A stretch of 64,000 nucleotides of DNA from Membranipora membranacea. Its lineage: Eukaryota > Bryozoa > Gymnolaemata > Cheilostomatida > Membraniporidae. The notes below the pieces were generated by a model. That model was not told the origin of the DNA and did not search any database. It worked only from the letters and a program-made list of their open reading frames with translations. Positions 1 to 64,000 of this stretch are shown one piece after another. The stretch lies in contig OU612066.1 in assembly GCA_914767715.1 (NCBI GenBank), forward strand, positions 10,483,001 to 10,547,000. The letters are read 5' to 3'. The translations under genes and the position numbers were made by a program. Every line of letters starts with the position of its first letter. The stretch's first letter is position 1.

Positions 1-297
1 TCCGTTGTCTTTCTTGATAGGAAATGAGATCTCGAGAACGTTGTTGCTTGGCTTGATGATCTTCAACACACCGCGAACCTTCTTGCGCTTGTCCTCGTCA
101 GAAACTCGACCGGGCAGACTGTCCACCAATCTGTCTTCAACCAGATCAGCAGCCTTGTCGTAAAATTGTTCTACTTGTGAGAGGAAGTTCTTGCCTGCAT
201 CTTCATGACCTGGAACACTTGAGTATCCACAAGCAGCAACTCGGCTCAGATCTTTGCCGCTATTCTTTCTCAGCAGTAGAAGAGACTGCCTCAACAT
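1..297 (-). CDS. GLUD1: Mitochondrial glutamate dehydrogenase, first coding exon (partial)
   Basis: Reading the minus strand from the ATG at 295-297, 99 codons run open to the window edge. The first ~25 residues (starting MLRQSLLLLRKN) are rich in Leu, Arg and Lys and lack acidic residues, as in a mitochondrial transit peptide. The rest aligns with the start of mature animal GDH: an FYDKAADLVEDRLV segment, then KKVRGVLKIIKP and a VLEISFPIKKDNG segment matching the family pattern RGILRIIKP...LSFPIRRDDG. The enzyme interconverts glutamate and 2-oxoglutarate plus ammonia in the mitochondrial matrix. The catalytic and NAD(P)-binding parts lie outside the window. The gene is in tandem with RNF123, whose 3' end is 1.5 kb upstream. 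The vertebrate name is used by homology. Confidence 0.93.
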   Translation of the reverse strand, partial: MLRQSLLLLRKNSGKDLSRVAACGYSSVPGHEDAGKNFLSQVEQFYDKAADLVEDRLVDSLPGRVSDEDKRKKVRGVLKIIKPSNNVLEISFPIKKDNG

Positions 298-624
298 CTT
301 GTTTTCAGAGAAGGATCAGGATAAAATACACAAACTTTAGTGAACTTGTTATAAGGCTGTGAATACGTGACCTGCTGTTAGATCAATACAATCACCAGCT
401 GATTGTACTACAACTCACAGACCAACTGCACTTTCTATGACCGGCTGTTTATTGGTTGTGATGAAACTCATGTTACAAATATCCAATCAGGGAGTGGAGG
501 TGTGTCCTAGCGAACCAATGAAATCACTCTAAAATACACACCCTTTTCACACCTTGTAGAAAACCAAGATACTGTCAGTAACAGACAACTGCCATCAAAA
601 ATGCTAATTTGGAAACTATTTAAT

Positions 625-641
625 CAGGGAGTTTGGGACCG
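625..641. repeat. Half copy of the micro-palindromic element
   Basis: The 17-base CAGGGAGTTTGGGACCG begins like the left arm of the palindrome at 30551. It lacks the right arm but is flanked on both sides by ATTTAAT (618-624 and 642-648). It looks like a truncated insertion that kept its 7-bp target-site duplication. Confidence 0.5.
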
Positions 642-1635
642 ATTTAATATCGGGAACAGGTTGAATGGGTTAAAGGTCCAAATTACTTATATATCTGGGT
701 TTCTTATTTGGTACCATAATGAACACTCTCATTTCTCGATTAGTGTCTAACCAAACGTAGCGACTGTCAGACTTGCTTGGCGAGCAAATGAACTGAGTAA
801 ACTGTTGTGGTTAGCTGAACGTTGACCCGGCAAGTCCACTATTTACACCTTGCACTTCAGACTTTGAGGGCCAATATCTACATGTTATCCTTAACTTTTC
901 AGTCTCTTTCAACATTCACAATCTTTTGTTTCTTACAGTACATGTCTCAAATTAAAAGATAGGAACGTCTCTCACCAACATTGGCATTAGAAAAATGACA
1001 AGAGAGAGAAAACACTTGGTCAGTCTCATTGGTTGGTTTCTTTATTTTAAGATCAAACTGAGCGCTGTCATACCCATTCCAAAAAATACCATGATGTATG
1101 AGTATAACTGGTATTGCCTCGTATACAGAGGGGTTAAAAGTCAACAAACAAAAATAGAGAGAAGAGAAACTATAGCACCGTAAGTAGGTATTAGCGCCGC
1201 AGCGCATGCAGTTTCTGCCTTAAATTACATGTATGAGGAAAATGTGAAAGTTGCTCCCCGCTATGAGTCACAGGTAACATATAGGAATAAGGATCAAATC
1301 ATTAAATTACTACACGATTCTACCTTCCTTTAGCTACCAGGTGGGCTTGAAGCCTTAACTTAGCAGCATCAAATGGAGAAAAAAATAAAAACCACATAGG
1401 CACTCACCAGATTACCATGATTGAAAACAATACCAGTCAGATAGGCATATAATTATGAAACAGTAATTACGGTGGTTTAATGAGCGTGGACAAGACAACC
1501 AATAAAGTTATGACATAAATTTTCAATAATCTCAAAGCTCTATCAAGATGGAAAGAACTAAATACAGATCATCATGTCATGGCTATAAGCAGCTCTTCTA
1601 TAATTCCAGGGACTATGATTAACTAATTTTCTATT

Positions 1636-1641
1636 TTTATT
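1636..1641 (-). promoter_or_regulatory. Candidate RNF123 poly(A) signal
   Basis: AATAAA on the minus strand, about 165 bases past the RNF123 stop codon. It is the nearest canonical hexamer I noticed; other TTTATT sites exist further down (about 1039), so use of this one is inferred. Confidence 0.35.
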
Positions 1642-1804
1642 TTACCCATACATGTTTGAAGCTAATAATACTACATGTATCTGACAGTAGAAAGCAAGCT
1701 GCTAAGAAGCGTGTTCATATTAGTCCTGTCGCATATTTTGAGAATCACATATACTGAGACAATGCTCCTTTGATAGAAGAGCCCAAATATAACATAGTGG
1801 TAGG

Positions 1805-4800
1805 TTAGGATGTGCAGAGATCTAGTTCTTTACCGTCCATATCACAAACTTTTGTAATCTCGGCCATGCAGAAAAAGCATTTCTTGTTCTGTAACATCTG
1901 GTGGGTAATACACGACCTGTAATAAATAGCAGGTCAAAGGTCAAACCATGTACAATCGCAATTTAGTTCTGATTGTCATCTCCTTTGGTATTCTTGCTTT
2001 TTTTTTTCGGTTTTCATGGCATGCAAAAAAGACCAGATGTAAGTGGTATTTGATTAGCTTGAATTTAAGCAGCATGGGCAGAAATCCATCGAATCAAGTT
2101 GAAGTTTGACAAATGTCAATGTCATGACATCATTACACAGCCCAATGGAACAGGTCCCGTTTTACTGTGTCAAAACGCCCATTAAGAGTTAAAATTAGCA
2201 AAAATTAGGCTGTCAGAAAAACTTAGAGAAGTACGAATTTATATTACCGGCATGAATTATGGCCGCATGGTTTGAATATGACACTGTTCTGTTTGGCGTA
2301 GCATATTGTACAAACTGTGTCCTCATCTCCAATCTGTGAACACAAGGATATTATATTCAATGCAATACATTGCAATCACTTTATATCCGTCATTATCAAT
2401 TGTCACATATAAAATATAGAGTTTGGTCTAGAGGAACTGCCATCTAAGATTTAAGAACAATCTGAATTTAGTAACAGGAATCTGTGCATAAATTGCAGAC
2501 ATTGCTACATGCTTGGCCTCACAGACATTAAAATCTTCAAGGAAATCTGAGGTTTCAACGAGGAAAAGCAAACTTTATGGCATGCAATCTAACGACTACC
2601 AAAAGTGCTTTTCAAATCCACTGATAGCAATAGCTAAATCATTCAATATTCATGTAGTTGGGGGAGAGGGTCTGGTTTTATGGTCATTCTTGACAGGTTC
2701 TGTGTTAAACAAAAATAGGACAAATGTTAAACTATCTAACATTTCGACACTATCAACTATGATCAGTGCTGAATCGCTCATATTCTCAGATTTCCAGAGG
2801 TTTTATAATATGTTGATAATTAGCTTGATCATGGTTTCTCATGGTCAGAGAGGTCACAGTGATGGATATTAATAATTGTATGGACACCTGACAATGATAT
2901 GGACATTATTAGTGTTGTGGGCGCTATAAGTATAAGATTAACAGTTCAATCTGTATGAGACAACCTGACACTTATATAGTAATTATTCAGACTTACATCT
3001 CCCTTACTGTCGATTCTGGATCTTCTCTCTATCATATTAGTTATCAGATCTTCAGCATTCCTCATCTCATCATCATTAATCTCTTTATCTGCAAATATTA
3101 ATATAAATATAAACTTGAGAGAGGCTTATTTTGAGCCGTACCATTTTCATGGGTTCAAAAAGAATAAACTGAAAATGACAGAATCTAGATCTTGCTCCTG
3201 GATTTTGATAAAAATAATATATCCTAAACAAATGAGAGATCAGCCAGGTTTTCTGAGCAATCAGGGCCTACCGCTATAGTATTTGAATTCAGTGTGCAGA
3301 AGAATTCATGTTATGTTAAGAGGATCTACTGCTATTACTCATGATCCGATCTAAGATTTGCTTTTTTTTCTGCAGTACCAATATGGGGGTAGCTATTTAC
3401 ACTGTAGAGCAGGTATATTGAATCACTTTTCACCATTTTTCAGGCGAGCCCTGCCTTGCGGTCACCAGAGACTTTATTATTCTTTTGATGAGGGGGAACG
3501 TTTCGATTTAACTTATTTGGGAGATCCTGCTACAGGATAGATTATGCTTCATTAAAATTATGTAGGTTCTCATTATGTAGCTAACGCGGCAAGCTGGTGA
3601 AAACACCATACATTTGACAAGAAGTTGTCTACCTCCACCCCCACATAAAGAATCGACTGAACGATGAATAATATGCCACATGACCAATGCACATGAGACT
3701 GTCTTCTAAAATGTGAGTATTCCAAGGAATATGACTTTTAATGAAGGAATTTGAGACCCAAAGTGAATAGTAATAGTAAGGTAGATAATCAAAATCAAAA
3801 ATGCAAAAATAATACTGACTAAATATGTTCTATACATCGCTGTCACCACCACCAAATTTGATAAATGAATATCAAACTTATTAGACTGGCCAATATATCT
3901 TGACTAATCAAATCAATTATCATCTAGCAAGATACTCACAGTTCCGCAGTGAGAATTGTTTCCTGTCGTTATAAGAAGCACCACCCAGCTCAGAGCCAGA
4001 GTTAACTACATTATCTAGCAGCTCAAACTGGAATCCTGGTTCTTTGACTAGAGCAGTGACACTTCTCTCCTTAGTTTCGGTGTCCGTAGGTTTACAGACC
4101 AGACCCACAAGTATACCCAGTATAGCTGTGATGATTGGAAAATGATCCACTGTCTCCATTCCTGTAAGCAAAAATAATTTTGTCTCAAAATTTGGTGAAA
4201 TTGAGAACCAATCTTATCATCCAGAATTGTATAATTTCAAGTCAAAACATTGTTTGTAGATGAGTCTAGCTCCGTAAATAGCGGATTAGATAGCTCCGTA
4301 AATCTCACTGATTCGGGACATATAGGGCAACACCAGCTCAGACGTTCGACAGCAGAGTCTGGGTTTTGCACAAAAGATCATTTATCCAATGGATACGGCT
4401 ACAGATTTGTTGGTTGGACAATCAGATATGTCCCATAACGCCTGACAACACTATGAGCAAAATACGACTGGGCGATAATACCAGCAACATCATAACAGAA
4501 TTTGCCCTTGTTCTTTTATGGGCAATAAACATCTTTGTGAACTTAAGATGACATACCTGGTAGGTTGAGAGATAAGATCGTCTCAAATACATTAGCTTTA
4601 CTGGCTACTCTGTTCAGTATCAGGCATAATGACTACAAAAAGAAAAAAAGATTTTAACATTAGAAATGAGCAAGTATGACCAAAATTTGCTGTGATATGC
4701 TCAGATTCACGATCTCCACAATATGGAAAACGAAATGGTTCAATCCCTAATAAGCTGCAATCTGGTGTTCAGAGTTTTTACCTTCTATGTGCACACCCCA

Positions 4801-7800
4801 AATTAAAAATGAATGCACCAGACTCTAAGCATTGATCATGATCGCTTTGTTAGCTTTACAACTCACCTGGTAAAGCCTGCCAAGTAGTATTTCAGCTGAG
4901 GGGTTTTCAATGTCAAGTAATATATTACCAGAGACATTGGCCACCATTTCCAGTACTCTGAGTAGCCCAACACTGATATCGAAGCAGGTAGCACATATCT
5001 TCAGCTGTCTCATCTCAACAAAACTCCGCTCTGTCCTCACAGAAAGCTGTTGTAACTAATATAACAAATGAAAAGCAATTATTGAGAATACAGAATTGAG
5101 TAAAGGATAGAACAAAATGCCTATGAGGACTGTAAGGGATGGAAAATGAGCAAATTTGTTCAGACGTGATGAAGGTTGGCTGCAGTAATATTTGGTGGTT
5201 TAGTGCACTAGTCACTTTACTATTCTTCTATTATTCATGCTCAGTCTTGATTTTAGTCAACAATGATCTACACATTCCTTTCAACCCAAAGAGTGAATAC
5301 TATTTGCTATGGTCATGATTGAACCTAAAAATATAAATGATCTCTACTGTTTGGAAAGTGACAGTACAGAAAGCAAGGAAGGACAACATGAATAAGAAAT
5401 GAAATACTAAGTCCTTTCAGATCAATGGCACATCGAATATGAGTTGCTAGCTCTAGAAAAGATACCTATCTAAGACAACTAAAGATGAAAGTGCTGTGCA
5501 AATCTAAATCATTCTAAACTTTATGTTTCAGTTTTCCACGCAAATAAGGCACAAGCCATTACAAACATTGCATCTCCACATGTGGTATAATATCTCACCT
5601 CTTGAATCATGCCGACAAACTCAGAGAAAGCCCAGTTGAGCTGATTGAGCACGGAGTTGATGAACTGAGTGGCGAGTTTATTATCAGATAACAGAACTAT
5701 ACCAATAGTCTGCTGGTATACCTCGGACGGACATGGTTCTGTAAGAACAAAGAATTATATCATGAATAGATAAATTAAATAAACAATAATAAATATAAAC
5801 TTTTTTTTGAACCGATCTAAGAGGGGAACACAATTATATGAGACCATGTTTACATTAGTTGTAAGAGCAGATGATACAATGATACCATAATATGATTTTG
5901 TGGCTGTTATTGGAAATTTGATATTACCACGGCTACATTCTGTAACTTTCATCAGAGAAGCAGACTGTTTGCTTTCAACATATCAGTTTTCAATTGTAAA
6001 GAAAACCATAAGTTTTCTGTAGACCATTTTTTAGAAAGGAATTTTCCATTTTAGGGATATCCAAGTAATTCTAAGAACATGATCTCACACTGAATTGAAT
6101 ATCGTATCTATTAAAAAGCTACGCCTGCTGCAGCTGAAAATATCACTCCTAGATACCTACTTTGTAAACTAGCAGCACCTATTTCTTGAGTCTGTACTCT
6201 TGCTGGGGCCAGATGTGGGAGATGAATGAATCTGAATCCGAATCCATTGCCCTGTAACAGAAAAGTAACGGTATGAAACAAAGCAAAGCATGAGTAGAGC
6301 CTCCCAGTTAACTCATTCATGCAAAAATTCACGACTCTTAAAAGTACAGTGTATCAGGGACTGAATATTCAAGAAATGGTGTCAAAAACAATATGAAACC
6401 CCTATTACACCTTGGAAATACTGATTTCTAGATACACTGCAACAATTTTGAAAAATGACTTCACAATAATAAGGTCACTGATTACACTCCGGTTGACTAT
6501 GGGAGCCTTTTTAAATACAGTAACCTCCTGCTATTGTATAACCTGTATGTATTGTAATGTATTTACCTTCCACAGTCTAGCAAGGATCCAGTTAGTCTGC
6601 GCCCATGCTCTGTTCTCATAAGGAGCCAGTAATGATTTCACCATCTCTTGTCGCCTATAAAAGACAACAACAATGATATTTGACAGAGGTGATAGAATAC
6701 CACGAATAGGGAATTGGAGTATAGTATACCACAATGCAATCTCCTAGAATACCCTGTGGGCCAAGAAGCTGTAATTGGTCTGGTGTTCTGGGAATGTCAT
6801 TGAATTGTGGGGATGTTGTCATTGTTAACATAATTTAAATGTAAGTTCCAGTTTTGAGAATGAGATAAGATAAGGGACTTACACTTCCAGGGAGAGATTC
6901 TCGAGTACATTAAGTGAGGATTCATAGCAGACAAAGCAAGCCAGAGACTGTACAACAGCATCTTTAGTATCTGGTAGATAAAATGGAACAATTAGAATGA
7001 CTTCAATGTAGCAACTGGTTCCAATCAACACAGGAGTATCTGTTATTACAGTGTCATAAATGAATGAACAATTGACAAATCCTTTTTGATGAATGCACCA
7101 TAGGTAGCACATTACATTTACATGGATAGATGTAAGAACTGTCCATCTTTTAAAAAAGAAATCCTATCCTTTTCTAGTATGAAAGTGCAGACGGTAACAA
7201 AAACACTTCTCACTGAAAAGGTAAGATGGAAAAACCTTCAGCAGTGAATGATTGAAAACGAAGTGTTACTCACCAATGTTAACAACTCGTGAGTCAGCAA
7301 AATGCTTTGCAATAAAAACTCCATATCTGTCCAACAGGGAATCATAATCTAAAACAGCAATCAGAAGAGATTAAACGCTGGTACAAAACAGAGGGTGCAA
7401 TTATGTTTCTGTATGACTTTGTTGCATGACAAGGTAACTCCAAAAAGGTAACTCCAAATAATGGCAAACCTGGCTACAATTTTGCAGATTCAGCTGCAAT
7501 ATGACATCATATCCTTTAACAAGTCCTCATAGTTTTGTACATGACATGTGAGGTTTAAACTAAACCTTATCTCTTCGTATCTTAGCAGAGAGAAAGGCAT
7601 ATGTTATGAGGAGTTATGTTAGGAGGCAGAAAAATTAAAAAATTCTCGAGAAGAAGCTTTTTTGACTTACTTGGCAGGGAGGTAAAAGGTTTCGGCGATA
7701 GCTTGAAGAAGTTTTTTAGCGCCATGTAGCCATCAACACAAACAGTGATGTAAAACTCGGGCATGAACTCAAAGTATGGATTCAGCTCCGAGGCCGTCTC

Positions 7801-10800
7801 TATTGTCCGTAACACGGCATCAAACACCCAGGCTACATCTCCCAGCTTCTCCGGAGAGTTTATCACAGCTATGAGCCAGGAGAGGTGACGAGACTGTTCT
7901 ATCACCTTCTCCTCAAACACCTGACGGGATCGCTCCAGCTCAAGTCGAATGTCTACATTCTGGATTAGAGAGAAAGTATGAGTTAGTGGATGTAATCTAA
8001 GCATACCAGCATTAAAACATCCATGAAATAAACCTTGAAATAATTGGAGGAACTGCTCCAGCTTATAAGCTTCAAAATGAGCCCAAGAACAGCTAAATTG
8101 GTCAATTAGGACTGAAGTTATAACTTGTCAAAGTAAGGCCTCTCTGACGCTCGCTCGCGAGCCTTGCACAGGGGGTGTGATGTCATAGACATACATTTTG
8201 GGTATATGTCTACCATTAGAAACTTTGGACTCATGTAATTTCGTCAAAATTAGATGAAACGAGTTGAAATCCAACATAGCTTGTGTCATAACCATCAGAT
8301 TAACCCAATGCAAAAAGTTGAAAGAGATTAATGTATTTTTTGTGGTGGAAAAAAGTTGGTTTCACTTTAACAGTTCCATATACGAAAAATGTCGAACATT
8401 GGTCAAAAACCCTGACGTGACCTCACACCCAGGCTTTCCGATATAACAAGCAAATATTGAAAGGGTCGACTTCAATGCCTCATAACACAGCTTGTAGTGG
8501 TCCAAGAGGGTCAACTTTGGGCTTGTTTTAAAGCTGATTAGCTGAAAAAAAAGCTTTGATAACCTCAATCTTAATTTCATGGATGCTTGAAGAACACTTA
8601 CAAGTACTGCTGCAGCACCTCAGCAACCCAGTTAGCAGCTTATTCGTGCGATATACTATTGCATGTATATCTCTGATCTGAACTTATTTATGTAGGAAAT
8701 AGACAATCCAGAGCCAAGTTTTAAAATTGAGGACACACATAGGCACACATGAGGTACTTACATTGAATTGACTCAAACAATAAGAAATACATGAATAATG
8801 GTGGATAGTTAATCAACAAAGCTGAATTGGTAATCAAACCCAACACAACTATCAGATCTTACATCAGCAGGGCACCTGTTCCTCTTTTCTATAGCATCAT
8901 CTAGAGCAGTTATATAGCAGTCCACAGTCTCAGTGAGAACATTAGACATCTTCTGTAACTGTTTGTGTGCACCGAATGAGTATAATAATATCGCTCCATC
9001 TAACAGCTCTACTAACGACTTATCACAGGATGGATTGCCGTATTCTACAACAGAGAGCAAACATAATGTATGTTTATTTGAGTTGATTGACACCCGAAAT
9101 TCCCTTATGCAGTAAAACCCCAGTTCAAGTTTGATAGTTTTGCCAGCAATCAGAGTTGATCCCTCTTCCCTGACTATGCCAAATGACCAGCAAGGGGGGA
9201 GCAACTCAGAAATATGCAAACGAATCAAACTTGGTCAAGTGATACCCCAACAGAAGTATATGATTGTTTGTTTTTTTTAGCTAGGTAACATCAGCTCATA
9301 GATCGTTAGTAACCTATTATCATCATTTTTATTCAGTGCTTACATGAGCAAACCGTGACTTCATAAAAGATGCCCTCATGAAAGATAAACTTGAATGGCA
9401 ATGTATATTTTGATTAATGGTTATGCGGTGAGGGTTTGCCTACGATGATATTTTGAATAGTTAAACTCACTAATTACAGCGTCTGAAGTTTGATCCATGA
9501 TGCCGGAATCTTTGATTTCCTTTTCATGAACTTTATTTAGATGTGACTTGAGACCACCGACTCTCTGTAAGTCGAAGTAGTCCATACTCTCATTGATAAA
9601 TCGATCTACTGGTGTATAAACTGCAACATCAAAACAGGTATTGATGATTTATAATCTTCATAAACGCACAATGTGAAATGATTTGTCAAAATTGATAAGT
9701 ATTGACAACATGACTCCAAAATTCTCATCTCCAACGCCATGTGAGAAAACATTTACAAGGAATCCATGTTGTTAATTGATAAAAATACTTCCCAATCATT
9801 GATCCGAACATATATCTTGATACAGCATAGCCTAAAGATCTTACAGTACATGATCATTAAGACTCTGAGAACAAGGAGCTAGTTCATTGTCCTCACGAAC
9901 ACCGCGCAAGTCACTGAGCAATCTGTAGCTCATGTTTTTAAAGATACTTCAAACATTGTGAGAATTTAGCAAAACTGAAGATTCTAGCTTACTGTTTTTA
10001 GTTGAGATCTTTTTGTCGTCGAATATATCCCTTAGTGTCCTGACGAATCTATGGAATAGTGCGAGTAGCACTGGTAGTGAGCACTGCTGAGCCTGCACTA
10101 TCCCAGTCTCACTTATATTCTCCTTTACTAGCTCTCTAAACTTGTGTAAGAAAAGGAACCGAGATGAGGGGCCTTTACTTCTGTCCTCACTGAATAACAG
10201 CTCCTTCAGAATCGCAACCTGAATAAAATTAGAGAAAGCTTTATGTCATACTTTTTTTCACCGAGAAGTGGGTTCTAGTAACATCATTGGAGTTGTGTCC
10301 CCATTGAACATGAGCAGACAATCACAACATTTGGAATACTTGTACAAGTTGTAAATATATTTGAATATTAAATCTCCAAGAACAAATTGTCACACTACCA
10401 GTAGGCTGGGTAGCATTTGAGCACTTAGACTGGTAAATAAATATCTCATCAACATTGTGAGGTTTCAACCACAGCCCCCCCCCCCCATTGTTTGTGCCAT
10501 GGTTGGAATGACCTTTCCAGCAAACAGGGCGGAGTTTAAGCACTCAAGCTAGTTATTTATATGATATTACACAATTGTTTCTGACTGAAAGCCACACAAT
10601 AATTGAGAATTAGCCTTATACACTGAGCCCTAAGATGGTAGAGTTGCTAATGTGTTTGCTCTGATCTGATTGGTTGTTGGGTGGGATGGGGAGCCAATGC
10701 CAGGCCACTGAAAGTACCAATTGGGATATAGTAAAAGTGAAACGGAGTTGCTTTCTAATTCACTATATATCGCTAAGTACCTTCATGGAAGCACCATCTG

Positions 10801-13800
10801 ACCTGGCACTGGCTTTGTAACTCCCACAAGCCAATCAGAGCCAACACCTTGGGTATGGTAGTCTCTAGCTAGAACATATATCAATCTAGAGGCCTGCGTT
10901 CCAATTCATGATATATTTCCTTTCGCTCACCTGTAAATCTTCCAGATCGCTGACATGTTTTTGTAGAGTATCACAGGAGTCATAGTAAGCCTTCTTATTA
11001 AGCTTATCCGCTGCCGGATCCTTAGCATGCTGACTCTCCCACCATACTGTGGGTACTATATGCTGAAGTATCGTATCATCAGGGGGCTTTATATAGATGA
11101 ACAAAGGAAACTTCATCTTGTCAAATCTATGTGAAGGATGTGGTCAAAGAAATAACAATTACAGCATATTGTAATGGTGGTAAAATACATCTATTAGTTA
11201 TTGAGAGACAACTTGATGAAATTTAGAGCAGAACGCTATATTAGCTTTGATCATGTTTGATCAAATTCGCCTGCATTTTGAGTGTTCCCTCGAGCAGTAG
11301 GCAGTTCACCAGAACAATTGTAGAGATGCAAAATGCAAACAAATTGAATCTAACTCATTCCAGTATATAATGACCCTCCTATATTCTTAGTGAACAGAAA
11401 CATGGGGAATGTGAATGGTAAAGAGAAAGGATACAGAATCCATTTGATGGCGTATTTTCTGCTGGCCTCATGTTTTAATATTCTCCATAGTATGTAGAGA
11501 TAAGATTTCTGTGGGTTGTAGTAATTCTCAGCGTTACAGAATCTATATAGGGTGAGCAACCCTAGTATGAGACACTCTAGACAGGCCTTGATCTCATGAT
11601 CCTGTAAATAATAATAAACACATTAAATTTCAATGTCTATGAGTTGATATGACGAATTGCACCCTGCTTATGTTCGAAGCATTGGTATATCTCGAAGATA
11701 AAGGAAGGCAATTTGAGACAATGGCATTTCAATATGTGTAACAGGGGACAGTGATAGAGACGTTTTGTCCTATGATTTTACTCAGGGGTAGAGAAGATCA
11801 GATACCTTACATCATCATCAAATGTCTGACAAATATTAGTGTTCTTTTTACCGAGCATCTTGAAATGCAACCGTGTGTATCATAACAAAGATGTGTGATA
11901 GGGTATATAGCTATGTAATGCCTGGGTGTGTGAAAAGGACTCCCTCATCCCACTCAAGTGCCATTCTAGTTTAGGCACTCAAACTATGCTGGGATAGCTG
12001 GTAGTATTATCACACTATCAACCACTTGGGGAAAGTGGTTGAAAATGCTATTCTACCTCCAGCTATCCCAGCATAGTATGAGTTCTCAAGCTAGTGTCAT
12101 CAATATGTAGTTGGAAAACTCAACCTTTGTTTTTATCTGGTTTGCGATGCAGTGCAACTATCATTCACAGAAAGAATGTTAGGTACTGAGACTACATACC
12201 TCCATGAGACCCCACATTATACTGATAAGTTTACTGAGTATAATATCTCTACTCTCAGGCTGTTTCTCTACTATGTTTTTCAGGAAAGGTATAAACGCTC
12301 CCTGCATTATGTATGCCATTTTCTGTAACACAAAATTGAAACATAAAATATGTGCAATTACAAATTGAAGTCTATAATTCACTATTCATGAGAGCAAGCG
12401 CAAAAACAAGTGAGATTTTTATAAGCAGAACTGTTATTGGCAGACTTTGAACACATACTGTATTTTCAGAAACTCACTTCACCCTGAAACAAAATGACGA
12501 AACCATCTTTGAAATGCAATATCACAATCTTTACCAGGAGGCAGCATTAAGTTTCAAAATCTCAGCATTAACTTTGGTCAGAGAATTATGATAAGTTCAT
12601 TTGGTGATAACTGATTCCTTATGGCTGTAGATTCATACACTGGTATGACAGCCAGCATCTTACCATTCTGGGAACTAGATGTTCAAATATGTGACTGAGT
12701 ATAAGTATATTTGTGGTACACGTAGAAGTCTCATCATCCGTCTGAAAAAATAAAACAAACAGGTAAACAGTCAATCAGGTAGAGGGAACGCAGCAAACTT
12801 GTGCTTGTCAAAAGAAAAAAACAAGCTAAACGGCACTGCTAATATCAGACACCCTTGTCTGGTTAAAATTCCTTTTAGCCCAAGATAGAGGGACCAGTAT
12901 GTTTCTACCTTTGTACAACTTTCAGATACCTTTTGATGTGCCTCTTGTGGCAGGAGACAGGGCAGTGTTGCCCCATCATTTTTTTGAAAGAAACAACAAA
13001 AATACAGGATGTGTGTAGTTGACCCGTTCACAGTCTGAGGTTTTGGTGCCTGGTTTTTGCGGTTGAGTAGATATCAAAAACTGGACTGTCGATAAATAGG
13101 TCAGATTATACAACCCCAGCAGGCGTGCAAGCTCTTTAGGTGTTTTTTTAATGATGTCATGCACTAAAACCCCATTGCAATTCATATGTTGATTGTAATA
13201 GTATGTGTATATATTCTCGTTCTGCTCGAATCTGCAGGTAATTCAGACATGCCCACCTCTTTCATAAGTTCAGGTAACAATTTGTTGACATATTCCAGTA
13301 GTTTCTGAGTCTGCTTAAGTTGTGCCAAAGGTGCGATCTCCATGGCCTGATAACCCTCTATGGGGTATCTGAAAGTTAAGAAATGTGGAACATCTTATCA
13401 TCATCATTGAAATGAGCCTGTCTTGAGATGCTTTGTTGTTGAGGAGAAAACATCCCCCTCACCACCAACAAAACTGTCAAGACAGACTAAAGTTAGGATA
13501 TGTCATGATGTGAAGAATTAATTGAGTACAATCTCGGCACCGAAAATAATTAAATTATTATATAAGGTGTGTTGAAAAAATCTGCACCATTGCTATACAT
13601 GATTGTGATCTTCGTGGCATTGTGACACGCTAAGTTTAATCCCTGGGGGTGACTGGAAGGTGGCGCCATAGACAAGCCACACAGCTTGTTGTGTATTTGT
13701 TCTATGGGCGGTACCGAGTTAAAGTGGTTAAACCCCGCTCAGGTTGCTGGTAGTTGTGGAAAATTGAACGCAACTCCCAGCAACCTGGACAAAATGAGAC

Positions 13801-16800
13801 TCCTTGAACTATGTGGTATCAAGCCTTATACCACATATTCTCCTACTCCAACCCACGCTACGCTTGTTTACAAGCGAGGGTATGTCATAACAACCAACAA
13901 GGGCTGCTAAAAGTTCAATAATGATGTAGGAAAATATATATAAAAGGTTTACCGCAATTTAAAATAATAAAGCCTACAATACTTACATAAAGGGAGTGGA
14001 TCCAAAGTTGAGACGAACAGATTCTCCCTGTGACAAGCTGACTGCAGGAAAGTAGGCAACTCCAGGTCCGAGGCATATGTTCTCAAATGCAGGCCCCATA
14101 CTCACTCCATTCCTATAAACCAATATAAATATTTTTTGTATAAACAGCGCTGCCATGAATATGATGCAGTGCATTGTGCGAGCCTCAAGGCTGCTAGCAT
14201 TTCTATACCATTTAGTAGATATACATGAGCAGATAGTGAACTTGTCAATTCAATACATGTACCAAAAATGGAGCCAAGTGAACTGTATTATAATCCTTTT
14301 TTTACAACTTATTTGCCATCAGTAAATTGAGGAAAGAAAAGCAGCTCACCTGTAGAATGTGACTATGCCATCATCACAATCCATAGCACAAGTGATAACA
14401 TCACCTGTCAGCCACGACTAAAACGTATTAAAAGCATGGTTATACATGGTGGTGGTATACATGGCATACATGGTGGTTATACAGCAAACAATTATATCAA
14501 GGGAGGTGGGCCATGGTCTAGTTTGCTATGCTGCTTAGCGAGCTAATGGTTTTCAGTTTTAAGACATGAAAATAAATGGGATGGAATCCTTGCATATAAC
14601 TTTCAGTCAGTTTTTTTATGAGATTCCGCAATCGGAAATATTTATGTATGAAACACATTGTGACTCTTTCAGTAAAAAGCACTACTCAATACGTTAAATA
14701 TGATGTAGACTGAGGAGAAGAGGCGGTGCACTGTCTGAACCCAGCATATTAAAAATCACATGATTATGACTTGACTGATACAAGCGAATACTTTCACAGT
14801 CACAAGACGCCAAGCATACATACCTCGCCATATTTTTCAGTTTTTACATTCCATTTCCTGACTCTGTTACCATCATAAGAAAATGAGGCTGGTGTGTCGC
14901 CCACACCCTCCTGCAAACAAAACAACCCACAAGTGTCACAAACTCTGAATATCAACCTCTCAGATTGATTGTTGCTGTTGGCCTCTATGTGCCCTTTGAG
15001 TAACTACAGTCTACACCAATAATACTTGTATACCGGCGCAAGCATTAACTCCTAGATGTGAGCCATGGTCAGTTAGGCAGATCCATAGTCTTAATAATAA
15101 TATAACTTATAGGTCTATGGGCAGATCATATGCTGAAGATTACTAAGCTAAGCATGGTGTCGGTAATTTCACTTCTCATCGGATCATTGGTTGTGTGTGA
15201 TTAAGTTGTCTCTAACTCCTTGGTGTGATCCGTCAATTTTCAGGTTTCATATGTTATCAAATCAGTGCAGATATATACCCAGTACTTTGAATCTGATCAA
15301 CTGTAGCTGATTCGGCTACAACTTCCTTACTGACATTTTAACTTTATTGTTTGAATTTTTTCATCCACAGTGTCCATGACATTATTATACAAAATGGAAC
15401 TCGAGTTATAAAGAAGAGAAAGTATTTTGTAACTTACGGAATGATTAAACTTGCAGCTCAGTGAACACCACCCTAGCTGCATAAGTCCTTTAGATCCCAA
15501 TAAAACTTCATACATCCATTTACCTGTTAGTACAGGATAAAGATAGAGAGTGTTTAAATATAATTTATCAAATCTTCGAAAACCACATGTAGTCCCAAAG
15601 TGCTGATATTTCCCATTTTTGTCAAAAATACACATTTCTGGATGTGAGTTGTTTTGGGCGGGTCCTATTGACAGACGCTACCTGTATATTCCAGACATAT
15701 GAAATATCATGGAGCTATGATTTGGTTATACTGTGTTACAAAAATCTGGCCATGAGCAAACACAGCACTGATAACCATTTATTATTGCAGCTCCTGGCCG
15801 GGAAAATGGTAACGCACTAGGACAAGCAAAACGTAATCTGGGGATATTTTTATCCCCATCTTTTTACTTATGATGTTGCGCTGCAATTGAATATTTCAAA
15901 TACATAGATTTGATACTTCAAGCAGCTGAGTGAAGCCTCATTAATGAAAGTTATACCTCTCATTACTATAATTATTATCTAAGATTGAGTAGGTTTAATA
16001 TCATTGCGTCTGCACAAACACCTTTGAGCTACATAAACATGACTTTTCAGTGAATACAGAAATAGAAATAGCAATGTGTATGAATAATACCTATTCAAAA
16101 TGTTATGACTGCTGGCTACATTCAAAATGTCTATAATATATCAACATGCCTACTCAGATTGATCTAATAATCCTACTGTACCGAACAGGTAGCCCAAGTC
16201 AGCCTAGGGCTCATATAGTACAACCAATGACTTATTCATAATCTATGGTACAACCATCATCGATTGGTTTTAAACACAGCAAAATGTACTGAATATGCAA
16301 ACTTACCTTTATAAACACAGGCGTTTGCTTTCACCGTCGAAAAATTGCCTTGTCCAGTAATCTGAAATATAATTGGGAGCAAATTATCATCTTGAACTTT
16401 TAAAGTGGTACATGCATGTTGATAACGCAAAGCATTTGAAAACATACTGGAAAGTGTGTAATTTCAGACTATCTCGACCATATCATTAACCCATCATAAT
16501 ATTACTATCTGTTTCATAACATAAGTACCAGCATGCTCAATTTCTTTTACTGACAACTCAATGGCTCATAGTTGAGCTTTAGAAAGTTTAGCTCTAAAAA
16601 TACACTATTCAATCAAGGTAGGCCTACTAATTATGAGCATATATGATTCTAAGCCTCAAGCACTATTACAATCCAGTGTAATATATAGCGATCAAATAGT
16701 ACCAGTCGCACCAGCAGGTTCTTCGTTTCCATTGCGAATGTCATAGCCAATTTCCATCATAAGTCGTCTAAATGGTGGTAACAGCTATGAATGTTAAATA

Positions 16801-19225
16801 TGCTGTACAAGTGCAATGCATCTAGACTCTGCTTTTTAAGAGGGCACTCTATTATTTCTCAATAGGCGTCCGTAATAGAAGTGAATTTTTGGAATAGTTT
16901 TGAATTAGACATACCCCGAGTCTATCGATCTCATACAGCACAGCGCCACTGACTTTCACTTCTTCTGGTCCGATGAGACCATCTCTTATCTGAGGTAAAC
17001 ACCCGGCACTTATCCTGTTCATCTCATCTCCGATAAACTGATCCAGAGAGTCCAGAGAACATGATTTACTATAACATAAAAAAAGGCATAACCGATCTAA
17101 ACCGCATGATTTCTGACTTACACAAATGTTTATAAAATATTTCTAGCTAGACTATTTTTATCGGCGATAATTATAGATTGATCTAACCTGTTCACACAAA
17201 TGAGCTCAGCATAGACTCTCTGTTTGACTTCAACTAAAGGACAGAAAATGTACAGCATAATACGAAAAGCGCAACTACATGAATAATAAGGATGCTTACC
17301 CTTTATGTGATCCAAATACTCTCTCCTGAACCGCTGACTCTTGGTGGATTAAGGCTGAAACAAGAAAAGAAAACAGTTCAAAGAAGCAAAAAAATATGTG
17401 AAGAAAATCGCCCTAATTACTATTTTTTGAGTCGGAGACAATAACATGAATTTTTCCGCACTATGCCAAAGAAATTAGGATAAATGATGGTGAAAAAAAG
17501 GAGAAAGCAGTTGAAATTAAGGGTATATATTGAGCATGAACTTTTTTTCAAATTCAACTATCTTGCTTTATATACATGTACAGAATCTCACATCATTGAT
17601 TAAAATATATGCACCATACATATAGGTCTAGGCCTTTGTGCATTGTCTGAAAAAAAACAGTCTTTACCCTATGAGTTTTGGTATTTCATACCGCTCAGCA
17701 CAGAACAAATAACTTCGAACAACAAGCATTCTCAAACATGATTTTCTTAAACTATGATCAATATCAGCACCAAGATATTTCACAGCTCCACAAAAAAACC
17801 AAGGCGAGTCAGTCCCAATTTTTGCTTTCTCACATTTTTTGTACACTCTGCTAAAGCCTAATATTTTTCAGGCAAAAGGTGGAAACAGAATTAAACATCC
17901 ATCAATCTAACATACTCAAGAAATACAATGAGAGCTGTATAATTTGTAGTTTTGAAGTAACAGTAAGAAGTCAAGAGTCATAGTATTGATACAACATTGG
18001 GTTAGGGCCTCTAAATACACATCTTCTGCAACACATATTACAATTTTATGGCATCTTTGTAGGGGGCGGTCACCCAATTGATATTGTTTGAGTTTGAATA
18101 CTGATGAAGGACGTTTTATATAAAACCTTATTCGGGTCTTAGATGCCCTAAAAAGTGACAGTCTGGTATGATCAACGAGTTAGAGTTGTCTCTAACTCGT
18201 TGGTATGATTCAGATGCAGTACATTATGTCTTGCACCAGAATATTATGTTTGCAAAAATTAAGCCTATTATTCATTGTAATAGATCTCTCAATAAAGGCT
18301 AACACTAGGTATGGTATTTGGCATATGGTATTATACATGCAAGAATGATTGACCAGTGACACATGTTCTTCAAACGCCTCAACTCATTTTCATACAACAT
18401 TAGAGCAAGATAGCCTACTTTTGGATTGTCACGGTCTCCATGGGCACGAACATGAACTTTGGTCGAACTGTATATGCGCAATAAAACATGAATGCGGCAA
18501 ACACCACTGGGGCCCCTATAATTCTGCTCAATTTGTACACACCTTACTTACTTACTACTTAGGGCCTACTTCCCAATTTATCCTATAATACCTATAGGTG
18601 ATCTAACAGAGAGTCCTGATGTATAAAGAGAGCTACCCCTCTCCAGAATTAATTTAGGTCTCCTCAATTAGCACACTCCTTAAGGCAATCTATCAGAGAC
18701 CTGACGTATAAAGAGGGTTAGGCCTACCCCACTCCAGAATTGACAGACTTAATTTAAATTTCGACAATCTATAGATTATTATTGGGAGTTTGGTACTTTT
18801 TGTGGTAGTTCTAGAGGGAGTTCATTGCTGTATGCTACTGAATGATTGGGTATGTGGCACAGCTTAGCACTACTCTACTTATCCTACTATCATTGTAATT
18901 TGTATTATGATTTATAGCAGTACCACCATAGTATCATAGTTAGTACTAATAGTAGGGGTATGTTTAGGATACAGGGGAAGTACATACATGTAATTGAAAC
19001 AAATACAATGCTGGTATCAATGAATATCATATTATCATACCAACAAAGGAGGAAAATTAACTAGCCAACACTGATTGATTTATATTTATCATCCAATTAT
19101 TATTTTATTATTAATTAATTTGAAATATATTAAATATACATACCATAGTCATCAACAAAGGTTTTTGAGGATCTTGAAGCACTAGATGGCAAACTAAATG
19201 CACTGTCTGATCCCCCACTAGCCAT
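1805..19225 (-). CDS. RNF123: RNF123/KPC1 RING-type E3 ubiquitin ligase, 28 coding exons
   Basis: Exons (high to low): 19225-19144, 17354-17300, 17068-16915, 16361-16307, 15523-15438, 14910-14824, 14417-14350, 14112-13987, 13368-13257, 12741-12664, 12322-12200, 11601-11435, 11126-10931, 10218-9993, 9620-9471, 9044-8863, 7959-7671, 7348-7274, 6970-6883, 6654-6567, 6251-6161, 5738-5599, 5046-4867, 4632-4557, 4161-3940, 3088-2997, 2333-2248, 1916-1805. All junctions are GT-AG and phases close in frame to 1161 aa (human protein about 1314 aa). An SPRY domain spans roughly residues 98-240 ([36 protein letters not shown]). Long helical middle exons match KPC1 ([26 protein letters not shown]). The C-terminal C3HC4 RING has C1104, C1107, C1119, H1121, C1124, C1127, C1138 and C1141. 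In mammals KPC1 with KPC2 ubiquitinates p27Kip1 in the cytoplasm and processes p105. The N-terminus and interdomain linkers are shorter than in human. The start is the first ATG of the 5' exon (MASGGSD, like vertebrate MAS...). Confidence 0.95.
11983..12077. repeat. Nested hairpin element in an RNF123 intron
   Basis: A perfect 19-bp inverted repeat (ACTATGCTGGGATAGCTGG at 11983-12001, its complement at 12059-12077) encloses a second hairpin made of TCAACCACTT and its complement. Weaker pairing extends outward to about 11967 and 12095. It lies in the intron between exons 11 and 12. It resembles a small foldback or MITE-like element; no clean target-site duplication is seen. A related end motif (AAGCACTCAAGCTAG) occurs at 10534-10553. 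Confidence 0.6.
13740..13787. repeat. Hairpin with 17-bp arms in an RNF123 intron
   Basis: CAGGTTGCTGGTAGTTG (13740-13756) pairs with 13771-13787 with one mismatch and a 14-base loop. The surrounding 13560-13920 sequence is unlike its neighbours and may be an inserted repeat. No matching 7-bp flanks were found, so it is kept apart from the CAAGGAG/CAGGGAG family. Confidence 0.5.
15202..15222. repeat. Truncated micro-palindromic element
   Basis: A 21-base segment ending CTAACTCCTTG matches the right two-thirds of the 30-bp elements at 18173 and 52908. It is bounded by perfect 7-bp repeats GTGTGAT (15195-15201 and 15223-15229). The left arm is lost. It lies in RNF123 intron 5. Confidence 0.65.
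18173..18202. repeat. Micro-palindromic element, 30 bp, perfect 7-bp flanks
   Basis: Left arm CAACGAGTTAGA pairs exactly with right arm TCTAACTCGTTG across a 6-base loop. Flanks are GTATGAT at 18166-18172 and again at 18203-18209. It lies in RNF123 intron 1. The length equals that of the copy at 52908. Confidence 0.75.
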
Positions 19226-19632
19226 AGCACATATCTTTAGGCTCCACAGACCAAAGCTGAAATATGTACACACTCAAATCAAGATTAGTTTGAGCCCAAT
19301 GATTCTGATCCTGCTGTGTTTTGTTTTTAATTTTCAATTCATGAGCAATAACAGCTTGTTATATCTTTTGGAGATTCTCTAGTAACAGTTCATTCAAATT
19401 TCGCCCAAAGCTTCTGCATGTAACACCCTTGTGCTGCAGATTGCACAAGGAAATGCATAAATGTCAAGGTCTTATTCATTTACTTTTTTTTGGAAATTTG
19501 CCCGAATTAGTGGTAATTGAATCAATTCAGCAAGTCCACCTCCTGAACAAGCCTGCATTGGTTGCATATAAAGACTGCATATATCAGTATATGGATGACT
19601 TTCATAGAAATTTGTTGATAGGGTAGTCAAAT
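19226..19632. promoter_or_regulatory. Shared upstream region of RNF123 and UBASH3 (candidate bidirectional promoter)
   Basis: Only 407 bases separate the divergent start codons of RNF123 (minus) and UBASH3 (plus). The interval must hold both 5' UTRs and both core promoters. A CCAAT motif lies near 19297 on the plus strand; no strong TATA box was recognised. An ORF at 19429-19626 has no recognised domain and overlaps the probable UBASH3 leader. Confidence 0.6.
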
Positions 19633-22600
19633 ATGGCTGCAGCAATGCCCAAACGCCCTCCAAGAAGCCTGTCAAGAACGGCAACTGTTGATCATGATCA
19701 AGAACAGTCAACTCTACTGGACAGGCTCATGAGTATGGGATTTCCACAAAACAGATCGTAAGTTGAGTAATTTTCTTACGCACACTCTCTTTCTCAGGGT
19801 AACCATCACCCAACCAAGTCTGAAAAACAGTTTATCTGATAGTTTGGCTGTACAAATGGAATGTAAAGTTGTTGTAGGCTTTGTTGTTAATCATTATTGC
19901 ATAGTTATAGTACATACATGCATTTAAAATGAATGTTAGTTTATGTAAATCAGCGATGTTAAGTGTACAGTGTTGTGTAATTTTGCAGGGGTAATTAAGG
20001 TTATGACCACCGTCTTTTATTGTGTATTGTACACTTTGACCTGCATGAGACAAGAGGCCATACTGTTTTTTGCAGTCAATAGTGTTAACCTAATGAGTTA
20101 AAGGCACTGCGGTTGACGTGCACATTGTGTCTAACCTGCTGCTTGTTGGGTCAGTGTGGGATGCAATCAGTCCATTTGTGAAATATTTAATGATTAGATG
20201 GTCTGAACATTTTGAACAAAAACACTAGGCCTAACAGTCATGGTTTAGGAAAAAAAAAACTGACAGTGTACATTGACCGAGATTAAATTCTGTATATGAT
20301 CCCATGTACACCCAATTTTTTAAGCCAGGCAATCATATGTACCTAAACCGTGTCATTGTAGGCTTGTGTATAGTAAGTCCACATTAAATTTTCCCAGTTT
20401 TATCACACATAATGATACAGTACACTACTTCTGTGGTTCTTAGTGTATGATGAGGGTCAACTAATTAACTGACGACAGTTAATTACATCAGGGAGAATGG
20501 ACTTCCATTCTCCCTGATTACATCAACTCAATGTATGGAAACATAAACTTTATTTCAGTGAGAAGGCGATAGCTACTACTGGTAGTTTGAATGAGGGTAA
20601 CATAGGAGACTGTGTTAACTGGTGAGTTACTCAACTATCATACAATGGAGAACTGCAAGTTCTTACTATCTCAATTGTTTTCACTGTCTTCCTTACATTT
20701 TCAATGTTGCTGCTAAGATCTATTGGTTTGATTTACATGTTTGTGACATGTGACTTTGCAACAAAAAATGATCAATCTAAATAAGTGGTGCATTTGCTAG
20801 TACAAGCTGAAATGTTGCAAAAAATGATATATTTATGTATTTGAAATACAAAAAAAATTATTTTGACTGTTTTGTAGGTTATTAGCTCATGTGGATGATC
20901 CTAGCCTAGATGATGACAATACCAGAGAATACATCCTCTACATGTGCCCAGCCAGCGGACCTCTGTGTGAAAATCTCGAAAAGTTCTGGGCCGATACAGA
21001 ATTGTCCGCTCCCAATGGTGCTCACGAATCATTTCCCCACATACGACTCACAACATTTTTCAAAGTAAGGCCATAGCTTCAACAACTCAATAAGTAAACA
21101 AATTTCAGTAGCAGTATGTTGCACCATATATAACAACCAGTTGGCTGATGTCCAGAATTTCACTGTGATTCAGATGTCAGTTCTGTCTCAATTATCTGAT
21201 ACCAGCAAAAAATTAAGACCTAAAAGTGGGTCATTCATAATTATTCAACTTCCTGGCAATAGGAATAGAATTTGTTGCAATTTTCCCAATCATATTAAAT
21301 CAAACTGGTAAGATGTACATTTGATATGTCAAATCCTTTTGCTGATAATGATTTATTCGAAGTTGATAACAATATCGTGTGCCCAAATAATTTAGGCGGA
21401 AGTGAAAAGCTTTTTAATAGATGTATTATGTCCCGATTTAACCCCACTGTGATTGTGAAGTTCTCACGCTCTATATATAACTTCTTCATTTTGGGCAGTA
21501 AATGGCGGGTATGACGCATACTAGCTGCATATCTAACTTCTTTCTTTATGTGTGTTACTACTTTTATTCAACCCTGGTGTTTTAGCTCAGATGTAGTTCT
21601 GGCAATATATTTTGCCATTTGCGTGAAGCTAATTGCCTCATCAGCGAATGATATAGTTCTCGCAAGTTCATTGGTTGAGCCAAATATTTTTGCTGCCAGC
21701 TATAAGGAAGTTGCACTGTTTTTTATCTAAACAATCATGTATGCTGTATTTATTTAGGTGAAGGATGGTATGATGTCCAAACTGATACACACAATAGAAA
21801 CGACTTTACTCTCGTCAGAGTTTGTACAGTCTAACTATGATCTGGAGTATCAGTCATTAACGGATGCTGCCTATAAATATGTCGGACTGTTTTTGTCTGA
21901 CGAAGATGATGATAAACTACATGATCTTGCCGAAGAGTTTACCTCTAATGCTCTCAATATTGGTGAGGAATTTGTCCATATTCTTTATGCACTTATTTTA
22001 AAATTTGACTGAGTGGCAAGATATAGCGACCACCTTGCGTATGTTACCTTGTTAATATTTATAAATGATACTTGATTCCTTTTCGATGCTGTCATAATTG
22101 GCAAGTTGAAAATAGAGAAGACTAAAAGCTTAAAGTTAAACAGACTGTTTATTGTGCGACTCCTCCACCCCACCCCACCAGAATCTTAGAAAAATATTAC
22201 CAACTTTTTTCATCGTTCTTTCATTTTTTGCCTCATGAAAATTGTTATCAATCATAACCTGAAACAAGCCTATTGTGGCCAATTTTCTGTCATAAATTTC
22301 CTCATTTCGCAATCCGTTGCATAATGCGAATTAATGAATTAATTGTTCATTCATAGTTTTTGATCGATGATTTTCCTATTTGCTTCTCATATTAGGAGTG
22401 CTGATAGAGCCTTATACCCGACACATGCATATGTCCTTGGCGTACAGATTCTCAGATGAACACCAGACTAAAATAGAAGAGTTAGCCGGTAAAATTGACA
22501 CTCATGGCAAATGTCAGTGGGAGCTGAGGATATATTCTCGCGATATTAGAATCTCATCTCATGAGGTAAACAATATTTCCAAATTGTTTCATCACATATT

Positions 22601-25367
22601 TCTATCATCTCTGCATATATAGTGCCCTCTGGGAGTTTTTTGTCCCTAACTTCCTGGTGTGCTGAGAATACATACTAAAGTTATCCTCTCTTACATTTCT
22701 GAAATTTTTGTGTACAGGCCTTCATGATCTTGTCTGGTCATGACCAACAAAGAGAATACCAAATGGTTTATTTTTCTGTTTTGTAACTTCTTTGCTATCT
22801 CAATTAATATAATATATCAACTTCTTCATTGAAATAAATGACCCTCTGAACAATCTCTCTTTGTGTCCTGGTGACCAGAGGGCAAAATAGTTTCATTTAA
22901 ATTTGAATTGACTGCCAGTAATCTTCCTCAGTTTGAACTCTCATTGGTATACTTATCAGCATAAAACTATCATGCGCCTGAAAATTGTATTTAAAGCCAG
23001 GTTTTTGTGATCAAACTTTGGAGTTGCTGCTAATTGCATTTCACAATCAACTGTTACTGATGTTTTGTAGCATGTATCCTAAATAATGAGGATGTGTAAT
23101 TATCCTGTTTATATTATGCTGATATTCTCACGTGTCTTATCTTTTAGTTGAGGGAAGTAACACATGAATATCAGCAGCAGCAGGGTGATGAGGTTGGTCT
23201 GGATGTTGGTGACATCATCCTCACAGTACCCGACTCCATAACAGACAGTATAGACGGCTGGTTCTCAGGCTTTTCTCTCAAAAATGGCCTCATCGGAACT
23301 TTCCCTGGGAATTATACCAGTAAAACACCTTTAGAACATAAAACATGGACTTTGGTCAAGTGAGTCACAGCAAATAATCCTTTTAACTAGATTATGTAAT
23401 TGTCGCCTGGCCTGTCCAAATTCTTTGTTGTCCACGAAATGATACAAAACTTTTCATTAGCCTACTTGAGCTTATTACTGAAGCATTCCACCTCATATAA
23501 AATATAGTAATGTAATACCAATGTTACATTTGTTGGACTGTTTGGTTATGTTTTGAGCCAGTGTTAGAAGTACCTTTGCTGTTACAGGTCGTTACCGATG
23601 AGGTCTAAGTCACAGCTAGAGAAGGTCCAGGTCTGCCTGTATGAGAACGTACCAGAGAAGTGTGACGGTAGCTCGGACTGTGGAGACTCCAACTGTACTG
23701 TAAGTCAGATTCTATTCTGGTAGAACAATTTTTCATGGGAGCTTAGGTCTTGTGATATTCACGATTTATTCAGAGGCTACATTATGTGCAGGGATTCCTC
23801 ACCTCCTGGCTATAGCTGTTAATTTAATGGCATATGTTTCATCTTGTAATGTTGGTAAATTGATATTTTGACATATATTGACAATGATACTCTCTGCCTC
23901 TCTCACTATAGGTCAGATTGTGTTGTCAAATGTCATCAGAGCTCATGACAAGTGCAACATTTTGTGTGGGTTGTTCAATATGCAGCGTTATCTATTTAGT
24001 GTGCTGTCTAGTACCCCTATCGATGGCTAGTAATGATGATATGGTGTAAATTGTGGTGCAATAACCGCAAGAATAAGAATGCTTCATGCAATCGCAAATT
24101 GGTCTGTTTGTGACTCTCTATATCAGCAGCAGGTGACATGGTAGCATTATCATCATGAAGGGTTTGAAAAGTGTGTCAGCATTGGATATTTTGTGCGGAA
24201 ATAGTAGTTTTTAGATTATGCTCACTTTGTTTCAGTCTCATGAGGCACAGGAGCTCAGTTTGCTGTTTGTGCGGCACGCTGAGCGGGTAGATGCAGTGAT
24301 GGGCAAGGAATGGGTGAAAAACTGCTTTGAAGACTCTGGTGGAGGCAGTATGTGTATTTATCTCTCATTTGTGTTATTCATGGTGATTCAGATACATTAG
24401 GGTAATTTGCGCAATGGCATCAGCATCGCTGGCATGAAGTCTACTGTATGACCTACAATTTTGGAGTTATGGTACCTTATATTTAAGTGAGATAACTTCA
24501 CATTTTACAGTTGCCCAGATGCACTTTCTCGTAGTGTTGCTTATTTCAAAGTTAAGAATAAAACTCCTATTTGGTTATGATTAACCATTATCATCATTTA
24601 TTATTCCAGAAAAGTTCCTCAAGCGTTTCAACCTCAACATGCCAGATAGATATGTGAAGCGCAGATCAATAATGGATTTTGAGCGTGACCCACCTATAAC
24701 GGAAATCGGGCGTCTTCAAGCTAAACTTATTGGTGAGCCAGTTCATATTATCCAAATCATGCAATGAATTAGGATGAATCCACGGAATTAAATTTTTCTC
24801 ATGTAACGGAAACATTTAAATTTCATTATACAGTTAGGACACCCAACACAGGTACTGATCTGACATTGGTTTGATTGGCTGTCCCTAGTAGCATGAATAA
24901 ACATAGCCGGGGAAGCCGTCTTAATGACGAAACTGCAGTAATAAAATGCATTCAGCGTCGAAGATTTAGGTATTTTCAAAATGCTGCTAGGGACTGGTTT
25001 AGTTTTTTTACAAGCCTCGTGTTTGGCAAAAGCAAGCCAAATTATGCCATTGCAGGTATGGAGTTCAATGGTCACATCATACTAACCTAATATAATCATG
25101 AGTGCTATTGGTCAAACCTCAATGTTTTGCAAATTTGATGTTGATATGGTCACTTATGTTTACCAGGTAAAGCACTTGCCAGCTCACCTCTGAATATTAA
25201 AGCCGTCTATTCCTCTCCATCATTACGCTGTGTGGAAACTGCAGATATCATAGTCAAAAGTAAGTAGAGCCTCATTATACCCTAAGTAGTTGACTGTTCC
25301 TTGTAAGATGTTACATGATATGCTAATGTTACAACTGATTTCTGTTTATATATAAATAGACACTCTG

Positions 25368-25405
<38 letters not shown>

Positions 25406-27224
25406 TTGTGCAATAAAGTGTCATATATTATATATCCCACTATTGTACCCATAAAAACCCTGGACAATGAGTCATTCATATATATATATATATGTAGTGG
25501 CTATCAGTGTGTAGGGCAAATCTTTGCATTGGATTTGTCCGACCATGTCAGGCTATTTTATCTACCATTAATTACTATTGGGTTAAGGATGCCCAACATG
25601 ATTATCTAAGAGGATTTAAGAAATGGTTTTTTTGTGGGTCATATAAAATGACTCCTTATTTTTGAGTGACACTTAGTTGGGGCCAAATACACACAGATGA
25701 CACTTAAAAGCACAGATTTGAATCTATATATATATATATATATATTTATATAAATATAAACCACAGTTTTCTTTTTGTGCTGCTCAATGTAATAATTTGC
25801 TTGGTCAGTCTCTAAATGCTTAGATAATTCTCTCAGCATAAGAGCAATGTTAACTGATGAGAAGTTATTCGCTATAAATAAATCGGCAGTGTTAAGATGC
25901 TCTGTCCTTTATGTTTACCAGGATTGGATGCAGAGACACGTCCTTTAATCAAAATAGAGAATTGTTTGTTTGAGTGGAATAGATGGCACAGCATTCTACC
26001 TACGTTCATACCCCCATCAGATCTGAAAGAACAGGGCTTCGAAATCGGTGAGTGAGTGTAAAACATTTAATGAAACACATGTATTTACGGACATTAGTTT
26101 CTCACACCAGCTAGATATGGCTACCCATCACCTGAAAATTTTAGCTCAATTTTAGTCTTTGAAGGCATTATCTACGGTATAGCAGGTTTGATTTGAGGGG
26201 GAAGCAATACAATCTTAAATTTCACTCGAGGATTTTCCACTGATATGAAGTGTAGTTTATTTGATGTACACAAAGACAAAACACATGTCTATGGATGTAC
26301 ATCTTAACATAATCAATGTTGTTGAGTCAAAACTCAAATTAAGTCAAGGAAAAACCCGTCCTGATGAGATGAGCACCATAATATCTTTCTGTGTTTACCG
26401 TTTGCTGTGATTTATGATTATTCTTACAGAAACAAACTACAAGTCAGAGATGCTGGCGTTTGACTTGATGGAGAGCTTGGAATGTTACTATGAGAGAAGT
26501 TTGAACTTCTGTCAGAATGTCATCGAAAAACACAACAGAGGAGGTAAGACAACTCTAAACACATCATTTTTCCCCTTCCGATTATTTGTTGTATGGACTT
26601 TAATTTCCTGTAAGTACTAGTGATAGCAAACGATTACATTCACAATTCGTAAGATTAAAAGTAAAATCAAAAATAAGAGCCAGCACATAGTGCGCTGTTT
26701 TACAATGTGATCATGTAAAAAAATGTGAGAAAACCATATTACAAAAATAACTAGCTTATGTGACTAGATAGTATTCACAAAAATCAAGATCAAGATTAGT
26801 TAAATTAATGTATTGGCAGCGAACTATGGCTATGGTTCATATGTTTCTAGGGTATTTTAGGCATGGCATGTTACTCATTATACCGTCTATCTATCAGTTA
26901 AACATAGTAGTTGTTCATATAACGTTTCCTAGTAAAGGCGTACAGCCGTAGCAGTGATTTTATCATCCATATTTGGCAGGAGGTTGTGTGTTGATGCTCG
27001 GACACGCCGCCACTCCGGAGGTGTGTATACGAAAGCTAGCTAAGAAACCAGCACTACCTCAGAGAGAGTTTGTCGCCTTTGTAAACAAAGTTCCGTTCTG
27101 TGAGCCGATCATGGCATCAAGAATTGACAGCACATGGACGGCGCTCACCCCTCCTATACCAAAACTGTGGCACCTAGACAATAAGAAGTTTGACATGAAA
27201 CTCATGACAAACCTAAGTTTGTGA
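19633..27224 (+). CDS. UBASH3: UBASH3/STS family: UBA, 2H phosphoesterase, SH3 and histidine-phosphatase protein, 13 exons
   Basis: Exons: 19633-19757, 20559-20621, 20878-21064, 21758-21962, 22396-22565, 23148-23359, 23588-23699, 24236-24347, 24610-24732, 25167-25259, 25922-26047, 26430-26543, 26980-27224; 628 aa, in the range of vertebrate UBASH3A/B. Domains in order: UBA (about 22-70; LLDRLMSMGFP, VNWLLAHV), 2H phosphoesterase (about 78-250), SH3 (about 263-318; GWFSGFSLKNGLIGTFPGNY), histidine phosphatase (about 366-625). Phosphatase motifs: R371-H372 in RHAER (usually RHGER), SPSLRC with R457, and H556 in LGHAAT. Family members bind ubiquitin and dephosphorylate tyrosine kinases, damping receptor signalling. 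The first 2H motif reads H117-I-R where HxT/S is expected; the second (H205-M-S) is intact. Exon 1 ATG gives MAAAMPKRPPR. There is one family gene here, with no duplicate in the window. Confidence 0.95.
20489..20516. repeat. Micro-palindromic element, 28 bp, perfect 7-bp flanks
   Basis: CAGGGAGAATGGA pairs with TCCATTCTCCCTG around a 2-base loop. Perfect flanking repeats ATTACAT lie at 20482-20488 and 20517-20523. It sits in UBASH3 intron 1. Confidence 0.78.
25371..25398. repeat. (TA)n microsatellite in UBASH3 intron 10
   Basis: A run of about 13 TA units ending in ACACAC. Shorter (AT)n runs lie at about 25478-25492 and 25725-25745 in the same intron. They explain several spurious ORFs rich in YIYI repeats. 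Confidence 0.9.
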
Positions 27225-28447
27225 ACAAAGTCACCTATGCTATAGTTACATCATCGGGACTATCTGGTGATGTTAGGCCTCAATCTTTTTGTCATCTCTG
27301 CTTGTTTAACACTCAGTTTTAGTTCTGAAATACTCTTTCAGGAGTATTTTTATGATGTTGCATCACCGTAATGTTTTGTCATGAGAATTCCTTAGGACCA
27401 TATTACGATGAAACAACTAGCAATTGGAATGAATTGAGTCGGTCAGATGGATTTTTAAAACTATTTTTCTATTTTAATCTCTGTTTTATCTAACAAACTT
27501 CAAACGGGCTGACCAAATGGTATTATCCGATCAGTAACATGATCATTGTAGGCTTAGGATTTCGGGTGGGAGGGGTATGGTGGGTAACTCGATGCACTTT
27601 AGTCTATTTAAAGAGGATGATCTTGTGACGGAAGAAGAGCAAATTAATGGAACTAGGACGCTGTACTTGTTGACCAAATAATAACCTATGCAATAATTTT
27701 TACTATATTATGATACTTTGGTAGTTTTATGCTATCTATCTGATTGGCAATCAAAAGTGCTGGCCACTGTTTGATGATCATTCTTGTTGTTTTTTATTTG
27801 GTAGTAGAATCTGCACAACTTTCTTGCGAACATCTTTTCTAATTAATTTACATATATGACGTATTGAACTAATGGGTTCTCATATATAAAATACTCATTT
27901 TCCACTCTTTTCTTATGGAAACGGTATGTAGTTATTAACTTTCTTCCAATAAACATTGCTGAGAAAGTTGTATCAAAAGCAAGCTACATTTATCCCTTTT
28001 TTTATCACTTATTTTGTTTGTTGATATACAGAAATTCATCTTTGTTGCTTTTGTGATAACCCAAAGCTAGAGTCCTAATATATCCGCACACATAAAACAG
28101 CATGTAATAAGGCTATACACAAAACACCTACAACAGGCCACAAAACTACAATGTGAAATATTCAGAAAATCAGACAGAAGAGAATCGTAAGAATATTTGG
28201 ATGTTTGCGTTCAGAAGGAAAACAACGATAATGCAATTGACTAGCTTTTTACAACTTTATTTAGAGTGAGAAGCACTTTAAATTTACTTCTAATATGCTA
28301 AAACATTTTTTTAATAAGATAAATGCACAAATAATTTGGTTAGCTAAACGATTTTCATAACAGCCTCACAGGGGAAAAATCTTACACCTTGACACCACAA
28401 GTGTAATTAAACATTACAAAAGGGGAGCTTTGATTTTTAGCTATCTG
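27225..28447. other. UBASH3 3' flank and start of the ependymin-related duplication block
   Basis: A canonical AATAAA at 27948-27953 is the best UBASH3 poly(A) candidate. About 27802-27960 (ACTTTCTTGCGAAC..., then a TTTCCACTC segment) resembles 33675-33830. This places the edge of a segmental duplication shared with the 34-36 kb gene here. No coding exon is seen. Confidence 0.5.
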
Positions 28448-28458
28448 CAGTTCCTCAT
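28448..28458 (+). repeat. Conserved upstream block of ependymin-related units
   Basis: CAGTTCCTCAT occurs in similar context at 28448, 31657, 34353 and 37139, spaced 2.7-3.2 kb. Before the two intact genes it lies 300 and 500 bases above the ATG. It marks a repeated promoter-side segment. The fourth copy (37139) has no gene after it, so it is probably a remnant of another unit. Confidence 0.55.
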
Positions 28459-28738
28459 GCCTTGCTCATTTTTGTTGCCAGGTTTTGGAATAACCAGGGT
28501 TGCCTGATGAGATGAGACTGAAAAATCACCATGGCGATGATTTCCAAGAGATGACCCATGAATAATTGTACATGTAATGATATGTAATTGTATGTATACC
28601 TCAAACTTGTAGATCCTGGTGCCTTACTGGAGATTAAAGGCTTTCAGGAAAGCAAGCTACCAGAATTACATGATGGTAATGGTTTGAGGAACTCCTTGCT
28701 CAGATCAAAATGACTTATCATAAATATATTAAAGGTAG

Positions 28739-29700
28739 TCAACTACATAATTGATCCAGCAAACAAGCAATGTGTGGTGAGTTAAAATCTTGGCTGGACT
28801 ATCGAAAGATTCTGCTCAGATAACCGTGAGTACATGAAGGCTACAATGTGTTCTAGATTCTCCTCTAGTCAGTGGTCCACGAATGGTTCAATCATCTTGT
28901 ATCTTAATATGTGACAGAGATTTTTTTTACCTATAGCTCTTAATTTTTCGTTCTCCAGTACTAGTCCACCCTCTCAATTACGTTTCGGTAACAGTTAGAT
29001 AATACTGAGTTGAGGCTTTTGGAGAACCACTAATGTTATAGCTTAATTATTTGATACAAAAAAAATTTCGATTTCATGCAAGACTGAAAACCTTCTATCA
29101 ACACAGCTTTTTAAACTTTTTTCACATTAACAAACGTAAAAAAAAAAGGAATTAACAATATTTAAAAAGAACCCTTTTCATCACCTTTTCAATCATATCT
29201 TACTACAGCGGTTCTGAAATACATTGGAACAATGGTATTGGAGAATGTTGTATTGGATACATATTAAAATATCCAGACTAATCTCAATCCTCGAAACATC
29301 CAGAACAGTGTCACCTATGACAGAAGTACCTTCACTCAAGCGTACGATTTGGAGATCACATTAGCGCAATCAGGTAAAGTGAAAAACACCCTCAAAATGT
29401 TTGTGGGTCCAAGTATATAGGTTGGTCCGTCAAGCGCGATGATCCTAGCAAGGATGCAGAAATCTAAATTTGGAAGACAATTCGCAAGTATGAGATCAGC
29501 TATTTGAGCAAGCCAGTTCAGCTTTCTCTTTACAGATTGATTATATTTATTCTTGTCTTGCAGCTCGAGTGTACAAAGCCTGGCAGTTTGGAAACACAAC
29601 AATGGGGATAAGTGACCCTTCTATATTTATGGTTCCTTCCTACTGTAGAACCAGGGAAAATGGAAGGGGCCGCTTCCATTCTCCCTGGTAGAACTAAGAA
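28739..29700 (+). pseudogene. Ependymin-related pseudogene (copy A)
   Basis: Relics of exons 2-4 of the neighbouring genes are recognisable: exon 2 about 28739-28825 (IIDPANKQCVV... RFCSDN), exon 3 about 29209-29373 (VLKYIGTMVLENVVLDTY), exon 4 from 29564 (WQFGNTTMGISDPSIF, then VPSYC). No exon 1 with a signal peptide is found upstream. Exon 2 is about 4 bases short at its start and has an in-frame TAA after CVVS. Exon 3 shifts frame after LDTY. Exon 4 is interrupted by a 36-bp palindrome at 29652-29687. Splice sites are largely kept. It is closest to the copy at 34853 in exon order and wording. A translated product is unlikely. Confidence 0.85.
29652..29687. repeat. Micro-palindromic element, 36 bp, inserted in pseudogene exon 4
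   Basis: CAGGGAAAATGGAAG pairs with CTTCCATTCTCCCTG (one mismatch) around GGGCCG. Flanks are GTAGAAC at 29645-29651 and 29688-29694. The paralogues at 33352 and 36509 read straight through this point (TACTGTTCAACTGAGGAGCC and TACTGTCCAACTCAGGAGCC), which defines the empty site. Confidence 0.85.
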
Positions 29701-31891
29701 GCCAGTGTCATCAAATCTGCACTCAACCAATCAAAGTTATTTCCCATCAACCTGATTGTGAGTAAACTTTGTTTTGTGAAACAGAATATATATAGTCTAA
29801 TCAACCTAGAAAGACTTATTCAAGCTTTTTTAACTCTGCAAAATTAGTACCAAGAAGTAAAAGAAGACCCCTTGCCTAAACATTACCAGTCAGATTTTGC
29901 ATTCTCATGGCTTGTATTCCTGGATGGCTTTTCCACAAATCCCTTGAGAGCAAAAGGCACCAGAACCTTAAAGTTTGAGGAACGACTACATGAAATCATG
30001 AATTACCATTCGGAAGGCATTTTCGGTCGTGACTCATTAGTCTCTCTAGAAAACAGTAAAGTCTTAGCTCCCTTATGTTTCTATTGACTTGGCTAGTGAT
30101 TGCAAGGCAGGTCTCTTCCCAGTGAGCCTGTCACGGAAGGGAGGCTAACCAAGTGATCTGTTCATTGATTTATCCAGTTATCATTTATCTCGCTAGTAGC
30201 AAAATAAAAAAAATTGCTTCATGTTCATATAATTATATACCAAATCATTGATTTTGTATACACTCCTGAGAGAAAATCTTTTCAAAGTTAACAAAAATGT
30301 GCCAAGAAGAAGCTCTCCGCTGCATTATATTTCACTTTATCGCCACTGAACATTAAATTGAATGTTTTATGGACCCACTAAAATGATAAGTCAATCTTGG
30401 CAAGGAGCACTATTACTCTTCGTTCTGGTAACTTATATTAAAAGCTAAAAGTCAAATATGTAAAAATGTACTGCCATAGCTCATGGATGTTGTAAGGCAT
30501 GATTACAGCAATGCTGCCCAAAAGTATGGCAATGTTTCCATAAATAGCGGCAGGGAGCTTGGGAATTGTCCCAAACTCCCTGATAGAGATGGAGAAGGTG
30601 CGGCATATGTTGTTAAAGTTGGTTTATTCTGCCCTCTTTATCAGTTGTGACAACTCTTGTAACATATTTTCAAATCATACTACTGATGTTACCAATTACT
30701 AAGTTGTATATAGAGGCCGAGGAGACCAAATCACACTCTGAGAAGACAAAACCCAAGAAGTAATTCTAATAACCACCACTGTCAAGGCAGAGAGCGGAAA
30801 ATCTGTTGAGACAAGAACGTTGAATGTTATGATAATAAATGGTGAAACTTCAACTGAGACAAACCTTTGGCGCGTTACTTTTAATCTTATTCATTTTACA
30901 GCCAAAAGATATGAAATCAGGCTAGGGCCAGTGGGCCACTTTTACAGCAAGTTAATTTCGAAAAAACCCAAACATTTTCATAGTTATAACATGAAAATGC
31001 AGTATGACAGCATTTATTGACGTCAATACCAATGTGTTTCCAAATCCAATTGAGAACGATCTCCCTCAACCAGTTGTTATTACAAGGTCGTCCCTGTGGC
31101 CATCTGCTAGATTGTCTTCTTAAACTCGGCTGAGATGTCTTAAAGATATCTCTATCCTCAAACTTTTTTGTGGAAGAGGTCCTTTATACCCCCTTCTTGA
31201 GTGAATGTGCTATACAGCACCCCTTCTGTACTACCCTTCCTGGCCTGCCACTGCACGGATAAAGCACGTTAAGAATCTTATTGAAATTTCCAAATTGTAT
31301 GGGCTGTTTACTAAAAACCTAAGGCTACAAACTGCGGCTTGCTGATTTTGTTGGAAATCAAACCGAATACTACTGCATTCTTCCTTGATTGATGTGGCCT
31401 TGTTAGTTTGATTGTGACCAGAGAACGACCATTAGGAATTTGGTGGCTTTTTTACCTTTATTATCAGATGACAAAAGATTTTGGGGTTTATATTATAAAA
31501 CTAACAAATCAAAAGTGTATATATATATACAAGACTAATTCAATGAACAAGTACCTGGCTAACTATGAATCCAGAACCATCTCACCTTGAAGAAATTCAT
31601 TTCCTCAAGTTCACTTTTTCGTAGGCAACAGAAAAGCAAGATTATTACCTGTTCCACAGTTCCTCATACCAATGTTAATTTATGGTTATTTAAATAATCT
31701 GAGAGATGTTGATTGATTGAGTGTGACAGTGTGGCTGTGAAAATAGCTTCAAACCGATGGTTCTCAATATTACGAAATAATATACATGTGAGCTCTTGGA
31801 GTTTCATCATCTTTGGTCATCGAGGAAATCAAGGCACCAGAATCACATGATGTTATGATGAGGAAGTCACTTCTTTGATGCAAATAGCGAA
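29701..31891. other. Spacer between pseudogene A and ependymin-related gene B
   Basis: No supported gene. It contains the palindrome at 30551 and the upstream block at 31657. Short ORFs (29872-30087, 30820-31020, 31408-31590) have no recognised domain or splice context. Confidence 0.5.
30551..30582. repeat. Micro-palindromic element, 32 bp
   Basis: CAGGGAGCTTGGGA pairs with TCCCAAACTCCCTG (one mismatch) around a 4-base loop. Flanks ATAGCGG and ATAGAGA match at 5 of 7 positions, as expected for an older duplication. Confidence 0.6.
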
Positions 31892-31899
31892 TATATAAA
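31892..31899 (+). promoter_or_regulatory. TATA box of ependymin-related gene B
   Basis: TATATAAA, 58 bases before the ATG codon, in a position consistent with a short 5' UTR. Confidence 0.55.
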
Positions 31900-31956
31900 C
31901 AAACACGCAAAGAGAGATTTTGCATTCTAAAGCAAGATAGCGCTGGAACTAGAAAC

Positions 31957-33433
31957 ATGCTTACTACAGTTGTTCTATTCTTTCTTGTTGTGTCTATCAC
32001 CTCTGGGCAAGTTTGCTCGCCATGGCAGTATCAGCAGGATGTCTATGGACAGGTGGAGCAGTTTGGGCAGGATCTCTCTGGTCAGGTGGAGTACCAGAAT
32101 TTTGTCCTATACAGCAAACTCTATATAGACTATAAAGGAATGAGATCTGCAGTGGTTGAACAACTGTATCAGAATGATGCTCTTTACACGACTGTAAAAT
32201 TCATTTATGATGATAAAAAGGTTTGTCACTCCATAGAGTTATGAGCTGCAAATAAATTTTCCATTCCTACAGAATGACAGAATCTCTTTAGGAAGACTGA
32301 ATATACTAGATTGTTGGTTTATCAAGAACAGACAATGTGCCACTGATCTTCTATTATACATGCACAACAAACTGAGGCACTAAAGTAATGCTTTACGTGA
32401 ATGCAGTCGCTCATTCCATCAAGTTCACTCATCAATTTATTTATTTGTAGAATATATTATACGTGATTCATCCAGTAACAAAGAAATGTGCGGCATGGCC
32501 GTATCTTGGCCCTCTGCTAAAGAGACCCTGCTCAGATGACCGTAAGTAGCAGGCTTCATCTGTTTCAGAATTATTTATGGCCAATATTATTATTAATTAT
32601 TTTTTGCTTTAATCATTATTATTAATTATAAGTATTATTATTATAATTAATTCATTATAATTATCACAATGGCTCTCATAATTTTGTTTATTCTATGATA
32701 CTCTGATATTGCCGAGTTGAGCATTGTTCAGCTAAATGCCACACTGAAACAGACCGCAACAAACTTTCATCATCAACATTGCATCACCAAGACAATTTTC
32801 ATTGAAATATTATATTGCAGCTCTTCTGGAGTACGTTGGAACAATGACGTTAAAAGATGTTGTCCTAGATACATATCGCTTCACATCAATATTTGGTAAT
32901 CTACTTGCCAACTCCACCATCACATTAGAAAGGAGCACCTTTACCCCAGTGTACGACATAGTAATAGGACAATACCTCAAAGATCCGCTAGGTAAATTGT
33001 GAAAAGAACCCTCATATGGTAGTTAGCACTGGTGTGTAAGTTGGCCCTTTTACCTTGTTGGTGCTAGCAAGGCTACCATGAGCAATTGTTATTAAAAAGT
33101 TAAATATTTGAGAAATTAAGTATGAGAATGGCTGTATGAGTGCTTACTGACTATCCTCCTAGTCTGCTTTCTGCTTTCTGCTTTTTTTTTATGTTTTTAT
33201 TGACATGTTACTTTTATTTTTGTTATCCTGTCTTAGATTGAGTATAAAAGTTTTTCCTTCTCACAGGTAATAGATTATTCGAAGCTTTGCAATACGGAAA
33301 CACGACAATGGGGATAAGCGACCCATCCGTATTTGAGATTCCACCGTACTGTTCAACTGAGGAGCCAATTGAGAATCTTCCTCAGAATCACCCCTACACA
33401 ATGATGCATGGCTTTGGTTCTAAGGCACAATAA
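31957..33433 (+). CDS. Ependymin-related secreted protein (copy B), 4 exons
   Basis: Exons 31957-32220, 32451-32541, 32821-32991, 33267-33433 give 230 aa with splice phases 0-1-1. Residues 1-17 form a signal peptide (MLTTVVLFFLVVSITSG). Four cysteines fit the ependymin fold: QVCSPW, KKCAAW, RPCSDD and PPYC. The pattern NTTMGISDPSVFEIPPYC is the family's C-terminal signature. N-glycosylation sequons include NST and NTT. Ependymin-related proteins are secreted, often calcium-binding glycoproteins that bind hydrophobic ligands; the exact role here is unknown. A C-terminal tail of about 24 residues follows the last Cys. ATTAAA at 33567-33572 is a likely poly(A) signal. Confidence 0.9.
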
Positions 33434-34352
33434 GGAGTTATCAACCACAGCTTACCGGCAAATGATCGTCTGCTCATTGCAGCCATTCATTAATCTTTTA
33501 TGATTGTCATGCTAAAGAATGCAGGGACTCTAAATCTCTTTCCTTCGTTAATATGATTTCTGAACAATTAAAGTCTCCGTAAATATATAAATATATAAAT
33601 ATTTGATGACATACTTAGAGCTCTTTATATGGACTTATGAACAATAATACTGAATAACATATCTTGATTAATTTTTGCAAGTTGAGTCAGCACCACTTTC
33701 TTGCAAACAGATTTTTCTAAAATTAGCACATATAAAGCGTAGAACCAACGAGTTCACAAATAAATTTCTAAATTTCCACTCTTTCTTTATCACAATGGTT
33801 TTGTTATCGATTTTCTTCCTATGTTCATTTACGACCCCATAGTAAAGTTCACCAAATATTTGCATTCTCCTGCGATTGATTTTAACTGCAGCTCATCGAT
33901 TGTCTATCCAGCTGTCAAAGCAATTCACTAAGCCCGTTGTAATTCTAGAAACTTTTGAGAAGAATTGCACCGTTTGATATAGCATTTAAAAAATTTAATT
34001 AAAACCACCAGCAAAATCTCCCATAACAGGTCAGTGTAAAAACCTGAAAAGAAGACAACCAAGACACAGTTCGAATAGCTCTTTATGTGTTTTCCAAATG
34101 CTGTTTCTCCTGAAAAAAAATGTCCTGGTTCTCTCACAAGTGCCTCCACCGGACATCACACTTGAATCAGAAAATCAGCTAATTTCAAAAAGGCAAAAGT
34201 GCAATTACCATATTTTAGCACCAAAAGTAAAACATAAATTGTGAAACATCATAATGGATCGACGGCTGAATGACAAGGAAATCAAAACCTAAGCATTATA
34301 GATACCAATCAAATTTCGCAAAAGTAGGAGCTAAATGTTGTTGAGGGTTCTC
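33434..34352. other. Spacer between ependymin-related genes B and C
   Basis: It holds the 3' end of gene B and, from about 33675, a block similar to 27802-27960 that opens the duplicated unit of gene C. No coding exon is seen. Confidence 0.5.
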
Positions 34353-34365
34353 CAGTTCCTCATAC

Positions 34366-34391
34366 CAAGGAGTAACAGCGGTTACTCCTTG
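34366..34391. repeat. Micro-palindromic element, 26 bp, upstream of gene C
   Basis: CAAGGAGTAAC pairs with GTTACTCCTTG. Flanks are CTCATAC at 34359-34365 and 34392-34398. The same position upstream of gene B (31660s) reads CCTCATACCAATG without an insert, giving the empty site. Confidence 0.85.
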
Positions 34392-34852
34392 CTCATACCA
34401 ATCTTGATATATATGTTGAGAGATTTTTGAGAAAAGCACACATAAATCACCCAATAAAGATCAAAATTGTTTAGTTTGCCTGCTTTCGGAAGTGCAAGTG
34501 CCTCTGGTAATCAGTAGAGCCGGGTGTAGCGACACTGGGTCAAACTTGATCCAGATGACATTGATATTCATGAGACGAGGGACTGCCAGTTTGGCATTTT
34601 CAATGGCTTCTAAACAGTATAGTTTGTGATATTATGTGATTATATTAGTGTTGTACTGGAGTGGTTGCGGTTTGATTCCCTGAAGATTTATTACCTATCC
34701 ATTAATTCAACGAATCATCTCAGAGAACCAAAGTCACATGTTTGTATGAGGAACTGATGGATTTTACCGGTTTTTTCTTTTATTTGCAGCGTAAATTATA
34801 ACGACGCTCGTAAATTTGCATTCAAATGCGTCATAACACCCAAACCACAAAC

Positions 34853-36587
34853 ATGAATCTTACAGTTTTGCTTTCCTTCCTTGTTGTACCTATCACATCG
34901 GAGCGAGTCTGTCCGCCATGGCAGTATCAGCAGGATGTCTATGGACAAGAGGAGCATTTTTTACCAGGAATGGGGTACCAGCGTTTAAACTCATACACTA
35001 AACTATATATGGACTATAAAGGGATGAGATCAGCTTTGGTGCAGCAGTTGTATGAGAATGATGCCTCCCGCGGGAATATCACCTATATCGTTGACGGGCA
35101 AAAGGTATGTTTGGTCATATCCTATAAGATCTGAATTCTCAGTCTGTTTTCTGCCAGTTCTCCCGACAGAGAGTTATTAAACAGGACAATACATCTTATT
35201 GTGCTCCTAATTTCCAAATAAAGAAGCGTGGGATTATTCAGAATAACTTGTCACGATTGCCAATAACACTTCGGTACTAGCTGATGGCTTGGTGAGAGGG
35301 TGTGTAAGGGGAGAGGGTGAGATCATAAGAAATTGTGGCCATCTAAATCTCAAGGTAAAAAACTTTGGTCATTGTAAGATGCTTGCAAGAGTCTTGAAAT
35401 TCTCGAGATTGTTCTCCGCAATTGCCATTCACTGAATCAAGGTTGTTCAACATGTTGTAGAGAGTTTTGTACACATTCAATCCAGATACCAAGCAATGTG
35501 TGATGGCGGAAGATCTCACCTCTTTCAACAGATTCTGCTCTGATAACCGTTAGTACATTGAGGCAATCTCTTGTAGTCAGTGGCCCACCAATGGTTCAAC
35601 AATCTTTCTTCATTGGCTCTCTATTTGTATTAATGAACGGGTCATTCAAGAGATTTACAAAAGTTCAAATCTGATCATTATTAAAACAAATTTTTTTCCC
35701 TGCCATCCAATTTTCCAAACCCAAACTTCCGAAATCAAATATTTCGAAATACTTAAAATACCGACTTTACCCATGACCTTTGGGTCCAGCTTCTTTACAT
35801 GTGCATAATTTAAAAATCTCTTACTTCAGCTGTTTTAAAATATACTGGAACAATGAAACTGAAGGATGTTATATTGGACACATTTCGCTTCCAGCACACT
35901 CTCGGTGCCCTTCTTGTCAACTCCACTATCACTTATGACAGAAGTACTTTCACGCAAGTGTACGACGTTGTAATTGGGCAGGGTATCTCAGAACCATCAG
36001 GTATGAGATTGTAATTGGGCAGGCATCTCAGATCCGTCAGGTACGAGATTGTAATTGGGCAGGGCATCTCAGATCCATCAGGTACGAGATTGTAATTGGG
36101 CAGACATCTCAGATCCATCAGGTATGAGATTCTAATTGGGCAGACATCTCAGATCCATCAGGTACGAGATTGTAATTGGGCAGGCATCTCAGATCCATCA
36201 AGTACGAGATTGTAATTGGGCAGGGCATCTCAGATCCATCAGGTGAAGATGAGTAAATACCCTCATGAGGCATGTTTGGAATAGTGTGTAAGATGGTCCT
36301 TCTAATCTCTACATGCCAGCAAGGGAACTGTTCTGATAAGAGCTTGTAACAGATATTTGTTGTAGGTGAATTAATTAAAAGTAGAGGGTAGGCTATCTTA
36401 TTATAGTTAAAACTATTCCTGTCTTACAGCTCGAGTGTTCAAAGCTTTGCAGTTTGGAGACACAACAATGGGGATAAGTGACCCATCTGTATTTGAGGTT
36501 CCATCATACTGTCCAACTCAGGAGCCAAATAAGATCAAACCAAACTATGGAGTACTCATACTCCATGCTGGTTGGTTTCAGTTCTAA
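34853..36587 (+). CDS. Ependymin-related secreted protein (copy C), 4 exons
   Basis: Exons 34853-35104, 35461-35548, 35830-36000, 36430-36587 give 222 aa, with the same exon phases as copy B. The start at 34853 places a signal peptide (MNLTVLLSFLVVPITS) first, as in B; an in-frame ATG at 34826 would add nine polar residues. It shares PWQYQQDVYGQ, MDYKGMRSA, NSTIT and TTMGISDPSVFEVPSYC with B. Four cysteines are kept. Exon 2 uses the donor gttagt. Directly after the exon 3 donor lies a minisatellite built from the exon's own 3' end. AATAAA at 36826-36831 is the probable poly(A) signal. Function as for copy B, unknown in detail. Confidence 0.88.
36001..36242 (+). repeat. Minisatellite derived from the 3' end of exon 3 with its splice donor
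   Basis: Six units of 40, 41, 40, 40, 40 and 41 bases follow exon 3. Each is a copy of 35960-36000: GTACGA..TTGTAATTGGGCAG, then CATCTCAG and ATCCATCAG. In most units the end plus the next unit's start recreates CAG|GTACGA or CAG|GTATGA, a plausible splice donor. Reading on from exon 3 meets TAA within a few codons. It is not a CRISPR array: there are no unique spacers. Confidence 0.92.
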
Positions 36588-38640
36588 GGTACAATAAGAG
36601 ATAGTCACATTACTCAAACAACATTGTTCCCTCTGTGTTGGCGGAGGGATATTGCGAAAGTCGGGTGTTGAGGCGCAACGAAACCTGACTTTGTTCTATC
36701 ACAACACAGTGTACCTCCTTAGTTGTAACCAACTCGCCACACCGAAGCTTATTGTGTCTTTGTTTCAATGTATGTGTGTTGTGTGGCTATGAATGAAATA
36801 GTGTATATGTTATGATCATCTTACCAATAAATGAATTTACTGAGTAAACAAGAAATTATATTTTAAAATACGGCAACTAGAATTGAGCTTCATATTTTTA
36901 GCACAACTATTATTATCTGTTGAAGTCTGTATTGATTGTATTGATAAATTTATTTTATTTGCTGCTAAAAGTTGTAATAAGTGTGATACGAAAAGATCAG
37001 GCTGCTACCTTTGCTGCTTTACTCTAGATATTTTATTGTTACCATTACCGAGTTCCTCATTAGTTCATTGTTGTTTGTTGGCACATGGTGAGAAGCTAAA
37101 ATTCAGACAATAGGGGAGCTAGATATTTTACTGTTCTCCAGTTCCTCATACTGACGTCAATTTGTTGGCAGGTTTTTAGTATTCTACATTAAAACAATCT
37201 GGTAGCAGAATATCTGTAGTCAGGAGAAGCAACGACTAGCATGTATTTCCCAGTAGGTGAAAGGTGCAGTCATTACTTTCTTTTATGGTTTTATGCCAAA
37301 GACGTGGTAGCTGATGTCCAGCCAATTTTAAGTTCCGTGAGTTCTAACCCTGTCAATGCATTATTCATCAAATAAAACTAAAGACTTGAGTAAGCAAAAG
37401 CATAGTTCTGCTGGACAGTGGATGGTCTACATCAGAAGACTTGAGAATATCTGGGCGGTTGTGTTTTCTGAGTCGTTTCCTTTGATCGTTTACCAATATT
37501 TTGAAAAATATCATTCAACTAGTCAATAAATTAGCAATATTTACATATAGCACTTTAACAAATGATATACTATGCTCCTGTCCTGTCACAACATGTTTTT
37601 CTGCCATAATATTATTGAGAAGATTGACTTTTCAGTTTAATTATACTTATCATAATTTACTCTGGCATCATCAGCCTCACTATATGTATATCCCTTTGTT
37701 AGTGGTATGTTATCACATTTGCAAGTACAAAACTTTGAAAAAATGTTGCAAGAGTTGTCATGCCTGAAAAAAACAACAGACAACTCCTACACCAAAGATT
37801 TATTCATCGACAGTACGCTAGCCTGTTTTGACAAGCCAATGAATAGGGTTTGTCAAAACAGGCAGGTTCCTTATTTGCTATCTATGGAAACATTGCAGAT
37901 GGTTTGTCACGCAATCACGATCAAGGGCAAAAAAACTAGGCTTGAACATGAAAGAAAGATCTGCGATGTTCATATAAGATCCCCTGACATTATTTCTCAA
38001 ACGCCGAATTCCTAATGTGCTAACTCTAAGCCTTCCTCTGGATCTCATTAGAGGCCATCACTAAAGCTAGGCTTTGAATGCATAACACTTCTGTATCTCT
38101 GTTCATGGTGTTTTGATGGCAATATTTTTATGAGGGGTAAGCAATTTTTTTTGCGCTTTAAAGTTTCCCACCCTTACCCTTCCACCACCCCAGCAAAGAG
38201 GTAAACAAAATTTCATATACTGGTATGTTTGACAAATTTTCATAGATAAATTATAAACCTAACTTAGGTATCTGTTTGCTATAAACATAATAGCTGCACA
38301 CAAACATCTACAGGTGATAGGAGATTCAGATACGGCATTCAACATAGACTGAATCATAAAAAAATTCAAAACTACCCACAGTGCCAAACAGTTTATAGTT
38401 AGGCAGATAGATACCGCCTTTACTTGCTAATAAATTATGTCATAAATATTCCATTTTGAGAAATATACTTCCTCCAAAGATGATGCCTTGAAAAAATACC
38501 AATTTATTTACACATTACGCAATCTCTCATATCATTATATTTCAATAAATCAGATGCGGAAACAATATTCTGCAGTTTTCCAAGTTTTTAAAAGGCAGGG
38601 AAGAGTCAGAGGCAGGGCAGGAGTTTTCTTGACAACTGCA
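36588..38640. other. Gene-poor stretch after copy C, with an orphan upstream block
   Basis: The fourth CAGTTCCTCAT block is at 37139-37149 and its surroundings resemble 28421-28480, but no ependymin exons follow. A 14-bp perfect hairpin (GCCTGTTTTGACAA at 37821, complement ending 37863) lies further on. Overlapping ORFs at 37501-38015 have no recognised domain. Confidence 0.45.
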
Positions 38641-38674
38641 AATCACAAGTACATACTACGAGTACTCCTTGGAC

Positions 38675-38773
38675 CAAGGAGTAACACTCCTTGCTTGGAC
38701 CAAGTACACTGAAACCAAGGAGTTACTCCTTGATGAAACCAAGGAGTTACTCCTTGCTGAAACCAAGGAGTTA
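38675..38773. repeat. Cluster of micro-palindromic elements
   Basis: CAAGGAGTAACACTCCTTG at 38675-38693 is flanked by CTTGGAC on both sides (38668-38674, 38694-38700). Two identical 17-mers CAAGGAGTTACTCCTTG lie at 38716-38732 and 38740-38756. They are separated and bounded by CTGAAAC, ATGAAAC and CTGAAAC. A third, truncated copy is at 38764-38773. The arrangement fits several insertions in one spot or local amplification of an element plus its flank. Confidence 0.8.
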
Positions 38774-38800
38774 TATATATGAGACCAATACTTGTATCAG

Positions 38801-39197
38801 TGTTATATCTGTAAAATAGCATTTGTGGTTTCCTAAATGTAACCACATCGACATTTTGATTAGATGAGATATTGCTAGGCAACCATTCCCTTTTAATCAA
38901 AGATCAGGTGCCTAGCAATTAATTAATGATTTGTAATTAATCTATTTTTGCCACATCATGTTAACTGTCAGTTGAGTTCGTGGAATAGAGAAGAATAGAA
39001 GCATAAACAACAGCTCGCTCTTTCCCATATTTCCATCTCACCATCTTACACGATCCAACTCACAAGCACTCTTCCACATTAGTAATAAGATCTTATATTA
39101 GAACACAATTTGACACACAATACAATACGTGAAGAACACTTCGGCACTATAATAACACCCCATAGATATCCAGATACACGCTAATTTACTTATAACA
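38801..39197. repeat. Left LTR, full length
   Basis: 397 bases, TG...CA with the inverted ends TGTTATA and TATAACA. It contains a GCTCGCTCTTTCCC stretch also found, diverged, at 62310-62335. Confidence 0.8.
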
Positions 39198-39885
39198 ACT
39201 GGTGGACGGTGCGACGATCTAGCAACTCTCAGCCAAGCGATAATCGAGGACGATCATCTAATGGATTATGTGCCTCCATATTAAATAAATAATATCTACA
39301 CTAAAGAAGTAAGTTAAACTTGACTCTAACAGCCAGTCAACAGACTATGACAATATTATCGGCACACAATTAATCTTGCGACACTACTGCTATTACCAAA
39401 ACTGTCTGGATAGTGACTATTTAAATAATTATTACACTGCCACGGAATCCTCAATCTGTAAGCAACCGCTCACTGCTTCAGATCCGGAGGGATGGTATAC
39501 TGATATGCTGGCCATCTGAAAGAAACAGCATGATTTAAACTGGCTGCCCAAGCGCAAGGGTGAATAATATTGCTGCGGTCCCAGGTGTGGACAAAAATCA
39601 GTCAGTGACGCCATCCGTTGTACTATGGTTGTCATCTTGTGGAGCGAATAACGGGTATTGATGAGTACGACTTCATAGCAACGAGCGACTATCCATACTG
39701 TACTGCGGAATAGAATTTACTCGGAGATATATCTTGTGTTGTTATTTTTTGTCTAAATGTTGATTTGATGGACTGTTTCTTTTTCTAACTATCGTTCCTT
39801 TACATAAAAAGCATATGAGTATTTTGCATGGATAATTTTGAGATTTACATGAGCGAGGACGTTCATGTTTTAAAAACTGGGTGTA

Positions 39886-40059
39886 TGTTATATCTGTAAA
39901 ATAGCATTTGTGGTTTCCTAAATGTAACCACATCGACATTTTGATTAGATGAGATATTGCTAGGCAACCATTCTCTTTTAATCAAAGATGATGAAGAGCA
40001 CTTCGGCACTATAATAACACCCCACAGATATCCAGATACACGCTAATTTCCTTATAACA
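39886..40059. repeat. Right LTR with internal deletion
   Basis: 174 bases. It matches the first ~100 and last ~70 bases of the left LTR, joined near AATCAAAGAT/GATGAAGAGC, so the middle was lost after insertion or in the source copy. Confidence 0.8.
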
Positions 40060-40392
40060 TCAGTATAATAACTGTTTTGTTACATCTGGTTACTCTGTGT
40101 GTCTGATGGGAAGTAAAACTTGAAGTAAAACTCCGTGAGAGGATAACTCTATAACCTATTCTGCACACATTAATAGGCCAATCAGAGCCAACATATCAAA
40201 TGTCATTCTACAGAAATTTAGATTTTAGGGGTGACCCAGAAACGTCTCTTATTATAATAATACATCCCTGTCTAAATAGTCAGAAGACACGCCCAGTCAA
40301 TAAAAAGCAAGAGCAAGATTAGATTCCATTCATTGCTTTGCAAACATTTCTGCCTGATTTATCTCGTACACCACTACAGTATACTCTGCAAA

Positions 40393-43300
40393 ATGCCTGG
40401 CCTGAATCTTGGTGATACTTTTCCCAATTCTGAAGTTGAGACAACCAAGGGAACATTCAAGCTTCATGATTATATTGGTGACAGGTTAGTGAGAGAAATT
40501 GAATGAATGACTGAAGCACAACAACTGTCTACTTGAAGTTCATACAGGACCATGTCCATTATTGTACTGCATTTCCTAATTTTGGGTTTTGTTGCTACTG
40601 TGTGGGTTAGGATATACAGTAGCTATGAAGAAGGGAGTGCAGCTGTGAGAGTGGCCAGCCACCTATCTAACTAATATGACTAGTATGAATGAGTAATCTG
40701 CTCCAGACATGCATGTAATGTATGTATTGTATGTAATTGTATTGTCTCAGGAAGAGAAATATAAACCTTTATGTGGGTGATCTCTAAAATATTATCTAAA
40801 AGTAAGCTCAGTTTGATTGTAATGTAAAGATATATGGATATAAAAAGACATATGGAATAAAATTGTATATAAAAATTACACTTCAAATCTATTTACGAAA
40901 AACTGTGTTCAAATACCTGACGGAGTGGGCCCTAAAACAATAAGAGCTGAGTTCGTTGTTTTATTGCCTGATACCGGCCTGATGGAAGCGTTGTTAATGT
41001 TAGCACTGGATCAGAATGGTTGCCAGCAACCATTCTCAGGCCCTTGGTTTTCAGTTTATGTGCATATAGGTCTTGTGTATTAGTAAAAGATTGACCGCCT
41101 GCTAGGTATTCTGCAGTACTGATAAGATCTTTTAGTCTTTGATGAGAGTCTGATTTGAGATGTTTAAAGACTACCACTAGATTGTAGCTGATAACACTTT
41201 CTATAAAAGATCTGTTCCACGTTCGTATGATTTTCTCGTTTATGCCTAGATGGTAGAGCTTGACAAGTATGTGAGTTCTGCTACGAGGTTTCTTGATGGT
41301 CCTCTCGGTATTAAGTGTAAAGTCTAGTTTATTAGATAACACTGTGCCCAGATAGGTGAAGGAGTTCACAACTTCGATGTTAGTATTGTTGATGACTTGT
41401 GACGCCACTGGCAGAGGGTTTCCTCTTACATTGCTGAATACTAGCTCCTAGTGATTTTAGTAGTCAAGATAGTGAGGGAGTTGCTGGTGCTGTAGAATAT
41501 GGGTACAACACATAAGCAATGTTTGCATGTTATTTATACATCACAGAAAAACACTGCCTAGGGACAGGGAGTTTTTTGGCCAATATTTTCCCCTGGTAGG
41601 GAAAAACTGACCCTCTCTCATCATTATTTGTACAATTTTGAAGCTTGATTGAAAAGTCTGTGCAACCTCCCATGCCAGGGTTTGGCCTAAGGCCAGAAGT
41701 AGGATCCCACTTCAAAATACCACACATAGATGTAATAGAACTGATCTTGCATGATGTGCATACAAATATACACATACGTATATGATGAATTGAAAGCCCA
41801 ACCTATGTTTCTCCGTCTACTTTCAGCTGGGTCTTGTTCTTCTCACATCCTGCAGACTACACACCAGTATGCACCACCGAGCTAGGCGCCCTCATCAACA
41901 TGATGCCAGAATTTGAGAAGAGAAATGCCAAGGTTATCACCATCTCCTGTGACGATGTGGACTCTCATCATGGTTGGTCAAAGGTGGGTCACAATAATTA
42001 AATAATTTAATCTTCCGCTACTAGAATAAAAAATCACAAATGCAGTTGTAGCGAATTTTATAAGTCGCCATATTGATTCCCATGCTTGGACTTTATCATT
42101 GAAAGCTGATGATCATACTGCTAATAATGCCTATAATAAGAACATGCTGTCACAAGTTGTTGAGTAGCAACAGTGAGGCGTTGAATTTTCCATTCGCAGA
42201 ATTTTGTTGGATGCAAGCTAAAAAGCAAAAACTTAGTACCTTGGCACTTGGCAGTCAGCAACAGTTCTACACTAAATAACACCACAGATATATATCCATG
42301 AGTATATGCACTACAATTGTCTGATGTAATCAAGTCCCAAAGCCGTGATAAATTTTATCTTCCATGTCACATATAAGTTGCAATCTGAGGCTAGTCGCAT
42401 TCCTGTGGTGATGTGTAACAAAAAATTATGTAATTCATCTCCTCCCCTGTCATTCATCTTAGCTACTGAAAGCTTTGATTTGATGTTACTTTTGTAAAGA
42501 GCTAGACTATTGGGTCACTTACATAATATAGTAGACATATGTATGATGGCCATTGATCACCTCCCATTATACGAGTATTAAAGTATTACCAAAAAGTTAC
42601 ATAATAGTTCTGTGCTATTTTTATTATGTTTGACCTAGTCTCTGGCTGGGTTTGCAGTTTCATAACTGGAATTTAAATGAGTTGCATCCTATTCCCATGT
42701 CAAAATAGCAGGTTTTAGTTCTCTACCGGTCAATTTTGGCACTGCTTTTTAGCTATTAGACCATCAGGCAGAAATTATGTCAGCCCACAGCTTATAATCA
42801 TGATCTGTATATGAAAGCCGACCTAACCTCAGGCTTTCGAAACCAGTGTATAGCTGCTTATTTAGTTTTGATAATGAGACCTATTAAGGTCAATATATAG
42901 AGGCTTTGTAAATGCTATCTGCAGCATGGCGGCTTATCATTGAGAGAAATTTCTTATCATATGTTGTACTACTGCCCAATTATCTATATTGGAAATTTGA
43001 ATGGAACCCGTGGGAATGTTAAATTTCATATAAATTTTGGCGCCGTTTCAATGGTAGGAATATGTCCCCACATTCCGTACATACACGTGTCACTGCCGCC
43101 CGGCATTCATATCATCCAGTAGGAGCCTCTTATCTAACAGCGTTATTAATAAATAGTATCTGAATGTCCTTCAGCCTCTGAATTTGAATATTTCCCGTCG
43201 CTGCCGGTTTCGACTTCAGCATCAATATGCACAATCAGACTTGTATATGCGGAAGAACAGTTAGGCAGTTTGCACATGCATGATATAACTAACTTTAAAG

Positions 43301-45243
43301 CTAGCTAAAATTTATCCACCATCTTTACTTGAATCTGAGTCCAACCTTAGCTAGCCAAATTTAGTTCTGACATATCACAAAATAATGTGCATTTTACTTC
43401 AACTAGCGACGGATACCAAGTGTTGCTCTAGGGGATCATGCAAGGTGACTCGGTGATTAACTGTCGTATTACTATGTTTACAGGATGTCTCTGCTCAGGC
43501 TGGAAGCTCTGCGACTGATCTACCATACCCAATCATCGCTGATAAGAATCGGGAACTGGCCGTAGCCCTAGGTATGGTCGACCCTGCCGAGAAAGATGCT
43601 CAGGGCCTTCCCCTCACTGCCCGTGCTGTCTTCATCATCTCACCAGACAAGAAACTCAAGCTAAGCATCCTTTATCCTGCTACCACTGGAAGAAACTTTA
43701 AGTAAGTTTCATATTAAACACACATCATAAAGCTAATAATAACTTATCCCAAGTTGCCTAGTGAAGTAGAGAAAGGAACCTCCCACTTTTCCTGATCAAC
43801 GGATTTCAAAGTGAAATAATGTCAAAGTCTGATGCCAGGTCTTTGCCAATTGCGCTCATCAGGGTTTTCTCAGAAGACGGGTATTTGACTAGCAGGCATA
43901 TTTTTTGATTTGGCAGGTTCAATAGTGACAAAGTATGCTTTAGTTAGGGAGTGCAAGCTATGTGCCATGTCTGTTACTGATGTAACATCTGGCTCTCAAA
44001 CACCACTTGTATTTCATCAGCTGCAAGTCTCAAGGGTCTATCCGACTAAAAGTTCATACATCATTAAATCTGAAATATTGGTCATGTGAACAAATTCTGA
44101 AGGGGAGGCGAGGCGATAACGCATACTTGGAGGAGTTCTTGTATAGGCTCTACAAGGCTATGCTACAGTAATTTCCCATACCTGACCAACATTTTTCACT
44201 TAGCTTCCTGGTTGATTAGGTCCAGGTCTATCATATATACCTGCATCCATCCAATGTCACAATCAACAACACCAACCGATTATCCATTCTATGTGTAATG
44301 AACCATCACCTGAATAAGTTTGCAGACAAGTACTCAGTGAACGAGTAAAACCTGCAGATACCCTCACAATAACCCTAATGATCAGGCTTCCCTCGCAAAC
44401 TTGTATTGATGGCAAACTATGAAGTTAAAGAATTGTAATGAAAGCAAAACCAATCATGTTCTCGGCTTCAGGATCTGCACTATTCTTTGTATTATGTACT
44501 TATTTGTCCTTATTTCAGCGAAGTGTTGCGAGTTCTTGACTCTCTGCAGCTCACCATGTATCAGAAGGTGGCTACTCCAGCTAACTGGGTGAATGGAGGA
44601 GAATGTATGGTCCTACCTTCTGTCAGCAAAGACGAGGCTGCCAAACTCTTCCCTAAACACAGAACTGCTGAGGTAAGGACAAAGCTTTATTATCAAAATG
44701 TGGAATATAATACTAACATCAGTGGGTGCTTAGTTGATAGGTGAATTATTTGTGTCATATCGCAGTCAAGACCAGTCTTAACTCGGCACTCCAAACAACA
44801 AATTTCTTGGCGTTTGAGCTGAAGTGACCAACACTAAAATCGGCTTTTTTCACTTGATGACTGAGCCCATAGTGATGATTGCTGTGATGTTGAAATTTAA
44901 AACTAACTATAGCACCATCACAACTGGCCTGATAAATTTGCTTAGTCACTGCTAGCATTTATGTATGGAATTAGCAAAGTCACCGTGTAGTTGTTTTTTT
45001 GCAAGAACCTATATTATGATCCCATTCAGGATTTATTAATTTTAATAGCCCTTTCCCTTGATTTCTAAGAATGCTATTTCCAGCGGTATAATCTGTTCGC
45101 TGCACATGAATGAACGAATTCACAACAGTTATAATTGATGTTGTTTTTAAATGATGTTTTATGATGAATGTTTCCTTGTTTTGCAGGTCCCCTCCGGAAA
45201 AGGATATCTGAGATTTACTCCACAACCTGAAAATAAATCATAG
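40393..45243 (+). CDS. PRDX6: Peroxiredoxin-6 (1-Cys Prx), 5 exons
   Basis: Exons 40393-40484, 41827-41983, 43484-43701, 44519-44672, 45187-45243 give 225 aa; human PRDX6 has 224. The peroxidatic cysteine is C46 in [11 protein letters not shown], with the conserved H38 of FSHP before it. The GDSW motif (S31) and H25 of the family's phospholipase-like site are present. The signature [13 protein letters not shown] is intact and the C-terminal extension [13 protein letters not shown] matches PRDX6 rather than 2-Cys peroxiredoxins. It reduces hydrogen peroxide and phospholipid hydroperoxides, mainly in the cytosol. The protein is complete with no lesion. Intron 1 carries an antisense LINE fragment. 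The stop overlaps AAATAAATCATAG; AATAAA at 45500-45505 is the likelier poly(A) signal. Confidence 0.96.
40932..41408 (-). mobile_element. LINE reverse-transcriptase 3' fragment in PRDX6 intron 1
   Basis: An open frame of 158 codons on the minus strand carries the post-catalytic part of a non-LTR retrotransposon polymerase: [18 protein letters not shown], then [17 protein letters not shown] and [11 protein letters not shown]. The catalytic FADD box is not included, so this is a 5'-truncated, immobile copy. The clade is not certain. It differs from the LINE at 57-58.7 kb. Confidence 0.75.
41565..41595. repeat. Micro-palindromic element, 31 bp, in PRDX6 intron 1
   Basis: CAGGGAGTTTTTTGGC and its partner ending TTTTCCCCTG pair imperfectly. 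Flanks are CTAGGGA (41558-41564) and GTAGGGA (41596-41602), identical at 6 of 7 bases. Confidence 0.6.
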
Positions 45244-48200
45244 ATACTGGAACCAACGATGCATCAAATTTAATAGCTGTTTATTTGTGACGTTCTAATA
45301 TGTGGCATTCCAATAACCTTGAACTTATAATTTCTGTCAGTTTTCCTGTGAGTTGTTACACATTCTTTTTCTGGACCTTATGCAAAGATTTCACAACCAA
45401 GTTCCTGTCAATAGCCACCTTATTTCTAACATGACGACATGAGTCAAAGCTCTTCACTAAGAAATGTTCTGCTCAACTATAACGGTTCTATGCAATTGTA
45501 ATAAAATTGCTCGCTTTATCTGACAACAAATGGTCCACAGTCATTGTTGCTGGAACAAATTTAAGTGTAAATTTAAGTGAAAGTCTGATTGGAAAAAAAA
45601 TCAACGCAGCTTCTGCTGGCTGAATGATTGCAGGCATCAGAATGGTCTTATTATGTGCCGATGAACTGTCTACAAAATAATTGTTGGGTGTGTCATCTTG
45701 AGGCTATACAATTACCTCGGCAAAGTGACTCTCAGTCGGCAGCATATGCTACATGTGTAGCATAAAAACCAGTAATGTCGTCATCCAACTTACCGGTTAC
45801 CTTCGGGATTGCATGCGTCACACCAGGCGCTGTTACTGCTGAGTGATTTTCTGCATAACAGCAATTGTCACATCACCAGAATAAAAATGTGACTGCAAAG
45901 AGATTAAAATGTGAAAACAACAATTCACAAGTGAACAAACTAGTATAGCAGATATACCCACACCGCAATAACTGAACTAAATGGCAGCGGTAATCATCAT
46001 TTGCATAGTAACATAGGAATATCAGCACTGTTGAGTTTTCATAATTCATTGAGAATGTATTAAAGCTAACAAATCACATCTTGCCAAAATCAAATATTTG
46101 ACTGCAATAAACACTGCAACTGTTATTGAAACAGGATAAAATACCTTGGAACTTGTCCAAATAGTTAAATCCATGCATCATTGCACTAGTACTCCCTGCA
46201 GCTGGAGCAGTTGAGTAATCCAGTTGAAATTAGTGACAAGGCTCTATCCTAGCCTGGGCAGCCTGCTAGCTCTATCCAACTTCTAGACTTGAATGCATGA
46301 CCTAACCCACTAACATGATCCATTTGCCTGCAATTAGGGTCACACCACAGTTCCCTACCAGGAAGGGGGGGGGGGTGGCACACCTGCAAATACCTAGTCT
46401 GAGCCCCCAGACTCTTGCTCCCCGCCCATTGGCCACCTGGAAGCCTTGTTGAATGCTACAAATCTTCTGCTAGGATGTTTGCACGCTCTATTTTTTATCA
46501 GCTCACATCTTTTATCAACAGGAAACATTTTTTTGTCATCATTGACACAATAAATGTACATACATATTATTTCAGTTCAGTACTCTGGTCTGGTTTGCTG
46601 GAAATTTGCAGACCGAGGTTAAAATTTCCGACCTAGGTTCAGGTCTCTTGGATCCATAGATCTGAAGCCTTCCATAAGACTGCAGAGGCGCCCCTATTAA
46701 GTCCAAGTTTCGAAAGCCATAGAAATAAATAACACGGTAAACAGGTATTTGGCCACCATTCGCCTTGGAAATAAATGTGTAGCTTGCAATCATCAAGAAA
46801 CAAGCAATATAATTTTTGAATTGATGAATAATGCTGCACTGCCAAGAAACAAGGAACCTGGAAATAGTTTCACTTTCATGCTCATTATATTGAAGTATGT
46901 TACTGAAAGCCAGGACGCCCTAGCCCTGTCACGCAGCCAACAGGTGATCATGGGAAGCAAAAATTCCAAAACAAACAACAGCGAGTAAAACGTGAAAAAG
47001 CTTGGAATGTTGCAAGGTACTTATCACTGATCAAAGGACTAATACCTTCAATGATCCATGTGATTAAGTTACCACCCATTAATCAGTTTCACTCATGGTG
47101 TTTCATCCTAACCTAGTTTTTAAATTTACTGCGACCTCAATACGATTCTGAATTGATAATACATTTGAAGAAAACATACTATATACTGGCACTATAATAC
47201 TGGCATCAGCATTTTTTACATGTGTGTATAACCCATTAATTCTAATAACCACTGAGCTGTGAAATTCTATATCTGCTAATAGAATGTTATTCTTATGTGT
47301 TTGTTATTGAACTTTAGTGGCTTTGGTTTGAGGAAATCAAGATCAAAATAATATGTATGCCCTACTGCACAGGGGCTGCACACCAGTATTCTAAAAATAT
47401 TGTGACTGCAAATGAGTATCAAAATAATATCAATAGGATTAGCCGAAAGAGAGAAATCCTCCAAGAGGAGGAACCAATCAATCGAGACTGATGATTATTG
47501 TGTTTTTTTTCAATGCTGTCTACATTAATACTGTCACGAAACAGTTTGCAGTGATCTATGACGATTGATGATAAATATATTCATTTATTGTATGGATGGT
47601 CTCAGAAGTATCCCTATCAGCATATTGTCCCGTAGTTAATGCGCTGAGCTTAAAGGTGTTTCAATATACCATGTACTGCCTTATGAAGTGTTGGGCGTTT
47701 ACAAGACTGAAAAATTTATTATTCCTTTCACACAGGTTATTAATTTAGGATGATAATAAGCGTCTTACAGCTCAGACTGCCACAATCAACAGTGAGTCAT
47801 GTAGTTGTCTCTGACCTTGAGCTACGCCTTTTTCAAAGATCTTGTATACAGACAAGTCTGTGTAATCTCAGTGAGGGAGACAGAGAACATAAAAGCTTGG
47901 TATAAATCAAGATCGCTTGATCCAAAACATTCATTATCCTAAAATTAAACCACAGATAGGAACTGATTTGGCACGTTTAAATTCCAATTTTTTTAAGGTC
48001 AGACCCCTGTAAAATCTGAAAATACCTTGATCTGACTAACCACTGGGTCTTGATACTTGCAATGTACAAACACAATGCATCACATATACATGGGTCAACC
48101 TGAAACAGATTTAATTCTATATTGAAACAAATTATTAGTTTATTTTTCAAAAACACACTGGGTTATGAAATTTTGTCTAATGGTTATCTAACCTTGTTCT

Positions 48201-50640
48201 GAGAGGTGACAACTCCTAACTGTCTTGGAGAAACATCCTTACGATAACCTGCATAAACAATGATATGAGCACTCAGTTTAACAATTAAATATAAACAAAC
48301 TGTTATTGTGCCTAGAAAATCAAGCAGTATATGCGAATAGATGTTACCTGAGGTTGGATTCTCAAATAATAGGCGGGAGATCTGAACAAATTCAAGTAAT
48401 TCTGTTCAACGCCTACCAATTCCACAATGCTAGTGGCAATCACTGTGTTCAACGCCATTTCCAATAGAGGTCTCTTCAACACTACGTAAATAATCATTAG
48501 TACCAACAGAACTCAATTCCTACAACGCTGTCTTCAGATATCCCCCCATCCAAGAAAAACTAAATCCAATCTATGTGAAGCTCAACCTGAATCTGTGCTT
48601 TCTATCTTCACAGTTGTATGACTGGTGTGATCTATCGCCATATTTGAATATAAAATCTGCTTCATTGTCGAAAGGAGTGATTTCTGATATGTAGCTACAC
48701 CTCCAAGTAGCTAATAATAAATTTCTTTGCCACCCTATTAAATTAGTGACATCATATAGCACAGAATCTAAGCTTATTTGTATAATGGCTTATTAATCAA
48801 GGAGGAGGTGAGGCGAAGAAGGAGAGGTTGCTGTACGCATTTTAATCATCATTGAATGTTGCTGCGTTGTTGCTGACAGAAATTCAATCCACACTGTTCT
48901 ACGGTTTATTTTGTCACGGGATGAAATCGTTGCAGAAAATATGACTCTTGATCCACACCTGCTGCAAATCAACCACATACCACATGCTACCCTCCTTAGT
49001 GTTGGACGATCATGTTTGCGATCACAAAAGTAACCTATACAAATGAGGTAAATGTCAACCTAATTCTGAGTTAAATAAAATTTCAAGTCCGAAGCTCTGC
49101 AGATGCTAACGCAGAGGCTTCTCTGTGTGTTCCAAGATATCATTGCACGCTGTTCTTGAAATATACAGGGCTACCGTTTTTCTGTGTAGCAATCTTTAGG
49201 AGATTTGTGCAAAACAGCAATAAACTAGAAATTTTGCCACATAGTATTGATATTTGTAGCTTGTCTTTGTTGAATGTTTGTATTATCTGTTTTTATTATT
49301 ATTTTTAGCATTGCTTGACACTCGATCTTAATACCAGAAAAAGCCATCTGGGGCATTATTGATATGTAATAATAAATAAATTTGGATTTTTCCAAATATC
49401 CATCTGAACAATAATTATGCATCCTTTGACCACTAGCACAATGTTTTTTTTTATAAACAAAATGATCTTACTGAGTCTGAGCCCCTCCAGACTTTTGCCC
49501 CCCTGCATGACGGCCCCCCGGTGGGGGATCTTACTAGGTGCCACGCAATGATGAGTTGACAGGGGAATATCGGTGGCCTTCGAATTGGTGCTACACTTAA
49601 TGCGTTACTCTTCCTTTTCAGGCACACACATGGCACAATGCAAATGACATAGGTGAAATGCAGAAAGACGTCCAACGCAACAGCAAATATTTTGCCTTGT
49701 TTATTCGAATTCGAAGACCCCCAATGTTTCCAATTTAAATCGCTGTTCCATTGTTAAGAGTTTTGTAGCAAATTTACTCAAAGATCCCTTATACCAACTG
49801 CCGCATTGCATCAGTACACATCTGAGCTATCAAACCTACACCCTTATCAATGTTAGCGTGTGTACAAGAAATCACCCCAGTGCATCAATATTAATCAAAC
49901 TGTGTGAAATTTATCACACCATATCATATAAGTCAGGAGTATATCAAGTTGTTCCCTCTGGTGATCGAGTGATTTTGCAAAAGCTTTTAAAACACCCGTC
50001 AGTCACCACAGAGAAACAAACGAGTTCAAAGCCATAATCATAGAGCTATATAGAATATATAATGGCTCTATGACCATAATACAGAGAAAGAGTGAGGTGC
50101 TAACGATTTGTCCAAATTGCTTCCTTACTGACGACGTACAACGAATTCTTATGTTGCAAGCGCTCTGCAGTTATTGGTGTCTGGAGTATCTGAAAGTTGA
50201 ATCATAAAAAAATATTCTCAAGTTTGAAAACACAAATTAGATTCGGCCTATCCCCATATAATGTCAACCTGTATATTCAAATGGTGCTTGCAAATAGAGT
50301 GACACTCTTAACTGGATATTTACATGTTTGGTGATTGGGTGTGCACTATAGTGAAACAGATGTCTAAGTTCTGACCTACCGATTGACTTATTTATTAGCT
50401 GTTTAAAGATAGCAATTAACAGCTAATCCCTCAGAAGTGGTAAAGGTCAAGCTTGTCTCCAACGATATCACAAAATTAAATCTAATGTACATAAGTGGTA
50501 AGTGCATTGGTATTTACCAAACCTCTGTCTTATTCTCTCCCTCTTATTATATAAATAGAACCAGACAGCACTTTACTGAAATGTCATCACTGATAACAGG
50601 AATGAAAGTAAACAGATATTAAAGCACTCAACGGAGCCCT
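45244..50640. other. Gene-poor intergenic stretch between PRDX6 and ependymin-related gene D
   Basis: I see no exon with a recognisable domain or consistent splice sites. Two related GC-rich patches share CTGAGCCCC..AGACT.TTGC.CCC (46398-46425 and 49476-49502). They look like fragments of one repeat family. A poly-G run lies at about 46366-46376. Short ORFs here show no family resemblance. Confidence 0.45.
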
Positions 50641-50656
50641 AGATCAACGTCTGGGC

Positions 50657-50664
50657 TATAAAAG
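50657..50664 (+). promoter_or_regulatory. TATA box of ependymin-related gene D
   Basis: TATAAAAG in the context GGGCTATAAAAGGAGC, 87 bases before the ATG. This predicts transcription start near 50688. Confidence 0.75.
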
Positions 50665-50743
50665 GAGCAGCAAGCCGGTTGCCACGCCATTGTTAGTTCT
50701 GCAAGTTTCTGTTCTTGACCTATTGTCCACTCTAGCTGGTAAA

Positions 50744-52257
50744 ATGTTTGTAAAAGCTGCGTTGGCTCTTGCAGCACTGGTTGTCGTGAGTTCTGCACCT
50801 ACTACAAGCGATGTGAAGTGTGTCCCGATGCAGTGGACAGGCGTGGCTGTGGGAAAGTTTGGTTTGTCAGGAGACAAGAAGAGGCCACCACTTGGCTTAC
50901 ACATGATTGCTGACGTCTATGCCGACTACGCAAAGAAGATGGAGGCTATGCACCAATCTATCTTTGAGGGAGAAAAACACATTGGCAACTTCACCTTCAT
51001 CAGGGATGCAGCAAAGGTTAGTGATGACTCAACTAATGGAACAATTTTGAAGCCACATGTAATTGTCCAATAATACCTATTTTTTTATAAGATGAACAAT
51101 TCTGTGTTGTTGATTCATTATCCAATTATTGGTGTTGGTTTCCGGCACTTTCTGAAAAAAAATTAATTTCTGGATAGTTTAAATGCAACTATTATTTTTG
51201 TATAATTTAAAAAAATTAAAAGAAGATGACTAAGTATATCTAAATCTATGAAGAAATTGAGAAAAAGAGCGCAAAGACACAAATTATGCGGTGTTAGGTT
51301 TTGATCCCATATTACTATGCTATTATGATGACATTCTAGATATGAACAGATTGTTTGATGATGATTATGAAAATATTTTTGGTTTTAGATGGAGAACTTT
51401 ATGATCGACCCAGTAAAGAAAAGTTGTCAGATTACAAAGGACCCGATGAACCCTGTTGAGCAGATCTGTACCAACAGCAGTGAGTTCAAAAAAATTATCA
51501 TTACCCAAAAAGGGCTAAATAGAACTTTGCCTCAAATCAAGTTGAAATTTGTCTTAGTCTTCACATTTAATTATTAGCCCCTAATGGCTGGTCGCAGATT
51601 GGAAACCTGAGCCCATACATTGGAATGTGCTTGCTTCAAAGAAATCATATGTTGTGATTTGTGAACTCGAAACAAGCTTGATATTGCGCAACGAATCTAG
51701 GTCTGTCCGCTAAGAATTTTGTCGTCGTCAAGTCATCATGAACTGCTATTGATGTTAATATCTATTTTAGTTGATATCACATGATTTCTCACACTTTTAG
51801 CTGGTGTCAAACTAGTCCATAGCCTAAATGTTGGAGACAAAGTTCTGGACATGTACTATAGACATTTCAGAGACGGAGATGATTTGTTCACTATGATGCG
51901 TGATCCCTTCACTATCGTCAATATGGTCTCATCTCTGAAATTCAGAGATATGTGTAAGTGTTCGTTAGAATTTACAAATTATTATTTCACTTAATTCAAC
52001 CTGATTCAAAGACAGCAAATTTATCCATTACAGCAAAAAATTGGAGTACAGTCAAACAATGTTCACAAACACTGATTCCTCGATTGCAGAATTACTGCTT
52101 ATAAATCTCAAATGGCACATAAATTTCTAGCGCTTTCAATTTATCTGCTTTTATGTTTTTCTTGTTAGCTGAGTTGGTGGCTCTGAATTACGGCAACATC
52201 ACTCAGGGTGTGGCAGATGAATCAGTCTTTGCTCTTCCTGACTACTGCAAGAAATAA
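50744..52257 (+). CDS. Ependymin-related secreted protein (divergent copy D), 4 exons
   Basis: Exons 50744-51016, 51389-51479, 51801-51953, 52169-52257 give 201 aa. The exon phases (0-1-1) equal those of copies B and C, showing common descent. The start at 50744 opens a signal peptide (MFVKAALALAALVVVSSA); an upstream in-frame ATG at 50690 falls at the predicted transcription start and would bury it. Four cysteines are conserved: VKCVPMQW, KSCQIT, QICTNS and PDYC. The C-terminal motif NYGNITQGVADESVFALPDYC corresponds to NTTMGISDPSVFEIPPYC in B, with less strict residues. A strong TATA box suggests regulated or high expression. AATAAA at 52403-52408 is the likely poly(A) signal. Detailed function unknown. 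Confidence 0.88.
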
Positions 52258-53404
52258 ATGTGGATCAGATATAACAGCCAATCAACCGACCATAGACTGC
52301 AGAAAAACGACATACAAGTGATTGATTAAAAGAGTTTTTGCCTTCTTTTAAAACTATTCTGGATAGCATGCTTTTCGTTTGCTGAAAGAGTTAATTATTT
52401 GAAATAAATGCGAATTCAAAATAACCAAACTTCTTATGGATAATGTTGTTAGGCTGGGAAACTGAGTTAGGTACAAAAATATTTCAAAGCTCTACTAACC
52501 TATTCAAAATTTACAAATACAAATTAATAAATATTATTGAATTTCGGATTTTCAAACAGAAATTTCAAAATATATCAATACCCTTTTTTAGATCAAATGG
52601 TATCTGAATGTAACATTGTTGTATCAATTTTGTGTGCCTTACGTATTAAGTCAATTGGCAGTTGCAGGTGGGACCATTCTCGCTCTAAGAGCAACATTTT
52701 ATTATTGTATTGGATTCAATTACCTATAAAAAAAAATTGGGTGGAGTACAAATTTATTCATGTAGCTTGAGTACCATCAGGAATGAGGTGTGGTGACCTG
52801 ATGTACATTTCTTGAGTTTGGGGCAATCTCACATGAGGTACTCGTACTCAATTTAGTCTAACGGTTAGGGATACAATGCTAACATGTACCCTCAATATCA
52901 GTATGAGCAAGGTTAGTTAGTTGTCTCTAACTCCTTGGTCTGAGTTAAACCCATTTGGTAGAGCTATGAAAAGACAATAGAGCAAATCAGTTCACTTTAA
53001 TTACCAGAAGAGTTGCCAAAGAAAAGATTTAAAACTTTTCATAACCATATGAATTTTTTTCAAATACCTGCTCAATACAGTTTTCAATCAAGAACCAGAA
53101 TTTAAAAAAAATCATATCAATCAACTTCAATCATTTATGGTAATTGAAGGGTGATACAAGCAGAATGTCACAAAATTTTGTTGATGGAAAGTAGAATGAG
53201 AACTACTGTTTGTGCGTAAGAGAGAGTTTTCATCATACCATCAGTTATTCTGCCATACATTTTAGATCGCTTTCAATAATAATTAAACTAGCAAACTCTA
53301 AACTGCTGAACAGGTTTATGTAAGATATTATCTTCTCTTGTATAGAGAGAAGACAACTATGCAAACATCAATCATCAATGAATTTTTACGGACATAATAC
53401 TTAA
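52258..53404. other. 3' flank of gene D and spacer
   Basis: Nothing coding is recognised. It contains the poly(A) signal of gene D and the palindrome at 52908. Confidence 0.5.
52908..52937. repeat. Micro-palindromic element, 30 bp
   Basis: It begins CAAGGTTAG and ends CTAACTCCTTG, with an inner TTGTCTC shared with 18173 and 15202. Flanks are GTATGAG (52901-52907) and GTCTGAG (52938-52944), identical at 6 of 7 bases. Confidence 0.7.
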
Positions 53405-53700
53405 TGTGGTGCAATGGATCTTTCAATTGAGAGGTCCCGTGTTCAATTCCCGGCGGATCATGGTGGTGTCAGGAAGGGCATCCGACCTTGAATGCTCCTG
53501 TGCTATAACAGTATACAGTCCTTAGACCCAGGCTGATACCGGAAACAAAAAACCAAGCAACATCCAAGGTTTCTCACAGGGTATAATAGGGTATGGAGAC
53601 TATAAATGGACGCGAGTATTTTATCACTTATGACAGTCCTGTCATTCCTAAAGGTGCCTAGCACCGGTGTTAGCAAATCTGGTAGAGGTGTGTGATTACA
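53405..53700 (+). mobile_element. tRNA-derived SINE
   Basis: A tRNA-like head has an A-box-like TGGTGCAATGGAT and a clear B box GTGTTCAATTCCCGGC (about 53440-53455). It is followed by GTGTCAGGAAGGGCATCC, a tail sequence seen in many animal SINEs mobilised by RTE-type LINEs. The 3' end is not sharply defined. The tRNA arms are too degraded for a functional tRNA gene. Confidence 0.7.
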
Positions 53701-54683
53701 TCCCTTGGAGAGTGATCCGGATAAAATGTCTTCAGTTCTCTGCTTGATAGCAAAATAAGGTGTGAAGTGAACTCAATCGGAGAAGTATCCTAGGCCTTCC
53801 ATTTAACCCTTTATGTGGATAATGATTTGTAAGGTCAATTTAAGTACATTTAGCATCCAACCGCAGGACTTTTATATCCCTTCAGACTATGCAGTAATGC
53901 TTGAGAATTAATTTCTTCATATAGAGACTGTTCTGTCCCTCGTTATCTTAGGTAAGTGTCACAAATGAACATGTATTGTCTGTCTATGATTATGTTAGAA
54001 CTGAAGAATCAACACATCTAAACACAATAAATACTACCATGGCTCAGAATCTTTATTTGCCAGTATTAAACTAAAAGGCTCTAGAACAACAGTTTCAATT
54101 AAAAAACAACACCAACGAACCACATCTTGTAACAACCAGTATGCTTTGACCACATTCCGCAAACCTGCTAAAATAGCACAGTTTACTTGAGTGTAGGAAT
54201 CAATGGTTTCATTCTATACAATTCGTTTCCGTTACAGACTTTGATAATCTGATCATAACCTTATCTCAAAAAACCTTTCTTTTCCTTTCCTGAAACGTTT
54301 TGGAGAGTTTACACACTCATACGAAGAAAAAAGAATAATTGTTGAGCAGTTGATAAACAGCTGTTTTTGGGACTGATGTTATACCTTTATTTGCCTACTA
54401 CAGATGTGTATGTGACTGTTTTATGTTGTGACTAAAGGTAAAAGCAGAAATTTTTATTTAATGCTCCTGTTAAAATAGTTTTCACAATAAAAACACAATA
54501 AAAAAAAGAACTTTTGCACTACATAAATTACTAACAAACTCACTTTCAGTTCTGTCATGTCATTCAAGTTGACAGCAATGAGACATTATGAGAGTCTGCA
54601 TGGAAACATGCTCTGTGATCTAGACTGACTCCCTTTTTCCTAGCAATTGAATGACGGGTTGAAACCAATCATCAATATTCAAC
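53701..54683. other. Spacer before the GPCR inverted pair
   Basis: No supported gene or repeat was recognised. The part nearest 54684 may belong to the duplicated 3' flank of the GPCR copies. Confidence 0.4.
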
Positions 54684-55531
54684 TCATGTTTGAAATGGCT
54701 TAAAATGTGTCCTAAAGTTTGGGAGTGTTAAAAAGTATATAGGAAAACTCATTCCAGAATTGGCTCCTAACATTTGAATACTTAGGAATGTTGACCACCC
54801 AGGCGTTGTTTCCTGTTTAAGACGTCTCCATATTACCATCGCTGACGGAACCAGCAGATATAATAAATCAATACAGTGATCAGGACAACCCTAATAGATC
54901 TGCACATTTGAGAGCGATGGGAGCCAGTTAGTCCCTTAACTTTAATCAGGATATATCCATGGGTAGATCCTTAAATAAAAATTGGTAAAGCTACGAAAAG
55001 TACAGCACTGAAGTTGATGCCAATCTGACCATAGCTGCCTGGGCTAAGGGCACACATCGGAATATGTGGATCAAAGAAGACATCCATTTGGTTTAAACTT
55101 ACAAAAAAAAATTAAATGTGATGGGCAAAGTGTATGATTATGAGGTAAACGATATGCCGAGATTTAGCATGAGTTTTAATTGCTCGATATTTTACCGGGG
55201 AAAATATTGAAAACCATCGATCGATACACATCGCTGTGTTCACCAAAGCTGATTCCGTTACTGCTGTGACAATAATCCCAAGAAGCTGGCATTGGTAGTT
55301 AGCCATCGTCAGTCCTCCGTTGATAGTTATTCCACAGGAGATCATGTGTATTATGAATGTCAGTAGATCCGGTCCAAACAGAGCCAACATGAATAGCTGT
55401 TGCAGAGAGAGCTTTGCCATTCTTCTGAATGTTAGCAGAACTAGAACATTGTTGGTCATTATCATCACACTTATCACAGCACTAACAGCTCCCAGCTCCT
55501 TGGGAAGTAGAGAAGTGTAACTGGTAAACAT
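54684..55531 (-). pseudogene. Rhodopsin-like GPCR pseudogene, inverted copy of 59865-60734
   Basis: Read on the minus strand from ATG at 55531 it parallels the plus-strand GPCR closely (FTSYTSLLPKELGAVSAV, AMCIDRWFSIFSPVKY, MSFPIYFL). Lesions: an 8-base deletion in TM4 near 55126 shifts the frame to a TAA at 55112-55114; one further base is lost nearby, which restores the frame. A second TAA at 54971-54973 replaces a Gln codon after TM5, and a deletion of about 7 bases near 54845 in TM6 breaks the frame again. TM7 is readable and has CAA at the position where the plus copy has TAA. The reading frame ends with TGA at 54684-54686. No functional receptor is expected. Confidence 0.92.
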
Positions 55532-56475
55532 TATCAAACTCCGCTGAAAGATTATTATAACAGCAGTTCTGTAAATGAAGCCCTATTTTATCAGCAGCAG
55601 CTTTTATTCCTGTCGCCACATGAGTAACCAAAACAGCTGAAAAAAACTTACAGACAACACTTTTCTCCATTAATGATTATTAAACCTCCACCAAGCTTCA
55701 CCAGTGCCAGGTTGAGAGAGCATGAAAATAAATAAACTAAAGTACTGAAGTGTCAACCAATAAAATAAAAAAGAAAGTTTTCCAATAAGATTCTTCTATG
55801 CCAAGTATGAATTCTATTATAAATGTTCACAAACTGATGGTGAAAAAATAGAACAACGACCTCGGTTGTGTTTCAGTTCTTTGAGCGGAGTTTTTTGAGT
55901 ATATTATTATCTAACTTTGGTTCAGTGGTGCACTCATAGGGTTGGCCAGGGGGCCATGGCCCTACCACTTTTTCTGGAGGTCCATTTTGAAAAAGTGTTA
56001 TAAGTGTTATAAATACACATCCACTCTATTATTTACATTTATCAATAACAGATGCTCAGGGGGCCCCCTTGTGTTATATGTAGGGATTATGAAGCAATAG
56101 CACTGGTGAAGCTGTCTAATAACGGAAAATTTCAGCTGTATATGAGGTTTAGAGTTCATCAATACATCTAAAACTGAAACATCTTTCAGCTCCATGGCCT
56201 TGGCTATGGCCCATACCAAACAGCCTCTGAACATTGCATTTCTAAGTTGGTTGCAGACTGGGAGATTGAGCTTGTCAAAGTTCAATGTTGACATGCTAGA
56301 GTGCCCTCCTGCACCCTCCCTGCCTGGCCCTACCACTTCAAAACCCATGGATACAGCCCTGCTTTGGTTACAAAGAAATGTTGATATTTTTATTGCAGAT
56401 TTACGATAGATGTAGGGAAAGTTCAGTTTGGGTAGGTACACCATAACGTGTCTTATGAAAATTGATCGCCTTCAA
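55532..56475. other. Duplicated 5' flank of the GPCR pseudogene and spacer
   Basis: About 55532-55680 resembles, in inverse orientation, the sequence before 59865 (AATAAAAGCTGCTGCTGATAA, AACTGCTGTTATAA). The inverted duplication therefore includes promoter-side DNA. An ORF at 56007-56444 on the minus strand has no recognised domain. Confidence 0.5.
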
Positions 56476-56556
56476 TATACATTGCCTGCACCCAGATTCA
56501 AATTTGGGACCTTGTGAACAGCAGTCTACGGTCTTAACCACTACACCACATAGTCT
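56476..56556 (-). mobile_element. tRNA-derived SINE head
   Basis: On the minus strand GTGTAGTGGTTAAGACCG forms an A-box region and AAATTTGAATCTGGGTGCAG a B-box region, at tRNA-like spacing. Arms do not fold into a full cloverleaf, and no transcription terminator is obvious, so this is a SINE fragment rather than a tRNA gene. It differs from the SINE at 53405. Confidence 0.6.
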
Positions 56557-57058
56557 CAAATCAAAACTAATGATCATTAAAAATAGCTATTAGTCTTACT
56601 CTGGCAATAATTATATTAAACGGCTCACAAAAATACATAGAGCCTTCTTCGGACATCTATAAATCAATAAATACTTTACAAAATTTGAAGAAACTTGGTC
56701 TCAACATAGTGCCTTATGTCTAGATGAGAGATTACAAACTGAATCAAACTTAAAATGTACTATTAGCTAATTGCACTAGTGATTAGTATAAGAATATCCA
56801 CCGCTCTTTTAAATTGTGAGATACGAAGAACAACTCATAAAAGTATTAAAAATAAAAATGCAAAACTCATCTTGGCAACGGTCAAATGGGCATTTAGAGG
56901 TTCTTGGGTGTGCCGAATTCTATGGCGTTATCCATTTTGATGTCAAATGAGATCCAATGATCATTGAGACCTTGGACCCTAGAACAGCCACTAACCGTGT
57001 TTGTAATGCTATGTAGTGGTAAAAACTCGGGGATGGGGTTAACATGTTGTCACCTTGG

Positions 57059-58700
57059 TCACCTTACACCGCCGTGATCCTGTGCGGGAGCAGGTTTCTG
57101 GTTGACCCCAAGTTCCACCAAACTCCTCCATCGCACTAGCTCTTCAGCACGTGAACCATCTGGATCAAGACATCTAAGGTCTGAGTTTATCGTATCGTAC
57201 CATCTTTGTTTTGGTCTACCCCTAGGATGCACACCTTCGACTGTCATCTCTGATACTCTCCGGATGTTGTCCTCACTTTCTCTCCGTCTCACATGCATTC
57301 TATTTACCCTTATCAGATCTTTAATTGGCATCACTCTGGCCTCTGCTGTTATTTCCTCATTTGTCTTGTGGTCATCTATACTCAAGCAATATCGCAACAT
57401 ACACATCTCACAGGATGACATCTTGTTAGTCAGAGATCCTGTGATGGTCTCATTTTCATATAGCAGAGCTGCTCTGATAGCTTTTTTATTAATTAGCACT
57501 TTCAGTTAAGTAGGCATTTTCTTGTCACAGAGCACACCAGTCGGATCTCTCTACTTATTCCTAGCCTTGGATATTCTAAGCTCTATCTCCATGCAGCAAC
57601 CTCCATCTTGGTGGATCGTTTTGCCCAAGTACTTGAACTGAGAACATTTAGGCAAACTTTCCACTTCTTGACTCCCATTCTCCTTCATCCCAATGTTTTC
57701 TTGGTCTCCAACTGTTGGCAAATGCTCTGTTTTCATTCGGCTTATCTATAATCCAGCTGCCTCAATCTTCTCTCTTCAGGTCACTAACCTTCTCTCGAGT
57801 CTCTCCATCACTATCGCAAAGGACCAGATCCTCAGCAAATAACATTGCCCATAGGGTGTCCAAATTGATTTCTTCTGTAATAGCATCTTTTATTATAATG
57901 AGACGCAGCGGGCTAAGTTCCGATCCTTGATGTAGTCCTTCAATGCAAACCTTTCTGTCAGTCGGAGTCCGTCCCAACACTGGTGCTACAGTCTTCAAAC
58001 ATGTCGTTGGTGATGTCTATGACTGATCTGATACAATTCGCTTTTGTAGGCAAAACCATATCAGCTCACGTGGTATGGATATCGTAGGCTTTTTCAAGGT
58101 CCACAAACACCATATGAAGTGCTTTGTTGTTCTCCCTGCCCTCCCTGTATTTCTCCTGAAGAACTCTGCGGCAGAACATGGGCTCTGTGGTTGTTTTCCT
58201 TTTTTGAAAACAATACTGGTTTTGCTTGATTGTGACTAACTCTCTGATTCTCTGCTCAATTATCCTCTCAGTAGTTTAGGAAAGTCACGCAGCAATTTTT
58301 ATTTTATAGTTTTTATTCCGCAGTCTAAAAGGTCTGCTTTCTGCTTATATATTTGTGTTATTGTGCTCTCCCTCAAGTCTGGTGATATCTTTTGAGAGAT
58401 TATGTTGTTCAAACACGCTGTCATCCAGGTGTTTTCTCTCTCTTTCAACAGCTTTATGATTCTATTGGTAGATGGTCTGGCTTTGATAGTTTTCATCTTT
58501 CCTAGCTGGATGTTAACTTCGTCTTCACTGATTTTCGGCACTGGCCCTTGCACTGGTAACTGCGGAGGCAGTTCCTCCCTAGTGTTCTCATTATTTAATA
58601 GACCATTAAAGTATTTTTTCCATCTACTCTTGATTTGCTCATCTTCACTCAGAATATTTCCATCTATGTCCCTGAAAAAGGAATTCTGTCAGTATCCTTA
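57059..58700 (-). mobile_element. Decayed LINE, reverse-transcriptase region
   Basis: Read on the minus strand, conserved RT blocks appear in the correct order: KSRWKKYFNGLLNNENTRE, KPS-like KTIKARPSTNRI, MVFVDLEKAYD near 58090, GLHQGSELSP, then FAEDLVL where FADD is expected, SQFKYLGKTIHQDGG, and the C-terminal RGRPKQRWYDTI. The blocks lie in different frames with stops between them, so the copy is dead. The catalytic Asp-Asp pair has become Glu-Asp. The endonuclease domain is absent, as in 5'-truncated copies. The motif style is that of RTE- or Jockey-like elements; the clade is not settled. It lies between the inverted GPCR copies. Confidence 0.85.
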
Positions 58701-59690
58701 GTATATTAGGATGACCATCGGTTCATACTTTTCTAATTAATTGTGTAAATTTTCTGATGCTGATTCTTTTGCTATGGGGGTTAACATGTAATAAGTTCGA
58801 ATCTTATGACCCATGATCAATTTTGATGTCACATGCCCCCAAAATACGGCTATGGTAAACAGTAATCGGCTGTGAGTTAACAGCTATTATCATGCAATTA
58901 CCCAGACAATAGGGATTATATGTGGAAGGTGCAGAGTTCGAGCAAGTTTTCACACATATTATTCACCAGTTGTTTGACCTTATATGACAGTTGACAGTTG
59001 TTTGACCTTAAATGATCATAATTCGAGTGTGACTGCTTCTAGTTGGATTTGGTATTTAATAATCTCCATATGGCTTTTAAAGTCTGGTGCTTTGATTTTG
59101 CAGTCATGACTGGGCCTGAGAATGATGCTTTGCTTGAATTGCGGTACTTTGTGTATTCTTTGTTGGCTCGATCCTGAAAGATAGCCGGAACCCGAAAACC
59201 CTGGTTTTGTGAACCCGTTCCAGCCCTAGTGATGGCGTGGTTGAAAAAATGTTGTTCATCCTTTAAATAAAACAATTCTCTTCCCTCCCTCCTCCCCGTA
59301 ATAGTATCATGTCGCATTTTCGACCGAGTAATGCGGATATAGATACACACATGTAGATCATCAGAATATGTATGTGATGGTATGGTGATGGTATTATTGA
59401 TATAATATACAATCAGCGAGATAATACTCTTATAAGAACTGAAAGACAACCATTCAATCTCAATGAGAGTCTGAGGTCATTATTCTTTTTACACCATCAG
59501 CTTGTAAACATTTATAATTTGAATGCCCACTTGGAGAAGGGAAAATCTTAATTGAAGGATTGAAACATTTCAGTTAATTGTTTTCTTCAGCATTCACCCT
59601 GACGACGGGAGACCCTTGTTCAATAATGTGCAGCAATAATAGAGACAAGCGATTCCCTGTAAGTGTTTGTCTGCAGTTTTTGTTACCCAT
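58701..59690. other. Spacer between LINE and GPCR
   Basis: The largest ORF (59039-59449, minus, 136 codons) has no recognised domain. No other structure was supported. Confidence 0.4.
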
Positions 59691-59864
59691 GTGAAGGCAG
59701 AAGCAAAAGCTGCTGCTGCTGCTTCTGGTAACTAGAGATCAATGAACTGAACTGCTGTTATAAGAATTTTAGCGGAAATTGACGGGAATAAAAGCTGCTG
59801 CTGATAAAACAGAGCTTCGTTTTACTGAACTGCTGTTATAATTATCTTTCTGTGGAGTTTTAAA

Positions 59865-60641
59865 ATGTTTACCAGATACACATCTCTACTTCCCAAGGAG
59901 CTGGGAGCTGTTAGTGCTGTGATTAGTGTGATGATAATCACCAATAATGTTCTTGTTCTGCTAACATTCAGAAGAATGGCAAAGCTCTCTCTGCAACAGC
60001 TATTCATGTTGGCTCTGGTTGGACCAGATCTACTGACATTTATAATACACGTGATCTCCTGCGGAGTTACTATCAACGGAGGACTGACAATGGCTAAATA
60101 CCAATGCCAACTTTTTGGGATTATAGCCGTAGCAGTAACGGAATCAACAGCTTTGGTTCAAACAGCAATGTGTGTCGATCGCTGGTATTCAATATTTTCT
60201 CCGATAAAATATCAAGCAATTAAAAGTCATGCTAAATCTCGGCATATTGTTTACCTTGTAATCATGCTGTGCTACACCTTGCCCATCACACTTAATTTTG
60301 TTTTTTTAAGTTTAAACCAAATGGATACATACTTTGAACCACACATTCCCATGTGTGGACTTGGGGCTGGCAGCTATGGCCAGGTTGGCATCACCGTTGG
60401 AGCTGGACTCTTTGTGGTTTTACCCTTTGTTATTCAAGGATCTACCCATGGATATATCCTGTTTAAAGTTAAGGGACTAGCTAGGTCCAATCGCTCTCGA
60501 ATGTTCAGATCTATTAGGGTTGTTCTGATCACTGTATTGATCTATTATATCTGCTGGTTTCCACCGGCGTTGGTGATATTGATATGGAAACGGTTCAAAC
60601 AGGAAACACCCGCTGCGTGGGTCACTTTCCTCAGCATTTAA
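59865..60641 (+). CDS. Rhodopsin-like GPCR, single exon, cut by an in-frame stop before TM7
   Basis: 258 codons give six membrane helices: N28 in TM1 (NNVLVLL), D55 in TM2, C81 and C164 for the extracellular disulfide, D105-R106-W107 for the DRY motif, C230-W231-F-P in TM6. Translation ends at TAA (60639-60641). The same frame continues without a break to 60734 through TM7 with P270-I-Y-Y273 (the PxxY motif) and a short tail, 289 codons in all. The paralogue on the minus strand has CAA at the stop position, so a single C-to-T change can explain the truncation. Ligand and signalling partner are unknown; class A orphan. Either a recent pseudogene, a polymorphic null, an assembly error, or a six-helix product. 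Confidence 0.85.
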   Translation: MFTRYTSLLPKELGAVSAVISVMIITNNVLVLLTFRRMAKLSLQQLFMLALVGPDLLTFIIHVISCGVTINGGLTMAKYQCQLFGIIAVAVTESTALVQTAMCVDRWYSIFSPIKYQAIKSHAKSRHIVYLVIMLCYTLPITLNFVFLSLNQMDTYFEPHIPMCGLGAGSYGQVGITVGAGLFVVLPFVIQGSTHGYILFKVKGLARSNRSRMFRSIRVVLITVLIYYICWFPPALVILIWKRFKQETPAAWVTFLSI

Positions 60642-60734
60642 ATGTTAAGAGCTAATTCTGGAATGAGTTTTCCCATATACTACTTAACAATCACAAAATT
60701 TAGGGCACATTTCAAGGCTCAGTTCAAATGCTAA

Positions 60735-62066
60735 AAAGAGTTGAAACTTGAAATTGAATTTCAACCAGGCATCCGATCGCTAGGAAAAGAAGGCCATCTA
60801 GATCACAGAACATTGGTTCATCTTAAAATCTTGTTTTGCTGTTGGGAAGTGTGGCATTCATTCTGTAACTGTACATAATTGTTTTACTGAAAAGAAATTG
60901 GCATGAGCTGTAACAGCAATACTGTATTTAGTTTTTGTAAAGCTATTAATTATACTTTTTTATCGTATTCACAAAATAACATCGTACCTCAAAACAGCTA
61001 CTTATCAATCTGTGAACATCTATCAAAATTGATCATGATAAATGTGTAATTTCTTTAATGCGTTTGAGAAAAGGAAATATAAAGTTTGTTGAAATAGCTA
61101 GCTGAATAGATGAATATTGTTATGTGAAAACAATATTATAGTTAGAATAAAACCGATGTGTTTAATGCTGTAGACGGTAGACCAAATCCTGAAATTTTTC
61201 ATGTCCTTTGTCTTCAATAATTCAACTAATACTAATATTATAATAGACTTAAAAATAGACACAACTTAAACAAATATATTGTTTTATATTACTGAGTCAA
61301 TACACCTAATAACATATATTTGCGAACTCAATCGGTCTGAATAAAATTTGAATTTGGCATAACTTCCATTAGATAAAAATATTTTTCAAAATCTGCCATC
61401 GTGCAAAATGAATCCAGATAAATACATTTAATCAAAATACAAAAAAAAAAATGCCAGATTTACATACTTGCCAAGTCTCCCGATTTAGGCGTGACCCTCC
61501 TGATTTTTACACCCACCTCCCACTTTTTGTAAATCTCACTATTTTCTCCAGATTTTAGAGAAAACAGTCCAATCGCAATTTTTTGATAGTAATCCAAGCA
61601 CATGTTGTTGTTGACTAGTTACTGTTAAGGTATTTGCACACAAAATTGAAAGGAATTATCAAATTAAACAATCCTAACAAATTTACCTGTTTTGTTAAGA
61701 TTCAGCCTATTATTTTAAATGACAAATAGCATCCTCTCATAACTCACAACACTGACTGTCATTGGTCACAATATAAAGTAGCTAGTCAAGTGCATACCTT
61801 TAGTTTTCATTTCCTTTCAGATCACACATTTTTTAGTATTAATTTTGTACTGTCTACTAGTTAAATTTTAGTGAAGGAAAATAGAAACCTAACAATTCCA
61901 AAGGTAGGTCCACTTCAATTTAACAAACCTCGGACCAAAGACTTTGAAACATATTTAATGTTAGTCAAACAAAAATATAGTATCTTATCTGGATTCTCAC
62001 TGTCTGTGACTGAGCACATTTTCAGATCTTGATGATGCATGGGCACTTGGAGCCTGTCTTGACAGG
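60735..62066. other. 3' flank of the GPCR and AT-rich spacer
   Basis: AATAAA at 61146-61151 could serve as a poly(A) signal. At 61461-61560 a repeat fragment (CATACTTGCCAAGTCTCCCG) is related to the end of the foldback repeat at 62891 and 63231. No coding exon is seen. Confidence 0.5.
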
Positions 62067-62450
62067 TGTTATATCTGGATATTGACATTTTAATTAAGGT
62101 TTCATTACCGGAGGGATGTCCGGGACCCTCATGATTGATTTATAAGTAGATTGTGTTAATTAAAAATAATGAGCAATCAATTTCCCTGGTATGTTAATAA
62201 TGTTTCCTTTTAATGCTGTGCATCACTAATTAGTATCATATATAATGTAATGTTCCCCTAACTATCGTCAGTTGTGATATTGGGATCGAGAATAAAAGTA
62301 GCAATTCTATCAGCTCACTCTTTCCTTATTAACATCTCACACTATCCAACTCATAAGAATTCTCCCAATATAACTCACCATCGAGACACAACACTAAATC
62401 ATTACACGCAGCATAAATACAGGACATTATCAGACACAAAGATGTAACTA
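62067..62450. repeat. Possible diverged solo LTR related to the 38.8 kb element
   Basis: It starts TGTTATATCTG like both LTRs, and further on CTCACTCTTTCC and ATCCAACTCATAAG match 39017-39066 with gaps. The 3' boundary is uncertain and no target duplication is confirmed. Confidence 0.45.
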
Positions 62451-62494
62451 TACCATCAAACAAAAGAGATCTTTTCAGTTACATCACAGGCAAA

Positions 62495-62588
62495 GGCCCC
62501 TGGGACTTACATGCCTCTACTTTGCCAATGGGGTGTTTGATACTGGACATTGACAATGTAGAGGCATGTATGTAAGAGTCCCAGGGGC
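62495..62588. repeat. Long hairpin with a 37-base loop
   Basis: GGCCCCTGGGACTTACATG and the following CCTCTAC pair with 62558-62588, apart from two small gaps of 3 and 4 bases. It lies beside the possible solo LTR. Origin unknown. Confidence 0.6.
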
Positions 62589-62671
62589 CCATGGATTGAT
62601 TGTAATTGTTTAAAGTGTATTTCACCTCAGTTTGATATTTTAGTACTAGTACAAATATGAAATTATTTGGG

Positions 62672-62891
62672 GTCAAATATACCTTTTTAGCCCTTCCTAG
62701 TGGCTGGAAACGCTCTTAGAGCTTCTGCAGACGGGGCTCCGCCCCGTACCCCGTTGGGGGGCTCACACCGCCCCCCAAACCCCCAGGTGGGTGACTCGGG
62801 TGCTTCGCACCCTCGAAGCACCACGTTGTGATGCAGTATCGCCGTAAAATGGAATCTCCCTATTTTGTATTTAGATTACTTGGCAAGTATG
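62672..62891. repeat. GC-rich repeat, left arm of foldback
   Basis: From GTCAAATATACCTTTTTAGC to ACTTGGCAAGTATG. The same ~215-base repeat recurs inverted at 63231-63446, with about 80 percent identity by eye. The centre (62735-62816) is rich in CCCC/GGGG and unlike the AT-rich surroundings. Confidence 0.75.
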
Positions 62892-63230
62892 CAGATTTAT
62901 TTGACAATGAAAATGAAAGGTTTGGTTGATCGGCTTTGCCATAGACAAAACGCACAACACTAGACTGGACACTGAGCATCAAAAAGTGTCCTCATCAAAT
63001 ACTGCGAAGCAACGACATTTCACTGTGGTAGAAAAAGCAATGATGCATGTGTTTTTCCGGAGTAATCTCCCTTTGATGCAGATAATTTTATAGATTTTAT
63101 AGAATTAGATGCAGAATAGCAGCAGCAATCTTCTGCAGCACAGGTCACAGCTTTGTCTATATTCTGTCTAACTCATCACATATTTCGATTAAGCAAAAAT
63201 GGCATAGAAATATTAGTTAAACAGCATATC

Positions 63231-63446
63231 ATACTTACCAAGTAATCTAAATTCAAAAGTGGGAGATTGCAATTTACAGCGATACCGCACGTCATCGCAA
63301 TGCTCCGAGGGTGCGATATACCCGAGCGATCCACATGGGGGTTTGAGGGCATTGTGATCCCCCAACAGGGTCCAGGATAGAACCCGGCCCCTGATGCTCT
63401 GAGAGCGTTTCTAGCCACTAGGAAAGGCTAAAAATGCCTATCTGAC
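63231..63446. repeat. GC-rich repeat, right arm of foldback
   Basis: Inverted partner of 62672-62891. This arm is bracketed by a direct repeat of about 65 bases (63151-63217 and 63453-63517; TTGTCTATATTCTGT, ACTCATCAC, then TAGAAATATTAGT). It was therefore probably inserted into a duplicated site, or duplicated with its flank. Confidence 0.75.
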
Positions 63447-63517
63447 ACAGTTGTCTATATTCTGTTTTACTCATCACTTATTTTGATTGAGCAAAAAATA
63501 CATAGAAATATTAGTGA

Positions 63518-64000
63518 TTGTAAATATAATGCTGATAGTACCCATTGGAGCCTAAATCATGGTACTGAACATTTTGAAAATGAATGTACCTGCACGCTAC
63601 ACTGTCTCATCTCGAAGGCGATGATGACATATATAGCTATTTACACTCGGAATCAAACCGAGCAACGTTTTTTTTAGGAATATCCAAGGTTATCCATTAA
63701 GTACAATGATTTGAAGAATCGTTTGACATAATGCCTTAAAAAAATTATTTGGTATGAGTTCTTCATTTTATAAGACAACTGCTGATCACTGGGTCACAAA
63801 AACCTTGCTGAAATATACCATAATACATACGTAGTGGTTTAATTCTCATCAGTATATAATATCATGAAAGATTTTCTCCCAACCCCCTCAAAGCTCTCTA
63901 TTTTGTATTGTTGCAAGAATGTCATCTTCCCATATTATGCTCCAATTGTTTCATGGGTTAATTTTCAGGTTGTGTTGTAAAGGATTTGATCTGCTAAAAT
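63518..64000. other. Window end, nothing recognised
   Basis: AT-rich DNA. The ORF at 63483-63677 has no recognised domain and starts within the direct repeat. Confidence 0.4.

Follow-up and report, generated by a model that had tools for sequence, protein, structure and literature searches.

Short palindromic inserts between 7-bp repeats in the Membranipora membranacea genome: probable excision footprints of P-superfamily DNA transposons

Inserts and flanking repeats in the window

The window, a 64,000-nucleotide stretch of the bryozoan Membranipora membranacea (contig OU612066.1, positions 10,483,001 to 10,547,000), contains 14 inserts of 15-36 bp between seven-base repeats; two of these are new or had not been resolved before. 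An ependymin-like gene carries insert 29652 in one of its coding exons. No Pfam match was found for eight of the ten window ORFs searched. The features, all unstranded, are listed here as putative footprints.

618..648, one-ended footprint: ATTTAAT, 17-nt end CAGGGAGTTTGGGACCG (625-641), ATTTAAT; 7/7, exact
15195..15229, family A footprint: GTGTGAT, TAAG and the 17-mer TTGTCTCTAACTCCTTG (insert 15202-15222), GTGTGAT; 7/7, exact
18166..18209, family A footprint: GTATGAT, 30-bp insert 18173-18202 (13 + 17 nt), GTATGAT; 7/7, exact
20482..20523, family B footprint: ATTACAT, 28-bp insert 20489-20516 (13 + 15 nt of the B end), ATTACAT; 7/7, exact
22622..22663, older footprint, absent from the original prediction: GTGCCCT, insert 22629-22656 (right 17 nt TTGTCCCTAACTTCCTG), GTGTGCT; 5/7
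29645..29694, family B footprint: GTAGAAC, 36-bp insert 29652-29687 (18 + 18 nt of the B end, one mismatch each), GTAGAAC; 7/7, exact
30544..30589, family C footprint: ATAGCGG, 32-bp insert 30551-30582 (right 17 nt TTGTCCCAAACTCCCTG), ATAGAGA; 5/7
34359..34398, family D footprint: CTCATAC, 26-bp insert 34366-34391 (15 + 11 nt), CTCATAC; 7/7, exact
38668..38700, family D footprint: CTTGGAC, 19-bp insert 38675-38693, CTTGGAC; 7/7, exact
38709..38785, tandem of three footprints in a single target, 24-bp period: inserts 38716-38732 and 38740-38756 (17 bp each) and 38764-38778 (15 bp); 7-mers 6/7, 6/7 and 5/7
41558..41602, probable footprint with two dissimilar ends: CTAGGGA, 31-bp insert 41565-41595, GTAGGGA; 6/7
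52901..52944, family A footprint: GTATGAG, insert 52908-52937 (CAAGG, filler-like TTAGTTAG and the 17-mer), GTCTGAG; 6/7

Every insert and 7-mer of the original prediction was recovered at its position. The repeats it called perfect (at 625, 15202, 18173, 20489, 29652, 34366 and 38675) match at 7/7, those given one mismatch (38716, 38740, 41565 and 52908) at 6/7, and ATAGCGG/ATAGAGA at 30551, given two, at 5/7. The proposed end motif, CA(A/G)GGAG to CTCC(C/T)TG, is not universal, since insert 41565 ends TTTTCCCCTG, 29652 starts CAGGGAA and 52908 starts CAAGGTT. Among the sites described as relics, 625 and 15202 have 7/7 flanks, while 38764 is the third tandem insert. The tandem is separated by CTGAAAC, ATGAAAC, CTGAAAC and ATGAGAC. 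Insert 625 is 17 bp long and one-ended, with no palindrome, and its left 7-mer occupies 618-624.

A scan for end pairs with at most one mismatch per end, 14-45 bp apart, returned 15 pairs in the window. The flanking 7-mers matched at 6/7 or better in eight of these: seven are single inserts, and the eighth is a compound (38716-38756) covering two of those; 500 dinucleotide shuffles gave a mean of 0.016 such pairs and a maximum of one. Exact flanking repeats were found for six pairs at k = 7, the compound pair included, and for none at k = 4, 5, 6, 8, 9 or 10. Dropping the end motif weakened the signal: nine palindromic inserts with exact 7-mers were counted in the window, five of them CA...TG, compared with 0-4 in ten shuffles. 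The same scan of 200 kb of C1 gave 15, six of them CA...TG, a count with no shuffle baseline. The motif-free scan also counted two CA...TG inserts with exact 8-mers. Chance palindromes were rejected on the shuffle comparisons.

The site of insert 29652 is empty in two paralogous exons within the window, and that of insert 34366 is empty, on shorter matches, at 31651 and 37133. The candidate empty-site match for insert 30551 in the window gave no clean alignment, and no convincing spanning paralogue was identified in the window for the remaining sites. As the original prediction held, a cut-and-paste DNA transposase making 7-base staggered target cuts is the best account of the sites.

Genome-wide abundance and the anatomy of the ends

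In the 339-Mb genome, the core pattern had 7115 matches on each strand, compared with 44 for the pattern reversed. Five of the six distinct strict-pattern copies among the first sampled loci had exact 7-mers at the minimal match, and the sixth (L013) had an exact 7-mer pair for a longer, 38-bp insert; the genome-wide count and the 7-mer test on sampled loci follow in part the first check that the original prediction had proposed. When sites were sampled by one 17-nt end (42 distinct), the 7-mers were exact in 18, 6/7 in 11 and below 6/7 in 13. Random anchors under the same search yielded exact repeats 502 times in 20,000 and matches of at least 6/7 561 times in 3000, so only exact 7-mers count as evidence in this one-end sample. 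The target motif is NTNNNAN; its second base is T and its sixth base A in 59 of 66 each (33 distinct exact sites, both strands pooled). The family A 17-mer occurs at 161 genome places and the family E 17-mer at 461, with no matches for the controls. Seven viral-contig matches of the family A 17-mer had neither 7-mer nor palindrome context and were attributed to chance. Among the matches listed, 93 of 98 inserts were 34 bp or shorter, although the pattern permitted 39.

Members of a family share constant outer ends and differ in centre and length, often with one end of about 17-19 nt and the other trimmed. The bases after the family A 17-mer were CT in 16 of 18 sites (L036-L053), drawn from 20 regions after the longer sites L034 and L035 were left out, and the partner end was retained to differing lengths. 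Family E had A as its 18th base in 17 of 22, an agreement that may partly come from the partner end. The retained end is about 17-19 nt, the A ends agreeing to 19 nt and the E and B ends to 18, which indicates that the tail is not exactly 17 nt; an exact 17-nt limit was weakened by the A and E ends and replaced by one of about 18. Family B prefix counts fell from 295 at 15 nt to 125 at 18 and 59 at 24, without a visible edge. The 80-bp family A site (L034) is built of end fragments, and the family A end extended by CTCTAGCC was found in L035 only, once per strand.

The ends are joined through microhomology or filler, identical tail joins are found again at other loci, and a few sites retain a single end. 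The inserts at C1:959625 and C1:2002185, compared on the inserts alone, are exact reverse complements made of two different ends (15 + 17 nt on our split). In the 51-bp site L095, the filler reproduces the left flank in reverse complement; the ends there agree over 20 and 19 nt, which we read as flank-templated filler.

Parent elements, transposases and the origin of the inserts

Intact parents were found for family B. One is 786 bp long, starts with CA and has terminal inverted repeats (TIRs) of about 32 bp (30/32 matching, CAGGGAGAATGG...) and a 7-bp target-site duplication of 6/7 (L092); a second copy is 785 bp long with an exact duplication. By coordinates, at least 18 family B plus/minus pairs lie 749-787 bp apart. 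The first 18 nt of the parent, taken twice, give insert 29652 with one mismatch per side, and C3:34633422 (L096) consists of 18 + 16 nt of the family B end (split by eye). Other family B plus/minus pairs lie 43, 51, 82, 91 and 114 bp apart, by coordinates and, for the 51-bp one, by sequence. No intact parents with CARGGAG ends were found in the window, where one search required 10 identical end bases.

The original prediction took the sequences to be bare TIRs, as they are, and one of its readings was that they are mobile elements moved in trans. That the palindromes are ultra-short non-autonomous elements which entered their sites at this size, with a transposase supplied in trans, we consider very unlikely. 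The exact 7-bp duplications and the empty sites do demonstrate insertion, and identical palindromes of 16-18 bp lie at many loci, one 18-mer accounting for 9 of 98 places among the matches listed. However, that 18-mer is a join at AT, the sole self-complementary dinucleotide of the B tail, and recurring tail joins, a length that varies within families by change at the centre between constant outer ends, unequal ends, one-ended inserts, inserts with two different ends and the flank-derived filler in L095 all speak against elements of this size. Larger elements share the same ends, and DNA of 16 bp hardly suffices for paired transposase binding.

Matches to PF21787, the RNase H domain of P transposases, number 134 in the genome. 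Among the main ORFs scanned, PF21787, PF21788 and PF12017 were present in five of five and THAP in two of five; a sixth, C-terminal ORF carries PF21789. Transposases of the P type, with THAP/HTH, RNase H and a GTP-binding insertion, are present in the genome. The longer relatives with the same ends that the original prediction had envisaged were found, but no transposase gene lay between CARGGAG ends in nine P-transposase regions, of which five measured 5.2-5.5 kb, some after extension, and the other four 3.4 kb. These nine regions had no CARGGAG termini, or matches judged internal or chance; as the stretches probably fall short of most element ends, the absence of termini is weak evidence either way. 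The assignment to the P superfamily is based on mechanism signatures.

Two apparent ends beside P transposases were rejected: three copies share the flank of CAAGGAGCAACAG in L059, which is therefore internal, and at the CAAGGAGTAAAAG end of L058/L087 the homology between both copies extends beyond the end. In L091, CACAGAGTAAGGATATA adjoins a P transposase, which is only suggestive of an element end; a second copy is without it, and its 25-mer occurs at two places only.

A comparison with hAT-type transposons, whose footprints or minimal copies the inserts would then be, had been drawn in the original prediction and is not favoured. The CA(A/G)GG ends and the target motif, with T second and A next-to-last, resemble those of hAT. 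However, hAT elements make 8-bp target-site duplications, and here the duplications are 7 bp (exact 8-mers in 0 of 15 window pairs); hAT excision forms hairpins on the flanks and is not known to leave behind terminal sequence, which here is retained; and P transposases are abundant in the genome (the domain search covered the P-type only). We regard this origin as extremely unlikely.

The inserts are very probably excision footprints of P-superfamily DNA transposons, rather than mobile bare TIRs, so that the earlier interpretation is supported in part. Their anatomy, duplications, two empty sites and abundance, the intact parents of one family and the P-type transposases of the genome were observed directly, and from these we infer that the cutter was a P-type enzyme, that tails paired and how long the tails were. 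An element would enter an NTNNNAN target, duplicating 7 bp. A P-type transposase would later excise it with a long stagger, cutting the second strand some 17-18 nt inward of each end and leaving on each side of the donor break a long 3' single-stranded tail, the outermost part of the TIR. End joining would then close the gap, the tails, alike and oppositely oriented, being trimmed, paired at AT, TA, TTAA or GT:AC or filled, and sealed. The predicted product is 7-mer, end, inverted end and 7-mer, with a palindrome of roughly 15-36 bp and a variable centre. End joining after excision yields variable centres, unequal or single ends, filler and recurrent joins, and would thereby explain them. The anatomy of a P-type footprint, both target copies with an end and an inverted end between them and a variable centre, was found at the sites here.

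The inserts could also be end-joined remnants of interrupted gap repair, in which copying from the sister was aborted, and so represent extreme internal deletions. Longer sites exist (the family B pairs 43-114 bp apart and the 80-bp L034), and incomplete synthesis followed by end joining is described in passages of PMC2895639. However, nearly all inserts among the matches listed (93/98) are 34 bp or shorter under a pattern permitting 39, and the process would be a variant of the same pathway and no competitor for most sites. As a general origin we hold it to be highly improbable.

Far more footprints than intact elements were seen, which calls for frequent end joining or for numerous bursts of activity. 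Beyond earlier transposition with careless repair, the excess could stem from continuing excision, for instance by a P-type transposase tamed by the host that removes elements wholesale (programmed or somatic), a source to which we give very little credence; if it were at work, the assembled genome would largely represent a post-excision state.

If the excision-footprint reading is correct, a single animal genome documents, at thousands of known positions, where transposons have left, with target and repair outcome both preserved. So many scars would be readable as a history of earlier jumps, from which former element positions and hopping could be reconstructed. The repair of breaks with long 3' overhangs in a non-model animal, including its microhomologies and the amount of filler, would become measurable over evolutionary time; such uses usually rely on engineered breaks. 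The shortfall in repeat annotation could be judged where elements leave just 15-36 bp, and very short palindromic repeats with short flanking duplications may not be elements.

Comparison with known systems

The 786-bp family B element resembles a non-autonomous TIR element, as MITEs are. MITE copies share internal sequence and length, whereas the 15-36 bp inserts vary in both and, on the best reading, are not independent elements.

Galileo, of the P superfamily, makes 7-bp duplications with a palindromic preference, GTANTAC, in passages of PMC4168063; the NTNNNAN motif here was likened to it by eye. Galileo and its subfamilies appear in passages of PMC4168063, PMC2775673 and PMC3573991 as elements, two-TIR copies and solo-TIR copies with long TIRs, and these passages describe no palindromic footprints. 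Zebrafish Pdre2 and THAP9 share the P-type, terminal repeats starting with CA and imprecise joins upon excision, and differ in a 13-bp TIR and 8-bp duplications (PMC10983969). Among the open-licence papers listed, none was found that treats P-type footprints as a repeat family of a whole genome.

The closest detail comes from Drosophila P excision junctions after end joining in Rad51-lacking flies, tabulated in Table 1 of PMC2895639. With two 'none' rows excluded, 44 of 63 junctions there retain sequence of both ends and both target copies. The tabulated inserts are 7-44 long, most commonly 30 (14 isolates), then 32 and 35 (five each). Joins at long microhomology that retain almost none of the ends make up 18 of the 63; scars of that type would be invisible in the present genome. 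Templated inserts at P junctions, in the same source, are comparable to the filler in L095, and incomplete repair synthesis followed by end joining is also reported there. In the parts of that source drawn on here, Drosophila P footprints share with the present ones a duplicated target, up to 17 nt of terminal repeat with its inverted copy, joins at AT or TA and templated filler. The Drosophila P element itself has a 31-bp TIR. Its footprints have 8-bp target copies, CATGATG ends and a 17-nt tail, and arose as single events in laboratory crosses, whereas the putative footprints here have 7-bp copies, CARGGAG ends and about 18 nt retained, at thousands of natural sites.

Palindromic inserts and empty sites in the window

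The original prediction listed short palindromes that begin CA(A/G)GGAG and are abutted by 7-base repeats; all were present at the positions reported. The scans gave 14 inserts in the 64-kb window, of which those at 22629-22656 and 38764-38778 were new or newly resolved. With at most one mismatch per end and a length of 14-45 bp, 15 end pairs were identified in the window. The flanking 7-mers agreed at six or more of seven bases in eight of these (seven inserts and one compound pair), compared to a mean of 0.016 and a maximum of 1 such pair when the same test was applied to 500 dinucleotide-preserving shuffles. Exact flanking repeats were present in six pairs at a length of seven bases and in none at 4-6 or 8-10 bases. 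A motif-free scan of the window identified nine palindromic inserts with exact 7-mers, five of the form CA...TG. At 38.7 kb, three inserts (17, 17 and 15 bp) are interleaved in tandem with four near-identical 7-mers; an element coming back to the same target and leaving again, or slippage duplicating a scarred site, would both fit.

The insert at 29652 lies inside a coding exon. The gene is the first copy in a tandem set of three at 29000-37000, which we take to be ependymin-like by resemblance; the one ORF tested had no Pfam match. The third copy contains a 40-bp tandem repeat of ~7 copies (35960-36244). Following removal of the 36-bp insert and one 7-mer, the first exon aligned without gaps across the junction to both sister exons, at 84% over 121 bp for the one at 36407 and at 75% over 95 bp for the one at 33273. 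These alignments stop 10 bases beyond the 7-mer, and the multiple alignment showed similarity slightly further. The net gain is 43 bp, and the reading frame is therefore shifted. The insert at 34366 was missing from two matching regions, with the junction spanned by a 33-bp match at 31651, and a 19-bp exact match reaching and crossing the 7-mer at 37133. As judged by alignment, the empty sites show insertion at both 29652 and 34366. For 30551, the candidate match yielded no clean empty-site alignment.

Elsewhere in the window, two similar receptor ORFs lie in opposite orientation in two segments that resemble each other as inverted copies (54958-60450):

55112-55582, minus strand, receptor ORF (by eye)
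59865-60641, plus strand, receptor ORF (PF00001)

LINE-like reverse transcriptase pieces were recognised by eye from translations at 57059-58700 on the minus strand; the two pieces tested had no Pfam match.

Genome-wide abundance and a parent element

The genome comprises 339,339,785 bases in 18 contigs, with the window at C2:10483001-10547000, and its genes are those of an animal. The pattern CARGGAG-N(0-25)-CTCCYTG matched 7115 times per strand across the whole genome, versus 44 times when read backwards. The window is above average, with six exact-pattern inserts versus a genome mean of ~1.3 per 64 kb. Among the first 98 of the 7115 places listed, the insert length was 15-39 bp (pattern limit 39), with 93 of the 98 at 34 bp or less. 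The subfamilies have the first seven bases in common and diverge thereafter. Of 12 rows from a 200-kb stretch of contig C1, four were excluded: both rows at 16626, where the 7-mer does not abut the insert, and those at 62478 and 134444. This left eight accepted sites with 7-mers matching at six or more bases, two one-ended (CAGGGAGAATG, which may include chance). On contig C6, 17-mers of family A, an insert group sharing one end sequence, lie on one strand at 16.44-16.62 Mb and 18.82-18.98 Mb with a spacing of 22-73 kb, as if in duplicated footprint-bearing segments.

Family B 15-mers were present at 295 places in the genome versus none for the controls, and their plus/minus pairs cluster near 785 bp. 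One copy read whole was 786 bp, with the TIR CAGGGAGAATGGAAGGGGGAKGAGCYTGCACT and 7-mers CCGACAC/CCTACAC; a second, of which the ends were read, had exact 7-mers GTGTAAC. Judging by its length, the 786-bp element would be non-autonomous. The 36-bp insert at 29652 consists of two 18-nt stretches of this TIR, each with a single mismatch, and that at C3:34633422 of 18 + 16 nt (split by eye) between exact CTTTCAT. The 24-nt end was found at 59 places and the 18-nt end at 125; therefore, 66 ends retain 18 nt or more but not the intact 24. In the first 98 of the 7115 listed inserts, 33 of 184 ends (both ends of inserts of at least 17 bp) begin CAGGGAGAAT. At least 18 near-intact B copies were counted from coordinates, and B-type scars outnumber them. 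This surplus of scars relative to elements merits specialist follow-up above all.

Constant ends and variable centres

Within families, a variable centre lies between constant ends, which argues for footprints. The family A 17-mer CAAGGAGTTAGAGACAA was followed by CT in 16 of the 18 fetched places that remained once L034 and L035 were excluded, and beyond this mostly by the partner end, with 7, 11 or 13 nt retained. The readable joins were placed after an AG of the partner end, as if a 3' end ...CT would pair with that AG. The commonest B product, CAGGGAGAATTCTCCCTG (9/98), is joined at the sole self-complementary dinucleotide within the B end; CAAGGAGTACTCCTTG (5/98) and CAAGGAGTTAACTCCTTG (4/98) are the TA and TTAA equivalents (all among the first 98 of the 7115 listed). 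Drosophila P junctions near the tail tips share this preference for AT/TA joins (14 at AT, 5 at TA), and a further 18 junctions are long-microhomology joins retaining almost no end (PMC2895639 Table 1).

One pair of unlike ends was observed at two loci in opposite orientations (inserts compared, without flanks). The filler at L095 repeats the left flank of that site in reverse complement, and L034 comprises 80 bp of rearranged end fragments with exact 7-mers on both sides. At L035 (C4:7652030-7652260), a larger palindrome encloses a 107-bp piece that carries two A-family ends; the 7-mers of this piece are inverted, not direct, because the flanks are themselves inverted copies.

Probable P-superfamily assignment and tail length

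P-type cleavage leaves 17-nt 3' extensions (PMC7776569; PMC10983969), and end joining of such tails yields the anatomy observed here (PMC2895639). The 7-base duplications, with their T-second/A-sixth motif, also match Galileo, a P-superfamily member (PMC4168063; PMC2775673; PMC3573991): T2 and A6 were each present in 59 of 66 (33 distinct exact sites, both strands pooled). PF21787 had 134 matches in this genome versus none in 14 control genomes, a comparison of little weight if the controls are without P elements. P transposase domains were identified in all five main ORFs scanned, and THAP in two. No CARGGAG element with a P transposase gene was found in the fetched transposase regions, which probably fell short of most element ends.

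The 200 kb of C1 also hold a second end family, CACAGAGTAAGGATAT, with two intact elements, one of 526 bp (7-mers 6/7) and one of 696 bp (7/7), and a single footprint of 30 bp flanked by exact 7-mers. An end copy adjoining a P transposase gene weakly ties CACAGAGTAAGGATAT to P transposase. Short inserts with CAAT...ATTG ends are apparently another footprint family.

Further families in fetched regions (L) and contig C1
L016:6325-6354, second end family
L028:8500-9025, second end family
L033:5505-6200, second end family
L015:5135-5155, CAAT...ATTG insert, exact 7-mers
L015:6560-6577, CAAT...ATTG insert, exact 7-mers
L027:3306-3323, CAAT...ATTG insert, exact 7-mers
L008:837-859, CAAT...ATTG insert, exact 7-mers
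C1:1166785-1166946, candidate 162-bp element, CAATGAACTAA ends, exact GTCTTAC

The inserts most probably belong to a known kind, P-type footprints; the literature searched, which did not extend to repeat libraries such as Repbase, described neither footprints on this natural scale nor the CARGGAG families. The results support a tail of 18 nt for family B. In family E, position 18 was A in 17 of 22, which the partner end could explain in part; this would give a tail of at least 18 nt. That of family A is perhaps 19 nt. The tail of Drosophila P is 17 nt.
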